Shown here: positions 1 to 64,000 of the stretch, in pieces
Layout of the letters: every line of letters starts with the position of its first letter
Numbering within the stretch: position 1 is the stretch's first letter
Assembly: GCA_902782465.1 (NCBI GenBank)
Contig: CACZNH010000007.1
Location: forward strand, 135,255 to 199,254
Direction: 5' to 3'
Source: an uncultured Bacteroidales bacterium
GTDB lineage: Bacteria > Bacteroidota > Bacteroidia > Bacteroidales > Muribaculaceae
DNA: 64,000 nt
Notes under the pieces: model-generated
The model's input: only the letters and a program-made list of their open reading frames with translations
Database searches by the model: none
Told to the model about the DNA's origin: nothing
Position numbers and translations under genes: made by a program

Positions 1-119
1 AAAATTTGATTAAGTCAATACATTTGAGTAATTTTGACGTCTTATTGACAGCGGGTGCCGGCGATATCGCCAATCTGCTGCCTGAAATTTGTGCTGAATA
101 CAAGAAGCAAAAGCGTTGA
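1..119 (+). CDS. murC: UDP-N-acetylmuramate--L-alanine ligase, C-terminal end (partial)
   Basis: Only the last 38 residues lie in the window; the frame opens at base 3 and stops at TGA 117-119. The segment DVLLTAGAGDIANLLPEI resembles the C-terminal domain end of Mur ligases, where a GAGDI motif is typical of MurC, which adds L-alanine to UDP-MurNAc in the cytoplasm. Its position directly before ftsQ, ftsA and ftsZ is the usual dcw-cluster order and supports the assignment. The stop codon overlaps the ftsQ start, so the two are probably translationally coupled. Confidence 0.8.
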   Translation, partial: NLIKSIHLSNFDVLLTAGAGDIANLLPEICAEYKKQKR

Positions 120-1048
120 AACGACTGATACAAAATATTATACTCCTCGTGCTGGCAATAGCTTTGGCAGCCGGCATCCTGTGGGCTCGCAGCAAGGCTC
201 ATGAGGAGTTGTGTACTTCTGTCAATGTTGAAGTCATCAACAGCGACAGCACCTCGTTTGTAACGCCTCAGGGAGTACTCAACGACCTCAACAGCCAGGG
301 TGTGAAACTGGTTGGCAAGAAACTTTCCAGCATTGATGCCTCGGATATCGAGGAGGCACTCAGGCAGTCGCCTTATTTGGAGAGTGCCGACGTGGTGAAG
401 TGCCAGGATGGCCGTGTCCTCATCAGGGTGAGCCAACTGGTGCCCGTGCTGCGCGTGTTTGACGGTGAGCAGTCTTATTACGTCAACCGTGCAGGCAAGC
501 GTATGGCGGCAACTGCCAACTATCACAGTGACGTGCCCATCGTGCAGGGCCATTTCACCAAGAAGTACCCCGTTACACGGCTGTTGCCGCTCATCGACTA
601 TGTGGAGCGCGACTCGCTGCTGCACTCGCTGGTGACGATGTACCAGGTGCGTGACACCAACAACATCATTATCGTGCCCGAGTTCAGCGGCCATGTGGTG
701 AACATCGGCAACGCCAGCGGCTTTGAAAACAAGTTTGCCAAGCTCAAGCTGTTCTATAAAGAAGTGATGCCCAAGCGTGGCTGGAACACCTTTGACACCA
801 TCTCGGTGAAGTGGAACCATCAGATTGTCGCTACCCGACGCGCCAAGGCCGTGCCACAGGTCGTGCAGTATGACCCCGAGGATGATGAACAGGCACCCGA
901 CATCGAGACAATGACCGTTGGCACCGCCGACGAAGGCAAGAAGTCAGCTCAGGACGAGGGTGCCAAAAAAGAGGAAGCCAAGAAGCAGGAAGCCAAACCC
1001 GCCGAACAGCCCGCCGACAAGTCAACAACCAACAAGAAGAATAATTAA
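116..1048 (+). CDS. ftsQ: cell division protein FtsQ
   Basis: This is a 310-residue bitopic membrane protein of the divisome, linking early and late division proteins on the periplasmic side. One hydrophobic segment lies at about residues 5-22, followed by a POTRA-like region at about 35-110 and a beta domain. The C-terminal 45 residues are a low-complexity Lys/Glu/Ala tail. The start is a TTG at 116 that overlaps the murC stop by two bases; no ATG fits before the membrane anchor. Sequence similarity among FtsQ proteins is low, so the call rests on topology plus position between murC and ftsA. Confidence 0.85.
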   Translation: MKRLIQNIILLVLAIALAAGILWARSKAHEELCTSVNVEVINSDSTSFVTPQGVLNDLNSQGVKLVGKKLSSIDASDIEEALRQSPYLESADVVKCQDGRVLIRVSQLVPVLRVFDGEQSYYVNRAGKRMAATANYHSDVPIVQGHFTKKYPVTRLLPLIDYVERDSLLHSLVTMYQVRDTNNIIIVPEFSGHVVNIGNASGFENKFAKLKLFYKEVMPKRGWNTFDTISVKWNHQIVATRRAKAVPQVVQYDPEDDEQAPDIETMTVGTADEGKKSAQDEGAKKEEAKKQEAKPAEQPADKSTTNKKNN

Positions 1049-1080
1049 CAACCAAACAAAATAAATATATCACCACTTTT

Positions 1081-2406
1081 ATGAAAAAGAACCAGTATAT
1101 TGTAGCACTTGAAATCGGCAGCTCCAAGATTGTTGGAGCCATTGCCGAGAAGTCATCGGATGGATTCTTGAATGTGCGTTATCTCCAGGAGGAGAAGCAC
1201 CTCAATTGCGTGAGATATGGCATTGTGCAGAATGTCGAGAATATCAAGAGTATCATCAACCGCATCCTCAAGAACCTCGAGGGCGCCGTTGACGGACGCA
1301 TCACTCAGGTGTATCTGGGCGTGAGCGGACGCTCGCTGCACAGCATCGTCAGCGAGGTGAACCGCAGCGTGGACACCACCGTCGCCATCACCAAGGAACT
1401 GATTGACCGCATCATCCGTGAAGCAACCAGTAACCCCATCCGCAACCACGATACGGTGGACATCGTGCCCCGTGCCTACTATGTTGACAAGGTAGAAACA
1501 CCGAATCCCGTGGGACAATTCGGTTCATCCATAAAAATCAAGGTTAACCTGATTGTCTCGAAGCCGTCACTCAAGCTCAACTTGAACCGACTGATGACCT
1601 TCGGTGTGCCCGCCAAGGATTATATCGTCACGCCGCTGGCTGTGGGCGAGCAGATTCTGAGCGAGAGCGACCGCGAACTGGGCTGCATGCTCGTCGATAT
1701 GGGTGCCGAGACCACAACGGTGTCTATCTACAAGAACAAGGCGCTCATTTACCTGAACACGCTACCCCTGGGTGGTCGCAACCTGACGCGTGACGTCATG
1801 ACTGGCCTGAACGTGCTCGAGGAGACCGCCGAGAATGTCAAGAAGAATATCAACAATCCGCTTGACCCGAACAATGTGAGCGAAGTGTCCATCGAAGGGG
1901 TTAGGGCTCGTGATGCTGCCAACTACATCAGTGCCCGCACTGGCGAAATCATCGCCAACATCAACCAGCAGCTTGCTAATGCCGAGGTTTCGCCTGAGGA
2001 AATCAAGAGCATCGTCCTCATCGGTGGATGTGCCCACTTGGGAGGTCTGCAGCAGAGGCTTGCCGAGACCATCAAGATCAAGGTGCGCATGGGACAGAAT
2101 CCCTCAACGATCAATATCCTCAATCCTGAAATCAACCGCATGGAGTACATCGAGATTTTCTCACTGCTGGCTAACGCTGCCGATAAAATCGGGGACGGCG
2201 AGACCTGTGTTGAACTCAACCGCTATGAGGACGGTCCCGTCTTTGAGGGATCGACACGTACCGCCGAGCCTGCACGTCCTGCTGCAGCTGCAAGACCTGC
2301 CAAGACCGCCAAGCCCGAGAAGAAAGGTTCTGGCTTCTTCACGAAACTGGGCAAAAAACTGAATAACCTGATGTCGGAGGATGATGCCAATGACGACGAC
2401 CAGTAA
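1081..2406 (+). CDS. ftsA: cell division protein FtsA
   Basis: This 441-residue actin-like ATPase tethers FtsZ to the membrane. Visible features are the phosphate-1 loop GSSKIVGAIAEK near the N-terminus, the phosphate-2 region DMGAETTTVSIYKN at about residue 212, and the adenosine-motif-like VLIGGCAHLGGL at about 318. The C-terminus has an Ala/Pro-rich linker and a short amphipathic helix (GSGFFTKLGKKLNNLM), the usual membrane-targeting sequence, followed by an acidic tail. It lies 32 bp after ftsQ and 53 bp before ftsZ, in the same direction. Confidence 0.96.
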   Translation: MKKNQYIVALEIGSSKIVGAIAEKSSDGFLNVRYLQEEKHLNCVRYGIVQNVENIKSIINRILKNLEGAVDGRITQVYLGVSGRSLHSIVSEVNRSVDTTVAITKELIDRIIREATSNPIRNHDTVDIVPRAYYVDKVETPNPVGQFGSSIKIKVNLIVSKPSLKLNLNRLMTFGVPAKDYIVTPLAVGEQILSESDRELGCMLVDMGAETTTVSIYKNKALIYLNTLPLGGRNLTRDVMTGLNVLEETAENVKKNINNPLDPNNVSEVSIEGVRARDAANYISARTGEIIANINQQLANAEVSPEEIKSIVLIGGCAHLGGLQQRLAETIKIKVRMGQNPSTINILNPEINRMEYIEIFSLLANAADKIGDGETCVELNRYEDGPVFEGSTRTAEPARPAAAARPAKTAKPEKKGSGFFTKLGKKLNNLMSEDDANDDDQ

Positions 2407-2459
2407 GTGCGTATCAAGAACCCCATTTATCAAAACACTAAAACAAATACTATCACAAT

Positions 2460-3863
2460 ATGGACGAGAATATTAAATTTGATGGAATCCATTCGGGCAA
2501 AGCTGTTCCCGAGCCGGACATCATGTCAAAGCTGGAAAAGGGTTCCGGTTTCCTGGACAAGGAGAATATGCGCACTATCATCAAGGTGATGGGCGTCGGC
2601 GGTGGCGGTAACAACGCCATCAACCACATGTATATGCAGAACATCGAGGGCGTTTCATTTGTTGTGCTCAATACCGACCGTCAACAGCTCAACGAGTCGC
2701 CTGTCCCCAACCGCGTGCTGCTGGGTCCCAACACGACCCACGGCCTGGGAGCCGGCAATGTGCCTGACGTGGCACGCCGGGCCGCCGAGGAGAGCGAGGC
2801 CGAGATTGCCCAACTCTTTGACGACGACACCAAGATGGTCTTCATCACTGCCGGTATGGGTGGTGGCACCGGTACGGGTGCCGCTCCTGTAGTGGCACGC
2901 ATCGCCCACGAGAAGGGGGTCCTCACCATCGGTATCGTGACCATACCCTTCTTGTTTGAGGGTCCCAAGAAGATTCTCAAGGCCCTTGGTGGTGCCGATG
3001 AGATGGGCAAGTATGTCGATGCCCTGCTCATCATCAACAACCAGCGCCTGACCGAGATTTACAAGGACCTCGACTTTACCAACGCCTTCGGTAAGGCCGA
3101 TGACACGCTGACCATCGCTGCCCGCAGCATCAGCGACCTGATTACCGTCAAGGGTAAAATCAACCTGGACTTCAACGATGTGAACACGACCCTGCGCAAT
3201 GGTGGCGCCGCCATCATCAGCTCGGGTTACGGTACCGGTGAACGCCGTGTGACCAAGGCCATCGAGGATGCCCTGGAGTCGCCGCTGTTGAAGAACCGTG
3301 ACGTTTATGGCTCGCAGAAGATTCTGATGAACTTCTACTATAATCCCAACAGCGAATCACCCCTGCTGATGGACGAGATGAACGAGATTCAGGAGTTCAT
3401 GGCCAACTTCGACCAGGAAGTGGATGTGATTTGGGGTATGGCGTTCGACACTTCGCTCGAGGATCAGATCAAGGTAACGGTGCTGGCTTCAGGATTCAAC
3501 GTGACGCTTGAGCATGAGACCCCCTTATCGCCGGTGCAGACCTCAGTGAGACGCGAACCCGAACCCGTTGGACCCAGGCTGGCCGACAAGCGCCTTGCCG
3601 ACGAGTATGGTGCCGAAGCCATCAACGACATCGTCTTGAAGCAGAACAAAGCACGCTATTTTGTGCTGGCTCCCGACGAGATGGACGATGATGATGTCAT
3701 CGATATGCTGGAGAAGACGCCGACCTTTGGCCGCAAGCCCGACTTCCGCAACCAGATTAAGGAACGCCAGCAGTCGTTTGCACAGGAGCGCCCTGTTGAG
3801 GTGCCCCGCGCTTCAAAACGTGCCGCCAGTGGCGACTCGCAGACCATCGACTTCGGAGAATAA
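2460..3863 (+). CDS. ftsZ: cell division protein FtsZ
   Basis: This 467-residue tubulin-like GTPase forms the Z ring. The N-terminal nucleotide-binding motif GVGGGGNNAINHMY is at about residues 43-56 and the tubulin signature GGGTGTGAAP starts at about 134. The C-terminal part after about residue 345 is a long, poorly conserved linker of Bacteroidetes type ending in SQTIDFGE. It is the last gene of the division cluster; a heptad-repeat hairpin follows within 10 bp of the stop. Confidence 0.98.
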   Translation: MDENIKFDGIHSGKAVPEPDIMSKLEKGSGFLDKENMRTIIKVMGVGGGGNNAINHMYMQNIEGVSFVVLNTDRQQLNESPVPNRVLLGPNTTHGLGAGNVPDVARRAAEESEAEIAQLFDDDTKMVFITAGMGGGTGTGAAPVVARIAHEKGVLTIGIVTIPFLFEGPKKILKALGGADEMGKYVDALLIINNQRLTEIYKDLDFTNAFGKADDTLTIAARSISDLITVKGKINLDFNDVNTTLRNGGAAIISSGYGTGERRVTKAIEDALESPLLKNRDVYGSQKILMNFYYNPNSESPLLMDEMNEIQEFMANFDQEVDVIWGMAFDTSLEDQIKVTVLASGFNVTLEHETPLSPVQTSVRREPEPVGPRLADKRLADEYGAEAINDIVLKQNKARYFVLAPDEMDDDDVIDMLEKTPTFGRKPDFRNQIKERQQSFAQERPVEVPRASKRAASGDSQTIDFGE

Positions 3864-3870
3864 ACCAATA

Positions 3871-3978
3871 TTAAGTTTTTAGTCTTAAGTTTTTAGTTTT
3901 AAGTAATAATACCATTGCCTGTAAATTTTCAGGCGAGAGAAATCATACTTACAACTAAAAACTTAAAACTTACAACTA
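3871..3978. repeat. intergenic heptad-repeat hairpin, core type B
   Basis: The left arm (3871-3905) repeats the word TTAAGTTTTTAG and its variants. The right arm (about 3945-3978) repeats AAAACTT/ACAACT and is its reverse complement. Between them is a core with inverted GCCT (3917-3920) and AGGC (3931-3934), flanked by AATAATACC and AATCATACTT. The same core occurs at 32344-32364 and 36246-36266. The element fills the gap between ftsZ and serS, and the A-rich arm runs up to the serS start. Confidence 0.9.
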
Positions 3979-3992
3979 TAAAAAACTGAAAA

Positions 3993-5264
3993 ATGCTGAC
4001 TTTACAACTCATTAACCAGGATCCCGAGGAGGTGATTCGTCGCCTTGCCGTCAAGCAGTTTGACGCCCATGAGCCCATCATGCGCATCGTGGAACTGGAT
4101 AAGCAGCGCCGTGCACTGCAGAAACAACGCGACGACAACGCCGCTGTACTCAATAAGATGGCCGCACAAATCGGTGCCCTCATGAAGCAGGGCAACCGCG
4201 ACGAGGCCGAGAAGGTCAAGGCTCAGGTGGCCGACCTCAAGACCGCCAACAAGGAGATTGACGATAACTTGACTGCCGCTCAGGACGAGATTACCGAAAT
4301 CCTGCTCAGCGTCCCCAACGTTCCTTACAGCGGCGTGCCCGAGGGCCGCACTGCCGAGGACAACGTGGTTGAGAAGACTGGCGGCAAGATGCCCGAACTG
4401 CCCGAGGATGCACTTCCCCACTGGGACCTGGCCAAGAAATACAATCTCATCGACTTTGACCTGGGTGTGAAGATCACCGGCGCGGGATTCCCCGTGTACG
4501 TTGGCAAGGGCGCACGACTGCAGCGTGCCCTGGTACAGTTCTTCCTCGACGAGGCCAGCAAGGCCGGATATGTGGAGATTGAGCCGCCCTTCGTGGTCAA
4601 CGAGGCATCGGGACTTGGAACGGGTCAGTTGCCCGACAAGGAGGGCCAGATGTACCACTGCCAGGTGGACAATTTCTACCTCATCCCCACTGCCGAGGTG
4701 CCCGTGACCAACATGTACCGCGACGTCATCATCCCGCAGGAGGAACTGCCCAAGAAGAACTGCGCCTTCTCGGCATGCTTCCGTCGTGAGGCAGGTTCCT
4801 ATGGCAAGGACGTGCGCGGCTTGAACCGCCTGCATCAGTTCGACAAGGTGGAAATCGTGCGCATCGAGAAGCCTGAAGATTCCTATGCCGCCCTCGAGGA
4901 GATGAAAGACCATGTGCAGGGACTGCTCGAGAAGCTGGAACTGCCGTGGCACATCCTGCGCCTGTGCGGTGGCGACATGAGCTTCACCAGTGCCATCACC
5001 TTCGACTTCGAGGTGTGGTCGGCCGCCCAGCAGCGCTGGCTCGAGGTGAGCAGCGTCTCCAACTTCGAGACCTATCAGGCCAACCGCCTCAAGTGCCGCT
5101 ACCGTGGCGATGACAAGAAGACGCATCTGTGCCACACCCTCAACGGTTCGGCACTGGCGCTGCCCCGCATCGTCGCTGCCCTGCTCGAGAACAACCAGAC
5201 GCCTGAGGGCATCCGCATCCCCGCCGCCCTGCAGCGTTACACCGGTTTCGACATCATCGACTGA
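3993..5264 (+). CDS. serS: seryl-tRNA synthetase
   Basis: This 423-residue class II aminoacyl-tRNA synthetase charges tRNA-Ser in the cytoplasm. Residues 1-105 form the charged, coiled-coil tRNA-binding arm. The catalytic domain shows motif 2 (ACFRREAGSYGKDVRGLNR, about residues 260-280) and motif 3 (NGSALALPRIVAALLENNQ, about 386-404). The length is normal. It has no obvious promoter of its own; the A-rich arm of the hairpin repeat forms its leader. Confidence 0.97.
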   Translation: MLTLQLINQDPEEVIRRLAVKQFDAHEPIMRIVELDKQRRALQKQRDDNAAVLNKMAAQIGALMKQGNRDEAEKVKAQVADLKTANKEIDDNLTAAQDEITEILLSVPNVPYSGVPEGRTAEDNVVEKTGGKMPELPEDALPHWDLAKKYNLIDFDLGVKITGAGFPVYVGKGARLQRALVQFFLDEASKAGYVEIEPPFVVNEASGLGTGQLPDKEGQMYHCQVDNFYLIPTAEVPVTNMYRDVIIPQEELPKKNCAFSACFRREAGSYGKDVRGLNRLHQFDKVEIVRIEKPEDSYAALEEMKDHVQGLLEKLELPWHILRLCGGDMSFTSAITFDFEVWSAAQQRWLEVSSVSNFETYQANRLKCRYRGDDKKTHLCHTLNGSALALPRIVAALLENNQTPEGIRIPAALQRYTGFDIID

Positions 5265-5270
5265 TTTTCA

Positions 5271-5364
5271 TTTAGGCTTTAGGCATTAGGCTTTAGGCGT
5301 TAGGGGGCATCCGCTTTGTAACGTTTAAAACCTAAAACCTAAAGCCTAAAACCTAAAGCCTAAA
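5271..5364. repeat. intergenic heptad-repeat hairpin, core type A
   Basis: The left arm (5271-5304) consists of TTTAGGC/ATTAGGC/GTTAGGG words. The right arm (about 5324-5364) consists of CCTAAAA/CCTAAAG words and pairs with it. The spacer holds GGGGGCATCCGC (5303-5314), a core also found at 11227, 13591, 18950, 42417 and, inverted, at 30743. The right arm ends two bases before the next start codon. Confidence 0.9.
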
Positions 5365-5365
5365 A

Positions 5366-6370
5366 ATGCGTAAAGCCTGGCTCGATAACATCAAGTTGAT
5401 AGCAATGTTTCTCGTGGTGGTGTATCACACGCCGCCACGTTATGACAATGCCCACGAGGCAGCGCTTTTCAATATGGGTGCCCCGGTGTTCTTCTTTGCT
5501 GCGGGCTACCTGTTCGATATCGCCAGGCAGCGCGGTTTCCTCAGCTTCCTGCGTCACCGCGCACAGCAGATTCTGGTGCCTTACACCACCTTTTTCATCA
5601 TTTTCTATGCCCTGTGGCTTGTCGTGGGACGCCGCATGGCGGGTCCCGAGGAGATGGAAATCGGCCTGATGACACCGCTGCGTCAATTCATTGAGGGCAC
5701 GCCCGACGTGGTGCTGGGACCTTTCTGGTTCCTGGCCGCCCTGTTTACCATGCAGCTCATTTATTACCCCATCAGGCGGTTTCTGTCGGGCTGTTGGCCC
5801 CTGGCCGTCGCCCTGCTGTTGAGCCTCTCGCTGCTTGTCATGCCCGACTTGCCGTGGTTCCGCCTGTGGAACCTTGACAAGGCCCTGTTGTACATGCCCA
5901 TCTATGCCATGGGCAACTGCTGCCGCCCGCTTGTGGAGCGGTTTGACTTCTCAGGACCATCCCGCTCGTTGTTGTGGATGGTGCTGGCGGCGCTGGGGCT
6001 GGGATTCCTGATTGTCGCACCTCTTCAAATCGACCGTAGTGTCGCCTACGTGTTGGCGCCCGTGGCGGTCATGCTCACCCTGCCGCTGTACACCGCTGTG
6101 TGCCGGTGGCTGGAGAGGTGCAGCCCTGCCCTGTGCCGTGTGGCTCGCGTGGTGGCGGTGGGCAGCATCACCTACCTGGCGTTGCAGAACTACCTTATCG
6201 GCATCATCAAGATGATGATTGCCAAGTTGATGGGCGCCCAGGTGTGGGACGGCAATCTGGTGCTCAAGGTGGCCGTGGCGCTGGCCGTAATGGTCATCCT
6301 CTATCCCATAGCCCTGTTTATTGACCGCCGCATGCCATGGCTACTAGGCAAGAAGAAATCCACATTATAA
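5366..6370 (+). CDS. membrane acyltransferase, acyltransferase-3 type
   Basis: This is a 334-residue polytopic membrane protein with about ten hydrophobic segments. It opens with the pattern of acyltransferase-3 (OafA/fucose-O-acetylase-like) enzymes: RKAWLDNIKLIAMFLVVVYH, where the final His at about residue 22 is the conserved catalytic-type residue. A later conserved-looking stretch, APVFFFAAGYLF, also fits. Such proteins move acetyl or other acyl groups onto sugars of surface glycans across the inner membrane. The substrate cannot be deduced; no glycan-synthesis genes are adjacent. A strong hairpin terminator follows. Confidence 0.8.
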   Translation: MRKAWLDNIKLIAMFLVVVYHTPPRYDNAHEAALFNMGAPVFFFAAGYLFDIARQRGFLSFLRHRAQQILVPYTTFFIIFYALWLVVGRRMAGPEEMEIGLMTPLRQFIEGTPDVVLGPFWFLAALFTMQLIYYPIRRFLSGCWPLAVALLLSLSLLVMPDLPWFRLWNLDKALLYMPIYAMGNCCRPLVERFDFSGPSRSLLWMVLAALGLGFLIVAPLQIDRSVAYVLAPVAVMLTLPLYTAVCRWLERCSPALCRVARVVAVGSITYLALQNYLIGIIKMMIAKLMGAQVWDGNLVLKVAVALAVMVILYPIALFIDRRMPWLLGKKKSTL

Positions 6371-6379
6371 TATGATATG

Positions 6380-6410
6380 AAGTATCGCAGGTTCCCAACT
6401 TGCGATACTT
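6380..6410 (+). terminator. intrinsic terminator after the acyltransferase gene
   Basis: AAGTATCGCAGGTT (6380-6393) pairs with AACTTGCGATACTT (6397-6410) around a CCC loop, giving a 14-bp stem with a single G-T pair. It is followed by GTTTAT. It lies 10 bp past the stop codon. Confidence 0.7.
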
Positions 6411-6525
6411 GTTTATGGTGGATGGGTGAAGCGGTTTTTCGTAAAATTGAATTATTTTAAGAGTTTTATCTAAGGTAAATGTCTATTATTTAACGATATT
6501 TTAGCAAAAACTGACAGAAAATATG

Positions 6526-6533
6526 TAACTTTG
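6526..6533 (+). promoter_or_regulatory. Bacteroidetes -7 element (TAACTTTG) of the first M6 protease gene
   Basis: TAACTTTG matches the TAnnTTTG -7 box of the primary sigma factor in Bacteroidetes. The -33 region about 20 bp upstream reads TTAG, not a good TTTG. Expected transcription start is near 6540, giving a 30-nt leader. Confidence 0.55.
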
Positions 6534-6570
6534 CGGGCTTTACCAATTAGAAACCAATATTGATTAGATA

Positions 6571-8787
6571 ATGAGTAAAACAGCAATCCTGCTGCTTACA
6601 GCAGCCATCTTAAGTGTGCAAGCCCTGGCGATTCCCGCCCACAAGGGATTCTTGCCCATGCCCCAACCCGACGGCACGATGGTAAGCATCGGCCTGGTGG
6701 GCGACGAGTTCTACCACTTCAACATCACCGAGGACGGCTATACCGTCATTCTGAACGATGCCGGTGCCTATGTTTATGCCCAGCTCGACGGTGACTTACT
6801 TGTAGAGAGCGACATCATTGCCCATAACGAGGGCGAGCGCAGTGCTGACGAGCTTGCCTTGCTGGCCGGCACGCCCAAGCGCCTGATGGACCGCACTGCC
6901 GTGGAGCAGGCCAACATCCGCCGCGTGAAGCGCAACGTGGACCTGTCGAACTTTGACCTGGCCAACTTCCACGGTCTGGTTATCCTCATCGACTTTGCCG
7001 ACGTGAAATTCAAGACCGAGGACCCCAAGGCGTTCTATACCGACATGTTCAGTACCGAAGGATTTACGGGCTTTGACGACCCAGTGAAGGGTACGCATGT
7101 GAACTGCCTGGGCAGTGTGCGCGACTACTTCAAGGACCAGTCCAACGGTGCGTTCAACCCGCCCTTTGATGTCTATGGCCCCTACACCTCGACGCGCAAC
7201 GCCAAGCAGTGCCAGAGCTACAGCTCGTCAATCTTCACCACCGCCTTGAAGAAGGCCAACGATGAAATCGACTTCAGCCAATATGACAATAACAACGACG
7301 GCAAGGTGGACATGATTTACTTCCTGGTTGCCGGATACTCGTCGAGCTACGACGGCAACAACAAGGGTTACCTGTGGCCCCACGCCTCGAACCTGTCCTA
7401 TACCTATGCCTCCTATGACGGCAAGTGGCTTGACCGCTATGCCTGCTCCACCGAGCTGTACGGCTTTGAGAGCAGCCCCTCGACGGTGACTGTTGAGGGT
7501 ATAGGAACCATCTGCCACGAGTTCAGTCACGTGCTGGGCTTGCCCGACTTCTATGACACCGATTATTCTGACGGTGGCGGACAGAGTCACGACCCGGGAG
7601 GTTGGGACGTGATGGCTGGCGGTGCAGACTACAACTACGGCCGCACTCCTGCAGGCTACACCTTCTATGAGCGCTATGCCCTGGGATGGGCCAAGCCGCA
7701 TACCATCAAGAAGGCAGGTACCTACAGCCTTGAGGCCGTGAACACCTCGCGCGAGGGTTATATTCTGCGTTCTCCCGTCAAGAACGAGTTCTTCACCATC
7801 GAGAACCGCCAACGCACCGCTTGGGACGCCTATCTGCCGGGCCACGGAATGATTGTGACGCGTGTGGACAGCACCAACACCAGCGTATGGACCAATAACA
7901 AGCTCAACTGCAACCCCGACCACAACTACTTCGAGCTGCTGCGTGCCGGCAACAGCACCAGCGGAGACTCGGGCAGCGACCCCTTCCCCGGCACTTCGGG
8001 CAATCCCATGCTCACCAACGAGACGAATCCCAGCCTGAAGACATGGGCCGGCAAGAAGAACGACTTCAATATCGTGGGCATCCAGGAGAAGGATGGCGTT
8101 ATCACCTTTGAAGTCGTTGAGGACGGCTCCTTGATGACGATGGTCGAGGACTTTGAGTCGATGACTGCCAACACCAGCACGAGCGACGCCGGTGTCGAGG
8201 GTTCGTTGGCCACTTGGAACTTCACCAAGTCGGGCGTCAGGGCTCCCGGTGATGACCTCGCTAACGGCACCAACAGCGTGCTCATGAAGGTTCCCAGCCA
8301 GTTCTACAGCGTTACCGACGTGAACTGCAACAGCTATCTGGCCCAGCTGACGGTCTTCAACTCCACCACCTCTACTGCCAAGCTCGCGATGGAGTATTCG
8401 GTCGATGGTGGTGCCTCCTGGACCAAGGCACTGACGCCTGCGGGTTCTGCAGCTGCCGAGGTGCCCTCGAAGGTCACCGGCACCTGCTACTGGAGCCTGT
8501 CGATCAAGTCCAACACTCCTGCCCGCTTCCGCATCAGCCAGACGAGCGGCAGCAAGACCTCTCCCATCTATGTCGATGACTTTACCCTGTACTGCAAGGA
8601 GGATGCTTCTGACACGCTGCAGGGCGACGTGAATGGCGACAATCAGGTCAACATCAGTGACGTGAATGCCATCATCGCGATGATTCTGTCGGGCAAGATG
8701 GAATCCAACGGTGACGTGAACAAGGACGGCCAGGTCAACATCAGCGATATGAACCTGGTCATCTCAATCATCCTGAACGGAAATTAA
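6571..8787 (+). CDS. secreted M6-family metalloprotease with dockerin-like C-terminus
   Basis: This is a 738-residue exported zinc protease. A signal peptide (about residues 1-20) ends near LAIPA. The next 100 residues are a propeptide-like domain (PDGTMVSIGLVGDEFYHF) shared with the two following genes. The M6 (immune inhibitor A-like) catalytic domain has the zinc motif HEFSHVLGLPDFYD starting at His316, with Glu317 and His320. A beta-rich domain follows at about 525-680. Residues 685-738 hold two calcium-loop repeats of dockerin type (GDVNGDNQVNISDVNAII and a second copy). It is the first of three tandem paralogues and has its own promoter. It probably digests proteins outside the cell. 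Confidence 0.9.
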   Translation: MSKTAILLLTAAILSVQALAIPAHKGFLPMPQPDGTMVSIGLVGDEFYHFNITEDGYTVILNDAGAYVYAQLDGDLLVESDIIAHNEGERSADELALLAGTPKRLMDRTAVEQANIRRVKRNVDLSNFDLANFHGLVILIDFADVKFKTEDPKAFYTDMFSTEGFTGFDDPVKGTHVNCLGSVRDYFKDQSNGAFNPPFDVYGPYTSTRNAKQCQSYSSSIFTTALKKANDEIDFSQYDNNNDGKVDMIYFLVAGYSSSYDGNNKGYLWPHASNLSYTYASYDGKWLDRYACSTELYGFESSPSTVTVEGIGTICHEFSHVLGLPDFYDTDYSDGGGQSHDPGGWDVMAGGADYNYGRTPAGYTFYERYALGWAKPHTIKKAGTYSLEAVNTSREGYILRSPVKNEFFTIENRQRTAWDAYLPGHGMIVTRVDSTNTSVWTNNKLNCNPDHNYFELLRAGNSTSGDSGSDPFPGTSGNPMLTNETNPSLKTWAGKKNDFNIVGIQEKDGVITFEVVEDGSLMTMVEDFESMTANTSTSDAGVEGSLATWNFTKSGVRAPGDDLANGTNSVLMKVPSQFYSVTDVNCNSYLAQLTVFNSTTSTAKLAMEYSVDGGASWTKALTPAGSAAAEVPSKVTGTCYWSLSIKSNTPARFRISQTSGSKTSPIYVDDFTLYCKEDASDTLQGDVNGDNQVNISDVNAIIAMILSGKMESNGDVNKDGQVNISDMNLVISIILNGN

Positions 8788-8812
8788 TCCCATCTCTGGA
8801 TGACAGATAATC

Positions 8813-8939
8813 GTGCTATCGCACGAGCAACAGAAACAACAGACAGATTTCGGAAACACATGCGAATTCCACACCCAAACAGATGGGACATTTGTCCCAA
8901 GAGAGCGGATGCGTCTATTCCCATTGTTTCCGAAATCTG
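8813..8939. repeat. nested inverted repeats between two M6 protease genes
   Basis: The perfect 15-bp inverted repeat CAGATTTCGGAAACA (8844-8858) and TGTTTCCGAAATCTG (8925-8939) encloses a smaller palindrome, TGGGACA-TT-TGTCCCA (8884-8899). Just upstream is CGTGC-TATC-GCACG (8813-8826). No clear T-run follows, so it may be a folded leader or transcript-processing structure rather than a simple terminator. Confidence 0.65.
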
Positions 8940-8985
8940 TGTTTATTACATAACCAACTTTTAGTGTAATTTTATCTGAAGCAAC

Positions 8986-11193
8986 ATGTTACGGAATTTT
9001 CTATTGTTAATGGCAATTGGATTGCTGGCACTGACGGCTGCAGCAATTCCAGCTGACCCCACGCCTGTGAAGGTGACCCAACCCGATGGTTCGACGGTTA
9101 CCGTGCGCCTGCATGGTGACGAGTTTTTTCATTTGACGCAGACCCTCGACGGCTACACGCTGGTCAAGGACAATGCCGGTTACTATACCTACGCCCGCCA
9201 GGAGGCTGGCGGACGGCTGGTCTCCAGCGGCGTTGTAGCCCACGATGCGACACACCGCACAGGCGCTGAACTGGCAACACTGGCAGGTATCCCCAAGGGC
9301 CTCAACGACCGACCCGCAGCCCAGTCGGGCGCCCGTCGCCTGGCCAGCCGCAATGCTGCCATCAGGCGCGTGGGCAGTGACGGCATGATGGACTATGAGC
9401 GATTCCGCGGTCTCATCATCCTGATTAACTACACCGACAAGAAGTTCTCAATGCCCAACGCCAGCGAGTTCTATAACGATATGGTCAACACGCATGACTT
9501 CACCGGTTACACGATGAATGGCCGTCGCGTGAACATGACTGGCAGCGTGAGGGACTATTTCTATGACAACTCCAACCAGATCTTTGACCCGCACTTTGAC
9601 GTGGTGGGTCCCGTGGATGTGAACTACAAGTGTACCGACCCCAAGAGCACCAGCAACGCCGACGCCATTTTCCATGCTGCCCTAGAGGCTGCCGACTCGT
9701 TGGTCAACTACAGCGATTATGACACCGACGGTGACGGCTATGTCGATATGGTGTTCTTCCTGGTAGCCGGTCTGTCGGCCAACTATGGTGGCAACAACCA
9801 GGATTACCTGTGGCCCCACATGTATTATCTGTATCGTGCACCGATGCTCGATGGTGTGGAATTCGGCTTGTATGCCAGTTCTACCGAAATCGCCGGTTGG
9901 GAGCAGTCCAATTACCGCGACGTGAACGGCATCGGCACCTTCTGCCATGAGTTCGGACATGTGTTGGGTTTGCCCGACCTGTATGATACTGATTACGAAG
10001 GCAGTGGCGGTGAGAGCCGCAATCCTGGCGAGTGGTCGGTGATGGCTGGTGGCAGCGGTAACAACTTCGGGCGCAATCCTGTGGGATACAGCCTGTATGA
10101 GCGCTATGCCCTGGGCTTCACCCAGCCCACAGTCATCGACGAGGCGGGAGAATATTCTCTACAGCGCATTGACCAGAGCAATGCGGGCTTCAAGCTGAAC
10201 GCGAACAGGGACCGCGAATTCTTCCTGATTGAGAACCGCCAGAGCGGCAAGTGGGACCGTTATCTTCCTGGCCACGGAATGCTCGTTGTTCATGTCGACT
10301 CGACCAACCACCGCATTTGGGAATACAACGAGGTGAACTGCAATCCCAGCCACATGTGCTATGACCTGCTGCGTGCCAGCTACAAGGGCAGTGACAGCGG
10401 CAGCGACCCCTTCCCCGGCACTGCTGGAGTTACCTCCATCACCAATTTCACCAAGCCCAGTCTGATGTCATGGGATAAGAGCATGAGTGATTTTGTCATC
10501 TATGATATCGCCGAGAGAAACGGTGTCATCAGTTTCAATCTGCAACGTGATACCGCCATCAAAATCATCGTCGAGGACTTTGAGCTGCTGCAAGCCACCA
10601 ACGACCAGAACGTGAAGGGTGCTCAAGGTGTTTACAGCCAGTGGGACTTTACCAAGTGCTCTGTTGTAAGCCTCGAGGAAGGCAACAACGCCGTTGCGAT
10701 GAAGACTCCCAGCCAAGTGCTCACGTCCTATCCCTTAAGTATAATTCCTTATCTTGTCAAGTACACCATTGTCAATCCCACAACCAAGGATGCCAAGTTC
10801 CTTTTCTACTACTCGGTGGATAGGGGAGAAAAATGGACTACGCACGGTGATGGCGAGGTAGTGGTGAAAGCCGGTGAAGAGGCAACCGTATCCATCAGTC
10901 TGCCCACCGACAAACCCATTATGTTCCGCATCGCACAGACGGCAGGTCACAACAAGTCTACTTGTTACCTTGACAATATTCTGATGTATTATGACAGCTA
11001 TTGGCCCGAACCTGTCAGGGGAGACCTGAACGAGGACACCCAGGTCAATATCAGCGACCTGAACCAGATGATTGAGCAAATCCTGAGCGGCAGCTCTAAC
11101 CGCTACATGGAACGCCTCGCCGACTTGAACCAGGACGGTATCGTCAACATCGGTGATGTGAATATGCTCATTAGCATCATCATGCAGCAATAA
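8986..11193 (+). CDS. secreted M6-family metalloprotease with dockerin-like C-terminus
   Basis: At 735 residues, it is a paralogue of its two neighbours over its whole length. The signal peptide is at about residues 1-20 (LALTAAAIPA), followed by a propeptide with PDGSTVTVRLHGDEFFH. The catalytic zinc motif HEFGHVLGLPDLYD begins at His321 (Glu322, His325), and the conserved ENRQSGKWDRYLPGHGMLVV region lies at about 419-438. The C-terminal residues 679-735 are two dockerin-like repeats (GDLNEDTQVNISDLNQMI; ADLNQDGIVNIGDVNMLI). Probable extracellular protease; substrate unknown. Confidence 0.9.
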   Translation: MLRNFLLLMAIGLLALTAAAIPADPTPVKVTQPDGSTVTVRLHGDEFFHLTQTLDGYTLVKDNAGYYTYARQEAGGRLVSSGVVAHDATHRTGAELATLAGIPKGLNDRPAAQSGARRLASRNAAIRRVGSDGMMDYERFRGLIILINYTDKKFSMPNASEFYNDMVNTHDFTGYTMNGRRVNMTGSVRDYFYDNSNQIFDPHFDVVGPVDVNYKCTDPKSTSNADAIFHAALEAADSLVNYSDYDTDGDGYVDMVFFLVAGLSANYGGNNQDYLWPHMYYLYRAPMLDGVEFGLYASSTEIAGWEQSNYRDVNGIGTFCHEFGHVLGLPDLYDTDYEGSGGESRNPGEWSVMAGGSGNNFGRNPVGYSLYERYALGFTQPTVIDEAGEYSLQRIDQSNAGFKLNANRDREFFLIENRQSGKWDRYLPGHGMLVVHVDSTNHRIWEYNEVNCNPSHMCYDLLRASYKGSDSGSDPFPGTAGVTSITNFTKPSLMSWDKSMSDFVIYDIAERNGVISFNLQRDTAIKIIVEDFELLQATNDQNVKGAQGVYSQWDFTKCSVVSLEEGNNAVAMKTPSQVLTSYPLSIIPYLVKYTIVNPTTKDAKFLFYYSVDRGEKWTTHGDGEVVVKAGEEATVSISLPTDKPIMFRIAQTAGHNKSTCYLDNILMYYDSYWPEPVRGDLNEDTQVNISDLNQMIEQILSGSSNRYMERLADLNQDGIVNIGDVNMLISIIMQQ

Positions 11194-11200
11194 CGCTGCG

Positions 11201-11284
11201 TTTAGGCATTGGGCTTTAGGCGTTAGGTGGCATCCACTCACTAAAACCTAACACCTAAAGCCTAAAGCCTAAAGCCTAACGCCT
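11201..11284. repeat. intergenic heptad-repeat hairpin, core type A
   Basis: The left arm 11201-11227 (TTTAGGCATTGGGC words), the core GGTGGCATCCAC (11226-11237) and the longer right arm 11241-11284 (CCTAACA/CCTAAAG words) are of the same class as at 5271, 13560 and 18913. It lies between the second and third M6 protease genes. Confidence 0.9.
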
Positions 11285-11309
11285 ATTATTATTAACTATA
11301 AACTGATAA

Positions 11310-13562
11310 TTGGTTATGAAAAACTGTTTTGTACTCTTCGTTTTGGGATTGCTGTGCCTGAGCGCACGTGCCGTCCCTGCCGACCCGACTCCTGGCCAGA
11401 TCACCCAGCCCGACGGGTCCAAGCTCACCGTAGTGTTGCATGGTGACGAGTTCTTTAACTACCAGACCACCCTCGACGGATACACCGTGGTCAAGAATGA
11501 GGCAGGTTTTTACACCTATGCCCGCCTTGACGGCACCCGCATGGTGGCCAGCAATTATGTAGCCCATGACGAGGCCAATCGTACAGCTCTTGACTTTGCT
11601 GCTCTTGCCGGCCTGCCCAAGGGCCTGAAAAGCCCTGCCATGGTTCAGCGTGGCAAGCAGCTGTTGAACAAGCGCAATGCCTTGCTGCGCGGCGTGGGTC
11701 ATGGTGGCCACATGGATTATGACAAGTTCCGTGGCTTGATTATCCTCATCAACTACACCGACAGGAACTTTAACGATTACGTACCCTCCAACTACACGCC
11801 CGTTGACTTCTACGAGGCTATGGTCAACAGCCATGACTACCAGGGTTTCACACTTCCTTTCGGCACCAAGATTGACGCGATGGGCAGTGTTCGTGACTTC
11901 TATTATGATAACTCGTTCCATCAGTTTGACCCGCACTTCGATATCCTGGGCCCGGTGGATGTACCCTTTGCCTGCACCGATGCTCATCAGTTCAAGTGTG
12001 ACTCCATCTTCTTTGCCGCCCTTGAGGCCCTTGACGATGAGGTGGACTTCAGCCAGTATGACACCGATGAGGACGGTACTGCCGACATGGTGTTCTTCCT
12101 GGTTGCCGGTCACGGCTCGGATGTCACTGCCAACGACAGGAACTACCTGTGGCCCCACATGAACAACTTTGTGGAATCGCCCGTGCTTGATGGCGTGAAC
12201 TTCAGCCTCTATGCCTGCTCGACCAACATGACAGGCGAGGAGGATGAGTACCGCATCAATTATAATAATGTGGCAGGCATCGGCACCTTCTGCCATGAGT
12301 TCAGCCACGTGCTGGGTTTGCCTGACCTCTATGATACCGACAGCGAGGGCAGTGGTGGCATCAACCGCCAGCATCCCATGACCTGGTCCATCATGGCCAG
12401 CGGTTTCAGGAGCAATAACGGCCGCAATCCTGCGGGCTATAGCCTGTATGAGCGCTATGCATTGGGCTTTGCACAGCCCACCCTCATCGAGGGTGAGGGC
12501 ACCATCAGTGTGCCTGCCCTGGAAAAGAGCAACATGGGTTACCGCATGAACACCGCCAACGACGGCGAGTTCTTTCTCATCGAGAACCGCCAGCGCATCA
12601 AGTGGGACAAGAACCTGGCAGGCCCTGGCATGCTGATTTTCCGTGTGGACTCGACCAATGTCGATGTCTGGGAGAACAACCTTGTCAATGCTGACCCCAG
12701 CCACATGTACTATGAGTTGCTCCGCGCCAACTTCAGCGGGTTGAGCGACAGTTACAATGACCCCTTCCCCGGTGTTTCGGGTGTCACTTCCATCACCAAC
12801 ATCTCGCAGCCCAACCTGCGCACATGGGACGGCAAGATGAGCCCCTTTGCCTTTGTCAACATCACCGAGGCCGACAGCATCATCACCTTTGACGTGGTGA
12901 AGGACAATTCCAAGTTCTCCATCGAGGACTTTGAGAAGATGCCCGTGGGTGCTAGCCTCAACGAGCGGGGTGTTGCGGGTGTCTATGCCAATTGGGATTT
13001 CTATGGCTGTGCCGTTGTGGACACTGCCCAGGTGGGCGAGGGTCACGTTGTAGCCATGAAAAACGGTAGTTATTTCAACACCGTCGAGAACCTGAACAAG
13101 ATTCCTCTTGTTGTACGTTTCACCATCTACAATCCCACGAGCTCCGGCGTGATGATTACGCCGCAGTACTCCAAGGACAACGGCAAGCGCTGGCGTGGCA
13201 TGGATGCCTACCCCTATGATTACTATGTTGCCGCTGGTGCTACGGCTTCGGCTACCATTATCACGCTGCCCACCGACGTGCCCATCATGCTGCGCCTCAA
13301 GCAGACCCAGGGCAGCAGCTCGGAATATTGCTTCATCGACAATATTGAGGTGTGCTACGAGAACACTTGGACGCCCGAGTATATCAGGGGTGACGTCGAT
13401 GGTGACGGTAGCGTGGGCATCGGCGACGTAGTGGCCCTCATTGACTATCTGCTGAACGATGGCGCTATCAGTATCAATCTGCTGGCTGCCGATATGGATG
13501 GCGACGGCAACATCACGATTGGTGACGTGAGCGACCTTGACGATATGCTGCTGCAACTTTAG
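11310..13562 (+). CDS. secreted M6-family metalloprotease with dockerin-like C-terminus
   Basis: At 750 residues, it is the third tandem M6 paralogue. Some upstream codons remain open, but the signal peptide MKNCFVLFVLGLLCLSARA suggests that the ATG at 11316 is the true start, two codons inside the longest frame. The propeptide repeats the PDGSKLTVVLHGDEFF pattern. The zinc motif is HEFSHVLGLPDLYD from His329. Residues 694-750 are dockerin-like but diverged (GDVDGDGSVGIGDVVALI; ADMDGDGNITIGDVSDL), closer to the tail of the C10 protease than to the other two M6 proteins. The TAG stop is supplied by the first base pairs of a heptad repeat. Confidence 0.9.
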   Translation: MVMKNCFVLFVLGLLCLSARAVPADPTPGQITQPDGSKLTVVLHGDEFFNYQTTLDGYTVVKNEAGFYTYARLDGTRMVASNYVAHDEANRTALDFAALAGLPKGLKSPAMVQRGKQLLNKRNALLRGVGHGGHMDYDKFRGLIILINYTDRNFNDYVPSNYTPVDFYEAMVNSHDYQGFTLPFGTKIDAMGSVRDFYYDNSFHQFDPHFDILGPVDVPFACTDAHQFKCDSIFFAALEALDDEVDFSQYDTDEDGTADMVFFLVAGHGSDVTANDRNYLWPHMNNFVESPVLDGVNFSLYACSTNMTGEEDEYRINYNNVAGIGTFCHEFSHVLGLPDLYDTDSEGSGGINRQHPMTWSIMASGFRSNNGRNPAGYSLYERYALGFAQPTLIEGEGTISVPALEKSNMGYRMNTANDGEFFLIENRQRIKWDKNLAGPGMLIFRVDSTNVDVWENNLVNADPSHMYYELLRANFSGLSDSYNDPFPGVSGVTSITNISQPNLRTWDGKMSPFAFVNITEADSIITFDVVKDNSKFSIEDFEKMPVGASLNERGVAGVYANWDFYGCAVVDTAQVGEGHVVAMKNGSYFNTVENLNKIPLVVRFTIYNPTSSGVMITPQYSKDNGKRWRGMDAYPYDYYVAAGATASATIITLPTDVPIMLRLKQTQGSSSEYCFIDNIEVCYENTWTPEYIRGDVDGDGSVGIGDVVALIDYLLNDGAISINLLAADMDGDGNITIGDVSDLDDMLLQL

Positions 13563-13625
13563 GCTTTAGGCATTAGGCGTTAGGGGTTAAGTGGCATCCA
13601 CATCCCCTAAAACCGATGCCTACCG
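13560..13625. repeat. heptad-repeat element, core type A, decayed right arm
   Basis: The left arm TAGGCTTTAGGCATTAGGC begins inside the stop codon of the preceding gene. The core is the perfect palindrome GTGGCATCCAC (13591-13601). The right arm (CCCCTAAAACC...GCCTACC) is short and degenerate. The rest of the 426-bp gap up to 13988 holds two promoters and a hairpin, listed separately. Confidence 0.85.
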
Positions 13626-13665
13626 AAAACAGTTAACGTAAAATAACAATTTTTTGCATTAAAAA

Positions 13666-13697
13666 TTTGGCTGTTACTGTTTACGGCAGTACCTTTG
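13666..13697 (+). promoter_or_regulatory. Bacteroidetes promoter (TTTG-20 bp-TACCTTTG) far upstream of the C10 protease gene
   Basis: TTTG (13666-13669) and TACCTTTG (13690-13697) are separated by exactly 20 bp, a full match to the primary sigma consensus. The predicted start is near 13704. Only 30 bp later lies a terminator-like hairpin, so this promoter may make a short RNA or an attenuated leader. Confidence 0.75.
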
Positions 13698-13703
13698 CAC
13701 AAA

Positions 13704-13769
13704 AGTTGGAAATATTAATACTATTCATCCTAAATGGACACCGCGTTGTGAAACGGGGTGTTCATTTTG
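13704..13769 (+). ncRNA. possible short RNA or attenuated leader with terminator-like hairpin
   Basis: The hairpin pairs ATGGACACCGCGTT (13734-13747) with AACGGGGTGTTCAT (13752-13765), with 12 of 14 positions matching, and is followed by TTTTG. It lies 37 bp after the -7 box of a consensus promoter. The start at 13704 and end at 13769 are estimates. No reading frame of useful length occurs in it. It could be a free small RNA, an attenuator for the protease gene, or a terminator for upstream read-through. Confidence 0.4.
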
Positions 13770-13880
13770 TTTATAACCAGCATCTGGCGATTCACGCACT
13801 ATGATTGTCTTTACCGATTCATTGTTATCTGCTACTCAATTTGATAAAAGATGAATTTTTATAAAATTTCCTCCATTTTC

Positions 13881-13912
13881 TTTGGGTGGTATGTTCAAAA
13901 GAAGTAATTTTG
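13881..13912 (+). promoter_or_regulatory. Bacteroidetes promoter (TTTG-20 bp-TAATTTTG) of the C10 protease gene
   Basis: TTTG (13881-13884) and TAATTTTG (13905-13912) are separated by 20 bp, a full consensus match. The predicted start is near 13919, giving a leader of about 70 nt before the ATG at 13989. Confidence 0.8.
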
Positions 13913-13988
13913 TAGCCGTTAAGAAAAAGTCAATTAGGATATCTGCGATTATACGTTTTTATTATTACTGATATTTTCAATTTAGGTT

Positions 13989-15737
13989 ATGAAAAAATTT
14001 TTCGTATTCATGGCAGCGCTTGCGTTGATGACGCAGGGCGCTGATGCCAAGAGCATTACCGTTGACCAGGCCAAGGCTATCGCCAAGCAGCAGTTTGCCC
14101 AGACCGCTAAGTTCAACGCTTCGAATGCCAAGATGACCCTGAGCTACACCGCTATGAACATGAAGGGTGTGAACGACTACTACGTGTTCAACCGTGAAGG
14201 TGGCCAGGGTTTCGTTATTGTTGCTGGTGACGACCTGTCAACCCCCGTGCTGGGTTACAGCGAGAGCGGTTCGTTTGACATGAACACCGCCCCCGAGGTG
14301 ATCAAGGACATGCTCAAGGACTATCAGAACCAGATGAACTGGCTGCGCAGTCATCCCCAGCAGGCCCCCAAGCCTCGCTTTACCTATGACCTGCAGCCCT
14401 ACGGTGTATATCCCATCTGTGGTGAGGTACACTGGCACCAGTTCCCTCCCTACAACAACGATGTTCCCCGTTCATCCCATGCGCTGACCTCTAACGGTCG
14501 TTGCTATGTCGGTTGCGCCCCCGTGGCTTTTGCCACCATCATGAAGGGTCTCAGGTACCCCTCTAAGGGTTTCGGTCAGAACAGCTACAGCTTTATGCTG
14601 GATGGCCAGGAGGTAACCGTTTCGGCTAAGTTTAACGACTATACTTACAATTACTCTCAGATGAGGAACGGCTACGGCGAGAACGCTTACAACGCCCAGG
14701 CCGTTTCCGAGCTGATGTACGAGGTGGGTGTTGCTTTCAACACCAAGTACTCTGGCGAGAGCAGCGACGCACTCGTTAGGGACATTCTCAAGGGTATGAT
14801 TGCCTACTTTGACTACAACACCAATATCCAGTTCCTCCAGAAGGCCAACTACAGCTACAACGTGCAGGCTTGGTATGACATGATTTATACCGAGATTGAC
14901 GCCGGCCGTCCCGTTTACATGCTGGGTTACAGGACCATCGACAACAGCGGTAATTCTTGCCACATCGGTCACGCCTTCGTGCTCGACGGCTATGACAAGG
15001 ACGGTAAGGTTCACGTGAACTGGGGTTTCCAGCCCGAGGAATACAACACCTATTTTGACCTGAGCATTCTGTCGCCCCGTATGTACACCTCTGAGGGTTA
15101 TGCCCCCTACGATGTAGAGAAGTCGGGCTTCAATGCTGACCAGACTATGTTCATCGGCATCTGCCCTGACACCACTGGCCTGGGTGGTCCCGTTGTACAG
15201 AATGTTAACCTCGTTGCCGACGTGATGCCCGCCAATGACCTGCGCGCCACCATCGACGTTCAGGCTCTGAGCGGTCCCTGGAGCGGCTCGCTGCGTTATG
15301 GTATCGTATCCAAGAACTCAGATAATTCTTACACCACCGTTTACTCGACTACTGCCGATGTTGAAATCGAGGACGAAGGTATCGCAACGCTCGACCTGAG
15401 CGGCGCTTATCCCTATTACCTGTATGAGGGTCGCACCTACTACATCGTGGTATGGTCGCCTTACTTCGCAGGCAGCTATGAGTGGAACTGGTTCCTCAAC
15501 GAGCCCGTGCCCTTCACCGTAGGCGAGTGGGTAACTCCTCCCGATCCCCAGGTCGTAGTGGGTGACGTTGACAATGACGGTTACGTGACCATCGGTGACG
15601 TGACCGCCCTCATCGACTTGATGTTGAGAGAAGGTGATTATACCGAGGCTGCTGACATGGACGGCGATGGCAAGGTGAGCATCGGCGACGTGACTGCCCT
15701 CATCGACTTCCTGTTGAAAGACGAGGTAGAAGAGTAA
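13989..15737 (+). CDS. secreted C10-family (streptopain-like) cysteine protease with dockerin-like C-terminus
   Basis: This 582-residue exported papain-fold protease has a signal peptide at residues 1-20 (ending GADA). A pro-domain follows at about 21-130 with the Spi-type pattern FNREGGQGFVIVAGDD. The catalytic domain holds the nucleophile Cys176 in GRCYVGCAPVAFATIM and the histidine His328 in CHIGHAFVLDGYD, followed by VHVNWGF. A beta domain is at about 395-510. Residues 525-582 are two dockerin-like repeats (GDVDNDGYVTIGDVTALI; ADMDGDGKVSIGDVTALI). It has its own strong promoter and terminator, so it is a monocistronic neighbour of the M6 genes. Confidence 0.92.
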   Translation: MKKFFVFMAALALMTQGADAKSITVDQAKAIAKQQFAQTAKFNASNAKMTLSYTAMNMKGVNDYYVFNREGGQGFVIVAGDDLSTPVLGYSESGSFDMNTAPEVIKDMLKDYQNQMNWLRSHPQQAPKPRFTYDLQPYGVYPICGEVHWHQFPPYNNDVPRSSHALTSNGRCYVGCAPVAFATIMKGLRYPSKGFGQNSYSFMLDGQEVTVSAKFNDYTYNYSQMRNGYGENAYNAQAVSELMYEVGVAFNTKYSGESSDALVRDILKGMIAYFDYNTNIQFLQKANYSYNVQAWYDMIYTEIDAGRPVYMLGYRTIDNSGNSCHIGHAFVLDGYDKDGKVHVNWGFQPEEYNTYFDLSILSPRMYTSEGYAPYDVEKSGFNADQTMFIGICPDTTGLGGPVVQNVNLVADVMPANDLRATIDVQALSGPWSGSLRYGIVSKNSDNSYTTVYSTTADVEIEDEGIATLDLSGAYPYYLYEGRTYYIVVWSPYFAGSYEWNWFLNEPVPFTVGEWVTPPDPQVVVGDVDNDGYVTIGDVTALIDLMLREGDYTEAADMDGDGKVSIGDVTALIDFLLKDEVEE

Positions 15738-15780
15738 TATCATCTAGGGGTCTAGTATCCCATTAGTGAATTGAAAGGCC

Positions 15781-15814
15781 AGCGTGCCGGGAACACTATC
15801 GTTCTCGGCACGCT
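15781..15814 (+). terminator. intrinsic terminator after the C10 protease gene
   Basis: AGCGTGCCGGGAAC (15781-15794) pairs with GTTCTCGGCACGCT (15801-15814) around an ACTATC loop, with one mismatch, followed by TTCTAATAAAAATT. Confidence 0.8.
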
Positions 15815-15861
15815 TTCTAATAAAAATTGTCGATAGTGGTGCAAAGAATGGTTTTTTACAT

Positions 15862-15869
15862 TATCTTTG
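15862..15869 (+). promoter_or_regulatory. Bacteroidetes -7 element (TATCTTTG) of the polyferredoxin gene
   Basis: TATCTTTG matches TAnnTTTG; the -33 region is not clearly TTTG. It places the transcription start near 15876, which rules out an in-frame TTG at 15867 as the start and favours the ATG at 15906. Confidence 0.6.
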
Positions 15870-15905
15870 CATATTCAACAACTAATAACTAATTCTCACC
15901 TGTTT

Positions 15906-17390
15906 ATGTTACGCAAAATCCGCATAACGCTGGCCGCCATCATGATGCTCATGGTGACGCTGCTGTTTCTTGACGTGAGCGGTGTGCTGCACCACTATCT
16001 GGGTTGGACGGCACGCATCCAGTTCCTGCCTGCCCTGCTGGCACTCAACGTGGTCGTTGTGGTGGCTCTGGTGCTACTGACGCTCATCTTTGGGCGCATC
16101 TACTGCTCGGTCATCTGCCCGCTGGGCATTTTCCAGGACATCGTGTCGTGGATTCACGGCAAGAAGAAAAAGAACCGCTTCACCAGCAGCCCCGAGAAGC
16201 GCTGGCTGCGCTACGGCGTGCTGGTGCTGTTCATTGCTGTCCTCCTCGCCGGCATCCACTCGCTGGTAGCTCTGCTGGCCCCCTACAGCAGCTATGGCCG
16301 CATGGTTACAAACCTGTTGCTGCCCGTCTATCAATGGGGCAACAACCTGCTCGCCTCGATAGCCGAGCGCGTGGACAGCTATGCCTTCTACGGCGTTGAC
16401 GTGTGGATGAAGAGTCTGCCCACCTTCCTCATCGCCCTGGCGACGTTTGTCATCATCGCGGTGCTGGCATGGCGCGGCGGACGCACCTATTGCAATACCA
16501 TCTGCCCTGTGGGTACCTTCCTCTCGTTGATTGCCCGCTTCTCGTGGCTCAAGGTCTATTTTGATGCCGACAAGTGCAAGCAGTGCAGCCTGTGTACCAA
16601 GAATTGTAAGGCCTCGTGCATCGACTTCAAAACGCACCGTGTGGACTACTCGCGCTGCGTGACCTGTGGCAACTGCCTGGAGAAATGTAACTTCGGGGCA
16701 TTGCACTATGGCCACCCCAAGGCTGCCCCCCAGCCCGTGAATGAAGAGAAGACTGCCACCGACCAGGCCCGTCGCGCTTTCCTCGTGGGAACCGCTGTCG
16801 TGGGTGCCGACATAGCCCTTGCCCAAGCCGCCAAGAAGGTGGATGGCGGTCTTGCCATCATCGAAGACAAGAAACCCGCCAAGCGTACCACACCGTTGAC
16901 CCCTCCCGGCTCGGTCAGCGCCAAGCAGTTTGCCCAGCATTGCACCGCCTGCCAGCTGTGTGTCGCCAAGTGCCCCAACGGCGTGCTGCGTCCCTCGACC
17001 GACCCGCTGCGCCTGATGCAGCCCGAATTGAGCTTTGAGCGCGGTGCTTGCCGTCCCGAGTGCGTGGAGTGCTCCACGGTATGTCCCACGGGAGCCATCA
17101 AGCCCATCACCGTGGCCGAGAAGTCCTCGACGATGATAGGTCATGCCGTGTGGGTCAAGGATAACTGCTTAATCCTCAAGGACGGTGTGAACTGCGGCAA
17201 CTGTGCCCGCCATTGCCCCGCTGGAGCCATCATGATGGTGCCCAGCGACACCAACGACGAGAATTCGCCCATGGTGCCTGCCGTCAACACCGCCATGTGC
17301 ATCGGCTGCGGCACGTGCGAGTATGTATGTCCCGCAAGGCCCTTCAGTGCCATCTTTGTCGAGGGCCACGAGGTTCACAAGGAAATATAA
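15906..17390 (+). CDS. NapH/CcoG-like membrane polyferredoxin (4Fe-4S binding protein)
   Basis: This 494-residue inner-membrane electron-transfer protein starts at ATG 15906. The N-terminal 220 residues have about five membrane segments and two cysteine motifs typical of the NapH/NosR family (CSVICPLG and CNTICPVG). The soluble part carries at least five further cysteine clusters, among them CKQCSLCTKNC, CVTCGNCLEKC, CTACQLCVAKC, CGNCARHC and CIGCGTCEYVC. It probably passes electrons between the membrane pool and a soluble reductase. The ferredoxin-tailed aldo/keto reductase 72 bp downstream is a natural partner. The donor and acceptor are unknown. Confidence 0.85.
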   Translation: MLRKIRITLAAIMMLMVTLLFLDVSGVLHHYLGWTARIQFLPALLALNVVVVVALVLLTLIFGRIYCSVICPLGIFQDIVSWIHGKKKKNRFTSSPEKRWLRYGVLVLFIAVLLAGIHSLVALLAPYSSYGRMVTNLLLPVYQWGNNLLASIAERVDSYAFYGVDVWMKSLPTFLIALATFVIIAVLAWRGGRTYCNTICPVGTFLSLIARFSWLKVYFDADKCKQCSLCTKNCKASCIDFKTHRVDYSRCVTCGNCLEKCNFGALHYGHPKAAPQPVNEEKTATDQARRAFLVGTAVVGADIALAQAAKKVDGGLAIIEDKKPAKRTTPLTPPGSVSAKQFAQHCTACQLCVAKCPNGVLRPSTDPLRLMQPELSFERGACRPECVECSTVCPTGAIKPITVAEKSSTMIGHAVWVKDNCLILKDGVNCGNCARHCPAGAIMMVPSDTNDENSPMVPAVNTAMCIGCGTCEYVCPARPFSAIFVEGHEVHKEI

Positions 17391-17423
17391 AGCGCCGTAG
17401 GCGCTGTGTATGGTGTATGCAGT

Positions 17424-17458
17424 GCTGAAAACTGACAACTCACAACTGACAACTGAAG
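17424..17458. repeat. single heptad arm (AAAACTG/ACAACTG words) 5' of a start codon
   Basis: About five copies of a 7-nt word (GAAAACT, GACAACT, CACAACT) end 5 bp before the ATG at 17463. No pairing arm is present. The A-rich strand is the leader strand of the downstream gene. Confidence 0.75.
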
Positions 17459-17462
17459 AATT

Positions 17463-18908
17463 ATGAACGACAACAATCACAACAATAAGAGCGGCAAGAC
17501 GTTGAGTCGCCGCACCTTCCTCAAGGCCCTGGGACTGGGTACCGCCACCGCCGCTGCTCCCGCCATCGTGAGCTGCGCCACTGGTGATGACAAGAAAAAA
17601 TCCCCACAGGAACCGCCTGTGGGCAAGATGACCTATCGCGAGAACCCCAAGACCCACGAGAAGGTTTCCATCCTGGGCTACGGCATGATGCGCTTGCCCG
17701 CCACCAACGGCAAGCCTTTCGGGCGCGACAATGACGCCGAGATTGACCAGGAGATGGTCAACAAGCAGATAGACTACGCCATCGAGCACGGCGTGAACTA
17801 CTTTGACACGTCGCCCGCCTATAGCAAGGGCCTGAGCGAGCGTGCCACGGGCATTGCCCTGAGCCGCCACAAACGCGACGAGTACTTCATCGCCACCAAG
17901 CTCTCCAACTTCGATCCCGAGACCTGGCCACGCGAAGTGAGCATCGAGATGTTCCAGAATTCGCTCAAGGAACTGCAGGTGGATTACATCGATTACCTGC
18001 TGCTGCACTCCATCGGTGGCGGCACTGGCGAGGAGGCCATGGAACTGTTCAGGCAGCGATACATCTACAACGGCATTCTCGACTACCTCATGGAGCAGCG
18101 CGAGAAGGGCATTATCCGCAACCTGGGATTCTCCTATCATGGCGAAATTGCCGTGTTTGACTACCTGCTGGCCAACCATGACAAGTACCACTGGGACTTT
18201 GTGCAGATTGAGCTCAATTACCTGGACTGGAAGCACGCCAAGGAAATCAACGAGGAAAACACCAATGCCGAGTACCTGTATGCCGAGCTGGACAAGCGCG
18301 GCATCCCTGCCGTCATCATGGAACCGCTGCTGGGCGGACGACTGGCCTCGCTGCCCACGCCGCTGGCTCGCAAAATCATGGCCCGTGACCCCGAGCGCTC
18401 GGTGGCCTCCTGGGCCTTCCGCTTTGCCGGCTCCTTCCCGCGCGTGCTCACGGTGCTGAGCGGCATGACCTATATGGAGCACCTCAAGGAGAATCTGTGC
18501 ACCTATTGCCCGCTGGAGGAGTTGAACGACGAGGATAAGGAATTCCTCTACGGCATCGCCGAGGAGATTGTGGGCTACAACACCATCCCTTGTAACGACT
18601 GCAAGTACTGCATGCCGTGCCCCTATGGCATCGACATCCCTGGCGTTCTCACCCATTACAACAAGTGTATCGCCGAGGGTAACCTCACGCGCGACCGCAA
18701 GGACCCCGACTATGCCCGTGCCCGCCGTGCCTTCCTCATCGGCTATGACCGCAGCGTGCCCAAGTTGCGGCAGGCCGACCACTGCATCGGCTGTGGCCAG
18801 TGTGTGAGCCATTGCCCGCAGCGCATCGAGATTCCGCGCGAAATGCAACGCATCAATAACTACGTCGAGGCCCTGAAGCGCAACATCGACCGCGGCCTTG
18901 ACGCGTAA
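17463..18908 (+). CDS. aldo/keto reductase with C-terminal 4Fe-4S ferredoxin domain
   Basis: This is a 481-residue protein. The N-terminus has a twin-arginine-like export signal (SRRTFLKALGLG, residues 15-26) followed by an Ala-rich stretch and a Cys at about 39, suggesting Tat export, perhaps as a lipoprotein. The aldo/keto reductase barrel shows YFDTSPAYSKGLSE (Asp/Tyr), ATKLSNF (Lys) and LLHSIGG (His), the expected catalytic set. The C-terminal 110 residues carry the clusters CNDCKYCMPCPYG and CIGCGQCVSHCP, as in iron-sulfur aldo/keto reductases. It is co-directional with the polyferredoxin gene. The substrate is unknown. Confidence 0.88.
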   Translation: MNDNNHNNKSGKTLSRRTFLKALGLGTATAAAPAIVSCATGDDKKKSPQEPPVGKMTYRENPKTHEKVSILGYGMMRLPATNGKPFGRDNDAEIDQEMVNKQIDYAIEHGVNYFDTSPAYSKGLSERATGIALSRHKRDEYFIATKLSNFDPETWPREVSIEMFQNSLKELQVDYIDYLLLHSIGGGTGEEAMELFRQRYIYNGILDYLMEQREKGIIRNLGFSYHGEIAVFDYLLANHDKYHWDFVQIELNYLDWKHAKEINEENTNAEYLYAELDKRGIPAVIMEPLLGGRLASLPTPLARKIMARDPERSVASWAFRFAGSFPRVLTVLSGMTYMEHLKENLCTYCPLEELNDEDKEFLYGIAEEIVGYNTIPCNDCKYCMPCPYGIDIPGVLTHYNKCIAEGNLTRDRKDPDYARARRAFLIGYDRSVPKLRQADHCIGCGQCVSHCPQRIEIPREMQRINNYVEALKRNIDRGLDA

Positions 18909-18912
18909 AAAT

Positions 18913-19025
18913 AAGGCATTAGGCTTTAGGTGTTAGGCATTAGGCATTAGGTGGCATCCGCTCCCTAACACCTAACGCCTAACGCCTAACGCCTAAAACC
19001 TAACGCCTAACGCCTAAAACCTAAA
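18913..19025. repeat. intergenic heptad-repeat hairpin, core type A, expanded right arm
   Basis: The left arm 18913-18949 (AAGGCATTAGGC words), the core GGTGGCATCCGC (18950-18961), and a 63-bp right arm of about nine CCTAACG/CCTAAAA words abut the ATG at 19026. The right arm is nearly twice the left, pointing to word-number expansion. Confidence 0.9.
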
Positions 19026-19871
19026 ATGAAACTTTTCATTGTCGACGCTTTTACCAGTGAGCCCTTCGGCGGCAACCCTGCTGGGGTGGTGTTGTTGGAG
19101 CGGGACGCTCCCTTTCCGCCCGATGAGCTGATGACCCGTGTCGCTGCCGAACTGCGTTACTCCGAGACGGCCTTCATCCAGCCTCATGGCGGCAGCGAGT
19201 TCACCCTGCGTTACTTTACGCCGACTGGCGAGGTGGACCTGTGCGGTCACGCCACCATTGCCTCGTTTGGCGTGCTGCTTCACGAGGACCTCGTCGCCGA
19301 TGGCGAGACCTGCATCAACCACACCCTGGCGGGCGACCTCACTGTCACCGTGGGCGACCAGGTGATGATGCAGATGGCGCCACCTCAGGCCCTAGAAACA
19401 GCTATCGACACGGCGCGCCTGGCCCGCATCATGGGCGCTTCTGAACTGGTTGCTGCCCTTCGTCCCGAGGTTATCTCTACTGGTTTGCCCGACATCATTA
19501 TGCCCGTTTCCAGTGTGGAAATCCTGAATACCATGAGTCCCGACATGGATGCCCTGACTGCTCTCAGCGACGAGCTGCGCGTCGTCGGCGTTCACGCCTT
19601 CGCCCTCAGCGATGACGGCTATACCGCTCACGTCAGGAATTTTGCCCCGCTCTATGGCATCCCCGAGGAGAGTGCTACAGGCACTGCCAACGCCGCCCTC
19701 ACCCACTACCTGCACCGCCACGGCATTATCTCCAGCCCCACCAAGTGCCGTTTCCTGCAAGGCGAAGCCATGGGCCGTCCCAGCGTCGTTACCACCCAGT
19801 TGCTCACCACCGGCATCATCCACGTCGGCGGTCCCAGCCGCATCATCGCCATTGGAAATATCCTTCTGTAA
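19026..19871 (+). CDS. PhzF-family isomerase/epimerase-like protein
   Basis: At 281 residues, it has the normal length for this family of cytoplasmic enzymes with a diaminopimelate-epimerase fold. Recognisable motifs are the N-terminal VDAFTSEPFGGNPAGVV, the catalytic-glutamate region LRYSETAFI at about residues 43-51, and FTPTGEVDLCGHATIAS at about 65-81. The second-half signature EESATGTANAALTHYL is at about 214-229. No phenazine genes are near, so the true substrate is unknown. Confidence 0.88.
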   Translation: MKLFIVDAFTSEPFGGNPAGVVLLERDAPFPPDELMTRVAAELRYSETAFIQPHGGSEFTLRYFTPTGEVDLCGHATIASFGVLLHEDLVADGETCINHTLAGDLTVTVGDQVMMQMAPPQALETAIDTARLARIMGASELVAALRPEVISTGLPDIIMPVSSVEILNTMSPDMDALTALSDELRVVGVHAFALSDDGYTAHVRNFAPLYGIPEESATGTANAALTHYLHRHGIISSPTKCRFLQGEAMGRPSVVTTQLLTTGIIHVGGPSRIIAIGNILL

Positions 19872-19900
19872 CCTTATCAAACAACCTCTTTTTAGCCAAA

Positions 19901-19974
19901 CAACTTGAACAACGATAAACAACACCAACAACAAATGATAAAGTTATTCCTGTTGTTGTTTGTTGTTCAAGTTG
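19901..19974. repeat. intergenic hairpin of CAAC/GTTG words
   Basis: The perfect 13-bp inverted repeat CAACTTGAACAAC (19901-19913) and GTTGTTCAAGTTG (19962-19974) is extended inward by ACAACACCAACAACA against TGTTGTTGTTTGTTG. It follows the PhzF-like gene by 30 bp and may act as a terminator. It belongs to the same general class of word-built hairpins but uses a different word. Confidence 0.75.
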
Positions 19975-20065
19975 TTGATGGTGTATAGTTTATTGTGAAA
20001 ATACTTGAAAAAGTGTTACTGAATATAAAATAATTTGGATTTTGTGTGTTAAAATTGCTCAGAGG

Positions 20066-20097
20066 TTTTAATGATTGAAAAATAATGTGTAAGTTTG
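20066..20097 (+). promoter_or_regulatory. Bacteroidetes promoter of the SusC gene
   Basis: The -7 box is TAAGTTTG (20090-20097); 20 bp upstream lies TTTT (20066-20069), one mismatch from TTTG. The predicted start near 20104 gives a leader of about 57 nt. It probably drives the susC-susD-lipoprotein operon. Confidence 0.6.
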
Positions 20098-20160
20098 TAG
20101 TTCATTCTATTGCAAATATTATCACTCAAAATAACCTAAACATAAAAACCTATTAAAACA

Positions 20161-23100
20161 ATGAGAAAACAGTTACTATTGCTACTCTGCCTTAGCCTCT
20201 TGTCGCTGCCGGGCATTGCCCGCGTGGTGACAGGCGTGGTGACGCAGTCGAGCGACGGCGAGCCGATTATCGGCGCGTCGGTCAAGGTGCACGGCACGAC
20301 GCGTGGCACGGCGACCGACTTCGACGGCCGTTTCTCGATTGAGGCTAACGACGGTGACGTGCTCGACGTGAGCTACGTGGGCATGAATCCCAAGAGCGTG
20401 AAGATTGGCGCCGGACAGTCGGTGGTCAACATCACCCTTGAGGAGAACGCCCAAGTGCTGGGTGAGGTCGTGGTGACCGCCATGGGCCAGACCCAGGAGA
20501 AAAAGAAACTGAACTTCGCCGTTCAGTCCCTTGACGAGGAACAGGTGACCGCTGGCGGTTCCACCAACTTCGCCAACACGCTGCAGGGCAAGATTGCCGG
20601 TCTGCAGGTGAGCACCGGCGGCAGTTCGCCCAACTCCTCGACGCAGGTCATCATCCGTGCCATCTCGTCGATGAACAACTCACAGAGCAACGAGCCGTTG
20701 ATGATTGTCGATGGCATGGCCATTCGCGGTGGTGGCTCGACGCTGGGCGACCTAAACCCCAACGACATCGAGAACATCACCGTGCTGAAGGGTGCCGCCG
20801 CATCGGCGCTCTACGGCCAGGAGGGTGCCAATGGTGTCATCATGATTACGACCAAGAACGGCGGCACGGGCGGCGAAATCACCGTCACGGCATCGGCATC
20901 GCTCGAAATCAACACGCCAGCGCGCCTGCCCCGCATCCAGAAGACCTTCATCCCCGGTGCCAAGGGTATGTACAAGGAGAACATGGGCAGCGGAGGCTGG
21001 GGCCCCTACATGAGCGAGAATGACACCTACTACAACAACCTGAAGGAATTCCTGAAGACGGGCATCATGCAGAAGTATGACGTGAGCGTGAGCGGCGGAA
21101 CGGACAAGTTCACCTCTTATGCCTCCATCTCCTATACCGACAACCAGGGTATCGTTCCCAAGGACTACCGCAAGCAGGTGAACATGCTGCTCAAGGGCAT
21201 CTACAAGCCCAGCGACAAGGTGACGTTGCAGCTGAGCGCCAACTTCATGAACCGCAAGTCGCGCGGCTTTGGCAACTCGATGTCCACCATCTACAACTGG
21301 GGTATCAACAAGGACATGAGCGACTACCGCACCCTGGAGGGACACGTGAACTGGTGGGCCTACTATGACCACTGGGAGAACCTGCTGGATACCGAGCGCA
21401 TCAACGGTGCCGTCTCGCCCTACTTCGGCCGCTACATGGACTGGAGCCAGACCGAGGGCAACCGCTTCGTCATCAACGGTCAGATCAGCTATGAGCCCAT
21501 CAAGAACCTGGTGTTCACTGGCAAGATGGGCTATGACAAGAGCTACTCGATGTATGACTCCTACACGATTCCCCGCCTCTATGACGGAGACCTGGTGGAC
21601 CCCGAGGCCGAGGATGTGAAGACCAAGCTGAGTGACATGCAGGACCGCTACGGTTCCTACAGCTTCCAACCCTCGCGCGGCGCACTGCTGAACATGCAGC
21701 TGCTGGCCACCTACCAGCACACCTTTGCCGAGGACTATACCGTCAGCGCCCTCTATGGTGTGGAGTTCAAGGAGACCAAGGGACTGGAATCCTCTATCTA
21801 CAACGAACACTTCCAGCTGGGTGGTGAGTTCTACAGCTTCAACAACACCGACTTCACCAACGGTGACCTGCTGATCAGCAACCACCCCACGCTGTACCAC
21901 TCGAAATATAACAAATATGGCCACTTCGGCGAACTGCGCTTTGACTACAAGGGCATGGCACAGCTGTCGGTAACGGGCCGTATGGACGGTTCATCGGCCT
22001 TCAAGCAGGCCTCCAAGACCAACTACTTCTATCCCTCGGTAACCGCGGGTGTCATCTTCAGCGAGCTGTTTAACCTGAGCAACGACTGGTTCAGCTACGG
22101 CAAGCTGCGCGGCAACTGGGCCAAGGTGGGTAAGGACAGCCCCCGCTACCTGTTTACCGACACCTACAAGCAGTGGACCCTCTTCCCCGACGGCGGCTAC
22201 GGTGTTGACCCCACCACGTCACGCGCCATCGACCTGGAGCCCGAGATGACCAAGTCGTGGGAGATTGGCGCCGACCTGCGCTTCTTCCGCAACTGGACAC
22301 GCCTTGACATCGCCTACTACTCGACCACGGTCGATAACCAGATCGTGAGTGTGCGCGTGTCGCCGGCATCGGGTACCATCCTGCAGACCCGCAACGAGGG
22401 TAGCCTGAAGAACCACGGTATGGAGATTTCGCTCAATCAGGACATCTTCAAGACCACCGACTTTGATTGGACGGCATTCGCCAACTTCTCGTTCAACCGC
22501 AGCAAGGTGCTGTACCTGCCCAATGACATTATCGAAATCCAGGGCACGCAGTATGGCGACATCTTCCCCGTTGCCCGCCTGCACGAGTCCTCGACGGGTA
22601 TCTCGGGTAAGGACTATGTGCGTGACCCGGACGGCAACGTCGTGTGCGACGAGAACGGTTATCCCATCATCGACAGCGCCAAGGGCCTGTACATCGGTAA
22701 CCGCGAGCCCGACTGGCTGTTGGGTATCGGCAGCACACTGCGTTACAAGAACGCCACGCTGTCGTTCCTGTTCGATGGCCGCAAGGGTGGTGACGTGGTC
22801 AACGTCACGGGCCGCAGCCAGATTACCAACGGCATGAGCAGCCTGTATGACAAGTACCGCAACCGCGAGTACATCATCAACGGTGTGCAGGCAGTGCCTG
22901 GTCCTGATGGCACGACGACCTATGTCAAGAACACCACGCCCATCGTGCTTGACTCCTATTTCATCAACACCTACTATGCCACCGTATCGTCCAACTTCAT
23001 CGAGGACGGTTCCTATATCCGCTTGAGCTATGTGACGCTGAGCTACGACCTCGGCAAGCACTTCAAGCGCACCTGGCCCGTCAAAGGGCTCACGCTCACT

Positions 23101-23256
23101 GCCACAGGCCGCAACCTGCTGCTGCTGACCAAGTACCGCGGCAATGACCCCGCTGTGCTGGCAGGCACCGGTGGCGGTACGGGTAGTGCCGGTATCGACA
23201 ACTACAATGTGCCCGGCACGCGCAGTTACAATTTCACACTTAAAGCAACATTCTAA
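20161..23256 (+). CDS. SusC/RagA-type TonB-dependent outer-membrane transporter
   Basis: This 1031-residue outer-membrane barrel imports oligomers with its SusD partner. The signal peptide is at about residues 1-20. The N-terminal carboxypeptidase-regulatory-like domain (about 21-100: VTGVVTQSSDGEPIIGASV, FDGRFSIEANDGDVLDVSYVG) is followed by the plug with the SusC signature ALYGQEGANGVIMITTKNG at about 218-236, and then the barrel to the C-terminal TLKATF. There is no STN signalling domain. The susD gene follows after 15 bp. No sigma/anti-sigma or hybrid two-component regulator is adjacent. Confidence 0.95.
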   Translation: MRKQLLLLLCLSLLSLPGIARVVTGVVTQSSDGEPIIGASVKVHGTTRGTATDFDGRFSIEANDGDVLDVSYVGMNPKSVKIGAGQSVVNITLEENAQVLGEVVVTAMGQTQEKKKLNFAVQSLDEEQVTAGGSTNFANTLQGKIAGLQVSTGGSSPNSSTQVIIRAISSMNNSQSNEPLMIVDGMAIRGGGSTLGDLNPNDIENITVLKGAAASALYGQEGANGVIMITTKNGGTGGEITVTASASLEINTPARLPRIQKTFIPGAKGMYKENMGSGGWGPYMSENDTYYNNLKEFLKTGIMQKYDVSVSGGTDKFTSYASISYTDNQGIVPKDYRKQVNMLLKGIYKPSDKVTLQLSANFMNRKSRGFGNSMSTIYNWGINKDMSDYRTLEGHVNWWAYYDHWENLLDTERINGAVSPYFGRYMDWSQTEGNRFVINGQISYEPIKNLVFTGKMGYDKSYSMYDSYTIPRLYDGDLVDPEAEDVKTKLSDMQDRYGSYSFQPSRGALLNMQLLATYQHTFAEDYTVSALYGVEFKETKGLESSIYNEHFQLGGEFYSFNNTDFTNGDLLISNHPTLYHSKYNKYGHFGELRFDYKGMAQLSVTGRMDGSSAFKQASKTNYFYPSVTAGVIFSELFNLSNDWFSYGKLRGNWAKVGKDSPRYLFTDTYKQWTLFPDGGYGVDPTTSRAIDLEPEMTKSWEIGADLRFFRNWTRLDIAYYSTTVDNQIVSVRVSPASGTILQTRNEGSLKNHGMEISLNQDIFKTTDFDWTAFANFSFNRSKVLYLPNDIIEIQGTQYGDIFPVARLHESSTGISGKDYVRDPDGNVVCDENGYPIIDSAKGLYIGNREPDWLLGIGSTLRYKNATLSFLFDGRKGGDVVNVTGRSQITNGMSSLYDKYRNREYIINGVQAVPGPDGTTTYVKNTTPIVLDSYFINTYYATVSSNFIEDGSYIRLSYVTLSYDLGKHFKRTWPVKGLTLTATGRNLLLLTKYRGNDPAVLAGTGGGTGSAGIDNYNVPGTRSYNFTLKATF

Positions 23257-23271
23257 AAAGGCCGACTGATT

Positions 23272-25188
23272 ATGAAACAGATTAAATTTTTCGCATTATT
23301 GATGCTGGTTGGCCTGCTGTCGGTGAGCTGCAACGACATGCTCGACGATAACATCAATCCCGACAGGGCCCATGATATCGAGGCCAAGAACGGTCTGCCG
23401 GTTGTCATCTACTATGCCCAGCAGATTGTCTATGACCATAGTGAATACTACGCCTACTTCTCGCAGATGCTCACCACGGGCGGCAAGAGCTCGGTGGGTG
23501 CCTACAGTTACAAGTGCGAGTGGGAGATGCTGACGATGAACCGCCACCCGATGTGGCGCCGCCACTTCTATGACATCGGTAAGAACACCGTCAACCTCAT
23601 CAACAACTCCCAGGCTATCAATTCGCCCAATTATGAGCTCATCGGCCGCACCATCAAGCTGATGTCCACCCAGTTGACGACCGATGCCTTTGGCGATATC
23701 CCCCGCAGCGAGGCTTATCTGAGCATCGCTCCCACCTACGACACCCAGGCCTCGATTTACGCCTGGATGATGCAGGAGTGCGACGACCTCATCAAGATGT
23801 ATGAGGATCCTGCGGTAATCAATAATCCCGACAACCAGGAAATTACCGTCAAGGAGGACCGCGTCTATGCCGGCGACCTGGAGCGCTGGAAAGGCCTGGT
23901 GCTGGCTGTCAAGGCACGCCTGCTGCTGCGCAACATCCCCAATGTGGACCGCAGCCCCGCCATGTGCCAGAAGATTGTTGACGCTGCCGATGCCGCCATC
24001 AACCAGTGGCGCAAGGGCGACGTCTTTGACTATCAGGGCAGCCGCGAGGCGTGGTTCGGCAACGAGCCCCGCTACTACTGGGACGGCGGCACGGGAACGC
24101 AGAATGCCGTGTGGAGCGTTGCCCAGCCCGTCATCAACTCGTGGGAGTCGCGTGGCAACCTCTTGGGCAGCGCCATCCCCAGCAAGTTCTTCATGGTTGA
24201 CCTTCTGGGTATCAGCAAGCCCGACAACGAGATGACCTGCGGCATGTTTACCGCCGAGGGCCAGCACGACGGCTTTGCCAACGACCCGCGTTGCGGACTG
24301 CTGATGATTGCCCGCACGGGTCCCGCCAGTGCTTCATCGACCAGCGACCGCATCAAGATGCGTTACCTGGAGAACAACATCGGTATGGGTACCTCTTACA
24401 AGATTGCCAACTATCCCAACCTGTACATGGGAGCCTACGCCGGAGCAGCTGACGCCTATAACCCCATCTTCACGATGGAGGAGCTTTACTTCATCAAGGC
24501 CGAGGCCCTCTACTGGATGGGCAACAAGACCGAGGCTTGCGCCCTCGCTAAGGAAGCCACGCAGTGGAACATCCAGCGTCATCTGGACGCCTTCCTGCGC
24601 CTCTATCCCAACGAGAACTATAACGAGAAGACCGACAACAAGTATCCCGGCAACTCGCTGGCTGGCGGCAAGCCCGGCTATCAGCCTGCCGAATACTGGT
24701 TTGGCCAGATTGCCGCGTTCCTCAACAACGAGGATTACTACAGCGGCACCAAGGTGCAGGTTCACAAGGTGACCGACCGCGGCAACAGGCACTGGTTCTT
24801 CAATCCCAGCGAATTCTCGTTGAGCGACCTGATGCAGCAAAAGTACATCGCCATGTACCTGCAGCCCGAGCAGTGGACCGACATGCGCCGTTACCACTAC
24901 AGCAACAACCGCAACCACTACGGCATCGGTGACAACCAGGAAATCGTCTATCCGACCCTGCGCAGGCCCTACAACCTCTATGCAGCCTACTGGATTGACG
25001 GCCTGACCGAGGAGCAGAAGGAGAACACCTGGATCCAGCGCCTCAACTACGATACCGAGACCGAGGAAAAGTACAACCGCGGTGAGCTCGAGCGCCTGGG
25101 CGCTTACAAGAACTACAAGTGGCTCCAGGAACCCATGATTTGGGCCCACAAGTACGGTGAAATCACCTCACTGACAACTGAAAACTGA
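23272..25188 (+). CDS. SusD/RagB-family outer-membrane lipoprotein
   Basis: This 638-residue surface lipoprotein acts as the lid and ligand-binding partner of the SusC pore. The lipobox is at LLSVSC (Cys22). TPR-like helices characteristic of the family appear at ERWKGLVLAVKARLLLRNIPN (first 20 residues diagnostic) and MEELYFIKAEALYWMGNKT. The C-terminus contains QKYIAMYLQPEQWTDMRRY, typical of the family. The last codons (TTEN and the stop) are contributed by a TGACAACTGAAAACT heptad repeat that runs across the stop codon. Confidence 0.92.
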   Translation: MKQIKFFALLMLVGLLSVSCNDMLDDNINPDRAHDIEAKNGLPVVIYYAQQIVYDHSEYYAYFSQMLTTGGKSSVGAYSYKCEWEMLTMNRHPMWRRHFYDIGKNTVNLINNSQAINSPNYELIGRTIKLMSTQLTTDAFGDIPRSEAYLSIAPTYDTQASIYAWMMQECDDLIKMYEDPAVINNPDNQEITVKEDRVYAGDLERWKGLVLAVKARLLLRNIPNVDRSPAMCQKIVDAADAAINQWRKGDVFDYQGSREAWFGNEPRYYWDGGTGTQNAVWSVAQPVINSWESRGNLLGSAIPSKFFMVDLLGISKPDNEMTCGMFTAEGQHDGFANDPRCGLLMIARTGPASASSTSDRIKMRYLENNIGMGTSYKIANYPNLYMGAYAGAADAYNPIFTMEELYFIKAEALYWMGNKTEACALAKEATQWNIQRHLDAFLRLYPNENYNEKTDNKYPGNSLAGGKPGYQPAEYWFGQIAAFLNNEDYYSGTKVQVHKVTDRGNRHWFFNPSEFSLSDLMQQKYIAMYLQPEQWTDMRRYHYSNNRNHYGIGDNQEIVYPTLRRPYNLYAAYWIDGLTEEQKENTWIQRLNYDTETEEKYNRGELERLGAYKNYKWLQEPMIWAHKYGEITSLTTEN

Positions 25189-25204
25189 CAACTGAAAACT
25201 CAAG
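25171..25204. repeat. single heptad arm overlapping the susD stop codon
   Basis: Four words (TGACAAC/TGAAAAC type) run from the last codons of susD through its TGA stop to 7 bp before the next ATG. The repeat therefore encodes the C-terminal residues of the SusD protein. Confidence 0.8.
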
Positions 25205-25210
25205 AAGAAT

Positions 25211-26257
25211 ATGAAACGATATAAATTATATGGACTGATAGCGTTGATGGCATTGCTGACGGCATCGTGCGCAATCCATGACCCGTTTGCCGACAACGGC
25301 GAACTCGGTCAGGTCTTGCCCACGGTGGACTGGGAGCAAGGCTCCACGCTGGTCAAGGCTGGCAACTATGCCACCTTCAAGGGTAAATACTACACCACCA
25401 GCGAGAAGGCGATAGACCACAGCGAGGTGTGGTGCCTGATTAAGCGCGAACAGGTGGCAACGGCGACCAGCAAGCTGACGACATCGCTCGCTTATACCAA
25501 GAACTACTCCCTGACCGATACCGTGCGCTCCATGCAGCGTGTGGCCACCTATCCGCACAACAAGGCCGTGTGGGACGGCTATGAGTATGTGCTCACCGAC
25601 AGTTTCCCCACTTCGCGCACCCTCGCCCCCGTGACCTGGGTCAACCCCGAGGAGTGGGACCAGGAGAAGTTTGACAGCTACTATCCCTCGACGTTCCAGC
25701 AGGAATTCAAGGACTACATGGTGAGGGCCTTGACCAAGGACAGCACCTACTACAATGACCTGCGCAATGTCTATATCAAGTACAACTTCCCCATTGAGCT
25801 GTTCCAGCAGCTGAATGCACAGTACAACATTGACTTCCCGACCGACACAACCACCGACGACAAGTCCAACGCCTGGTTTACCACCGATGAAGTGGACCAT
25901 TACTACTACATCACGGTAGCCGAGGACGGCACGGCGGTCTATCACGAGATTGCCAGCGAGAGCGACGCCCCTGCGGGCGCCAACGTCCAGGCAGTCTATA
26001 AGTCGGCCTTCTGGCTCTTCTCGCGTTACAGCGACGACACGGGCGGTAAGATTACGACCGTGCGCCGCCAGTACATGCCCTATTTCCAGAGCATGCTCGA
26101 GACCATCCCCTTCACCTCGTGGATTTACAACACCGCCGACAAGTCCTACACGGTGAACTTCAGCCGCAAGTACTCGCTATTGCCGCAGTACCGCGTCTAT
26201 GACACCGACGGCAAGATGGGTGTGACTACCGACAACAAAGAAGTTTCACTGAACTAA
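25211..26257 (+). CDS. lipoprotein of unknown function in the SusC/SusD operon
   Basis: This is a 348-residue predicted surface or periplasmic lipoprotein, with signal and lipobox LLTASC (Cys20). The mature part is rich in Tyr, Asp and Thr, with no motif I can assign. Its place third in the operon is where accessory glycan-binding lipoproteins usually lie. It starts 22 bp after susD and ends 14 bp before the PKD lipoprotein, so all four are probably one transcript. Confidence 0.75.
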   Translation: MKRYKLYGLIALMALLTASCAIHDPFADNGELGQVLPTVDWEQGSTLVKAGNYATFKGKYYTTSEKAIDHSEVWCLIKREQVATATSKLTTSLAYTKNYSLTDTVRSMQRVATYPHNKAVWDGYEYVLTDSFPTSRTLAPVTWVNPEEWDQEKFDSYYPSTFQQEFKDYMVRALTKDSTYYNDLRNVYIKYNFPIELFQQLNAQYNIDFPTDTTTDDKSNAWFTTDEVDHYYYITVAEDGTAVYHEIASESDAPAGANVQAVYKSAFWLFSRYSDDTGGKITTVRRQYMPYFQSMLETIPFTSWIYNTADKSYTVNFSRKYSLLPQYRVYDTDGKMGVTTDNKEVSLN

Positions 26258-26271
26258 AAACGGAGGAAAAG

Positions 26272-28002
26272 ATGAAAACTTTCAATAAAATAGCATTCAT
26301 GGTCCTGATGGCGGTCATGGTGGTGTCATGTATCGACAAGACGCCGGATTATTCCAATTTCCCCACCAAGGACGTGGACTTCACCTACCGCGTGGATGAT
26401 GACCGCTATGGGTTGGACTTCTATGTGGTTTCGACCGTTGAGTTCACCAACACCTCGGCCAAGACGGGACAGGTGACGTGGGACTTCGGTGACGGAACGA
26501 CCTCGACCGAGATGAATCCCTCGCACAAGTATGCCAAGGCGGGCGTCTATCAGGTGACGCTCACCGTCGATGGCGTGGGCAGCCGCACTTATCCGTTGCT
26601 CATCTATGACATTGCTCCCGTGCTGAGCATCGCCGAGCAGAGTGCCGCTCCTGTGGTCATCAACGACGTGGACGTGAAGCTCGACATCGAGCTGCCCAAC
26701 CCCGAGAACCTCAAGTGCAAATATGTGTGGACCTTCCCCGACGGCACACGCGATGCCCAGGGCAACGTGATTGCCACCTTTGAGGGCTACAGCCACGAGG
26801 ACGGCACCATCGACAACCCCGGCAAACTGACCTTCAGCAACATCGGCTCGCAGAAGATTTTGCTGCAGACGTGGTTTGACATCAACGGCGAGAACCGCCG
26901 TCTCGAGGACAGCTACGTCAACGTGCAGGTGGGCTCGTCGATTCCTGCTCCCACGCTCTATTACGCCACCCAGGGTGGCAACATCAAGGCGGTGAAGCTC
27001 GTGGACCTCTCGCAACTGCCCGCGGGCACCAAGAATATGCCCTTTGACATGGGCGTCAGCTCGGGCAACATGCCCACCACGCTGGTATTCGCCACCGAGA
27101 AGACGGTGACCGACAGCGCCACCATCGAGCAGGATAACGTCTATATCCTGGACTGCGGCAAGCAGTACTACTACATCAACGACGAGGCGGGCAACCTGGG
27201 CGACGGCAAGATTACCGTCATGAGCGCCGACGGCTCGACCACCAACGTGATGATTACCAACGTGGGCGGTCCCGCCTTCAACGACCCCTTCCAGGGCTGC
27301 ACCGACGGCACCTACCTGTATTACACCGACCGCAACACGGGTATCCGCCGCATCCCGCTCACCACCCGTGGCGAGACCGAGCAGACCAACTACACCCTCA
27401 CAGCGGGCTACTTCGTGACCAACAACCAGTTGAGCTACTACGGCCAGGGTATCGCCTACGGTGCCATCCACACCGGCCTGTACCTCGACCGCAAGGGCAA
27501 ATTCTGGTGGGGCAAGAACTACTCGGGTAACGGTATCTACCGCTTTACCACGGCCGACATCGGCAAGACCGGTACGGGCGTGAAGATTCCTTATCCCATC
27601 GTGCTCGAGACCACCCAGCCGCGCGGCTTCACCCTCGACGAGGACCTGGGCTACCTGTATGTGTGGATGACCAAGGGCACCACACCTGGCGTGGGCTTCA
27701 CCCAGTACCAGATTCCTGCCGACGATGCCACAGTGACCTATGACAAGTACGTCAACTTCATCACCATGGAGGCCGATCCCATCAACACGACCGATGCCGA
27801 GGGCGTTTACACCACCCAGATGGCAGTCGATGCAGTGACCCACTACGTCTACTTCGGCTTCCGTGCCGCCACGACCGAGAAGACCTACACCACGGGCCTC
27901 TACTACTTCAACCCCGAGGACGGTAAGGTGTATAACTTCAACGGCAACAAGGACAAGATTCTGGGCGTGTGCATCAACCCTCGCCTCACCCACTTGTTCT
28001 AA
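26272..28002 (+). CDS. PKD-domain lipoprotein of the SusC/SusD operon
   Basis: This is a 576-residue lipoprotein (lipobox VMVVSC, Cys21). Residues about 55-108 form a PKD domain (QVTWDFGDGTTSTEMNPSHKY). The remainder is beta-rich and repetitive, with segments such as TYLYYTDRNTGIRRI and GLYLDRKGKFWWGKNYSG that suggest a beta-propeller. Proteins of this layout are common as the fourth gene of Bacteroidetes glycan loci and are thought to bind substrate at the surface. There are no catalytic residues I can point to. Confidence 0.8.
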   Translation: MKTFNKIAFMVLMAVMVVSCIDKTPDYSNFPTKDVDFTYRVDDDRYGLDFYVVSTVEFTNTSAKTGQVTWDFGDGTTSTEMNPSHKYAKAGVYQVTLTVDGVGSRTYPLLIYDIAPVLSIAEQSAAPVVINDVDVKLDIELPNPENLKCKYVWTFPDGTRDAQGNVIATFEGYSHEDGTIDNPGKLTFSNIGSQKILLQTWFDINGENRRLEDSYVNVQVGSSIPAPTLYYATQGGNIKAVKLVDLSQLPAGTKNMPFDMGVSSGNMPTTLVFATEKTVTDSATIEQDNVYILDCGKQYYYINDEAGNLGDGKITVMSADGSTTNVMITNVGGPAFNDPFQGCTDGTYLYYTDRNTGIRRIPLTTRGETEQTNYTLTAGYFVTNNQLSYYGQGIAYGAIHTGLYLDRKGKFWWGKNYSGNGIYRFTTADIGKTGTGVKIPYPIVLETTQPRGFTLDEDLGYLYVWMTKGTTPGVGFTQYQIPADDATVTYDKYVNFITMEADPINTTDAEGVYTTQMAVDAVTHYVYFGFRAATTEKTYTTGLYYFNPEDGKVYNFNGNKDKILGVCINPRLTHLF

Positions 28003-28009
28003 GCTCTGG

Positions 28010-28120
28010 CCTCACGCTAAGGCGCTAAGCCGCTAAGGTTTTATAATTTTAGTTTTATTTCTTGCGAGCTATTGCGAGCAATAAAAAAATATCTTAGCGA
28101 CTTAGCGGCTTAGCGTGAGG
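28010..28120. repeat. long intergenic hairpin built from GCTAAGG words (8-nt period)
   Basis: The left arm CCTCACGCTAAGGCGCTAAG and onward (28010-28037) pairs with the right arm ending CTTAGCGTGAGG (28093-28120), about 26 of 28 positions matching. The AT-rich centre holds a smaller repeat, TTGCGAGCTATTGCGAGC. The same words form a second hairpin at 42308-42375. It separates the lipoprotein operon from the glycosidase gene. A short AAAACTG arm (28121-28140) follows directly before the ATG. Confidence 0.9.
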
Positions 28121-28142
28121 GGAAAACTGAAAACTGAAGAAA

Positions 28143-30713
28143 ATGAAACGAAGATTCATCCTGATGGCATTGTTGGTGGCACTGGTCGCCGGCAGTGCCA
28201 TCGCTGCAAACAACCAGGCCCCCAAGCGCGAGCAGCGCGGCATCTGGATGACCGCCTACCTGAGCGACTGGCCCAGCGGCAACATTACGGCAAGCAACAC
28301 GCCCATCATGCAGAATGCCTGCCGCAAGATGCTCGACACCATGCGCGTGAACCACATCAACGTGGTCTATTACCACGTCAGGGCGATGTGCGACGCGATG
28401 TACAACTCGGCCTACGAGCCCTGGTCCAGCTACATCACGGGAACACGTGGCGTGGCACCGGCGTTTGACCCCTTCGGCTTCCTGGTCGAGGAGGCCCACA
28501 AGCGCGGCATCGAGGTCTATGCATGGGTCAACCCCTACCGCTATGGCCACGGCGCCAACAAGTGGGGGCAGAGCGAGCTGGACTACATCTACACCCACCC
28601 CGAGTGGCTGTTGACCACCGACTACGAGACGGTGCTCAATCCGGGCATCCCCGAGGTGCGTCAGCGTGTTGTGGACGTTTGCAAGGACATCCTGGTGAAA
28701 TATGACGTGGATGGTCTCGTCTTTGACGACTATTTCTATAATCAAGACAACCCGTCGTTCGACCTCGACGCCGACCTGTACAGCGACTACAAGGCGTCGG
28801 GCGGCACGATGTCGCAGGGCGACTGGCGTCGCGAGAACGTCAACATGATGGTGCGTGACGTCAACAACATGGTCAAATCGACCAAGCCGTGGGTGCGCTT
28901 CGGCATCGGCCCCGCCGGTGTGGCGTGCACTGCACAGGCCGTAGCCGACAAGTATGGCGTGGAGCCTTGCCCCGTGGGCAGCGACTGGCAGTATAACCAA
29001 ATCTACAGCGACCCTATGGCATGGGTGACGCGCGGCACCATCGACTTCCTGGCACCGCAGGTCTATTGGAAGACGACAGGCACCTTCACTGGCGTCACCA
29101 CGTGGTGGGGCAAGATGGCGGCGCGTTTCAACCGCCACATCTACATCAGCCAGTGGGTCCCCGACGAGGAGGGCTGGACGCTCAGTGAGTTCGTCAAGCA
29201 GGGCCGCGTCATGCGCGATGCCATGGCAGCGGGCGGCAACCCGGGCATGGTCTATTTCCGCTATTCCACCTGGCGCAACAAGAGCGAGAAAATTGACGGC
29301 AAGGTGCGGCAGCTTCGCATCTGGCTGCGCGACAGCCTGTACAGTACTGTCGCTCTGAATCCCGCTCCCGCCTGGCTCAAGCCCACCCAGACCTATAACA
29401 CGGTGACGGGCCTCACCTATAGCGACGGCACACTCACGTGGGACAGCATCCCCAACGTTCGTTACGTCGTCTATGCCATCCCCGATGGGGTGGATGACTA
29501 CAATTTCCACTGCCAGGCACAGTATATCGATGGCGTGAGCTATTGGGCCTCTTACACTCTGCCCGAGGGCAAACGCGACGGCTACCGCTATGCAGTGACC
29601 ATCCTCGACCGCTGGGAGAACGAGTATGCGCCCATCATGCCGGGCGCTACGCCCACGCAGGCCGAGCAGCCTGTGCTGGTTTATCCCGAAAATGGGGCCG
29701 AGGTGAACGAACTCTCCTATCTGCAATGGGATTGCAACGCCGCGACCTATCTGGTGCAGGTCTTTGCTGACGAACAGATGGACTCGCTGGTGGCACAGGT
29801 CGAGGCCGAGTCGATAACCTGCCCGCTGACGCGGATTCCTTGCCTGACGGCAGGCACCTACTGGTGGCGCGTGGTGGCACGTGGCCTGAACCAGTGGGAC
29901 AGCGCCAGCGAGCTGCGAAAGTTCACTTTGGGACAGATGCACATCACCTCGCCCGCCGAAGCCGCGACAGCCGTGCCCCTGACGCCCACCATCACCTGGA
30001 CAGCGGGAGTGCCGGGAACGGTCTATATTCTGGAATTATCGACTTCATCCACGATGAACAACCCTGACAGTGTATTGCAGACTCAAGCCTATTGGCAGGT
30101 GCCTCAATACCTGCTGGCGGGCGCTACGACCTATTATGCCCGTGTGACGGCAACCCATGGCGACGTCTCGGTAGTCACCCCCGTTTCCTCGTTTACCACC
30201 GTCGAAGTTGTCCCGCCCATGCCGCAACTGCTCGTTCCTGACCAGGATGGCATGGTGCTCTACAATACCGACGTGGTGCGATTTGAACCGGTCGAGGGAG
30301 CCCACTCGTTGCGTGTGCAAATCAGCAGTTCGGAGACCTTCCCCACGCGTTCGTCCTATAACGGCACGCTGGAACGCGTCTTCGAGACACCGCAGCTGGG
30401 CACCATCAAGGGCGCCGGTAAACTGACCGACGGCAAGACCTATTATGTGCGCGCCCGCTATGCCTACCGCACAATCGCCACAGGCACGACGATGCAATAC
30501 ACCGACTACTGCCCCGTGGCCTCGTTTGTCTATCATGAGCGGCTCAAGGGTGATGTCAATGACGACGGCGCGGTGAACATCAGCGACGTGAACGCGATTA
30601 TCGGTGTTATCCTGGGCGGCGGGCAGCCGCTAAACGCCCTGTGTGACGTGAACGGCGACGGTGCAGTCAACATCAGCGACGTCAACGTCATCATCGCACT
30701 GATATTGAAGTAA
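28143..30713 (+). CDS. GHL10 (DUF187/YngK-DigH-like) glycoside hydrolase with dockerin-like C-terminus
   Basis: This is an 856-residue secreted protein. A signal peptide at about residues 1-20 precedes a glycosyl-hydrolase-like 10 barrel at about 28-390: REQRGIWMTAYLSDWPSG, VYAWVNPYRYG, DVDGLVFDDYFYNQDN (paired acidic residues) and WVRFGIGPAGV. Several fibronectin-type beta domains follow at about 410-795. Residues 803-856 are two dockerin-like repeats (GDVNDDGAVNISDVNAII; CDVNGDGAVNISDVNVII). E. coli DigH, of this family, cleaves peptidoglycan glycan strands denuded of peptides, so peptidoglycan is a candidate substrate here. This is inference from family membership. Confidence 0.85.
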   Translation: MKRRFILMALLVALVAGSAIAANNQAPKREQRGIWMTAYLSDWPSGNITASNTPIMQNACRKMLDTMRVNHINVVYYHVRAMCDAMYNSAYEPWSSYITGTRGVAPAFDPFGFLVEEAHKRGIEVYAWVNPYRYGHGANKWGQSELDYIYTHPEWLLTTDYETVLNPGIPEVRQRVVDVCKDILVKYDVDGLVFDDYFYNQDNPSFDLDADLYSDYKASGGTMSQGDWRRENVNMMVRDVNNMVKSTKPWVRFGIGPAGVACTAQAVADKYGVEPCPVGSDWQYNQIYSDPMAWVTRGTIDFLAPQVYWKTTGTFTGVTTWWGKMAARFNRHIYISQWVPDEEGWTLSEFVKQGRVMRDAMAAGGNPGMVYFRYSTWRNKSEKIDGKVRQLRIWLRDSLYSTVALNPAPAWLKPTQTYNTVTGLTYSDGTLTWDSIPNVRYVVYAIPDGVDDYNFHCQAQYIDGVSYWASYTLPEGKRDGYRYAVTILDRWENEYAPIMPGATPTQAEQPVLVYPENGAEVNELSYLQWDCNAATYLVQVFADEQMDSLVAQVEAESITCPLTRIPCLTAGTYWWRVVARGLNQWDSASELRKFTLGQMHITSPAEAATAVPLTPTITWTAGVPGTVYILELSTSSTMNNPDSVLQTQAYWQVPQYLLAGATTYYARVTATHGDVSVVTPVSSFTTVEVVPPMPQLLVPDQDGMVLYNTDVVRFEPVEGAHSLRVQISSSETFPTRSSYNGTLERVFETPQLGTIKGAGKLTDGKTYYVRARYAYRTIATGTTMQYTDYCPVASFVYHERLKGDVNDDGAVNISDVNAIIGVILGGGQPLNALCDVNGDGAVNISDVNVIIALILK

Positions 30714-30718
30714 GTTTC

Positions 30719-30785
30719 AAGTCCTTAGTCCCTAGTTAGTTTGCGGATGCCAACTAAGAACTAAGAACTAAGGACTAGAAACTGA
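30719..30785. repeat. intergenic heptad-repeat hairpin, core type A inverted
   Basis: The left arm 30719-30742 (AGTCCTTAGTCCCTAGTTAG) and right arm 30752-30785 (CTAAGAA/CTAAGGA words) surround GCGGATGCC (30743-30751). This is the reverse complement of the GGCATCCGC core seen in five other elements. Confidence 0.88.
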
Positions 30786-30793
30786 AAATAGAT

Positions 30794-30824
30794 TTTGAAT
30801 TGTCCGTTTTTTTTCGTTACTTTG
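30794..30824 (+). promoter_or_regulatory. probable Bacteroidetes promoter of the 459-residue dockerin protein gene
   Basis: TTTG (30794-30797), a 19-bp spacer, and TTACTTTG (30817-30824), one mismatch from TAnnTTTG. The resulting leader of about 85 nt contains the single heptad arm at 30841-30890. Confidence 0.5.
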
Positions 30825-30840
30825 TCAATTCAAGCTATAG

Positions 30841-30890
30841 CAACTAACTAAGGACTAAAAACTAAGGATTAAGGACTAAAAACTAAGAAT
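30841..30890. repeat. single heptad arm (CTAAGGA/CTAAAAA words)
   Basis: About six 7-nt words of the CTAAGGA, CTAAAAA and CTAAGGAT kind, without a pairing arm on this side, end 27 bp before the ATG at 30917. They read as A-rich in the leader strand. Confidence 0.8.
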
Positions 30891-30916
30891 AATAACAAAT
30901 TAAAAATCAGCAATTT

Positions 30917-32296
30917 ATGAAAAAATTATTACTCATTTCACTTATTGCGTTATTCTGCGGTATCAGTGCGTGGGCTGTTACCGACGGTGTGAAGTATGAG
31001 GCGGTCAATGGACTCAAGATTCAGAACCTGTGGATTCAGGACCGTGCCCACACGCTGGAGACGTGGTCCAACCAGCCCTACAACAACACCTATGCACGTA
31101 CGGCGGTAATGCACGATGGTTACATCTACATCACGCGTTCTAACGCCAATGCGGTGATTATCGGCACCGACACGCTCTCGCAGAGTGTCATCTACAAGCT
31201 GGATGCCACCAATGGTGAATTCATCAAGGAACTGCCCCTGACACTGGACGGCGAAATCTACGGCGGCACTACGCTGAGTGCCAATACCGTGGGTGTCGAT
31301 AACTTCGGACACCTGTATGTGGCACCCTACTCGAGCAACCTGAACACGGTGCAGACAGTGTATCTGGTCGATAAGGAGACCGGCGAAATGACCCTGGTCG
31401 AGAACCTCGACAAGGGAGACGCCTTTGAAGTGCGCTGCGACTACATCGACGTGATGGGTGACCTCACGCTCGAGCAGGCTGAGTGCAACATCATGGCAGC
31501 AGGTGCCAGCACGGAATATATCTACCGCTGGCATGCCGACCAAGGTGGTGAATGGGAAGGTGGCTTTGATGGTGACCCCTATCTGGCCATCCTGGAGTTC
31601 TACCCCGAGACGCTCACCAACTGGGGCACCGCTCCCGTGATTAAGATGGTGCTGAACGGCGAGGGCGACTACAGCGGCGAACTGTTCTATGTGGACGGCT
31701 TCACGGCTGCACCGGCACTCTATGACGTGACGGGCTCGATGAGGGACAACTTCGAGAACGTGGACCCCGAATTTGCACCTTGGGACGTGGGCGCCAATGG
31801 CGTTTGCGAGTTCACGCTCGACGGACGCAGCTTCGTGGTCTATGTCATCGCACAGTACACGGGTTATGACGAGAAGACCAATACCAACAGGTCTTGCCAG
31901 GTGAACATCTGCGAGTTGGGCGAGGGAATGACCCTTGCTGGCATGCAGCGCTACTGGATGGTTCCCGACGAGCTGGGCACCACCAGCGACAGCGGTACGC
32001 GTGTCGAGAGCATGAACGTGGAGTATGGCACCGACGCCAATGGCAACCCCATGGTGACGCTGTTCATCTATAAGTGCTACAACGGTATGGCGGTTTACCG
32101 CATCAGCCTCGACGATGGTGAGGAGCCTGGCCTGCCCGGTGACGTGAACGGAGACGGCACGGTGAACATCACCGACATCAACATGGTCATCAACATGATT
32201 CTCTCAGGCACCTACAATGAGCTGGGTGACCTGAACGGCGACGGCGCAGTCAACATCGGCGACATCAACGCCCTCATCGCAATTATCCTGAAGTAA
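30917..32296 (+). CDS. secreted beta-rich protein of unknown function with dockerin-like C-terminus
   Basis: This 459-residue protein has a signal peptide at about residues 1-20 (GISAWA). The body shows propeller-like repeats (ARTAVMHDGYIYITRS, GVDNFGHLYVAPY, VYLVDKETGEMTLVENLDKG) but no catalytic motif I recognise. Residues 408-459 are two dockerin-like repeats (GDVNGDGTVNITDINMVI; GDLNGDGAVNIGDINALI). The next gene is a close paralogue along the full length, sharing DKGDA, DLTxEQAECNIM and EGGFDGD. It may be a glycan-binding or lyase-type propeller; the function is unassigned. Confidence 0.78.
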   Translation: MKKLLLISLIALFCGISAWAVTDGVKYEAVNGLKIQNLWIQDRAHTLETWSNQPYNNTYARTAVMHDGYIYITRSNANAVIIGTDTLSQSVIYKLDATNGEFIKELPLTLDGEIYGGTTLSANTVGVDNFGHLYVAPYSSNLNTVQTVYLVDKETGEMTLVENLDKGDAFEVRCDYIDVMGDLTLEQAECNIMAAGASTEYIYRWHADQGGEWEGGFDGDPYLAILEFYPETLTNWGTAPVIKMVLNGEGDYSGELFYVDGFTAAPALYDVTGSMRDNFENVDPEFAPWDVGANGVCEFTLDGRSFVVYVIAQYTGYDEKTNTNRSCQVNICELGEGMTLAGMQRYWMVPDELGTTSDSGTRVESMNVEYGTDANGNPMVTLFIYKCYNGMAVYRISLDDGEEPGLPGDVNGDGTVNITDINMVINMILSGTYNELGDLNGDGAVNIGDINALIAIILK

Positions 32297-32302
32297 AAAC
32301 TA

Positions 32303-32430
32303 GTTGTAAGTTTTAAGTTTTTAGTTGTAAGTAATAATACCATCGCCTATAAACCTTTCAGGCGACAGTAATCATACTTAAAACTTAAAACTTACAACTG
32401 AAAACTGAAAACTGAAAACTGAAAACTGAA
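32303..32430. repeat. intergenic heptad-repeat hairpin, core type B, with AAAACTG extension
   Basis: The left arm 32303-32332 (AGTTGTAAGTTTTAAG words) is followed by the core CGCCT (32344-32348) with an 11-nt loop and AGGCG (32360-32364). The right arm 32375-32400 (AAAACTT words) then switches to five AAAACTG words that run into the ATG at 32432. Two word types are joined in one arm. Confidence 0.9.
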
Positions 32431-32431
32431 A

Positions 32432-33823
32432 ATGAAAAAATCTGTATTACTCATTATCGCAGTGGTGGTGGCAGCGCTCTGTGGACAGGCCAAGACCATC
32501 ACCGACAATCAGACCTATCCCGTAGTCAATGGTCTGAAAATCACCAACCAGTGGATTCTGGACCGCGTTCATGCGGGTGATGCCTACACCAGTCTCGATA
32601 TCTGTAACCAGCGCGCCCGCACGGCGACGATGGACCAGGGAATCGTCTATGTGTCGCGCAGCGAGGAGAAACTGGTTGTCATCGGCAACGACTCCGTCAT
32701 GCAGTCTGTTATCCACCGCTTCTCGGCAGTGGACGGTCACCAGCTCGAAGACCTGCCCCTGACGCTCAATGGTAACCCCTACGGCACCTTCCTGGGCGTT
32801 GCCAGCATCGGCAAGGACAGTTTCCACCACATCTGGGTCGCTCCCATGACCAGCACGGTGCAGCAGTATATCCCCGTCTATATGGTTGACACCGAGACAG
32901 GCGAACTCACCCTCATCGTTGAGATGGACAAGGGCGACGCCCTGCAGCGTACCGACTACCTGGACGTCATCGGTGACCTCACCCGTGAGCAGGCCGAGTG
33001 CAACATCATGACGGTATCGGGCTCGACGGCCGACCCGGGCTTCCCGACGCTCTATCGCATGCATGCTGACCAGGGCGGCGATTGGGAAGGCGGCTTTGAC
33101 GGCGACTCCTATATGGACGTGGTGTATTTCTACCCCGAGACCAAGACGGGCTTCTCGCTGGCTCCGGTCATCAAGATGATTGAGGGTCCCGACGAGGAAT
33201 CGCGCTATTCGGGCGATATGTTCTACATTGACTGCTTTGACACCGCACCGGTTATCTATTCGTTCGACGGCTCGGTAGTGGAATCGTTCGAGAATGTTGA
33301 GCAGGAGCTGTGGCCCAAGTCGGCTCCCAACGGCTGCATCGAGTTCAAGATTGACGGTCGCGACTTCCTGGTTTATTCCATCGCCGACATGAACGGCAAC
33401 GGATATGGCTGCCAGGCCAATATCTGCGAGCTGGGCCCCGGCCCGACGCTCGAGGGTATGAAGAAGTACTGGCAGATTCCCGCCGACAGCCTTGGCAAAG
33501 TTAACGACAGCGGTCTGCGCGTCCACAGCTTTGCCGTGGAATATGGCACCGATGCCAATGGCAACGAGGAGGTGACGCTGCTCACCTTCAAGGCCTACAA
33601 CGGCTTGGGCGTTTACAAGATTACGCTCGATGACGGCTCGGGCCCCGGTCCCGTTATCCCCGGTGACGTCAACGGCGACGGCAGTGTGAACATCAGCGAC
33701 ATCAACCAGGTCATCGGTTACATCCTGGGTGGCCAATATGCAGCTCCTGCCGATGTCAACGGCGACGGTAGTGTGAACATCAGTGATATCAACATGATAA
33801 TTAACATCATCTTGAATTCATGA
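32432..33823 (+). CDS. secreted beta-rich protein, paralogue of the preceding gene, dockerin-like C-terminus
   Basis: At 463 residues, it has a signal peptide at about 1-20 and then the same domain as the 30917-32296 product (VNGLKITNQWILDRVHAG, ARTATMDQGIVYVSRSEEKL, DLTREQAECNIM, ADQGGDWEGGFDGDSYMDV). Residues 411-463 are two dockerin-like repeats (GDVNGDGSVNISDINQVI; ADVNGDGSVNISDINMII). Its TGA overlaps the next ATG in ATGA (33820-33823), so it is translationally coupled to the phosphodiester glycosidase gene. A tandem duplication of this gene is evident. Confidence 0.8.
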   Translation: MKKSVLLIIAVVVAALCGQAKTITDNQTYPVVNGLKITNQWILDRVHAGDAYTSLDICNQRARTATMDQGIVYVSRSEEKLVVIGNDSVMQSVIHRFSAVDGHQLEDLPLTLNGNPYGTFLGVASIGKDSFHHIWVAPMTSTVQQYIPVYMVDTETGELTLIVEMDKGDALQRTDYLDVIGDLTREQAECNIMTVSGSTADPGFPTLYRMHADQGGDWEGGFDGDSYMDVVYFYPETKTGFSLAPVIKMIEGPDEESRYSGDMFYIDCFDTAPVIYSFDGSVVESFENVEQELWPKSAPNGCIEFKIDGRDFLVYSIADMNGNGYGCQANICELGPGPTLEGMKKYWQIPADSLGKVNDSGLRVHSFAVEYGTDANGNEEVTLLTFKAYNGLGVYKITLDDGSGPGPVIPGDVNGDGSVNISDINQVIGYILGGQYAAPADVNGDGSVNISDINMIINIILNS

Positions 33824-36204
33824 CAAGTAAGATGACATTGCCCAGGCCCTTGCTGGTCTGGGCATTTTTATTATCGCTCCTGCCCATTCAGGGCCTGGCA
33901 CGCGACCAGTGGGTCATTGGCGACAAGGCCTACGAGGTGGACACGCTCGTCTTCCCGCATCTGGTGGGACCGGGAGTGACCGCCGCCAAGTTTGACCTGC
34001 CTGCCATGCCGCTCAAGGTGAGCGTTACCGAGATGGACCTCACCAATCCGTATATCGTGATGGAGACCTGCCTGGGCGGCGAGAAGTCGGTGGCCACCGA
34101 GACGCCCGTCAAGATGGCGACGCGCAACACGCGACCGGGGCACGAAGTGGTGGCAGCCGTCAATGGCGATTTCTTCATGACCTCGCCCACCAACGAGGTG
34201 GGTCTGCCTGTGAGCGGTCAGGTGCGTGATGACGAACTGGTGCTGAGCAGCCACAACCGCGCGTGTCTGGTGCTCGACGAGAACAACCGTCCCTACATCG
34301 ACAGGTTGACCTTTACGGGCAGGGTGACGGGTGGAGAGCACTCCTTTGCCCTCAACCTGGTGAACCGCATGCGTTATGCCTACGAGAATATCGCCACCAA
34401 CCAGTCGTTCCTGTTTACCTGCAGTTACGGCCCCGTGACCTACGACTCGTCCAATTCGGGCAAGATGGTGCTGCTGCGCCCCGCCGAGGGAGAATTCCGC
34501 TGGTTGGCCAACGGTATGGAGCACTGCGTCATCGAGGACATCTTTGACGCACAGGGACAGACGCCCATCCCCGACGGCAAGGCCATCCTGTGGCTCAAGG
34601 GCACCTACGCCAACCAGACCGAATGGATGAACGTGGGCGACGAACTGGATATCAGCTTCAAGCTCACGCTCAACAACGGCCCCCAGGATGTGAACATCCA
34701 TCAGCTCATCGGTGGCAGCAACCACATCATTATGCAAAACGGAGTGTTCAAGGAGGACTGGGCCGAGCGCCATCCGCGCACAGCCATCGGCTTCAATGCC
34801 GACAGCACCCGCCTCTACTTTGTCGTGGTCGATGGCCGCCACATGACCTCGACAGGTGTCACCCTGCTGGAGATGAAGGGCATTTTCGATGCCTTGGGTG
34901 CCGTTAATGCTGTCAATCTGGACGGTGGCGGTTCCTCCTGTATGGTCGTCAACGATGAGGTGTTGAATCATCCCAGCGACGGCCCCGTGCGCGCCGTGGG
35001 CAATGGTTGCCTGCTCGTTTCGCTGGCTCCTGAGGATGATGAAATCGGCATCATCAGTTTTGAGCCGCGTTGCTTCAACCTGTCGATTGCGGCGACCACG
35101 TCGTTCAGCGTGTGGGGCTATAACCAGTATGGCGTCCTCAAGTCACGCGACCTGCAGGGCTGCACCTTCTCCTGCGACCCGCAGGTGGGTTATTTTGACG
35201 AAAGTGGTGCTTTCCATGCCTCGATAGAACCCGCCCAGGGCAACCTGTATGTGACCTATAACGGCATCACGGCAACGCAGCCCGTCACCATCATGGAGGC
35301 CCAGTGGCTGCTCGTGAGCGACAGCGTGGTCATCGACCGTTTCCACCCCTATTCCATCAATATCAACGGCATCAGCGGCTATTCCCTCGACAAGGTGGAC
35401 CCTGCTGTGGTGCCCTGGATGTCATGCGATGAGGCGGTCTGCACCGTCGATGAGCAGGGCATCATCACCGCTGTGGCCGATGGGCTGACCCACGTCGGCT
35501 CGGACCATCCCATGATGGCCGACTCGCTGCTGGTCAAGGTGGAGAACCCCAGGGCACGCATCACTACGGTCGAGAATGCTCCCATCGTTGCCGACACTTG
35601 GACCGTCGGCCAGAGCGGCGGCAACAGTCGCGTGGTGACAGGGCTGGACAATGGCCTGCAGATAGATTTCAACGGTGCTTCGTCCCGCAACCCTTACATC
35701 AAGATTTCCAAGGATTTGACATTTTGGGGCATCCCCGACACGATTCGCCTGCGCATGGTGCCTGGCGACCTGACGCTCAAGGCGGTCAAAATCATGGTCG
35801 AGAATGCCTACGGCAACCGCACCGCACTGGAATATCCCGTGCCTGATAACGTCGAGGGCATGGTGACCGTTGATGCTCCCGTGTCCGATCTGTGCGATGC
35901 CAGCGATATGGGCAGTTTTCCGCTGAAGTTGGTCTATTTCTATATCACCCATCAGGCAGCTACCGTGGGTCAGCCCTATAGCCTGAAGATACCCGGAATG
36001 GAACTGGTCTATACCGCGATGCCGCCCGAGGAGCCCGCTCTTCCGGGTGACGTCAACAGCGACGGTTCGGTCAATATCACTGACATCAACATCGTCATCG
36101 ATGCCATCCTTGCCGGCAACTACCTCATCGCTGCCGACGTCAACCGTGACGGCACGGTCAACATCAGCGACATCAACACCCTCATCGCCATCATCCTTAG
36201 GTGA
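33820..36204 (+). CDS. phosphodiester glycosidase (NAGPA-domain) protein with dockerin-like C-terminus
   Basis: This 794-residue secreted protein has a signal peptide at about residues 5-27. The NAGPA domain (about 70-410) is clear from HEVVAAVNGDFFM, HPRTAIGFNADSTRLYFVVV, the signature NAVNLDGGGSSCMVV (about 364-378), and DGPVRAVGNGCLLV. Such domains hydrolyse sugar-1-phosphodiester links; the human member uncovers mannose-6-phosphate by removing GlcNAc. A beta-rich Big-like region follows, and residues 743-794 are two dockerin-like repeats (GDVNSDGSVNITDINIVI; ADVNRDGTVNISDINTLI). Presence with a GHL10 protein suggests attack on a phosphate-containing or cell-wall-type glycan. Confidence 0.88.
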   Translation: MTSKMTLPRPLLVWAFLLSLLPIQGLARDQWVIGDKAYEVDTLVFPHLVGPGVTAAKFDLPAMPLKVSVTEMDLTNPYIVMETCLGGEKSVATETPVKMATRNTRPGHEVVAAVNGDFFMTSPTNEVGLPVSGQVRDDELVLSSHNRACLVLDENNRPYIDRLTFTGRVTGGEHSFALNLVNRMRYAYENIATNQSFLFTCSYGPVTYDSSNSGKMVLLRPAEGEFRWLANGMEHCVIEDIFDAQGQTPIPDGKAILWLKGTYANQTEWMNVGDELDISFKLTLNNGPQDVNIHQLIGGSNHIIMQNGVFKEDWAERHPRTAIGFNADSTRLYFVVVDGRHMTSTGVTLLEMKGIFDALGAVNAVNLDGGGSSCMVVNDEVLNHPSDGPVRAVGNGCLLVSLAPEDDEIGIISFEPRCFNLSIAATTSFSVWGYNQYGVLKSRDLQGCTFSCDPQVGYFDESGAFHASIEPAQGNLYVTYNGITATQPVTIMEAQWLLVSDSVVIDRFHPYSININGISGYSLDKVDPAVVPWMSCDEAVCTVDEQGIITAVADGLTHVGSDHPMMADSLLVKVENPRARITTVENAPIVADTWTVGQSGGNSRVVTGLDNGLQIDFNGASSRNPYIKISKDLTFWGIPDTIRLRMVPGDLTLKAVKIMVENAYGNRTALEYPVPDNVEGMVTVDAPVSDLCDASDMGSFPLKLVYFYITHQAATVGQPYSLKIPGMELVYTAMPPEEPALPGDVNSDGSVNITDINIVIDAILAGNYLIAADVNRDGTVNISDINTLIAIILR

Positions 36205-36302
36205 GTTTTAAGTTGTAAGTTTTAAGTTGTAAGTACGATTACTACCGCCTAAAGAGTATCCAGGCGAAGGTATCATTACTTAAAACTTAAAACTTAAAAC
36301 TC
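36204..36302. repeat. intergenic heptad-repeat hairpin, core type B, between convergent genes
   Basis: The left arm 36204-36234 (GTTTTAAGTTGTAAG words), the core CGCCT (36246-36250), 11 nt, AGGCG (36262-36266), and the right arm 36277-36302 (AAAACTT words) fill the gap. It touches the stop codons of both flanking genes, so a bidirectional terminator role is plausible. Confidence 0.9.
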
Positions 36303-37216
36303 TAGTCTGGATGATTGACGACGAGCCAGACGCCGGTGAAGATGAGGGCGGCGGCCACGGCGTGCATCCATTGCGGTGCGGCGATGCCCATGGCCATACT
36401 CGCCACCACGGCGACAAACGGCTGCACATAATTATATACGCTCACCGTCGTGGGCAGCAACCGCCGTTGGGCAAACACCACCAGCAGGAAGGTGCAGAAC
36501 GTCGCTATGCCCACAATATAGAATATTTCGCTTGCAGTCTTAACACTGATTCCGGCCCAGTCAATCTCCAGAATGTGGGGTAGGGTAATGGGCAGAATAA
36601 ACAGGCAGGCAAAGGTGAAGGCCCACTTGTTGAACGTGAAGGCGTCATATTTGCGGATGACCCGGGAATAATGTGTCAGATAAAAGGCATAGCCCACCTG
36701 TGAAATCAGGATGATGATGTCACCGCGAATATCTGTCGGTCTGCCGTCGCCCTGGGTAGTGTGGGTAATCAGCAGGAAGGCACCTGTGAAGCCCAAGATG
36801 ATGCCCAGCGCCCGCCGTGGCGTGATGCGCTGATGCAGCAGGATGGACGACAGGATAAGGGTGAAAATGGGCATCGTCGTCAACTCGATGGTTCCGTTGA
36901 TGGGCGAGGTGAAACTCAGGCCCATGATATATCCGCCTTGAGCCAGCGCAAAGCCAAAGAATCCAGCACCGGCTATCTTGAGGATGTCGCGACGCTCGAT
37001 GCGCTGCTGCGGCACGACGAGTGACCCCAGCCAAAAGAGCAACGCCGCCCCTAAGATGCGAAACGCCACCAGCTGTGGCCCCGTGATGCCACCACGGGTA
37101 AGCACGTCCTTAGAGAACGTCGCCATCACCCCGAACAGCACCATAGCCAGCAGCATCGCCCCATGCGCCCGCCAGTCCTTACTATCCTGTCTTGTGTTAT
37201 CAGTGTCTATTTTCAC
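36302..37216 (-). CDS. EamA-family (DMT superfamily) transporter
   Basis: This is a 304-residue inner-membrane protein with about ten hydrophobic helices in two EamA-like halves (for example AMLLAMVLFGVMATFSKDVL near residue 20 and the second-half opening IIILISQVGYAFYLTHYSRV). Family members export amino acids, nucleotides or other metabolites; the substrate cannot be told. It stands alone on the minus strand and its stop overlaps the end of a hairpin repeat. Confidence 0.88.
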   Translation of the reverse strand: MKIDTDNTRQDSKDWRAHGAMLLAMVLFGVMATFSKDVLTRGGITGPQLVAFRILGAALLFWLGSLVVPQQRIERRDILKIAGAGFFGFALAQGGYIMGLSFTSPINGTIELTTMPIFTLILSSILLHQRITPRRALGIILGFTGAFLLITHTTQGDGRPTDIRGDIIILISQVGYAFYLTHYSRVIRKYDAFTFNKWAFTFACLFILPITLPHILEIDWAGISVKTASEIFYIVGIATFCTFLLVVFAQRRLLPTTVSVYNYVQPFVAVVASMAMGIAAPQWMHAVAAALIFTGVWLVVNHPD

Positions 37217-37220
37217 ACTG

Positions 37221-37228
37221 CAAAATTA
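37221..37228 (-). promoter_or_regulatory. Bacteroidetes -7 element (TAATTTTG, minus strand) of the EamA gene
   Basis: CAAAATTA on the plus strand is TAATTTTG on the minus strand, 5 bp before the start codon. No good -33 TTTG is seen 20 bp away. It implies a nearly leaderless transcript. Confidence 0.4.
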
Positions 37229-37244
37229 CAATGTTTTGCTGATA

Positions 37245-39209
37245 TTAGGTGTCACGTTTGTTTCTCTTTTCCTGATATGGGGTAACAAAATCGTCGAGGT
37301 TGCTGACGCCCAGTTTCTTGGCAATCTGCACTTTTTTGTTCGAGATGGTGACGATGTGCTTGTAATTCATGCACACCATGATGGCTGTTCTGGAAAAACC
37401 GCAGCAGTAAAGGGCGATAAAATTCAATTCATCCTCGCGTAGGGTTTCGCCTGCTTGCTGTTGCGCCTTAATCAAGATGTTGTCATACAAATCGTTAACC
37501 AGCGACTGCAGGTTGCTCCAATAGGTTGTCGAGTCTTTCTTTTCCTGTATCGTCATCAGCGAGTTGAATTTCTTTGAAAAGGCATTGCCATCCAATTCAT
37601 ATGCCCACTGCATCAACTGCCGAACAACTTCTATTTGGCCATCAAGAATTGACAAGATTTCATCAGACTGTCCTTTTCTGTGTTCCAGTTCCGTCAACCG
37701 CTCATTCAACTCGGCCCTTTCACGTTCTTTGCCTTCAAGTTCATCCTTTACTATACTAATCTGGTCATTCAAGTGTGATATGCTCTGACGAGAAAACTCT
37801 GCATTTTTTTCATAATTCTCTCGTTCAGATTCCATGTCTATCAATCGCTGATGCGCGGCATCGATTTCCTTATTCAGCCTTTTAATCGTAGATGTTGCTT
37901 GATTCATATCCTCCTCGTAACCGCTAAGCGTCACTTGAATCTGCTGAAGGCTGTTCACTGAACTGTCCAAATCAGCTCTGAGAGATTCAAATTCATGTTC
38001 TTTGTTACGCAGCCTGGTACGATATCCCAAAGCGATAGATAATAGTCCAAATCCTATTGCCGATAACACGGCAAGGGCTAACCAAGTATTTTTGAGATTA
38101 GAACGCAATTTTTCATTTTGCAATTCTTCTTCTTTCAGGTCATATCTTTTCTCGATTGACAGTAACCTGTGAGTGAAACTGTTGACCAAGGACGAATCCT
38201 CAAGGTCTATTGATTTTTTGTAATCAGCAAATGCTTGTGAATAATCACCATTATGATAGTTGATACTAGATAATACTTTATAATATAGGATACTGTCAGC
38301 ACTGGATGTCATTCTGGGGGCATTCTTGAGATAATGGATACAAGAGTCCGGCTGATGGAGTTTAAGATAGGCGAAAGCTGCCGCAAAATGAGCTCTAGGA
38401 TGGTCAATCTGAATGGGGTCAACCGACGAGATAGCCTTCAGGGCGTCTTCCTTGGCCTTCTGGTAGTCGCCAGCTGTATAGGCATAGTATTGGGCGCGGC
38501 AGGTATAGGTCATGAATTGCGCATAACGTTCCAATGGCACGGTATTCGCTAAATCAATAGCCTCATTAATATAATGTAATGCACTATCTGTTTTCTCTTT
38601 TCGGTCGCTTAACAATCCTCCAATTTCTGTCAGACATAGAATCTTAGAATAATCATCTCCCAACCGTTCATATAATTTCAAGGCCTCTTGGAACTTCTTG
38701 ACAGCAATGTTTTTCGCTCCAGCTATGTGAGTCTTATACAGATAGCCCAATCTTAATTTAGCATAAGCCTGATCAGATAATTCGGATTTTGCAGTAGCTC
38801 GTTCGGCTTTATGGTAGCAGATGACAGCTTTGTTGAAGTCGCCCAGTTCTTCATTGATACAACCTTGATATACCAATGCGCGAACATATTTTTCTACATC
38901 ATCGGACTGGCTGTAATAATTCACTGCCAGGTTGATTATTGAGTCGTTGTTTGCCCGTATATGGCTCTCGTATCTCGCTTGGGTGTGCAACAGGTTGTAA
39001 TAAGCCTGTTCAACTTTAGAGAATTTGCCTTGGTCAAAGTTCTGTAGAGTGTCTAATGCTTGATGGAATTGGTTTCTCACCAACAAAGAATCCACTGATG
39101 CCAATGATCTCATATTGTTAGGATGAGAGCACAAAAATATCATTACCGTGATGATGGTAACGACAGTAAATGCCACCAGCTTTTTATTATAAACATTGGT
39201 TGTAATCAT
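37245..39209 (-). CDS. membrane-anchored TPR protein with C-terminal HTH (DUF6377-like regulator)
   Basis: At 654 residues, it has a signal or anchor segment at about residues 12-28 (FTVVTIITVMIFLCSH) and tetratricopeptide repeats at about 40-350 (for example YVRALVYQGCINEELGDFNK). One transmembrane helix lies at about 372-390 (LALAVLSAIGFGLLSIAL), then a long coiled coil at about 395-530. A LuxR-like helix-turn-helix follows at about 595-645 (REDELNFIALYCCGFSRTAI, KKVQIAKKLGVSNLDDFV). The layout suggests a periplasmic sensor joined to a cytoplasmic DNA-binding domain. It is divergent to a set of paralogous lipoprotein genes, its likely targets. A second member lies at 56265-57944. Confidence 0.82.
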   Translation of the reverse strand: MITTNVYNKKLVAFTVVTIITVMIFLCSHPNNMRSLASVDSLLVRNQFHQALDTLQNFDQGKFSKVEQAYYNLLHTQARYESHIRANNDSIINLAVNYYSQSDDVEKYVRALVYQGCINEELGDFNKAVICYHKAERATAKSELSDQAYAKLRLGYLYKTHIAGAKNIAVKKFQEALKLYERLGDDYSKILCLTEIGGLLSDRKEKTDSALHYINEAIDLANTVPLERYAQFMTYTCRAQYYAYTAGDYQKAKEDALKAISSVDPIQIDHPRAHFAAAFAYLKLHQPDSCIHYLKNAPRMTSSADSILYYKVLSSINYHNGDYSQAFADYKKSIDLEDSSLVNSFTHRLLSIEKRYDLKEEELQNEKLRSNLKNTWLALAVLSAIGFGLLSIALGYRTRLRNKEHEFESLRADLDSSVNSLQQIQVTLSGYEEDMNQATSTIKRLNKEIDAAHQRLIDMESERENYEKNAEFSRQSISHLNDQISIVKDELEGKERERAELNERLTELEHRKGQSDEILSILDGQIEVVRQLMQWAYELDGNAFSKKFNSLMTIQEKKDSTTYWSNLQSLVNDLYDNILIKAQQQAGETLREDELNFIALYCCGFSRTAIMVCMNYKHIVTISNKKVQIAKKLGVSNLDDFVTPYQEKRNKRDT

Positions 39210-39244
39210 TGCTACAGCCTCTCTTTTAAGGAGTATTTCAGATG

Positions 39245-39252
39245 CAAAATTA
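39245..39252 (-). promoter_or_regulatory. Bacteroidetes -7 element (TAATTTTG, minus strand) of the TPR regulator gene
   Basis: CAAAATTA on the plus strand, 36 bp upstream of the start. The -33 position lacks TTTG. Confidence 0.45.
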
Positions 39253-39365
39253 ACTAAAAAACAAGTCCATTTTTTAATGTTTAGCCCATATTAACTTTTA
39301 TTTTTGCAATGCTCTGTATTCCAGTGAATTATAGCCTCTCAAATTAACTGTAGATTATCTGGTAT

Positions 39366-39400
39366 TTTGGTAAATTTCATTATTTGTTGTAGTAATTTTG
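39366..39400 (+). promoter_or_regulatory. Bacteroidetes promoter of the lipoprotein pseudogene
   Basis: TTTG (39366-39369) and TAATTTTG (39393-39400) with a 23-bp spacer, slightly long. The promoter is intact although the gene it serves is broken. Confidence 0.55.
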
Positions 39401-39447
39401 CATCGGTAAGAAACAGCATTTATTAACCCCTATTAGATGATATTGTT

Positions 39448-39853
39448 ATGAAGGCTTACAAAAACTTATTTGGAATAATTGCCATCCTGCTGATGGCGAT
39501 AGGGTGCGGCAAAGATGACGGACCCGATGTCAAAATTGAACCGCCAGTGTTTAATCTTCAAAAGTCGAGTGCTGTAGAGGCAGTGGACTTGGGCCTGTCA
39601 GTCTTGTGGTCAAACTGCAATATGGGCGCCAGTTCACCTAGGGACTATGGCGGCTATTTGCGTGGGGCGACCCTACGGGGTCACTTTGGTCAGGTGAGGG
39701 CATTGCCTATAACGATAAAGGCTATACCTGGAGCACCGAAAACTATGGTGGCAACATACCGCCAGCCGACATCAGCAGCACTGAACTGGATGTCGTAACA
39801 ACACATTTGTTCACGACAAATAATACGACAGGAAATGATAAAAAATACAGTTA
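39448..39853 (+). pseudogene. broken lipoprotein gene of the DUF1566/Fib_succ_major-like family
   Basis: The first frame gives a lipoprotein signal (LLMAIGC) and AVDLGLSVLWSNCNMGASS, matching the two genes downstream. At GGCTATTTGCGTGGGG (around 39652-39668) one base is missing: the next frame then reads AWGDPTGSLWSGEGIAYNDK and ends NIPPADISSTELDVV. There the homology stops, replaced by an unrelated tail ending at TAA 39851-39853. The downstream paralogues continue for another 130-150 residues. So it carries a frameshift and a 3' truncation. An error in the raw sequence could explain the frameshift but not the lost 3' end. Confidence 0.8.
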
Positions 39854-39984
39854 ACGAACGTTAAAACGGGGGGGTAAATAAACCGATTTTGTAAAAATAG
39901 TCTAATAAACAGATGTCAAACGATAGATTGTTCTAACGTGGATGGCTATTACCGATTTTTATTAACCCCTTATAATCCAAAAAG

Positions 39985-41139
39985 ATGATGAAAGATTACA
40001 AGAAAATAATCATAGGGCTTGTTACCATCATGATGGTTATGGCCAGTGCATGTGGGGATAAAAGCGATGAGCCTGTTGAGGAATATAAATATTACATTTT
40101 GATTCAGTCCCAAGTACCACTTGAATTAAAGGATCAAACTGATGAGCAGGGCACCCAAGTTCATGTTCATGGTCCGTATGATATGATGTCCAGAACAATC
40201 AAGCGCATGAAGGAGGTTGTGGCAGAGTATGAGTCGCAACTGCAAACGACCGAAATCGAAGCAACACTGTTTACAACGTGCGACAGCATCTACAATTCAT
40301 ACGAGGAGGCCTATCCTCAGTATCAAGGAGAAATCGTTTGTTATGTTCAGATTGTGCGCAGCAGGATGGTAAACGGGGCATCCCGTGAGGGGACGACACT
40401 CAAGACCTATTATTTCCGTGCCTACAATTATGAGAATCAAAATGAACAAGAGACACCACCATCATACTCAAAAATTGAGAAGCCTGAAGTACTGAAAGCA
40501 GTTGATTTGGGCTTGTCGGTTATGTGGGCCAATTGCAATCTAGGTTCCAAATACATTGACGGCTATGGCGGTCTCTATGCTTGGGGAGACACTACTGGGG
40601 TGCTGTTTTCTGGAGCAGGTATCACCGTTGATAATAATACCAATACTTACACGTCATGGAATACTGAGAACTATGGCGGCATGAATCCGCCTGCCGACAT
40701 CAGTGGCACTGAACTGGATATCGTAGCCATGAACTGGGGTGACGGTTGGCGCATGCCCACCTATGAAGAAGCCCAGGAACTGTGCGAGAAATGCGAGTGG
40801 AAACTCTGCTCGAATCGTGACATCAAATGGTATGAAGTAATTGGCCCCAACGGCAACAGTATCATTATGCCGCTGGCTGGAGTCTATGGTGACAACCCCT
40901 ATACTAGAGAACGCTTCCATGTAGGCCCCTATTCAGTCAATGTGGCTGGTTATTATTGGACATCAACCATATGCTCAACACCTGGAACTGCAGAACAACG
41001 CGGCTATGGAGTCAATAGCGATATACCGACTGCCTGGATGTTCAATTTCAGACCAACTCAAAGTAACCAGGACATCTCCATAATGTTTGGTGATCAACTG
41101 CGTGCCATGCACCTGTCTATCCGTCCGGTGCACGACTAA
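39985..41139 (+). CDS. lipoprotein with DUF1566/Fib_succ_major-like C-terminal domain
   Basis: At 384 residues, it has the lipoprotein signal MVMASAC (Cys22). The N-terminal region (about 30-160) is unassigned but shared with the next gene (YDMMSRTIKRMKE, CDSIYNSYEEAYPQY). The C-terminal domain begins at KAVDLGLSVMWANCNLGSK and contains YGGLYAWGDT, PADISGTELDIVAMNWGDGW, RMPTYEEAQELCEKCEW and YYWTSTIC, the pattern of a surface-protein domain very common in Bacteroidetes and Fibrobacteres. Function unknown. Probably in one regulon with its paralogues under the divergent TPR regulator. Confidence 0.78.
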   Translation: MMKDYKKIIIGLVTIMMVMASACGDKSDEPVEEYKYYILIQSQVPLELKDQTDEQGTQVHVHGPYDMMSRTIKRMKEVVAEYESQLQTTEIEATLFTTCDSIYNSYEEAYPQYQGEIVCYVQIVRSRMVNGASREGTTLKTYYFRAYNYENQNEQETPPSYSKIEKPEVLKAVDLGLSVMWANCNLGSKYIDGYGGLYAWGDTTGVLFSGAGITVDNNTNTYTSWNTENYGGMNPPADISGTELDIVAMNWGDGWRMPTYEEAQELCEKCEWKLCSNRDIKWYEVIGPNGNSIIMPLAGVYGDNPYTRERFHVGPYSVNVAGYYWTSTICSTPGTAEQRGYGVNSDIPTAWMFNFRPTQSNQDISIMFGDQLRAMHLSIRPVHD

Positions 41140-41177
41140 TATTAATAGGATTATAAACACTAATAAAATAGAAAAAT

Positions 41178-42296
41178 ATGAAAACGTACTATTCATTATT
41201 CTTGATGCTGTCCTTCCTTGTGACAGCAATAGGATGCAGCAAGGACGAGCCGGGGGACCTGGTTGACAGTTACTACCTGGACATCCAGTCTATGGTCGCC
41301 TTGAACCTTGATGACGACGATGAGGAGCAGGGCACGATGCCGGACAATGGCCATGCTGACGTATTATCCAAGACCATCCGCAAAATGAAAGACGCCCTTG
41401 CAGCGGCAACTTCTGAGCAGAGCAGTCGCCAAGCCAATGATGCGGCGGCCATGAAGGCGTGTGACGAAATCTATAATGAATATGCCAAAGCCTACGCCGG
41501 GAGTAAAGGCGTTACCGTCTGCACAGTTAAGGTTATCCGCCGCAAGCAGGTCGATCAGGTAAGGCAAGAGATTGTCACCTTGAGGACATATCCTTTTTGG
41601 ATTGTCGAAGTTGACCCTGACCCCTTGCCCACGGAAAAAATTGAGAAACCCGAGATTCTGGAACAGGTGGATCTGGGGCTGTCGGTCAATTGGGCCAACT
41701 GCAACCTGGCAGCCAAGCAGATAGAGGACTACGGCGCCTATTATGCCTGGGGCGACCCCACGGGCAAGCTCTGGTCGGCCGACGGCATCGGTTACAACAC
41801 CAAGGGCTACACATGGAAGAGCGAGGATTATGGCGGCGTGAATCCGCCTGCCGACATCAGTGGCACCCAGCTGGATATCGTGACCATGAACTGGGAAGAC
41901 GGTTGGCGCATGCCCACCTATGAAGAAGCCAAGGAATTGAAAGAAAAATGCCAGTGGATGCTGCGTTCACACGGTGACATCAAGTGGTTTGAGGTCATCG
42001 GCCCCAACGGCAACAGCATCGTTATGCCGCTGACAGGATTCTTGGGTGATGATTTGGGCGGCGACCGCTTCCACACGGGCTCCCATGGTGTGAATCAGAC
42101 AGGTTACTACTGGACATCAACCATCTGCCCGACACCGTTGACAACCGAGCAGCGCGGCTATGGAATCAATGATGGTGTTGCCACGGCCTGGCTGATGTAT
42201 TGCATGGGTGGTCAAGATGACTCAGACAGTCACATCGGCTTCATTGATGAACTCCGAGCCATGCACAGGGCCATCCGCCCCGTCCACGACAAGTAA
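41178..42296 (+). CDS. lipoprotein with DUF1566/Fib_succ_major-like C-terminal domain (paralogue)
   Basis: At 372 residues, it has signal and lipobox LVTAIGC (Cys20). It is closely similar to the 39985 product over the C-terminal domain (EQVDLGLSVNWANCNLAAK, YYAWGDPTGKLWSADG, WRMPTYEEAKELKEKCQW, LRAMHRAIRPVHDK) and more weakly at the N-terminus (DVLSKTIRKMKDAL). It starts 38 bp after its paralogue with an A-rich leader, so the two are probably co-transcribed. A GCTAAGG-word hairpin follows the stop. Confidence 0.78.
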   Translation: MKTYYSLFLMLSFLVTAIGCSKDEPGDLVDSYYLDIQSMVALNLDDDDEEQGTMPDNGHADVLSKTIRKMKDALAAATSEQSSRQANDAAAMKACDEIYNEYAKAYAGSKGVTVCTVKVIRRKQVDQVRQEIVTLRTYPFWIVEVDPDPLPTEKIEKPEILEQVDLGLSVNWANCNLAAKQIEDYGAYYAWGDPTGKLWSADGIGYNTKGYTWKSEDYGGVNPPADISGTQLDIVTMNWEDGWRMPTYEEAKELKEKCQWMLRSHGDIKWFEVIGPNGNSIVMPLTGFLGDDLGGDRFHTGSHGVNQTGYYWTSTICPTPLTTEQRGYGINDGVATAWLMYCMGGQDDSDSHIGFIDELRAMHRAIRPVHDK

Positions 42297-42307
42297 AATT
42301 CAAAAAT

Positions 42308-42375
42308 CTCACGCTAAGGTGCAAAGTGGCTAAGTGGAAAATCAGAACTTAGCGGCTTGGCGCCTTAGCGTGAGG
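42308..42375. repeat. hairpin of GCTAAGG words after the lipoprotein operon
   Basis: CTCACGCTAAGGTGC (42308 onward) pairs with GCGCCTTAGCGTGAG (ending 42375), with weaker pairing inside. It uses the same words as the hairpin at 28010-28120. It lies between convergent genes. Confidence 0.85.
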
Positions 42376-42380
42376 TCTCT

Positions 42381-42450
42381 GTTTCTAGTCCTTAGTCTTT
42401 AGTTTCTAGTCCTTAGTTGGCATCCGCTAACAACTAGGGACTAGGAACTT
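42381..42450. repeat. intergenic heptad-repeat hairpin, core type A, between convergent genes
   Basis: The left arm 42381-42417 (TTTCTAGTCCTTAGTC words), the core GTTGGCATCCGC (42416-42427) and the right arm 42429-42450 (CTAGGGA/CTAGGAA words) lie directly behind the GCTAAGG hairpin. Two different word-hairpins thus stand in tandem. Confidence 0.9.
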
Positions 42451-43949
42451 TATTTCAGGTACTTGGAGTAGTCCGTCTTGCGCATGTCGCCCTCGTGCAG
42501 CAGGGTGCTGTGGAAGGCGAGTGCGATGTCGGGATGCATCATCACGTGGCCCTTCTTGGCGAGGTTGAGGTACTCGCGCAGCAGGGGACGGTAAACGGGA
42601 TGTGCGGCGTGCTCGATGATTTCGTGGGCGCTCTGCACGGGATCCTTGCCGCGCAGGTCGGCGATACCCTGGTCGGTGATGATGATATCGACCGAGTGCG
42701 GGTTATGGTCGGGATAGGAAACCATGGGCACGATGGTGCTGATGCAGTCGTCCTTCTTGATGGACGGGCACAGGAAGATGCTGATGTAGGCGTTGCGGGT
42801 GAAGTCGCCCGAACCACCCACACCGTTCATCAGGCGCGTGCCGCTGACGTGCGTCGAGTTGATGTGGCCATAGATATCGGCCTCGATGGCGGTGTTCATC
42901 GTGATGACGCCCAGACGGCGCACCACCTCGGGGTTGTTGCTGATTTCGCTGGGACGCATGAGCACCTTGTTGTGCAGGGCCTCGCCCTTCTTGAAGAATT
43001 CGTCCATGGCCTGGCTCGAGAAGGTCATCGAGCAGGTGCTGGCAAACTTACACTTGCCGCTCTCGAGCAGTTCGAGTACGCTGTCTTGGATAACCTCGGT
43101 GTACATCTCGAACGGGGGAATCTCGTCGCTCTTGTCCAGGGCGTCGAGCACGGCGTTGGCGATGTTGCCCACACCGCTCTGCAGCGGCAGGAACTCCTTG
43201 GGGATGCGGCCGGCCTTGAGCTCGTTCACGAGGAAGGCACACACGTTGCGGCCGATAGCGGCGGTCACCTCGTCAACGGGGGTGAAGGCGCCCTCCTTGC
43301 TGATGGGCAGCGAGGTCTTGACAACGCCGAGCACCTTGCTGGGATCAACATGGGCGGTGGGAGTACCCACGCGGTCGTGAGGCGTGAAGATGGGAATCTC
43401 GCGACGGTAAGGCGGGTCAACGGGCGTGTACACGTCGTGCATGCCGCGGATGGTCTCGGGAATCTGGTCATTGACCTCGACAATCACCTTGTCGGCCATC
43501 TTGAGCCAGGTGGCGGTGTTGCCCATCGAGGTGCCCAGCACGAGCTCGCCGTCGTCGGTGATGCTCTGGGCCTCAACGATGGCGATGTCCATCTTGCCGT
43601 AGAAGCCATAACGGAACTCCTGGGCCAGCTCGCTCAGGTGGCGGTCGTTATAGTGGATGTCATTGCCATTGATGGCCTTGCGCATGTCGGGGTGTGACTG
43701 GTAAGGTGTGCGGAAGTTCAGAGCGTTGGCACGCGTCAACTCGCCATCGATGTGGTCGCTGGTCGATGCGCCGCTGAACAGGTTAATCTTGAACTCGCGG
43801 CCTGCTTCATGCTCGCGCTTGGCGCGCTCGGCGATGGCAACAGGCACTGCTTGAGGACAACCGGGTGAAGTAAAGCCCGAAACGCCCACGGTGAAGCCAT
43901 TTTGTACAAATTCGGCGGCTTCCTCGGCCGAAATAATCGGATAAATCAT
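42450..43949 (-). CDS. acetyl-CoA hydrolase/transferase family protein (succinate CoA-transferase type)
   Basis: At 499 residues, the length is that of the acetyl-CoA:succinate CoA-transferases. Features include the N-terminal SAEEAAEFVQNGFTVGVSGF, QSGVGNIANAVLDALDKSDE at about 253-272 followed by FEMYTEVIQDSVLEL with the probable catalytic glutamate, and the C-terminal domain with SGDFTRNAYISIFL and ITDQGIADLRGKDP. It exchanges CoA between acetyl- and succinyl- or propionyl-CoA in fermentation, consistent with succinate/acetate producers. The upstream leader is a single heptad arm. Confidence 0.9.
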   Translation of the reverse strand: MIYPIISAEEAAEFVQNGFTVGVSGFTSPGCPQAVPVAIAERAKREHEAGREFKINLFSGASTSDHIDGELTRANALNFRTPYQSHPDMRKAINGNDIHYNDRHLSELAQEFRYGFYGKMDIAIVEAQSITDDGELVLGTSMGNTATWLKMADKVIVEVNDQIPETIRGMHDVYTPVDPPYRREIPIFTPHDRVGTPTAHVDPSKVLGVVKTSLPISKEGAFTPVDEVTAAIGRNVCAFLVNELKAGRIPKEFLPLQSGVGNIANAVLDALDKSDEIPPFEMYTEVIQDSVLELLESGKCKFASTCSMTFSSQAMDEFFKKGEALHNKVLMRPSEISNNPEVVRRLGVITMNTAIEADIYGHINSTHVSGTRLMNGVGGSGDFTRNAYISIFLCPSIKKDDCISTIVPMVSYPDHNPHSVDIIITDQGIADLRGKDPVQSAHEIIEHAAHPVYRPLLREYLNLAKKGHVMMHPDIALAFHSTLLHEGDMRKTDYSKYLK

Positions 43950-43957
43950 TTTATTAG

Positions 43958-44012
43958 TTTTAAGTTTCTAGTTTCTAGTCCTTAGTCCTTAGTTCTTAGT
44001 CCCTAGTTTCTA
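43958..44012. repeat. single heptad arm in the leader of the CoA-transferase gene
   Basis: About seven words of TTTCTAG/TCCTTAG type read on the minus strand as CTAAGGA/CTAGAAA ending in AAAACTAATAAA just before the ATG. There is no second arm. Confidence 0.8.
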
Positions 44013-44030
44013 GTTGATGATTGTATGTTG

Positions 44031-45350
44031 TTAGTTGTTGAGTTTCTCACGGATGGCTTTACTGGCCTCCTCGTAGCCGGGTTTCTCCAGCAGGGCGAAC
44101 ATATTCTTCTTGTAGGCCTCGACACCAGGCTGGTCAAACGGGTTCACGCCGAGCATGTAGCCGCTCACGCCGCAGGCTTTCTCGAAGAAGTAAATCAGCT
44201 GGCCGATAAAGCGCTCGGTGACTGCGGGGATGGTGATGAGCAGATTGGGCACGCCGCCGTCAACGTGTGCCAGGCGGGTTCCCAGCTCGGCCATCTTGTT
44301 CACGTAGTCCACGTTCTTGCCGGCAATATAGTTCAGTCCGTCCAGGTCTTCCTCATCGGTGGGGATGATAACCTCATGCTGTTGGTCGCCCACGCTGAGA
44401 ACCGTCTCAAAGATGGTGCGCTCACCGTCCTGAATCATCTGGCCCATGCTGTGCAGGTCGGTGGTGAAATCAACGCTGGCGGGGAAGATGCCCTTGTGGC
44501 CCTTACCCTCGCTCTCGCCGTAGAGCTGCTTCCACCACTCGGCCAGGAAGTGCAGGCGCGGGGTGAAATTGGCGAGGATTTCAATCTTTTTGCCCTGCTG
44601 ATAAAGGGCATTGCGGGCGATGGCATAGCCCAGCACCTGCTCGTCGCCGTCTTTCTCCATCTCGACGGCACCGGCTACCAGGGCGCGGATGTCAAAGCCG
44701 GCAACCGCAATGGGCAGCAGGCCAACAGGGGTGAGTACCGAGAAGCGGCCGCCCACATTGTCGGGGATGACATAGGTGGCATAGCCCTCCTGGGTGGCGA
44801 GACCACGCAGGGCGCCGCGACGGGCGTCGGTGATGGCGATGATATTATGCTTGGCAAATTCCTTGCCCTCTTGCTTCTCAAGCATCTCCTTGAACAGGCG
44901 GAAGGCAATGGCAGGCTCAGTCGTGGTTCCAGACTTGGAGATGACGATGATGCCGAACTTGTGGCCACGCACCAGGTCCATCAGGTCATACAGGTAGTCC
45001 TCGCCGATGTTGCTGCCGGCAAACAGCACCTTGGGGCCGTTGCCGGTCTTGTAGGCGGCAAAGTGGTCGCTCAACGCATCAATCACGGCCTTGGCACCCA
45101 GATAGCTGCCACCGATGCCGATGCAGATGACGTACTCACAATGTCCGCGCAGGATGGCGGCGCTCTTTTCCATCGCCTCCATATCCTGACCGGTGATGCT
45201 GCTGGGCAAGTGCAGCCAGCCCAGGAAGTCGTTGCCGGCACCGCTGCCGCTCTCAAGAACTTGCTTGGCCGCCATAGCGGCATCGTTCAATGCCTGCATT
45301 TCCTGTTCCTGCAGGGCATATTTGCTGATAACTTGAATCTTGTCGTTCAT
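44031..45350 (-). CDS. pgi: glucose-6-phosphate isomerase
   Basis: This 439-residue glycolytic enzyme interconverts glucose-6-phosphate and fructose-6-phosphate. Recognisable are [16 protein letters not shown] (about 77-92), [18 protein letters not shown] (about 135-152), [17 protein letters not shown] (about 197-213, PGI signature 1 region) and [10 protein letters not shown]. It is the shorter form of the enzyme common in Gram-positives and Bacteroidetes. Transcribed alone on the minus strand, with an AAAACTT-word leader. Confidence 0.95.
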
Positions 45351-45384
45351 ATTATATTGAGTTTTAAGTTTTTATTATTTTAAT

Positions 45385-45422
45385 AAGGTCGTTAAGGTCC
45401 TTAAAGACTTTAAGGTCCTTAA
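45385..45422. repeat. intergenic palindromic repeat of CCTTAA words (9-nt period)
   Basis: Words TTAAGGTCC, TTAAAGACT, TTAAGGTCC follow each other with a 9-nt period and are partly self-complementary (TTAAGGtCCTTAA). It lies between the 3' end of the acetyltransferase gene and the pgi start. Confidence 0.7.
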
Positions 45423-45425
45423 TAC

Positions 45426-46556
45426 TTAGATTTCCTTGGTGTAGGCGCGGCGGCGCTTGTGCTGCTCGGTCTCGAAGTATTCCCACTGCTTGAGCACCTT
45501 GGAGTTGAGTTCCAGCTCGTGGTTGCTCTCGGCATACTTGTAGCCATGCTTGTTGAATACCTGGATAAGGTCATTGAACAGCAGTGAATTTACGCCCTTG
45601 TTCTGGTACTCGGGCTTGACGGCGATGAGCATGAGGTCCACCACATCGTTCTTTTTGAAGGCATCCAGCAGGGGCTTCCAACCCATGGGGAACAGGCGGC
45701 CGCGGTTCTTGATGAGCGCCTTGGACATCGAGGGAATGGTGATACCCACCGCGATGAGCTCGCGGGTGTCCTTTTCGATGGCCATGGACAGGTCATCGAG
45801 GGGCAGGAACGGCAGATACATCTTGATGTAGTGCTTTATCTGCTTGTCGGTGAGCGGCGAGTAGCCGAACAACTCGTCATAGGCCACGTTAATCAGCCTG
45901 AAGATGGCATCACCATAGTCCTTGACCAGTTGCTTGCGGTCAGTGTATTTGATGGTCGTCAGGTTCAGTCGCTCGCTCATGAGGTTGGAGATGCGGGCCA
46001 TTTTTTCGGGAACCTCCTTGGGAATGGTAATCAGGAACTCTATCCAGTCCACATCCTTGACAAAGCCCATGCGCTCCAGGTGCTTGTGATAGTATTCGTG
46101 GCTATATACAGCGCCAGTCGTGCCTATACGGTCAAAGCCCTCGACGAGCAAGCCCTCGGGATCCATGTCGGTAAAGCCCAGGGGACCCGTCAGGTGTTCC
46201 ATACCCTTGCTCTTGCTCCACTTGGTCACGGCGTCGATGAGGGCGTCGGCCACCTCGGCGTCGTCGATAAAGTCGATGTAGCCGAAGCGTGCCTCTTTCT
46301 TGTTCGAGCGTTCGTTAACCACCTTGTTGATGATGCCGGCGATGCGTCCCACAATCTTTCCGTCGCGGTAAGCCATGAAATAGGTGGCTTCGCAGAAGTC
46401 AAACGCGGGGTTCTTGTCGGGCCTCAGGGTGTTGACCTCGTCGGTCACCAGCGGCGGAACGTAATACTCGCTGTCACGGTAGATGACGTCGATGGGGAAA
46501 TGCACAAACTTGAGCAGGTTGCGCTTGGTGGGTTGGATTTCTCTGATTTCTACCAT
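45426..46556 (-). CDS. GNAT-fold N-acetyltransferase-like protein
   Basis: This is a cytoplasmic protein of 376 residues from the chosen ATG at 46556 (MVEIREIQPTKRN); an in-frame ATG nine codons upstream is less likely because it lies in an AT-rich leader. Features are the N-terminal half (ATYFMAYRDGKIVGRIAGI, residues about 67-85, a GNAT-like acetyl-CoA strand; HLTGPLGFTDMDPEGLLVEG) and a second GNAT-like half with LMLIAVKPEYQNKGVNSLL. Such double-GNAT proteins are widespread in Bacteroidetes but their substrate is not known to me. Confidence 0.7.
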   Translation of the reverse strand: MVEIREIQPTKRNLLKFVHFPIDVIYRDSEYYVPPLVTDEVNTLRPDKNPAFDFCEATYFMAYRDGKIVGRIAGIINKVVNERSNKKEARFGYIDFIDDAEVADALIDAVTKWSKSKGMEHLTGPLGFTDMDPEGLLVEGFDRIGTTGAVYSHEYYHKHLERMGFVKDVDWIEFLITIPKEVPEKMARISNLMSERLNLTTIKYTDRKQLVKDYGDAIFRLINVAYDELFGYSPLTDKQIKHYIKMYLPFLPLDDLSMAIEKDTRELIAVGITIPSMSKALIKNRGRLFPMGWKPLLDAFKKNDVVDLMLIAVKPEYQNKGVNSLLFNDLIQVFNKHGYKYAESNHELELNSKVLKQWEYFETEQHKRRRAYTKEI

Positions 46557-46629
46557 ATTGAGTTTAAGTTTGTTTAATGTCAATTATCAGTTCTATAGCA
46601 ACTATAGTATCTATAGCTTCTATAACCTA

Positions 46630-46737
46630 TTAAGCAAAGACGACGTTATTGAGCCACCACAGCAGGGCGAGCAGCACTGCCAGGATGATGTTCAGTTTCA
46701 GGAAGAACCAGAAGTAATAACGTCGCTCGGGAGTCAT
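46630..46737 (-). CDS. 35-residue single-span membrane peptide
   Basis: The short frame runs from ATG (plus-strand CAT at 46735-46737) to TAA at 46630. The product starts MTPERRYYFWFFLKLNIILA, continues with a Leu/Val/Trp-rich span, and ends NNVVFA. It has a charged N-terminus and a hydrophobic helix of about 20 residues. It begins 12 bp after the stop of the zinc-ribbon gene on the same strand, so it is probably co-transcribed. Function unknown; it may act with the membrane-anchored zinc-ribbon protein. Confidence 0.6.
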   Translation of the reverse strand: MTPERRYYFWFFLKLNIILAVLLALLWWLNNVVFA

Positions 46738-46749
46738 GGGGCACTCGCT

Positions 46750-48216
46750 TTAGTTCGATTTGGCACGGTCATGCACCAGGTCGTAGGTGATGTTGCCGTT
46801 GGGAGTCTTGATGAGCACGCTGTTGTCGCCGCTCATGCTGATGCCTGATGCCGCACCGTTCTTGCCGGCATAGATGGTAAAGTACTTGCGCGAGCTCTTG
46901 TTGAAGCCCACTACCGAGCCCTTGGTGTCCAAGAAGACCAGATAACGGTCATTCTCCAGTTTCTCCTTGATTTCCTTCATGTTGATGATGGGCTTGTCAT
47001 ACTGGGTGGGCTTCATCTTCACTTCCTCACCCTCTTTGAGCTTGTCCATGTTCTCGGCATTGTCGTGGTCCCACTTGGCATCGGCGTTCTCCTCCCCTTC
47101 AAGGGCCTTGGCTTCCTCCTCGGCGGCTTTGGCTTCCTCTTCGGCGTCAATTTCGTCCTGGGTGGCGACATGGATGGCGCCGATGTTTGCGGCTTCCTGT
47201 TTTAGGAACTGGCGCTCGCTGCCGCTGGTGCCCTCCAGCGGTCCACGGCAGTGAACATACTGGCGGCCGTCGCTGCGTGAGCGGATGGTGCCATCGTATG
47301 TCAGCGTGGTCAGCTTTTTATTATCCACGTCGTACAGCGCGAGGGTCACGCGGCCGTTATTGCCCTCGCCGGCACCTTTCAGGTGGTTGAGGAAAGCGAA
47401 GTACAGGTAGGGCTTGCCCTCGATGGTCACGGCGCGGGGCACGTACATGGCGTCGGCAATGAGCGACGAGTTGTCCATGACGATGTTGCGGCCGTCATAG
47501 TATTTGGTCTGGCCCAACTCGGTCTTCCACTGGGCACCGTCGCGTGTCAGGGTATAGACCTTGATGAAGGGGCGGTCGGTGTCTTCCTTGTAGGTCACGC
47601 CCACGATGCGGTCGGGAGTGTCGGGGTCGGTCTCGGCGAATTTCACTGCGCAGCCGGCATAGGCCTTGTCCTCGGTCATGCCGTTGCGGCTCAACTCGGC
47701 GGTGAACACGGCCAACGGGTCTTGGCTGCTGTCGGCGGCCAGTGCAAGACTGTCAACACGGGCCTCAAGACGGTCGTTCTCCTGGCTGTTGCAGTGGCGC
47801 AGCAGACTCAGCAGGGCGATGGCAAGCACCGCGAGCACGACACCGATAATGAGGTTGCGGTTAAAGTTCGAACCGCCTCCGCCATCATCGTCGTCATCAT
47901 CATCCTCGACGGGTTCGGGCTGTTTCCAGGCGTTGGCCGGCTGGCGGGCTGCCTGACGCTCGGCAGCTCGGCGCTGCTCGTTGTAGGTCATTCCCTGACG
48001 CGGAGGTGTGGCGGCTGGAGCGGCTGCTTCCGGTTCCTTGCTGGCAATGTTCATCGCATTGTCAACGGCCTTGCCGCAGTGGGGGCAAAACACCGATGTT
48101 GCAGGCATCGTCGTGTGGCAATAGCTGCATGTTACCTCGTTACTGATGCGGTTACCGCAGTGGTTGCAGAAGGCGGAACCCTCGGGAACCTCATGTCCGC
48201 AATGTTGACATCTCAT
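46750..48216 (-). CDS. membrane-anchored protein with two N-terminal zinc ribbons
   Basis: The protein has 488 residues from ATG 48216; the -7 promoter box at 48270-48277 lies inside a longer upstream frame and rules that start out. Two zinc ribbons open the protein (MRCQHCGHEVPEGSAFCNHC and CSYCHTTMPATSVFCPHCG). A Pro/Ala-rich linker, an Asp-rich stretch (VEDDDDDDDGGGG) and one transmembrane helix at about 122-140 (LIIGVVLAVLAIALLSLL) follow. The C-terminal domain is beta-rich and has an acidic Glu/Ala segment. Topology would put the ribbons in the cytoplasm. Role unknown. Confidence 0.72.
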   Translation of the reverse strand: MRCQHCGHEVPEGSAFCNHCGNRISNEVTCSYCHTTMPATSVFCPHCGKAVDNAMNIASKEPEAAAPAATPPRQGMTYNEQRRAAERQAARQPANAWKQPEPVEDDDDDDDGGGGSNFNRNLIIGVVLAVLAIALLSLLRHCNSQENDRLEARVDSLALAADSSQDPLAVFTAELSRNGMTEDKAYAGCAVKFAETDPDTPDRIVGVTYKEDTDRPFIKVYTLTRDGAQWKTELGQTKYYDGRNIVMDNSSLIADAMYVPRAVTIEGKPYLYFAFLNHLKGAGEGNNGRVTLALYDVDNKKLTTLTYDGTIRSRSDGRQYVHCRGPLEGTSGSERQFLKQEAANIGAIHVATQDEIDAEEEAKAAEEEAKALEGEENADAKWDHDNAENMDKLKEGEEVKMKPTQYDKPIINMKEIKEKLENDRYLVFLDTKGSVVGFNKSSRKYFTIYAGKNGAASGISMSGDNSVLIKTPNGNITYDLVHDRAKSN

Positions 48217-48269
48217 GATTGTAAGTCTTTTTTTTGTTCTGTGGTTAAACTTCGCTTTGTTACAAACGG

Positions 48270-48277
48270 CAAAATTA
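48270..48277 (-). promoter_or_regulatory. Bacteroidetes -7 element (TAATTTTG, minus strand) of the zinc-ribbon gene
   Basis: CAAAATTA on the plus strand, 54 bp upstream of the chosen start. The -33 box is not evident. Confidence 0.5.
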
Positions 48278-48317
48278 CGCAATAATCTTTGATTATTGAC
48301 CTTTTTCAACAAAAACT

Positions 48318-49232
48318 TTAACGGGCGTTCAGGGCGGCAGCGGTGCGGGCGGCCAGACGGGCGTTGTTGAGCACCAGCTGGATGTTGCTGGCGAGGCTGT
48401 CGCCGCCAGTGAGGTCTTTTACTTTGGCGAGCAGGAACGGCGTCGTCTCCTTGCCGCGGATTCCCAGGCGGTTAGCCTCGTCGATGGCCTCGTCGATGGC
48501 CTTGTTGATGACGTCGGCGGGCATGGAGTACTCCTCGGGGATGGGATTGGTGACGAGCATACCGCCCTGCAGGCCCATGTCGAGTTTGGCGCGGAAGGCG
48601 GCGGCAAGGTCCTCAGGGGTGTCGATGCGGTAATCCACCTTGAAGCCGCTGTGTCGCGTGTAGAAGGCAGGCAGTTCCTCGGTGCCGTAGCCGATGACGG
48701 GCACTCCCTTGGTTTCCAGGTATTCCAGCGTTAACCCCAGGTCCAGGATGGACTTGGCGCCGGCGCAGATGACCATCACGGGCGTCATTGCCAGTTCCTC
48801 GAGGTCGGCACTGATGTCCATAGTCGTTTCTGCCCCGCGGTGAACGCCGCCGATGCCTCCGGTGGCAAACACCTTGATTCCCGCCATGGCGGCGATAATC
48901 ATTGTCGTGGTCACGGTGGTGGCGCCGTCCTCGCTGCGGGCGATGAGCACGGGCAGGTCACGGCGCGACGCCTTGGTCACCGCCTGACCTTTTTTACCCA
49001 GGTATTCAATCTCCTCAGGAGTGCAGCCCGCCTTGAGTTTGCCGCCAATGATGGCGATGGTGGCGGGCACCGCGCCGTTGTCGCGGATGGTCTGCTCAAC
49101 CTTCAATGCCGTTTCCACATTTTGCGGATAAGGCATGCCGTGTGAAATGATTGTCGATTCAAGGGCGACCACGGGACGTCCCTCGTCAAGTGCCTGCTGC
49201 ACTTCGGGTGAAATGGATAAGTACTTGTTCAT
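48318..49232 (-). CDS. psuG: pseudouridine-5'-phosphate glycosidase
   Basis: This 304-residue enzyme splits pseudouridine 5'-phosphate into uracil and ribose 5-phosphate. Family landmarks are VVALESTIISHGMPYPQNVE (residues 22-41), GGKLKAGCTPEEIEYLG, TVTTTMIIAAMAGIKVFATG (about 104-123), GGIGGVHRGAETTMDISADL and NPIPEEYSMP. The next gene upstream on the same strand is a PfkB kinase, the usual PsuK partner that phosphorylates pseudouridine. Together they salvage pseudouridine; upp at 52752 could use the uracil. Confidence 0.93.
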   Translation of the reverse strand: MNKYLSISPEVQQALDEGRPVVALESTIISHGMPYPQNVETALKVEQTIRDNGAVPATIAIIGGKLKAGCTPEEIEYLGKKGQAVTKASRRDLPVLIARSEDGATTVTTTMIIAAMAGIKVFATGGIGGVHRGAETTMDISADLEELAMTPVMVICAGAKSILDLGLTLEYLETKGVPVIGYGTEELPAFYTRHSGFKVDYRIDTPEDLAAAFRAKLDMGLQGGMLVTNPIPEEYSMPADVINKAIDEAIDEANRLGIRGKETTPFLLAKVKDLTGGDSLASNIQLVLNNARLAARTAAALNAR

Positions 49233-49237
49233 ATTAT

Positions 49238-49312
49238 TTTAGTTTTTAGTTTTTAGTTTTAAGTATGATTACTAACGCCTAACACCTAATGCCTAATGCC
49301 TAACACCTAACC
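49238..49312. repeat. chimeric heptad element joining AAAACT and CCTAATG words
   Basis: The left part 49238-49262 is TTTTTAG words; then AAGTATGATTACTAACGCCT is the left half of core B. Instead of the rest of core B come CCTAACA/CCTAATG words (49278-49312), which belong to core A elements. It lies between psuK and psuG. Confidence 0.85.
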
Positions 49313-49314
49313 TG

Positions 49315-50208
49315 TCATAGCCACTTCAAAACATCGGGATTGACCGTTTGCAGGGAGAGCAGGGTGGCGTGGGCGGCCTTCATGCCCGTTTGGGCGCAGT
49401 CGGGGAAAGGAATTTGCTCTATTTGGGCGTGTGCCACACCAGCGATGAAGGCGTCGCCAGCACCAGTGGTGTTGATGACACGGGTAGGTATGGCTTTGTA
49501 GTGTTCGCTGCGGGTGCCGTCGCTGCAATACACGCCATCGCTGCCCATCGTGATATAGACCTGCTCCACGCCCATCGCTGTCAGGTGCTCTGCTGCCGCC
49601 TTGGCGGTGTCACAGTGGCTGACGGTCTGTGCCTCAATGAGGTTGAGTTTCAATGCGTGCAAATGATGTCTCTGGCTCTGCTCCAACGCCTTGATGATGC
49701 GGGGCGCCTTGGCGGTACTCACGGTATCTACCATGAGCGGAGCCGTGCAATGGTCAATGAGGTAAACGAGGGCTTCGGTGCTGATGTTGGTGTCGGCAAT
49801 GACGAGTGCCGAGCGGTTGATGTAGCCGATGCGCTCTTCCAGGAACTCGGGTGTAATGTGTGCTATGATATCGGTATCGGCCACAGCGACCCGCATCTCC
49901 CCATCCATGTCGTTGACGCACAGGTACAGGCCGTTGCGCATACCCTCGCAGCGCTCGCTCAACGTCAAGTCCAGCCCGATGGCCTTGCACTCATGCCAGC
50001 ACATTTCGCCGAAGGTCTCGCCGCCAAAGGCGCTCACAAACTTCACCTCATGACCCATCAACCGCAGGTTGTGGGCAATGTTGCGTGCCACGCCGCCGCA
50101 CCCCAGGGTCACATGGCCCGGCACCGAGTCGGCAGGGACAAACGGCGCCGTCAATGCCGCCGCAATGTCCATGTTCACGCCCCCAATCACAGTTACATAT
50201 TTGTCCAT
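49315..50208 (-). CDS. psuK: PfkB-family carbohydrate kinase, probable pseudouridine kinase
   Basis: It has 297 residues from ATG 50208 (MDKYVTVIGGVNMDI); the promoter at 50233-50264 lies just upstream and excludes a longer frame. It is a ribokinase-fold enzyme: an N-terminal GGVNMDI motif, GGVARNIAHNLRLMG, and the C-terminal anion-hole signature NTTGAGDAFIAGVAHA with the catalytic Asp at about residue 247. The location next to psuG on the same strand indicates the substrate pseudouridine. Confidence 0.9.
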   Translation of the reverse strand: MDKYVTVIGGVNMDIAAALTAPFVPADSVPGHVTLGCGGVARNIAHNLRLMGHEVKFVSAFGGETFGEMCWHECKAIGLDLTLSERCEGMRNGLYLCVNDMDGEMRVAVADTDIIAHITPEFLEERIGYINRSALVIADTNISTEALVYLIDHCTAPLMVDTVSTAKAPRIIKALEQSQRHHLHALKLNLIEAQTVSHCDTAKAAAEHLTAMGVEQVYITMGSDGVYCSDGTRSEHYKAIPTRVINTTGAGDAFIAGVAHAQIEQIPFPDCAQTGMKAAHATLLSLQTVNPDVLKWL

Positions 50209-50232
50209 GCAAGAATAAATGTTTAGTGAGTA

Positions 50233-50264
50233 CAAAATTAGCAATTCTCAGCCTTTTGACCAAA
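50233..50264 (-). promoter_or_regulatory. Bacteroidetes promoter (TTTG-20 bp-TAATTTTG) of psuK-psuG
   Basis: On the plus strand, CAAAATTA (50233-50240) and CAAA (50261-50264) are separated by 20 bp, a full consensus on the minus strand. The predicted start is near 50226, 18 nt before psuK. Confidence 0.8.
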
Positions 50265-50274
50265 TAATGACACC

Positions 50275-50320
50275 TCCAGCGGTCTTTATCTCACTTTTTT
50301 CGTCGATAAAGACCGCTGGA
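50275..50320 (-). terminator. 16-bp perfect inverted repeat, probable terminator of the small secreted protein gene
   Basis: TCCAGCGGTCTTTATC (50275-50290) and GATAAAGACCGCTGGA (50305-50320) pair perfectly around a 14-nt loop. The element lies 28 bp past the stop of the minus-strand gene ending at 50349 and 10 bp before the psuK promoter. No strong U-tract follows on the minus strand, so a regulatory role for psuK is also possible. Confidence 0.6.
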
Positions 50321-50348
50321 AGTTGTGAATTGGGGTGTAAATGCGGGG

Positions 50349-50591
50349 TTACTGTTTGGTGATCTCGTGGGTGGTGCGGAAGGGGGTGCCGTCGCTGGAC
50401 TGGTAGCCGAAGAGCCGATAAGTGCATGGCGAACCGTCGGCAATGTTCTCCCAACGCAGCGTGACGTCAACCTCGATCTTGTAGCGTGTGCACTTGCTCA
50501 CGATGCGCTCTGATAGTGCTTCGGTATCTTGGGCGAGAAGCGGAGCCGCTGTCAGTAACAGTATGGCCAGTAAGGTAGTCATCAATCTCAT
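50349..50591 (-). CDS. small secreted protein of unknown function (80 residues)
   Basis: It has a clear signal peptide (TTLLAILLLTAAPLLAQ, cut near residue 21) and a mature part of about 59 residues with two cysteines that could form a disulphide, plus a beta-strand pattern (YKIEVDVTLRWENIADG). I do not recognise the family. It is flanked by a perfect inverted repeat downstream and, upstream at 50618-50638, by the small inverted repeat CCAATAG/CTATTGG. Confidence 0.6.
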   Translation of the reverse strand: MRLMTTLLAILLLTAAPLLAQDTEALSERIVSKCTRYKIEVDVTLRWENIADGSPCTYRLFGYQSSDGTPFRTTHEITKQ

Positions 50592-50807
50592 AACAATCAG
50601 GAATTTTGAAGGTTAATCCAATAGCATTTCACTATTGGTTTCAAGGTCAAAAATGTATCGATAACCATTTCGCTGTGTGGAAAATGCAGCTCTGGCCGTA
50701 ATCCTTTTAGCAACATAAGTTGTTATAAGTTAGGCCCCATAGTGCGAAAAAAGTTTAATAGCCTTCCTTTTTTGCCCTGATATGGCATGACATTAGGCAA
50801 AGTTTAG

Positions 50808-50815
50808 TATCTTTG
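50808..50815 (+). promoter_or_regulatory. Bacteroidetes -7 element (TATCTTTG) of the SDR gene
   Basis: TATCTTTG matches the consensus; no TTTG at the -33 spacing. The start near 50822 supports the ATG at 50855 over the in-frame TTG at 50831. Confidence 0.55.
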
Positions 50816-50854
50816 CAGGTTAGATAAGAATTGAACCATAAAACTAAAAATAAT

Positions 50855-51715
50855 ATGATGACCGATAACGACAAACTGATGGCCGAGCAGGAGAAACCAT
50901 TGTATATCGTCACTGGCTCGACCGACAGCATGGGCAGCGTGATTTCCCGCAAGTTGGCCGAACAGGGCAAGGCGGTGCTGCTGGCCAGCCGTGATATTGC
51001 CAAGGCAGAAAACTATGCCACACAACTGCGCAAGGTGACGCGCAACAAGGACATTAGCTGCCTGCAGCTGGATTTAAACTCCTTTGAATTGGTCAACGAC
51101 TTTGTCAAGCGCCTGCGTGAGCTGAACCGCCCCGTGGCAGCGCTCATCAACAACGCCGGCCTGCTGCCGCGCCGCAGCGAGATTTCTCCTGATGGCTTTG
51201 AGCATGCTGTGCAAGTCAATTACCTGAGCACCGTACTGCTGTCGATGAAGGTTTATCCGCTGATTGTTGAGGGTGGCAGCATCATCCTGTCAACCAGCGT
51301 CTCACGACGCTTTGTGACACTTCCCTATGAGTTCCCGGCCGTTTCCCACTTCACGCCGTGGGGCGCCTATGCGCAGAGCAAGCTGGCGCTCACGCTGTTC
51401 TCCATTTACATGTCCAGCACGATGAAGACGCGTCGTGTAGCGGTGAACTGTGTCAATCCCGGTCTGTTGAAGAGCGGTGCCATTGCCATGTCGCGGTGGA
51501 TGGACCGTGTGCCTGACTACCTGAGCCGTAACATCCCCAGCCCCGAATCGGGCGTTGTGCCCACGCTGCGCGCCCTGGAGAGCAAGGAAACGGGCTATCT
51601 GTTCTCGGGAACTGACAAGCAGGTGAAGACCTCGACGATGCTCAAGAACCGCGAGATGTTTATCCGCGTGTGCAATGACACCATGCGCATCATCAAGGAG
51701 CATTTAGACAGCTAA
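50855..51715 (+). CDS. short-chain dehydrogenase/reductase
   Basis: This 286-residue NAD(P)-dependent oxidoreductase starts at ATG 50855. The Rossmann glycine motif appears as TGSTDSMGSVISRKL (atypical, Ser/Asp where TGxxxGxG is usual), NNAG in ALINNAGLLPRR (about residue 98), and the catalytic YAQSK (Tyr and Lys) at about 178-182 after a Ser-rich strand IILSTSVSRRF. The substrate is unknown. It resembles retinol dehydrogenase-like SDRs in layout. Confidence 0.85.
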   Translation: MMTDNDKLMAEQEKPLYIVTGSTDSMGSVISRKLAEQGKAVLLASRDIAKAENYATQLRKVTRNKDISCLQLDLNSFELVNDFVKRLRELNRPVAALINNAGLLPRRSEISPDGFEHAVQVNYLSTVLLSMKVYPLIVEGGSIILSTSVSRRFVTLPYEFPAVSHFTPWGAYAQSKLALTLFSIYMSSTMKTRRVAVNCVNPGLLKSGAIAMSRWMDRVPDYLSRNIPSPESGVVPTLRALESKETGYLFSGTDKQVKTSTMLKNREMFIRVCNDTMRIIKEHLDS

Positions 51716-51769
51716 TTTCTGGAATAGGGTGGATTTCTAGCAAGTCCACTTTTTTATAACACGCAACGA

Positions 51770-52711
51770 ATGAGGATTCTGGGCGAAAACGACCGCCTGC
51801 CGCAGGGCAGCACTGTCGCCACGATTGGTATGTTTGACGGCGTCCATCAGGGACACGCCACACTCGTCGATTTCCTCAAGCGACAGGCCACCGCCCAGGG
51901 TAAGCAGTCCCTGGTCATCACTTTCCTTAGTCATCCGCGTCAGGTATTGCATCCCGACCAACCGTTCAAGCTCATCATGTCACTTGGCGACCGCTTGTCG
52001 CAACTCCAGGCCCTAGATCCCGACCTATTGCTCACGTTGGACTTCACTCCTGAGCTGGCACAACTCGATTCGGCACGGTTCATCGAACTGTTGCGTGACC
52101 GATATGGCGTGACCGAACTGGTGGCGGGCTACAACCACCGTTTCGGACACAACAGGGGAGAGACATTCGGCGACTATTGCCGCCATGGCGAGCAACTGGG
52201 TGTCAAGGTCGTGAAGGCGCCTGAGTATTTAGGACAATACGCGCCCGTGAGCTCGACCATCATCCGCGGACTCATCGCAGCGGGCAGGGTGGTCGATGCC
52301 ATGCATTGCATGGGCAGGCCCCACAGGCTATCGGGCAAAGTGGTACACGGTTTCCACAACGGCAGGGGACTGGGATTCCCCACCGCCAATGTGGGAGAGA
52401 TTGCTACTAATCTGCTCCTTCCGCACAATGGCGCTTATGCCGTGCTGGCGCACGTTGGCGGACGATGCCTGCAAGGCATGACAAACATCGGTTGCCGCCC
52501 CACACTCGACAACGGTCCCCAGCTGAGTATTGAGGTCAATCTGTTTGACTTTGACGACGACATCTACGGCAAGGATATCACGCTGGAATTCATCAGCTTT
52601 CTGCGCCTGGAATTCAAGATGTGCGGACTGGATGAACTCAAACAGCAGCTCACCCTCGACCGCGAAAATGCCCGTCGTCTATTAAACGAATACATAAAGG
52701 CTCAAGGGTGA
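51770..52711 (+). CDS. ribF: bifunctional riboflavin kinase/FAD synthetase
   Basis: This 313-residue enzyme converts riboflavin to FMN and then FAD. The N-terminal nucleotidyltransferase has GMFDGVHQGHATLVDFLKR (HxGH-type motif at about 22-31), and FGHNRGETFGDY and VSSTIIRGLIAAGRVVDA follow. The C-terminal riboflavin kinase domain shows GRGLGFPTANVGE (about 200-212) and GMTNIGCRPTLDNG. Length normal. A single heptad arm separates it from upp. Confidence 0.94.
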   Translation: MRILGENDRLPQGSTVATIGMFDGVHQGHATLVDFLKRQATAQGKQSLVITFLSHPRQVLHPDQPFKLIMSLGDRLSQLQALDPDLLLTLDFTPELAQLDSARFIELLRDRYGVTELVAGYNHRFGHNRGETFGDYCRHGEQLGVKVVKAPEYLGQYAPVSSTIIRGLIAAGRVVDAMHCMGRPHRLSGKVVHGFHNGRGLGFPTANVGEIATNLLLPHNGAYAVLAHVGGRCLQGMTNIGCRPTLDNGPQLSIEVNLFDFDDDIYGKDITLEFISFLRLEFKMCGLDELKQQLTLDRENARRLLNEYIKAQG

Positions 52712-52712
52712 A

Positions 52713-52747
52713 AAACTAACAACTAAGGACTAAAAACTAAAAACTGA
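52713..52747. repeat. single heptad arm between ribF and upp
   Basis: Words CTAACAA, CTAAGGA, CTAAAAA, CTAAAAA, CTGATTA with 7-nt period end 5 bp before the upp ATG; no pairing arm. Confidence 0.8.
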
Positions 52748-52751
52748 TTAT

Positions 52752-53408
52752 ATGGACATCATCAACCTGTGTGATAACAATTCGCTTTTGGGACAGTACA
52801 TGAGCGAAATCCGTGACAAGAAAATCCAACTGGATAGAATGCGTTTCCGCACCAACGTTCGGCGCCTGGGCCAGATTATGGCCTATGAGATTTCAAAGAC
52901 GCTCAAGTATAACACCGTTGAAATCGAGACCCCGTTGGGCATCAAACCCTGCAATGTGCTGGCTGATAACGTGGTGCTTGCGTCGATATTGCGAGCCGGC
53001 CTGCCTCTCCATGAGGGATTCCTGAGCTACTTTGACAACGCCGAGAACGCCTTCGTGTCGGCCTATAGGAAATATATCAATGATTCCGACGACTTTGAAG
53101 TTCACATTGAGTATATTGCCAGTCCGCGCCTTGAAGGCAAGACGCTGATTCTCGTTGACCCGATGCTCGCTACTGGCTCGTCGATGGAACTCGCTTATAG
53201 GGCATTGCTTACTAAGGGCAATCCCGCCCGCATTCATATCGCCAGTGTCGTGGCAACGCCCCATGCCATTGCAGTGGTGCGTCAGCATTTGCCCGAGGAC
53301 AAGACCACGCTGTGGACCTGCGACATCGACGCCGACCTCAATGAGCACAGCTACATCGTTCCAGGCCTGGGTGACTGCGGCGACCTCCTCTACGGCGAGA
53401 AAGAGTAA
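52752..53408 (+). CDS. upp: uracil phosphoribosyltransferase
   Basis: This 218-residue salvage enzyme makes UMP from uracil and PRPP. The PRPP-binding region LILVDPMLATGSSMELAYRA is at about residues 132-151. The C-terminal uracil-binding loop ends YIVPGLGDCGDLLYG, where PGLGDxGD is diagnostic. It could recycle uracil released by PsuG, encoded 3.5 kb away. Confidence 0.95.
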   Translation: MDIINLCDNNSLLGQYMSEIRDKKIQLDRMRFRTNVRRLGQIMAYEISKTLKYNTVEIETPLGIKPCNVLADNVVLASILRAGLPLHEGFLSYFDNAENAFVSAYRKYINDSDDFEVHIEYIASPRLEGKTLILVDPMLATGSSMELAYRALLTKGNPARIHIASVVATPHAIAVVRQHLPEDKTTLWTCDIDADLNEHSYIVPGLGDCGDLLYGEKE

Positions 53409-53460
53409 TAACACTTCAAGGCGAAAGCATCATTACTTAAAACTTAAGACTTACAACTGT
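53409..53460. repeat. half heptad element (right half of core B plus AAAACTT arm)
   Basis: AAGGCGAAAGCATCATTACT followed by AAAACTT/AAGACTT/ACAACT words equals the right half of the elements at 36246 and 32344. No left half is present. It forms the leader of nadB. Confidence 0.85.
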
Positions 53461-53464
53461 AATT

Positions 53465-55057
53465 ATGGTACGCAAATATGATTATCTCGTTATCGGTTCG
53501 GGTGTAGCCGGTATGAGTTTTGCCCTCAAGGTGGCAAAAACGGGGACTGTAGCTCTCGTGTGCAAGTCCAAGATGGAAGAGGCTAACACCGACCTCGCTC
53601 AGGGCGGTGTCGCCACGGTGACCAACCTCGAGGTGGATAATTTTGACAAGCACATCCACGACACGATGGTGGCTGGCGACTGGCTCAGCGACCCCGAGGC
53701 GGTGAAGAAAGTCGTGACCGAGGCTCCTGCCCAAATCCAGGAACTGGTGGGGTGGGGCGTGGACTTCGACAAGAACGAGAAGGGCGAGTTTGACCTCCAC
53801 CGCGAGGGCGGCCACAGCGAGTTCCGCATCCTGCATCACGCCGACAACACCGGTCACGAAATCCAGGTGTCGCTCATCGAGACGGTCAAGAACCATCCCA
53901 ATATCGACGTCTATGAAGACCACTTCGCCGTCGAAATCCTCACACAGCACCACTTGGGTAAAATCGTGACCCGCCGCACACCCGGCATCGAGTGCTATGG
54001 CGCCTATGTCCTCAATCAGGAGACGGGCGTGGTCGATACCTTCCTGTCGCGCGTCACGCTGATGGCGACGGGCGGCGTTGGCATGGTTTACCACACCACG
54101 ACTAACCCCTTGGTGGCTACCGGCGACGGCATCGCCATGGTCTATCGTGCCAAGGGCACCGTACAGGATATGGAGTTTGTGCAGTTCCACCCAACCGCCT
54201 TGTACCATCCCGGCGACCGTCCCGCCTTCCTCATCACCGAGGCGATGCGCGGCTACGGCGGCGTGTTGCGCAACCTGGGCGGCGAGGAGTTCATGCAGAA
54301 GTATGATCCGCGTCTGTCGCTGGCACCGCGCGACGTGGTGGCCCGTGCCATTGACAACGAGATGAAGCAGCGAGGCGAGGACCACGTCTTCCTCGACGTG
54401 ACCCACAAGGACCCCGAGGAGACCAAGCACCACTTCCCCAACATCTACAAGCACTGCCTGGACCTGGGCATTGATATCACCAAGGAGTATATCCCCGTGG
54501 TGCCCGCCGCGCACTATATGTGCGGTGGCATCAAGGTGGACCTGAATGCCTGCTCCAGCATCATGCGCCTGTATGCAGTGGGCGAATGCTCCTGTACAGG
54601 TCTGCACGGCGGCAACCGTCTGGCCAGCAACTCGTTGATTGAGGCTGTCGTCTATGCCGACGCTGCAGCCAAGCATGCCATCGAGCACCGCAACGAATTC
54701 AGCTGGCGTGAAGACATCCCGGATTGGGACGACGCCGGCACCATACACCCCGAGGAGATGGTGCTTATCAGCCAGAGTGAAAAAGAGGTGGGCGAAATCA
54801 TGGCAAACTATGTGGGTATTGTGCGTAGCAACCTGCGTCTGGACCGTGCCTGGAACCGCCTGGACATCCTCTATGAGGAGACCGAGAAACTCTTCAAGAC
54901 CAGCAAGGTGTCGCGCCGCATCTGCGAGTTGCGTAATATTATTAATGTGGCCTACCTCATCACCCGCCAGGCCAAGGACCGCAAGGAGTCGCGCGGCCTG
55001 CACTACACCATCGACTATCCGCCTCAACCCAAAAACGAGGAAGACCTCAAACTCTAA
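53465..55057 (+). CDS. nadB: L-aspartate oxidase
   Basis: This 530-residue flavoenzyme makes iminoaspartate for NAD synthesis. It has the N-terminal FAD dinucleotide fold (DYLVIGSGVAGMSFALKV), the NTDLAQGGVAT loop typical of NadB, LHREGGHSEFRILHHADNTG, and the C-terminal flavin and active-site stretch GLHGGNRLASNSLIEAVVYA (about 380-399). Helical C-terminal domain of normal size. The fumarate reductase flavoprotein is related, but the length and LAQGG loop favour NadB. No nadA or nadC is adjacent. Confidence 0.93.
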   Translation: MVRKYDYLVIGSGVAGMSFALKVAKTGTVALVCKSKMEEANTDLAQGGVATVTNLEVDNFDKHIHDTMVAGDWLSDPEAVKKVVTEAPAQIQELVGWGVDFDKNEKGEFDLHREGGHSEFRILHHADNTGHEIQVSLIETVKNHPNIDVYEDHFAVEILTQHHLGKIVTRRTPGIECYGAYVLNQETGVVDTFLSRVTLMATGGVGMVYHTTTNPLVATGDGIAMVYRAKGTVQDMEFVQFHPTALYHPGDRPAFLITEAMRGYGGVLRNLGGEEFMQKYDPRLSLAPRDVVARAIDNEMKQRGEDHVFLDVTHKDPEETKHHFPNIYKHCLDLGIDITKEYIPVVPAAHYMCGGIKVDLNACSSIMRLYAVGECSCTGLHGGNRLASNSLIEAVVYADAAAKHAIEHRNEFSWREDIPDWDDAGTIHPEEMVLISQSEKEVGEIMANYVGIVRSNLRLDRAWNRLDILYEETEKLFKTSKVSRRICELRNIINVAYLITRQAKDRKESRGLHYTIDYPPQPKNEEDLKL

Positions 55058-55092
55058 AGTTTAAGCGTGCTTTCGACCGCTGTGGATAAGCT

Positions 55093-55223
55093 GCCGTGTC
55101 ATAATTCAATTGCAAGGATTATAACCGCCCTGCGGGCGGGAAATTAAGCAAATTAATTATAAAATTTTTATTATTATACATATAATAAAGCACGGTTATA
55201 TTACCATGTAGCAATTATGACAC
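55093..55223. repeat. MITE-like element with 11-bp terminal inverted repeats; left 95 bp duplicated at 63813
   Basis: GTGTCATAATT (55096-55106) and AATTATGACAC (55213-55223) are perfect inverted ends. Inside is a GC hairpin CCGCCC-TGC-GGGCGG (55125-55139) and then AT-rich DNA. Bases 55093-55187 recur at 63813-63907 with 93 of 95 identical. It holds no reading frame of note. It opens the 565-bp gene-free gap after nadB. Confidence 0.85.
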
Positions 55224-55228
55224 AGCGT

Positions 55229-55505
55229 CGTGTATGGTGTATGGTGTATTTGCGGGCTGTCGCCCGCGTGTATGGTGGATTTGCGCCTGACGGCGTGAGG
55301 GGCCTTGCCGTGGTGTGGCCGAGTCCCGTTAGGGACGGCAAGATTATAGGCAGGTGGCGGAAGGAGGCCTAGCCGACTGTAACCCCTGCAACAAGTACAG
55401 CCATTATCCCAAGCCCTGAAAGGGCGGCAGAAAAACGGGTGACTGCAACATTCTAGCTATCTTGACGTTTTTTTATTATTACTGTCCGGTAAAACTTTTA
55501 CCGGA
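55229..55505. repeat. gene-free stretch with small palindromes
   Basis: Contains tandem GTGTATGGTG words (55230-55285), the palindromes GTCCCgttaGGGAC (55323-55336) and CCCTgaaAGGG (55414-55424), and the inverted repeat TCCGGTAAAA-C-TTTTACCGGA (55485-55505). The two small palindromes lie about 90 bp apart in GC-rich DNA unlike the AT-rich flanks. I see no credible gene. Confidence 0.65.
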
Positions 55506-55513
55506 TACCGATA

Positions 55514-55546
55514 TAAAAAACAACTACCCGTCATGGTCATGACGGG
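55514..55546 (-). terminator. intrinsic terminator of the secreted protein gene (minus strand)
   Basis: CCCGTCATG (55527-55535) and CATGACGGG (55538-55546) form a 9-bp stem with a 2-nt gap. On the minus strand it is followed by TAGTTGTTTTTTA, a U-rich tail (55514-55526). Confidence 0.75.
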
Positions 55547-55622
55547 CAGCAGTTTGGATGATGTGTGTTTCTCAAATTTAAGGAATACCTAATTATTTAA
55601 AATCTAAACATTTCTCTCAAAT

Positions 55623-56060
55623 TCATCGGTCAAAAGTGCGACTGTAATCATTTTTAATCTGATCTGTCACATCTCCCCAGCTGGGGATTCTGGAGCCATT
55701 CAGGACTCCGTTTTCAAGTCTCCACACGGTGGTGGAGCCTCGTGAGCTCGTTAAGGTAATCACGTAGGTTGCAACTATCGAGAAGTCATGATAGTTAATG
55801 ACGTTGCCATATTCCCTACCGATAATACCCGTCCAGACACAGACCGTTTCCCTGGTGATGGTCACATTGAAGTACTCATTCTCGCTACCCATAACTTCAA
55901 TCAAGCCATCTTCGTTGAATTGAAGCTGCAGAAATTCGGTGAATATTGTCAAGCCACCACGATCCCTGCCAGTAGTCTGGTGGGTCATGTCTGGTCTATC
56001 TTGTGCCATTGCGGTCAAGCCGCAGATGGTTATCATTATTGCGATGTAGAAACGTTTCAT
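55623..56060 (-). CDS. secreted protein of unknown function (145 residues)
   Basis: A signal peptide (MKRFYIAIMITICGLTAMAQ) is followed by a 125-residue beta-rich mature part (FLQLQFNEDGLIEVMGSEN, YVITLTSSRGSTTVWRLENG). No family recognised. It has its own consensus promoter and terminator on the minus strand and lies directly downstream of a TPR regulator gene, with a 204-bp gap between them. Confidence 0.68.
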   Translation of the reverse strand: MKRFYIAIMITICGLTAMAQDRPDMTHQTTGRDRGGLTIFTEFLQLQFNEDGLIEVMGSENEYFNVTITRETVCVWTGIIGREYGNVINYHDFSIVATYVITLTSSRGSTTVWRLENGVLNGSRIPSWGDVTDQIKNDYSRTFDR

Positions 56061-56110
56061 AATTCAGTAAATGTTTAGATTCAACAGTCGATATGTTTAG
56101 ATTTCCGATG

Positions 56111-56142
56111 CAAAATTACAGCCAATATTTGAATTGACCAAA
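56111..56142 (-). promoter_or_regulatory. Bacteroidetes promoter (TTTG-20 bp-TAATTTTG) of the 145-residue secreted protein
   Basis: On the plus strand, CAAAATTA (56111-56118) and CAAA (56139-56142), exactly 20 bp apart; a full consensus on the minus strand. The leader is about 45 nt. Confidence 0.8.
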
Positions 56143-56264
56143 TTTTTTCGTAATACAAGGTGGTTTTATTGTTCTGATAATCAGTGCGTTGAAAATATTT
56201 TTATAATACACATTTTTGGGGCCTCAAAAACAGTGTCAAAAACCGTCATTTTTACGGTTTTTCG

Positions 56265-57944
56265 TCATTTTTTCATTTCATCGTTGTTCTGGATGTACTC
56301 GTTGAGTGAGCAGTCAAGTCCCATTTTCTTGACCAGGCGCTGCTTGATGACGCTCACACTGGTGGCGTTGGAATAGCCCATGATGATGGCAATCTGGATA
56401 TAGGAGAAGCCCATGCAGGTGAGAGCCAGCAGCAGCAACTCACGGTCGTTGAGTTCAGGATATTGCTCACGTGTGCGCGTCATGATGTTGTTGTGTTCCA
56501 TGTCGATGTAGTCATACAGCTTCACCCAGTTGTCCTTGTTGCTGTCCTGGAACTTGACGATACGCTTCATGTTCTCGGCAATGCGGTTATTGGGTTCATG
56601 GTAGCATGCCTCAATCATCTCACGCATCATGCCCATGTGGGACAGGATAAAGCCCTTGAGGCGTTCGTCGTTGATTTTCAGCTCATTGATGTTGCCCTGC
56701 AGGTTGGCAAGGTCATTGATTTGGCTCTGCGAGCGGTCCTTCAACTCGAGCACGAGCTTATCGTAACGGTGAGAACGGCGGTAGAACAGCAGGGCGGCAA
56801 GCAGCAGCGCCAGGCAGATGGCACCGGCAATGGCTGTAAGGACTGTGTTTTTGGTCATCCGTTCCTTCTCAATGTCAATCTGATGCTGCTTGTCAAAGAC
56901 CAACTCGGCATTCATGATGTTGACAATGTTGGTGTCTTTAAGCAGCGCAAAGGAGTTGCGGTCGCATTGATGGCTCAGTCTCAAGTACTTAATGGAGTCG
57001 CCTCGGGCTTTGGCAATCTGCGATAACGGCTCCAGGTAATTGTTGGTGCGCAAGAATGCCGAATCTTGTCTTTGGACGCCTTCGGCCGATTCCAGGTACC
57101 ACATGGCCGAATCGGGCATTCCCAGGTTGGCATAGACGCTGGCAAATGTGGTATAGACAACATCAGAGAATCCGCTCTTACAGTATTTTTTGATCTGTTT
57201 GAGTTCCTCATAGGCCTTATCATGCTGTTTTTGCATGAAATACAGGTAGGCCATACTGTTCAATCCATCAATCAGAATGGATGTGTCTCTGATGATTTTG
57301 GCCAGCGAGATGGCTTCATTCAGGTTCTTTTCGGCCTGAACGGCATTCGAACTCCTATAGATGGATCCCAGGTCTTTCAGGCAGATAATCTGATAAGTCG
57401 TGTCTTTGGCTTGCCTGAAGCAGTCCAGTGCCTGCTCAAGCTTCTCGATGTCACGGCCGTCATAGGCATGGTGGTAATAGTACATCTTGCCCATTCGCAG
57501 CAGGGCATAGCCGCGGTTGAAGTAATCATCCTCACCTGCAGTGACTTCCGCCTTCTTGTAGTAGTACATGGCCTCGTCAAAATGCTCGAACTCTTCCATC
57601 ACGGCACCTTTATATATATAGGCGCGTGTGAGCTTCTCCCGTTCCTGATTGTGCTTTTCATAGTATTTTATCGCGGCATTGATGTCGCTGTCACCGGGCA
57701 GTTTAAGATAGTTGATGTATCGGGCCTGTGTCAGCAGCAGGGAATAGTAGGCCTGGTCAGCACTGCTGGTGAGTTCAGTCGGTTTGATGGAGTCTAACCG
57801 GCTGAAAGCCTGCCAAATGGAGTCATAGATTATGCTGTCTGCAGCCACTAGACGACTGTCATAATGGGGCGCACGATTGCAGCCGACGAAAATGCTCGTC
57901 AGTAGCAACAGAACGAACCAAATATGAAGCAATAATTTCATCAT
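56265..57944 (-). CDS. membrane-anchored TPR protein with C-terminal HTH (second copy)
   Basis: At 559 residues, it has a signal or lipoprotein-like N-terminus (LLLTSIFVGC), TPR helices at about 45-300 (KLTRAYIYKGAVMEEFEHFD, GYALLRMGKMYYYHHAYDG), and a transmembrane helix at about 367-387. A coiled coil and a C-terminal LuxR-type HTH follow at about 505-550 (NDRELLLLALTCMGFSYIQI, KQRLVKKMGLDCSLNEYI). Same architecture as the 37245-39209 product but clearly diverged. It may regulate the secreted protein gene just downstream. Confidence 0.82.
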   Translation of the reverse strand: MMKLLLHIWFVLLLLTSIFVGCNRAPHYDSRLVAADSIIYDSIWQAFSRLDSIKPTELTSSADQAYYSLLLTQARYINYLKLPGDSDINAAIKYYEKHNQEREKLTRAYIYKGAVMEEFEHFDEAMYYYKKAEVTAGEDDYFNRGYALLRMGKMYYYHHAYDGRDIEKLEQALDCFRQAKDTTYQIICLKDLGSIYRSSNAVQAEKNLNEAISLAKIIRDTSILIDGLNSMAYLYFMQKQHDKAYEELKQIKKYCKSGFSDVVYTTFASVYANLGMPDSAMWYLESAEGVQRQDSAFLRTNNYLEPLSQIAKARGDSIKYLRLSHQCDRNSFALLKDTNIVNIMNAELVFDKQHQIDIEKERMTKNTVLTAIAGAICLALLLAALLFYRRSHRYDKLVLELKDRSQSQINDLANLQGNINELKINDERLKGFILSHMGMMREMIEACYHEPNNRIAENMKRIVKFQDSNKDNWVKLYDYIDMEHNNIMTRTREQYPELNDRELLLLALTCMGFSYIQIAIIMGYSNATSVSVIKQRLVKKMGLDCSLNEYIQNNDEMKK

Positions 57945-57951
57945 CCGCTTG

Positions 57952-57959
57952 CAAAGATA
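57952..57959 (-). promoter_or_regulatory. Bacteroidetes -7 element (TATCTTTG, minus strand) of the second TPR regulator
   Basis: CAAAGATA on the plus strand, 7 bp before the start codon, with CAA at 57976-57978 giving a short 16-bp spacer. It implies a very short leader. Confidence 0.45.
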
Positions 57960-58095
57960 ATATTTTTTTTCTTTGCAAGCATTTTTTGCGCAATTATTTG
58001 CTGCTGCGGCAGGTAAATAATGTGGCTTGACAGATGATAATAAAAAGCGAAAACGCGATGCAAAAACAACGGTTTCATCGCAGATTTCGGCAACT

Positions 58096-58548
58096 TTATT
58101 CCTTCAGGCGGCTGTCGATGATGATGGTCACGGGGCCGTCGTTGATGAGGCCGACCTGCATCTCGGCGCCGAAGACGCCCTTCTTGGTCGGTTTGCCTAG
58201 CAGGCTGGCCAACTCGTCGCAGTAGGCCTCGTAGAGCGGCACGGCCAGGTCATGGCCAGCGGCGTGGATATAGGAGGGGCGATTGCCCTTCTTGGTCGAG
58301 GCGTTGAGGGTGAACTGGCTCACGGCCAGTACCTCGCCGCCCGCATCGATGATGCTGCGGTTCATCACGCCCTGCTCGTCGTCAAAGATGCGCAGGTTCA
58401 CCGTCTTCTGCGCCAGCCAGCGCATGTCGTCGAGGGTATCTCCCTCACGGACGCCCACCAGCACCATCAGCCCGTGGCCGATGGCGCTGTGCAGCTGTCC
58501 GTCGATGGTGACCGATGCTTGGGTCACCCGTTGTATCACGATTCGCAT
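58096..58548 (-). CDS. dtd: D-aminoacyl-tRNA deacylase
   Basis: This 150-residue enzyme of normal length removes D-amino acids from mischarged tRNA. The active-site motifs are both present: SQFTL (in LAVSQFTLNAST, about residue 77) and the C-terminal NDGPVTI (about 137-143). The N-terminus MRIVIQRVTQASVTIDG is also typical. Monocistronic on the minus strand, with a word-built hairpin upstream. Confidence 0.95.
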   Translation of the reverse strand: MRIVIQRVTQASVTIDGQLHSAIGHGLMVLVGVREGDTLDDMRWLAQKTVNLRIFDDEQGVMNRSIIDAGGEVLAVSQFTLNASTKKGNRPSYIHAAGHDLAVPLYEAYCDELASLLGKPTKKGVFGAEMQVGLINDGPVTIIIDSRLKE

Positions 58549-58566
58549 GATTCAGTCTCTGGTTTT

Positions 58567-58650
58567 AAACTACGAATTACACGAACCTTTAGCTCAATTT
58601 AACGAATATCTGGCTCTTCACAACCAAGATACAAGCGTAATTCGTAGTTT
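58567..58650. repeat. intergenic hairpin of AATTCGTAG words
   Basis: AAACTACGAATTAC (58567-58580) and GTAATTCGTAGTTT (58637-58650) pair perfectly over 14 bp, with the word ACGAA repeated between (CACGAACC, AACGAATA). On the plus strand a T7 tract follows. Both flanking genes are on the minus strand, so it may serve as the terminator of the ABC permease gene or as the leader of dtd. Confidence 0.75.
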
Positions 58651-58656
58651 GTTTTT

Positions 58657-59979
58657 TTATTTCATCCACTTGAAGAGGTCCTTAAGGCTGGCCTTCTGCC
58701 CATAGTGCAGGATGCCGCGGCGATAGATGCGGGCGGCGAGCCATGTGATGGCCAGCGCTGTGCCAAAGAGCAGGGCAAGGCTCAGGATTAATTGCCAGGT
58801 GGGCACGCCGAAGGGCAACCTTACCATCATTACAACAGGCGAAGTGAACGGGATAATCGAACACCACACAGCGGTGGGTCCGGTCGGGTTCTCCATACAT
58901 ACCATGCCGGCATAGAAGGCAATGAGCATAATCATGATGACAGGCGTGACGAATTGTGACGAGTCACTGGGCTGGTCCACGGCCGAACCAAGTCCGGCAA
59001 ATAGCGAGCTGTAAAGCAGATAGCCACCAATGAAGTAGAGCAGAAAGTTGAGGATGATGGGAACGTAGTTGATAGACAACACTTCGCGCATGAAGCTATC
59101 CATGACTCCAGCGTCGGTAGCTGCTTCAACTGCTGCGCCAGCGTTGGTTCCAGCGACTATTGCGTCGGGCGATGACATGTTTGAAATGCCGAATACGCTA
59201 CCGGCAACAGTACCGACGATGGCGAGCAACACAATCCAAATGGCCATCTGGGTCAGACCTACCAGACCCACACCGATGATTTTGCCCAGCATCAGCTGGA
59301 AGGGTCGGCAACTGCTGACAACGACTTCGACGATGCGGTTGGTCTTTTCCTCGATGACACTGTTCATAATCATCGCGCCATACATGAGCACGAACATATA
59401 AGTGATGAGCGACAGCATGAATCCCAAACCCATTGCTACATCGGTCGAGGATTCCTGTTCGCCAGACTCGCTCCACTTGATGGAACGCACATCCACATTG
59501 ACATGTGCTTTCTCTACCATCTGCTGGATGTTGGGGATGCCCATCTCGGCCAAGTGTGCGCTCTCGATGGTATCAGTCAGCGCATTGCGAATATTCATGA
59601 CCATTGCAGGGGTGATGGTTCCCTCGCTGTAGATGTTGACGGCACCGGTGCTGTCAACATCATGCGGGATGATGACGATGGCATCGAGGCTACCGTTGGC
59701 CTTGTCGTAGAACTCACGGGCATTGGTCACGGTGTCGCCCTTGATAGCAACAAAGTGGTACATGTCATCGCTGTGCAGCGCGGCGGCATAACGGCCTGTC
59801 TCGTCGATAACAGCAATCTGTTGCACGTCACTTCCCTTGTCATTGAGATATGCCAACCCGATGGGAACCGCCATGATGAGGATAAACAGCAGGGGCATTC
59901 CCAGTGTCACAAATATGAATGATTTTCGCCCTACAATCGACATGTATTCGCGGGCGATGATGAGGCCAAGCTTATTCAT
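58657..59979 (-). CDS. ABC-2 type (NatB-like) transporter permease
   Basis: This is a 440-residue membrane protein. The first membrane helix is at about 20-42 (SFIFVTLGMPLLFILIMAVP), followed by a periplasmic domain of about 150 residues and five to six C-terminal helices. The segment IMNSVIEEKTNRIVEVVVSS, at about 213-232, is diagnostic of NatB/ABC-2 sodium- or drug-export permeases. Its start overlaps the ATPase gene by 8 bp on the same strand. Confidence 0.9.
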   Translation of the reverse strand: MNKLGLIIAREYMSIVGRKSFIFVTLGMPLLFILIMAVPIGLAYLNDKGSDVQQIAVIDETGRYAAALHSDDMYHFVAIKGDTVTNAREFYDKANGSLDAIVIIPHDVDSTGAVNIYSEGTITPAMVMNIRNALTDTIESAHLAEMGIPNIQQMVEKAHVNVDVRSIKWSESGEQESSTDVAMGLGFMLSLITYMFVLMYGAMIMNSVIEEKTNRIVEVVVSSCRPFQLMLGKIIGVGLVGLTQMAIWIVLLAIVGTVAGSVFGISNMSSPDAIVAGTNAGAAVEAATDAGVMDSFMREVLSINYVPIILNFLLYFIGGYLLYSSLFAGLGSAVDQPSDSSQFVTPVIMIMLIAFYAGMVCMENPTGPTAVWCSIIPFTSPVVMMVRLPFGVPTWQLILSLALLFGTALAITWLAARIYRRGILHYGQKASLKDLFKWMK

Positions 59980-60889
59980 TGTTCTCTGCGTTTTTAGATT
60001 TGACGGTTTCGATGAAAATCTCGTTCATGCTGGGCAACACCTCGGTGAAGCCAGTGAGGAGGTAGTGCTCGTTGAGCCAGCTGATCGCGTCGCGCACGTT
60101 GACACCAGCAGCAAGTTTGATGAGCTTATCATTTTTCTTGATGGGGTCGGGGGGCAGTATCGTGAACAAGGCATCGTTGGCCTCAATCTTGTCGGGGGTC
60201 TGTACTGCGATGATGTTCTTCTTGTGCTGCTGCTTTACCTCGTCAACACTGCCGGTGAGCACCACTTGGGCATGGTTGAGCAAGGTAATCTGCTGGCACA
60301 CTTCCTCGACCGAGGCCATGTTGTGTGTCGAGAACAGGATGGTGCTGCCCTGGTCGCGCAGGGCGAGGATCTCGACCTTCAGCTGCTCGGCGTTCACGGG
60401 GTCGAAGCCCGAGAACGGTTCGTCGAAGATCAGCAGCGGCGGGCGGTGGATGACGGTGCCGATGAACTGCACCTTCTGTTGCATACCCTTAGACAGGTTC
60501 TCCACCTTCTTGTTTTCCCACTCCTTGAGGTCGAAGCGGTCGAGCCACCAGTGCATCGATGCCACGGCATCGGCTTTGGTCATACCCTTGAGGCGCCCCA
60601 GATACACGATGTGGTCGCCCACCTTCATTTTCTTGTACAGGCCGCGCTCCTCGGGCAGGTATCCGATGTGTGCGATGTCGTCATCGGTCATCTTCTTTCC
60701 GTTGAGGGTCACGGTACCCTCGTCGGCAGCGAGGATGCGGTTGATGATGCGGATCAGGGTGCTCTTTCCCGCTCCGTTGGGGCCGAGCAGGCCGTAGATG
60801 GTGCCTTGCTCCACCTGCATGGAAACGCCATTCAGGGCGGTGTGGCCCTCATAGCGTTTTACCACGTTGTTAATATCCAAATAAGCCAT
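59972..60889 (-). CDS. ABC transporter ATP-binding protein (NatA-like)
   Basis: This 305-residue ATPase is the partner of the permease. Walker A is GLLGPNGAGKSTLIRIIN (about 33-50), the signature is NLSKGMQQKVQFIGTVIH (about 130-147), and Walker B is LLIFDEPFSGFDP (about 151-163). The C-terminal 90 residues match the DUF4162-type domain. First gene of a two-gene operon. Substrate unknown; related systems export sodium or peptides. Confidence 0.93.
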   Translation of the reverse strand: MAYLDINNVVKRYEGHTALNGVSMQVEQGTIYGLLGPNGAGKSTLIRIINRILAADEGTVTLNGKKMTDDDIAHIGYLPEERGLYKKMKVGDHIVYLGRLKGMTKADAVASMHWWLDRFDLKEWENKKVENLSKGMQQKVQFIGTVIHRPPLLIFDEPFSGFDPVNAEQLKVEILALRDQGSTILFSTHNMASVEEVCQQITLLNHAQVVLTGSVDEVKQQHKKNIIAVQTPDKIEANDALFTILPPDPIKKNDKLIKLAAGVNVRDAISWLNEHYLLTGFTEVLPSMNEIFIETVKSKNAENNE

Positions 60890-60930
60890 ATTATATCGAA
60901 ATTTTGAATTTTGTAATCTGTTGAGGGGCT

Positions 60931-60938
60931 CAAAGATA
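60931..60938 (-). promoter_or_regulatory. Bacteroidetes -7 element (TATCTTTG, minus strand) of the ABC operon
   Basis: CAAAGATA on the plus strand, 41 bp upstream of the ATPase start. A -33 TTTG at proper spacing is not evident. Confidence 0.5.
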
Positions 60939-60968
60939 ATGATTTTTGCTCAAATGCCACGGGTGCCC

Positions 60969-61391
60969 TCACGCTTTTTTATCGTTTCGTTCTTGAGCGC
61001 GGTGCTGCTGGTCGAGCATCGAGAAATAGGACGAAAGGCTCACGGCGCCTCCACCAAACAGCAGCACGATGCCACTGACGGGTGCCAGAATGCGCCAGGT
61101 GTCCTGCACGAAGTAATCCATGCGATACAGATAGAACAGGGCGATAGCGACGCAGATGGCAATCACACCGAGGCCCATACCGACTTTCTTGCCGGTGTAG
61201 CCCTGAATGCGTGTGAGGAAAACTGCGAGTATCAGCAGGATGAACACAATGACAACGGTCATAATTGCCAACCCAGCTTCAGGGAAGCGCTTGGCAATGA
61301 CCATCAGGCCGTCAAAGACGCCACAGCCGATGAAACCGCAAATGAGTCCCAAGACCCATGATGAGTTCTTTCCAAATTTAGAGTAATCCAT
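60969..61391 (-). CDS. small four-helix membrane protein of unknown function
   Basis: It has 140 residues from the ATG at 61391 (MDYSKFGKNSSWVLG); 13 upstream codons are open but look like leader. Four hydrophobic helices are visible (for example WVLGLICGFIGCGVFDGLMV, AIMTVVIVFILLILAVFL, GLGVIAICVAIALFYLY, ILAPVSGIVLLFGGGAVSL). The C-terminal tail is charged (QHRAQERNDKKA). Divergent from the acyltransferase gene. I cannot assign a function. Confidence 0.7.
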   Translation of the reverse strand: MDYSKFGKNSSWVLGLICGFIGCGVFDGLMVIAKRFPEAGLAIMTVVIVFILLILAVFLTRIQGYTGKKVGMGLGVIAICVAIALFYLYRMDYFVQDTWRILAPVSGIVLLFGGGAVSLSSYFSMLDQQHRAQERNDKKA

Positions 61392-61506
61392 AATTGTTCT
61401 TTTTTTAGTGGTTTTGACCCTTAGACGCAAGACAGTGCCGAAAAATTACATTAAAACGCGAATATTTTCGCCATCACACGAAAAAATAGTAAATTCGCAG
61501 CCACTA

Positions 61507-62469
61507 ATGAAGAAAGTTTTTCAGAACATAGCCTTTTGGATTGCCTACGGCGCGTGGTACGCGTTGTCGCTGCTCCCCATGTGGATGCACTACCTGTTCA
61601 GCGACATCCTCTACCTGATTGTGGCCTACGTGCTGCATTACCGCCACCGCGTGGTGTGGAAAAACCTCAAGGGCGCCTACCCCGACAAGAGCGACAAGGA
61701 ACTCAAGGCGCTGCAGCGGCAGTTCTACCGCCACTTTTGCGACATCCTGGTCGAGACGGTGAAGTACACTTCCATCACCGATGGGAACATCATGCGCCGC
61801 ATGACCTTCAAGGGCAGCGAGCAGGTGGCCGAGATTCTCAACAGCGGGCAGTCTGTCGCCTTGCTGCTGGGGCATTACGGCAACTGGGAGTGGGTCTCCT
61901 CGCTCGTGCTGTGGCTGCGTCCCCTGATTACCAACAATACGGTCATGGGGCAGATTTACCACCCGCTGGAGAACGAGGTCATGAACCGCGTGGTGCTGAA
62001 GGCGCGCAGCCGCATGGGCTCGGACAATGTGTCCAAGAAGGAGACCTTGCGATGGATTCTGGGCAACAAGCGTGAGGGCCGCCCCACCATCCTGGGCTAC
62101 ATCAACGACCAGGTGCCCAAGTGGGAGAACATCCACCACTGGCTCACCTTCCTGAACCACCCTGATACCCCTGTGTTCACCGGCATCGAACGTATTGTCC
62201 ACTCGCAGAACCAGGCTGCCGTCTATGTGGACGTTAAGCGGGTGGGGCGGGGACGCTACCAGTGCGAGTACCAGGTCATCACGCGCGACCCGTCCACGAT
62301 GGGCGAGTTTGAACTGACCGATATCTACTTCAAGCTCATGGAGCAGACCATCAACCGTGCGCCGCAGTACTGGTTGTGGAGCCACAACCGCTGGAAAAGG
62401 ACGCGCGAGGAGTTTGACCGCCGCTTCAAGGTCGTTAATGGCAGGGTAATGCCTAAGAGTGAGGAGTGA
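61507..62469 (+). CDS. LpxL/HtrB-type lysophospholipid acyltransferase
   Basis: This 320-residue inner-membrane enzyme starts at ATG 61507 (MKKVFQNIAFWIAYG); open codons upstream lie in the promoter region. An N-terminal membrane segment is followed by the acyltransferase motif LLLGHYGNWEW (His-x4-Glu, about residue 120), a TVMGQIYHPLENEVMNRVV region, and the C-terminal YWLWSHNRWK typical of lipid A late acyltransferases. It probably adds a secondary acyl chain to lipid A precursors. Confidence 0.9.
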   Translation: MKKVFQNIAFWIAYGAWYALSLLPMWMHYLFSDILYLIVAYVLHYRHRVVWKNLKGAYPDKSDKELKALQRQFYRHFCDILVETVKYTSITDGNIMRRMTFKGSEQVAEILNSGQSVALLLGHYGNWEWVSSLVLWLRPLITNNTVMGQIYHPLENEVMNRVVLKARSRMGSDNVSKKETLRWILGNKREGRPTILGYINDQVPKWENIHHWLTFLNHPDTPVFTGIERIVHSQNQAAVYVDVKRVGRGRYQCEYQVITRDPSTMGEFELTDIYFKLMEQTINRAPQYWLWSHNRWKRTREEFDRRFKVVNGRVMPKSEE

Positions 62470-62515
62470 GGAGAGTGAAGAGTGGAGTGGTTCTTTGCTA
62501 ATTCCACTTGATTAT

Positions 62516-62547
62516 TTTGCCTATTCGGGCAAAAACCTGTACCTTTG
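62516..62547 (+). promoter_or_regulatory. Bacteroidetes promoter (TTTG-20 bp-TACCTTTG) of the aminotransferase gene
   Basis: TTTG (62516-62519) and TACCTTTG (62540-62547), 20 bp apart, full consensus. The leader is about 35 nt and ends in an AAAACTGATAACACA stretch before the ATG. Confidence 0.8.
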
Positions 62548-62587
62548 CACCCAGCAAAAGACTAATTAACTTAAAACTGATAACACA

Positions 62588-63781
62588 ATGAACCGACTTT
62601 CGGACCGTATCAACGCACTGGCACCGAGTGCCACCCTGGCCATGTCACAGAAGAGCAGCGAGTTGCGCGCTCAGGGCGTGGACGTGATTAACCTTTCGGT
62701 AGGAGAACCCGACTTCTTCACCCCCGACCACATCAAGGCTGCCGCCAAGCAGGCGGTTGACGACAACTTCTCGTTCTATTCGCCCGTGCCCGGCTACCTG
62801 TCACTGCGTCAGGCCGTGTGCGAGAAACTGCGCCGCGAGAATGGCCTCGAGTACACTCCCGACCAGATTGTCATCGGTAACGGTGCCAAGCACGAGCTGT
62901 GCAACGCCATCATGGCGCTCGTCAACCCCGGTGACGAGGTTATTATTCCCACTCCCGCATGGGTAAGCTATGTGCAGATGGTCAACCTCGCTGGCGGCAA
63001 GAGCGTGCTGCTGCAGTCGAGCATGGACAAGAACTTCAAGGTGACCGCCGACGAACTCGAGGCTGCCATCACCCCCAAGACCCGTCTCATCATCATCTGC
63101 TCGCCCAGCAACCCCAGCGGTGCCATCTACAACCGCGAGGAGCTGAAGGCCATCGCCGACATGCTGGCCCGTCACCCCGAGGTGATGGTCATCGCCGACG
63201 AGATTTATGAGCACATCAACTATGTGGGCCATCACGAGTCGCTCGCTCAGTTCGATGCCATCAAGGAGCAGGTGGTTATCATCAACGGTGTGTCCAAGGC
63301 ATACGCTATGACGGGTTACCGCATCGGTTACATCGCTGCCCCGCTGTGGGTCGCCAAGGCTGTCACCAAGATGCAGGGCCAGTACACCAGTGGCGTTTCC
63401 TCGATTGCCCAGAAGGCTGCCGAGGCCGCCTATAACGGCTCGCAGGACTGCGTCGAGGAGATGCGTGTCGCCTTTGAGCGCCGCCGCAACCTCATCGTGG
63501 GTCTGTTGCAGGAAATCCCCGGCTTTGAGCTCAACATGCCCGATGGCGCATTCTACGCCTTCCCCAAGGTGGACTCCTACTATGGCAAACGCTGTGGCGA
63601 CGCCGTCATCAACGATGACAACGACCTCGCCCTGTACCTGCTGAACGAGGCACACGTTGCCACCGTGGCAGGCAGCGCCTTCTGCTGTCCGGGCTACATC
63701 CGCCTGAGCTACGCCACCAGCGACGAGAACCTCATCGAGGCAGCCAAGCGCATCGCCGCTGCCCTCGCCAAGCTCGCATAA
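62588..63781 (+). CDS. aspC: class I pyridoxal-phosphate aminotransferase (aspartate aminotransferase type)
   Basis: This 397-residue cytoplasmic enzyme moves the amino group between aspartate and 2-oxoglutarate. Landmarks are LSVGEPDFFTPDHIK (about 37-51), CSPSNPSGAIYNREEL (Asn of the cofactor site, about 173-188), VIADEIYEHINYVG, and the Schiff-base Lys237 in VSKAYAMTGYRIGY. Arg in the C-terminal GYIRLSYATSDENL binds the substrate carboxylate. The sequence is of the AspB (subgroup Ib) kind; closely related transaminases with other substrates are possible. Confidence 0.9.
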   Translation: MNRLSDRINALAPSATLAMSQKSSELRAQGVDVINLSVGEPDFFTPDHIKAAAKQAVDDNFSFYSPVPGYLSLRQAVCEKLRRENGLEYTPDQIVIGNGAKHELCNAIMALVNPGDEVIIPTPAWVSYVQMVNLAGGKSVLLQSSMDKNFKVTADELEAAITPKTRLIIICSPSNPSGAIYNREELKAIADMLARHPEVMVIADEIYEHINYVGHHESLAQFDAIKEQVVIINGVSKAYAMTGYRIGYIAAPLWVAKAVTKMQGQYTSGVSSIAQKAAEAAYNGSQDCVEEMRVAFERRRNLIVGLLQEIPGFELNMPDGAFYAFPKVDSYYGKRCGDAVINDDNDLALYLLNEAHVATVAGSAFCCPGYIRLSYATSDENLIEAAKRIAAALAKLA

Positions 63782-63812
63782 TAATCATAGAAGACAAGAA
63801 AGACAAGAAGCG

Positions 63813-63907
63813 GCCGTGTCATAATTCAATTGCAAGGATTATAACCGCCCTGCGGGCGGGAAATTAAGCAAATTGATTATAAAATTTTTATTATTATACA
63901 CATAATA
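63813..63907. repeat. second copy of the 95-bp repeat
   Basis: Identical to 55093-55187 except at 63875 (G for A) and 63901 (C for T). It includes the CCGCCC-TGC-GGGCGG hairpin (63845-63859). Like the first copy, it follows a metabolic gene. The right terminal repeat is not present before the window ends. Confidence 0.92.
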
Positions 63908-63913
63908 TTAATT

Positions 63914-64000
63914 TTAATTTAATAATTTGTTTAATTTCCCGAAGCTTGGCGGCACTTCAGCAAATCGAGCAAACTCGTTTGCCTTCAGTTTGCACAAGCT
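63914..64000 (-). other. open minus-strand segment at the window edge, probable dispersed-repeat frame
   Basis: On the minus strand, bases 64000 to 63914 read without interruption as SLCKLKANEFARFAEVPPSF and then GKLNKLLN before a TAA. It runs off the window. Its AT-rich 3' end merges into the 95-bp repeat, so it may be part of a longer repeated element rather than a gene. Confidence 0.3.

Follow-up and report, generated by a model that had tools for sequence, protein, structure and literature searches.

Results

Words of 7 nt, and in sister families of 8 or 9 nt, form tandem arrays in untranslated and mostly promoter-motif-free gaps in the genome of an uncultured Bacteroidales bacterium. Among its relatives, one such gap is occupied by stems built from unrelated word families or by an ordinary terminator-like stem. 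It is as if place and shape were kept while the sequence of the hairpin was rewritten.

Elements in the window

The window is the whole stretch of DNA analyzed (64,000 nucleotides; assembly GCA_902782465.1, contig CACZNH010000007.1, positions 135,255 to 199,254). Genes were called with a home-made caller, retrained after a poor first version, and individual gene ends can therefore be wrong. At a threshold of 12 matches in 14, arrays of period 7, 8 or 9 were found in 16 of the 41 called gaps. The elements at 42297, 19872, 58528, 53409 and 25168 (the last across a gene end), which are weaker, shorter or word-like, were added to give the following list of 21.

3871 to 3983, plus strand: hairpin of words ACTTAAA, ACTTACA and ACTAAAA, tip AATAATACCATTGCC..CAGGCGA, immediately 5' of the serS start
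5271 to 5365, plus strand: hairpin of words TTAGGCN and NGCCTAA, tip GGCATCCGC, occupying the serS-acyltransferase gap up to the ATG
11202 to 11288, plus strand: hairpin of words TTAGGCN, tip GGCATCCAC
13556 to 13611, plus strand: TTTAGGC array from the stop codon TAG of gene 11316-13562, short right arm, tip GGCATCCAC
17425 to 17457, plus strand: single array of ACTGACA and ACTGAAA, upstream of a start codon
18911 to 19025, plus strand: TTAGGCN hairpin, about five words left and nine right, tip GGCATCCGC, ending at the ATG
19895 to 19982, plus strand: hairpin of AACAACTTGAACAAC-like words with loose periodicity
25168 to 25205, plus strand: single array of ACTGACA and ACTGAAA spanning a gene end, upstream of the next start codon
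28012 to 28120, plus strand: hairpin of 8-nt words CGCTAAGG (family D), then ACTGAAA words
30717 to 30889, plus strand: ACTAAGG/ACTAAGA hairpin with inverted tip GCGGATGCC; second ACTAAGG array downstream
32301 to 32431, plus strand: AAGTTTT/ACTTAAA hairpin with CGCCT..AGGCGA tip, then ACTGAAA array to the ATG
36205 to 36301, no strand assigned: AAGTTTT/ACTTAAA hairpin filling a convergent gap
42307 to 42445, no strand assigned: hairpin pair, CGCTAAGG (8 nt) plus AGTCCTT/ACTAGGG with tip GGCATCCGC
43956 to 44015, minus strand: single array of ACTAGAA and ACTAAGG, before the start of minus-strand gene 42450-43949
45384 to 45422, no strand assigned: 9-nt words TTAAGGTCC, in part palindromic
46592 to 46624, minus strand: 9-nt words CTATAGNNN
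49235 to 49311, minus strand: hybrid hairpin, TTAGGCN arm opposite an ACTAAAA/ACTTAAA arm
52712 to 52751, plus strand: single array of ACTAAGG and ACTAAAA filling the gap
53418 to 53459, plus strand: half element, AGGCGA tip half with right arm ACTTAAA
55227 to 55251, no strand assigned: GTGTATG array inside a long, repeat-rich convergent gap
58567 to 58650, minus strand: family B-like hairpin CTACGAATTACG..GTAATTCGTAG

A preliminary description of this DNA had reported about 22 such elements; arrays were present wherever it had placed them, and its observation as a whole was confirmed, as was its claim that different words are built on one plan. Its statement that the elements are mostly hairpins fits roughly 13 of the 21 by our own reading, the rest including the single arrays at 17425, 25168, 43956 and 52712. 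Within the window there were no matches to Rfam families at the gathering score, and a search for tRNA and tmRNA genes found none.

Abundance and location

The sample of the window's own genome comprised 20 stretches and the window (459,254 bases), and was compared with a second-order Markov simulation. With 17 of 21 matches required, 55 period-7 arrays were observed versus 1 simulated, and each of the other periods from 4 to 13 yielded 0 to 9 arrays. Counts at periods 14 and 21 were high (36 and 28) because these are largely the same arrays. At 12 of 14 matches, period-7 arrays were found in 45 of 230 gaps of the own genome (41 of 180 tandem, 3 of 26 convergent and 1 of 24 divergent gaps) and in 30 of 479 gaps of relatives. 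Coding DNA contained 1 array in 348,951 nt of the own genome (2 when runs of N are not excluded) and 0 in 709,167 nt of relatives. The depletion in divergent gaps is seen in the own genome only, and was gone once relatives were added (pooled p 0.82); a promoter motif was present in all four array-bearing divergent gaps of the relatives. Among tandem gaps of at least 40 nt, the motif TAnnTTTG occurred in 5 of 40 gaps with arrays versus 39 of 91 without (p 6e-4), the corresponding values for relatives being 0 of 22 versus 86 of 279 (p 8e-4).

Words, tips and arms

At least five different 7-nt words are in use in the own-genome sample. Counts were 106 for TTAGGY, 50 for ACTGAMA, 47 for ACTARRR, 15 for ACTTAMA and 10 for GCTAAMA, versus 1 for TTAGGY and 0 for each of the others in the reversed-sequence control. 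The TTTAGGC pattern had 48 matches in the own genome versus 0 for the reversed pattern; for ACTTAMA in relative G084 the result was 0 versus 2 in the reversed control. Tip GGCATCCGC links arms of four different words, and since it is common to several, the words cannot be regarded as independent. One word also occurs with many tips, so tip and word are unlinked. Exact GGCATCCGC was found at 14 intergenic places in the own sample, of which we judged 12 to lie next to word arms; when one mismatch was allowed, 19 intergenic and 174 coding places matched, and for this reason only exact matches are informative.

The hairpin at 18911 does have arms of unequal word number, as described earlier, but neither arm is an exact inverted copy of the other: the order of the variable dinucleotides differs between left and right. 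Exact inverted duplication of arms was rejected on these grounds, using nine hairpins judged by eye.

Distribution in other genomes

At least 14 named phyla contain TTTAGGC arrays, which there mostly lack a facing arm. Among the named genomes scanned, the strict pattern detected a facing array for 13 of 111 TTTAGGC arrays, and the hairpin form is therefore not general. TTTAGGC was detected in 1 of 148 genomes of the phylum sample (the window's own), and the strict tip-plus-arm pattern in 2 of 247 genomes family-wide (the window's own and G084). Other period-7 words are present in other families. The preliminary description would have been set aside had arrays been missing from the rest of the genome and from relatives; they were instead seen across the own genome and in the sampled congeners. 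Note that the recurrence of words across phyla is not explained by slippage alone, a point against the reading preferred below.

The gap after serS

For the gap of ∼100 nt located 3' of serS, 70 of 99 matching genomes were fetched, and the 37 with the same next gene, the window's own included, were used. A stem is present in all 37 species. The stems belong to five unrelated families (A to E, labels assigned by eye), and folding z was below -3 in 34 of 37, after trimming of L045 to 140 nt, L047 to its last 130 nt and L056 to the 110 nt after the stop codon. Nine of the ten type C gaps were listed, L047 being left out due to an insertion. On the best tree the stem family changes 17 times; this tree is poorly resolved (25 of 34 inner branches open), and its starred branches alone force 2, 2, 3, 1 and 1 changes for families A, B, C, D and E, respectively. 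Five or more T among the 8 nt past the called stem were found in 4 of 37 gaps (one B and three C, none in A or D), a count that may miss paired T-runs. Across the nine species of family B, 90.5% of cells are paired and 4 pairs are altered on both sides; no measure of covariation was clearly above shuffles. Ordinary terminator-like stems also occupy the same slots as word hairpins.

Other orthologous gaps

At a second gap, 8 of 13 species have ordinary stems and 4 have 7-nt hairpins, and further comparison of the window's genome with G084 supports exchange within a slot. The gap at 52712 measures 4 to 21 nt in 27 of 30 species or loci, and holds the 40-nt array in the window's genome. G094 and G095, which are sisters in the serS tree at 98/95, have ∼3 words and 1 word, respectively, in one shared gap, and duplicated gene ends in G084 have six versus eight left words. 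Words are thus gained and lost, as the preliminary description expected and as slippage predicts.

Arrays adjoining stop codons extend the gene's terminal 7 nt in phase (mean 3.14 of 7 positions versus 2.41, 26 arrays; 0 of 2000 permutations as high). Continuation into the next start codon was not significant over 7 nt (310 of 2000 permutations); over 14 nt the value was 26 of 2000. The stop codon is TAG for 9 of 21 genes beside arrays versus 79 of 672 otherwise (p 5e-4). In the gap before 17463, TAG was found at 8 of 10 array loci versus 2 of 19 others (p 4e-4). The ten were chosen by eye after viewing the sequences, three of them (L276, L268 and L291) containing just one or two words; the locus of the window itself, with its array away from the stop codon, was left out.

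Strand and polarity

In the own genome, arrays near a start codon were A-rich in 12 of 12 cases and those near a stop codon T-rich in 11 of 15 (p 1.8e-4). In relatives, single arrays, a class that still includes some arms with poor partners, were 6 A:3 T near the start and 5 T:3 A near the stop, and paired arms near the start were 2 T:1 A.

Counting each different sequence once, 30 different 7-nt hairpins contained 23 G-U versus 25 A-C mispairings, that is, no strand-specific RNA signal. Tandem-gap stems lacking 7-nt arrays, many of which are orthologous copies, contained 69 versus 40. As a separate observation, the seven hairpins of divergent gaps contained 0 G-U versus 8 A-C.

Discussion

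Cyanobacterial STRR heptanucleotides are dispersed 7-nt tandem repeats, whose definition is not known to include a hairpin arrangement. The present elements share with them a 7-nt tandem unit in several dispersed intergenic copies and differ in taxon. The earlier remark that no described family fits was too strong, since related heptamer arrays have been described (PMC4679880, PMC4692102, PMC2700814, PMC4476775); statements on these and the other cited reports apply to excerpted portions of their text. TAACTGA heptamers occur in Beggiatoaceae, Cyanobacteria and some Bacteroidetes, patchily across phyla; like the arrays here they are dispersed tandem intergenic repeats in several copies, in one genome mostly just before start codons, and indels between two close strains are mostly 7-nt steps (PMC4679880). 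That study, as excerpted, concerns one word, with related heptamers rarely repeated in that genome and one inverted pair in 170 sets, whereas we found several words, many hairpins and stem exchange at one site. One main word characterizes the Beggiatoaceae genome, unlike the five or more here; a single orientation just before start codons is found in our own genome (12 of 12) and in 6 of 9 cases in relatives. G-rich heptamers of Xanthomonas and Nostoc are over-represented in intergenic DNA, form some inverted pairs, and vary in length and sequence between close species (PMC4692102, which also cites Calothrix heptanucleotides, and slippage tied to the polymerase's DNA segment as a possible cause). 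Those represent one G-quadruplex-forming word type, in contrast to several words mostly without G-tracts here.

The P6b stem-loops of the Nostoc trnL intron (class I TDNGATT, class II NNTGAGT) are hairpins of 7-nt repeats in which, within a single structural slot, one class of word has repeatedly taken the place of the other; that is one group I intron locus, versus many intercistronic loci and 7-, 8- and 9-nt families here (PMC4476775). Multicopy tandem repeats of Geobacter metallireducens (7 to 9 nt, intergenic and some intragenic, some paired on opposite strands) are treated as putative regulatory elements or IHF/HU sites, exchange at orthologous sites not being described in the excerpted text (PMC2700814). 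The BrickBuilt MITE of Porphyromonas gingivalis, also of the Bacteroidetes, has a tandem repeat within an inverted-repeat element but differs in its 23-nt unit and in having a leader and tail with terminal inverted repeats (PMC4596501). No paper on interchangeable hairpins of this kind was found in searches of open-licence literature. Heptamer repeats are already known, and the interchangeable hairpin slot looks like a new form of them.

Earlier heptamer reports deal with single genomes, and step size, hairpin form and fate are without a settled explanation. In a genus of ∼100 sequenced species, with one conserved gap whose five stem families are interchangeable, birth, spread, replacement and loss can be traced at fixed loci. 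If a slot keeps a stem and not a sequence, similarity searches would miss such bacterial 3'-end and intercistronic elements.

Explanations considered

At a probability of about one half, we read the elements as self-expanding intercistronic word arrays, often inverted into hairpins, that arise by slippage or template switching, are seeded at gene ends, are copied between loci and are tolerated in promoterless gaps. Polymerase slippage in steps of ∼7 nt would create and extend arrays, starting either from the local gene end or from an array copied from elsewhere in the genome, which could enter at short homology such as TTTA(G). Short GC tips such as GGCATCCGC may be the places where fold-back or template switching produces the facing arms. 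Selection would purge arrays from coding and promoter DNA and hold their A-rich strand on the side of the next start codon; it would also retain some stem in the 3'-end slot of a gene, whichever sequence forms it. A further reading, which we think quite improbable, is that bacteria of many phyla have a word-writing activity whose ∼7-nt step is inherent in an enzyme and not a result of simple slippage. Such an activity would start arrays at gene ends and produce their facing arms; intercistronic 3' slots would then select any stem, and unrelated families would replace one another within a genus, such that structure would be inherited and sequence would not.

The preliminary description held that different words argue against simple copying, a position weakened by the shared tip, with its 14 exact intergenic places (12 beside word arms), and by the occurrence of the same hybrid hairpin at two loci of the named relative MAG RUG13250. 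These observations, and the existence of both filled and empty sites, suit MITE- or REP-type mobile hairpins, copied or moved whole by a trans-acting transposase (e.g. Y1/RAYT), with words altered later. REP elements have a GTAG or CGTC tag at one end of a 20-40-nt palindrome (PMC3733652, in excerpt). Neither constant ends nor target duplication was seen by eye at the few filled and empty sites compared, one tip serves four words and one word many tips, and the arrays are in phase with the host stop codon. Y1_Tnp had five matches at four places in the own genome, which speaks for mobility, but the 300-nt flanks of two of the five contain other palindromes and no word arrays. We regard mobile hairpins, those moved by a Y1 transposase included, as rather unlikely. 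Similarly doubtful is that the elements are selected RNA devices, i.e. hairpins between cistrons that terminate or process transcripts or couple translation, with word arrays as a robust way of building stems. This reading assumes a T-rich arm directly after the stop codon and an A-rich arm directly before the next start. Such devices agree with the presence of a stem in every one of the 37 serS gaps (34 with z below -3), with terminator-like stems occupying these slots too, with the own-genome polarity (12 of 12 and 11 of 15) and with the G-U excess in tandem-gap stems without 7-nt arrays (69:40). Against them are the many single arrays that lack a partner, the scarcity of U-rich tails (4 of 37 serS gaps), weak polarity in relatives alone (6 A:3 T, 5 T:3 A; paired 2 T:1 A) and, with modest power, the absence of a G-U excess in 7-nt hairpins (23:25).

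The words might instead be repeated sites for a single-strand binder of 6-7 nt (cold shock protein or ribosomal protein S1) or for a nucleoid protein such as IHF/HU, by analogy with published proposals: S1, Csp and Csr proteins for TAACTGA arrays that precede start codons (PMC4679880, as excerpted), and IHF/HU for the Geobacter repeats (PMC2700814, likewise). Such sites would be very unlikely to account for the arrays: the five or more 7-nt words and the additional 8- and 9-nt families are unlike one binding specificity, and unrelated words occupy one site in related species. Chance or assembly artefact is scarcely credible and is refuted by the counts. The compared genomes are mostly draft assemblies in many contigs, but 55 arrays were found versus 1 simulated, the TTTAGGC pattern has its 48 matches versus 0 reversed, and separate genomes carry arrays at the same gaps.

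Stem families in the gap after serS

Of 101 congeneric genomes, 99 gave a match to SerS (named by Pfam). Seventy serS loci were fetched, and in 37 of these, our own locus included, an Acyl_transf_3-type gene stood next; its conserved start was confirmed in all 37. Folding gave a stem of at least 12 pairs in every one of the 37 gaps, with z < −3 in 34 (60 shuffles each), the other three belonging to family E. Stems were assigned by eye to five families, most of them built from short tandem words.

Stem families in the gap after serS (37 gaps)
Family A: TTAGGC 7-nt words, 11 gaps
Family B: CGAATTACG, 9-nt, 9 gaps
Family C: ACAATAAAT, 9-nt, 10 gaps
Family D: CGCTAAGG, 8-nt, 3 gaps
Family E: ordinary stem AGGCACTGTCCGC..GGGCAGTGCC, 4 gaps

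On the best serS tree, where most branches are weak, the family labels required 17 changes (minimum possible 4), compared with a shuffled mean of 21.1; values equally low arose in 2 of 200 shuffles. The well-supported branches alone force 2, 2, 3, 1 and 1 changes for A, B, C, D and E, respectively. Clear switches were seen where locus L033 (C) lies next to L035 and L036 (B), and where L055 (A) lies next to L047 (C).

Other words, among them AACCCTA/AACCCTT and GTTGAGA/GTTGAGC, followed serS in more distant congeners (L098 of genome G009; L122 and L123 of G021 and G087). At L045 (G068:C15), a TTAGGC hairpin is interrupted in its right arm by a palindromic element of ∼200 nt with ends TGAGTTCGATGAAA..TTTCATCGAACTCA, bordered by the direct repeat CTAACACTTAAAG; the element resembles a MITE inserted in a word hairpin.

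Exchange, gain and word number in other gaps

In a second gap, terminator-like GAGGGCATGCC..GGCATGCCCTC stems were present in 8 of 13 species, and the sister pairs L074/L075 and L071/L079 carried 7-nt hairpins made of two different words; L082 had neither kind of stem. Between our genome and its relative G084 (29 syntenic gaps; flanking proteins 86% identical on average), array gaps were almost all unalignable by eye. Between G050 and G055 (26 gaps; 92% identity), both array gaps could be aligned and showed point changes. The gap 3′ of window gene 51770-52711 (riboflavin kinase/FAD synthetase) measured 4 to 21 nt in 27 of 30 loci; ours holds a 40-nt ACTAAGG array, and those of L302 and L310 are 66 and 47 nt long. 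Word number differed between sisters in the serS tree (∼3 in G094 versus 1 in G095) and, in G084, between duplicate gene ends of dockerin-like type (6 versus 8 left words).

PMC4679880 and PMC4692102 already describe intergenic heptamer arrays, and PMC2700814 describes paired tandem repeats. One heptad hairpin class replacing another is recorded in PMC4476775 at a single intron stem, whereas here the exchange occurs in fixed intercistronic slots. PMC4692102 also cites the idea that heptamers mirror the DNA length held by polymerase. Our search of open-licence papers returned no account, for fixed intercistronic slots, of stem families of 7, 8 and 9 nt and numerous words swapping places, or of swaps between word-built and ordinary terminator-like stems.

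Arrays at stop codons

The gap 5′ of window gene 17463-18908 (aldo/keto reductase type) was 18 to 37 nt long and array-free in 19 loci; ten others, chosen by eye, had an array at the stop codon, ranging from a single word to many and differing in its word among loci. GATTTAA or GATTTAG is the usual end of the upstream gene, an end that the arrays extend in phase (GATTTAG GTTTTAG GCTTTAG; GATTTAG TCACTAG TCGCTAG; GATTTAG AGTTTAG TGTTTAG). The stop codon was TAG in 8 of the 10 array loci versus 2 of the 19 others. Our genome and the relatives together have 26 arrays no more than 6 nt from a stop codon. In these, the gene's final 7 nt agreed in phase with the array word at 3.14 positions, versus 2.41 for other gene ends, and none of 2000 permutations scored as high. 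For the 24 arrays at start codons, as high a score came up in 310 of 2000 permutations over 7 nt and in 26 of 2000 over 14 nt. Two readings remain: the gene end gave rise to the arrays on the spot, or a donor array entered at TTTA homology, TAA becoming TAG. We lean to a mixture of birth in place and donor entry.

Census and placement of arrays

Our genome (3.13 Mb, 45 contigs; window at G000:C7:135255-199254) encodes dockerin proteins and a TonB-dependent receptor that has a carboxypeptidase-like domain, a gene content suggestive of Bacteroidales. At the threshold used, period-7, -8 or -9 arrays were detected in 16 of 41 called gaps of the window, and adding weaker elements brought the list to 21. 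A sample of 459,254 nt (20 stretches plus the window) held 55 period-7 arrays versus 1 in Markov simulation; the remaining periods from 4 to 13 gave 0 to 9 each, and periods 14 and 21, multiples of 7, gave 36 and 28. Words in 63 looser stretches included TTAGGCN, ACTGAAA/ACTGACA, ACTTAAA, ACTAAGG/ACTAGAA, GCTAAAA, CACTAAT, GTGTATG and CATTAAA. Seven of nine word and tip patterns (a tip being the core joining two arms) occurred 7 to 106 times in this sample versus 0 to 6 times in a reversed-sequence control; strict family B and C patterns occurred once and not at all.

Period-7 arrays occupied 41/180 tandem, 3/26 convergent and 1/24 divergent gaps in our genome, and 24/414, 2/34 and 4/31, respectively, in relatives. 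Coding DNA contained 1 in 348,951 nt (own) and 0 in 709,167 nt (relatives). The motif TAnnTTTG, which we take to be the Bacteroidota promoter −7 box, was found in 5/40 tandem gaps of at least 40 nt with arrays versus 39/91 without (own), and in 0/22 versus 86/279 (relatives); contrary to this, all four array-bearing divergent gaps of relatives had it. Unpaired arrays, defined by failing a strict partner test and still including some arms of poor hairpins, were A-rich on the sense strand when closer to the start codon (12/12 own, 6/9 relatives) and T-rich when closer to the stop codon (11/15 and 5/8); for this polarity at both ends, p = 1.8e-4 (own) and 2.7e-4 (pooled). In our tandem gaps, 27/30 A-rich and 14/18 T-rich arrays had stop codons in all three frames.

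Mismatches and covariation

G-U and A-C mismatches were counted in inverted repeats detected without favouring G-U; for 7-nt and tandem-gap hairpins, every different sequence was taken once. Tandem-gap hairpins without 7-nt arrays (n = 71, many being orthologous copies) gave 69 G-U versus 40 A-C (p = 0.007), and hairpins with 7-nt arrays (n = 30) gave 23 versus 25. Convergent gaps gave 30 versus 29 and divergent gaps 0 versus 8. These counts suggest that sense-RNA selection acts on ordinary and longer-word stems; the 7-nt hairpins, at modest power, showed no G-U excess and hence no sign of it. In family B, four pairs had changed on both sides, and no covariation measure clearly exceeded shuffles.

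Shared tips, hybrids and copying

The exact tip GGCATCCGC was located at 14 intergenic and 5 intragenic places in our sample. Read by eye, it adjoins word arms in 12 of the 14, joining arms of four words (TTAGGCN, AGTCCTT, CAGTTGT and AAGTTTT). The one-mismatch form is uninformative because it fell at 174 coding and 19 intergenic places. TTAGGC arms carry many different tips. Hybrid hairpins place a TTAGG arm opposite an ACTAAAA/ACTTAAA or ACTAGGG arm (window 49235-49311; locus L266). The nearest named relative found, MAG RUG13250 (“uncultured Bacteroidales”; 80.6% identity over 3.5 kb to a stretch of our genome), carries in two gaps hairpins of ∼210 and ∼230 nt that have hybrid arms and tip in common; the syntenic gaps of our genome hold no array. 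Three G084 genes (L147, L149 and L150) end in a common dockerin-like coding tail and have a common hairpin after it, which suggests joint duplication of gene 3′ ends with their hairpins.

Breadth across bacteria

In small samples, period-7 arrays per 100 kb numbered 12.0 in our genome, 7.3 in G084, 3.0 in 20 congeners around serS, 2.4 in G050/G055, 0.9 in the family's other genera and 1.3 in the phylum's other families; 50 kb of E. coli K-12 had none. Four TTTAGGC words were matched in at least 111 stretches of named genomes. Among the 111 matches listed, 52 were Bacteroidota, 24 Cyanobacteriota and 16 without phylum label, and 12 other named phyla accounted for the remainder. No listed match was inside an open frame longer than 450 nt, and only 13 were faced by a CCTAA array under a strict pattern. 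In a subset of 80 of these matches, the cyanobacterial stretches were nearly all from Chamaesiphon. Other period-7 words occurred at some of these loci, including ACTGAAA in a myxococcote.

Unrelated repeats

Gaps of our genome and of a congener also seem to contain copies of another, distinct long palindromic repeat, which includes GTGTCATAATT.. and CGGGCGGGAAATTA.. pieces.

Occurrences of the GTGTCATAATT/CGGGCGGGAAATTA repeat
Window, 55058-55622
L012, 10088-10573
L019, 10562-11027
L023, 4621-4821
L277

At L065 (G000:C1, ∼5845-6090), a Y1-transposase-like gene has a nearly identical long sequence, beginning ATGGTCGAGGCAGAGCCTCGACACGGGGGACCTGTGGG.., on either flank. A transposase accompanied by repeats of its own would be expected to look like this; the repeat is not related to the words described above.
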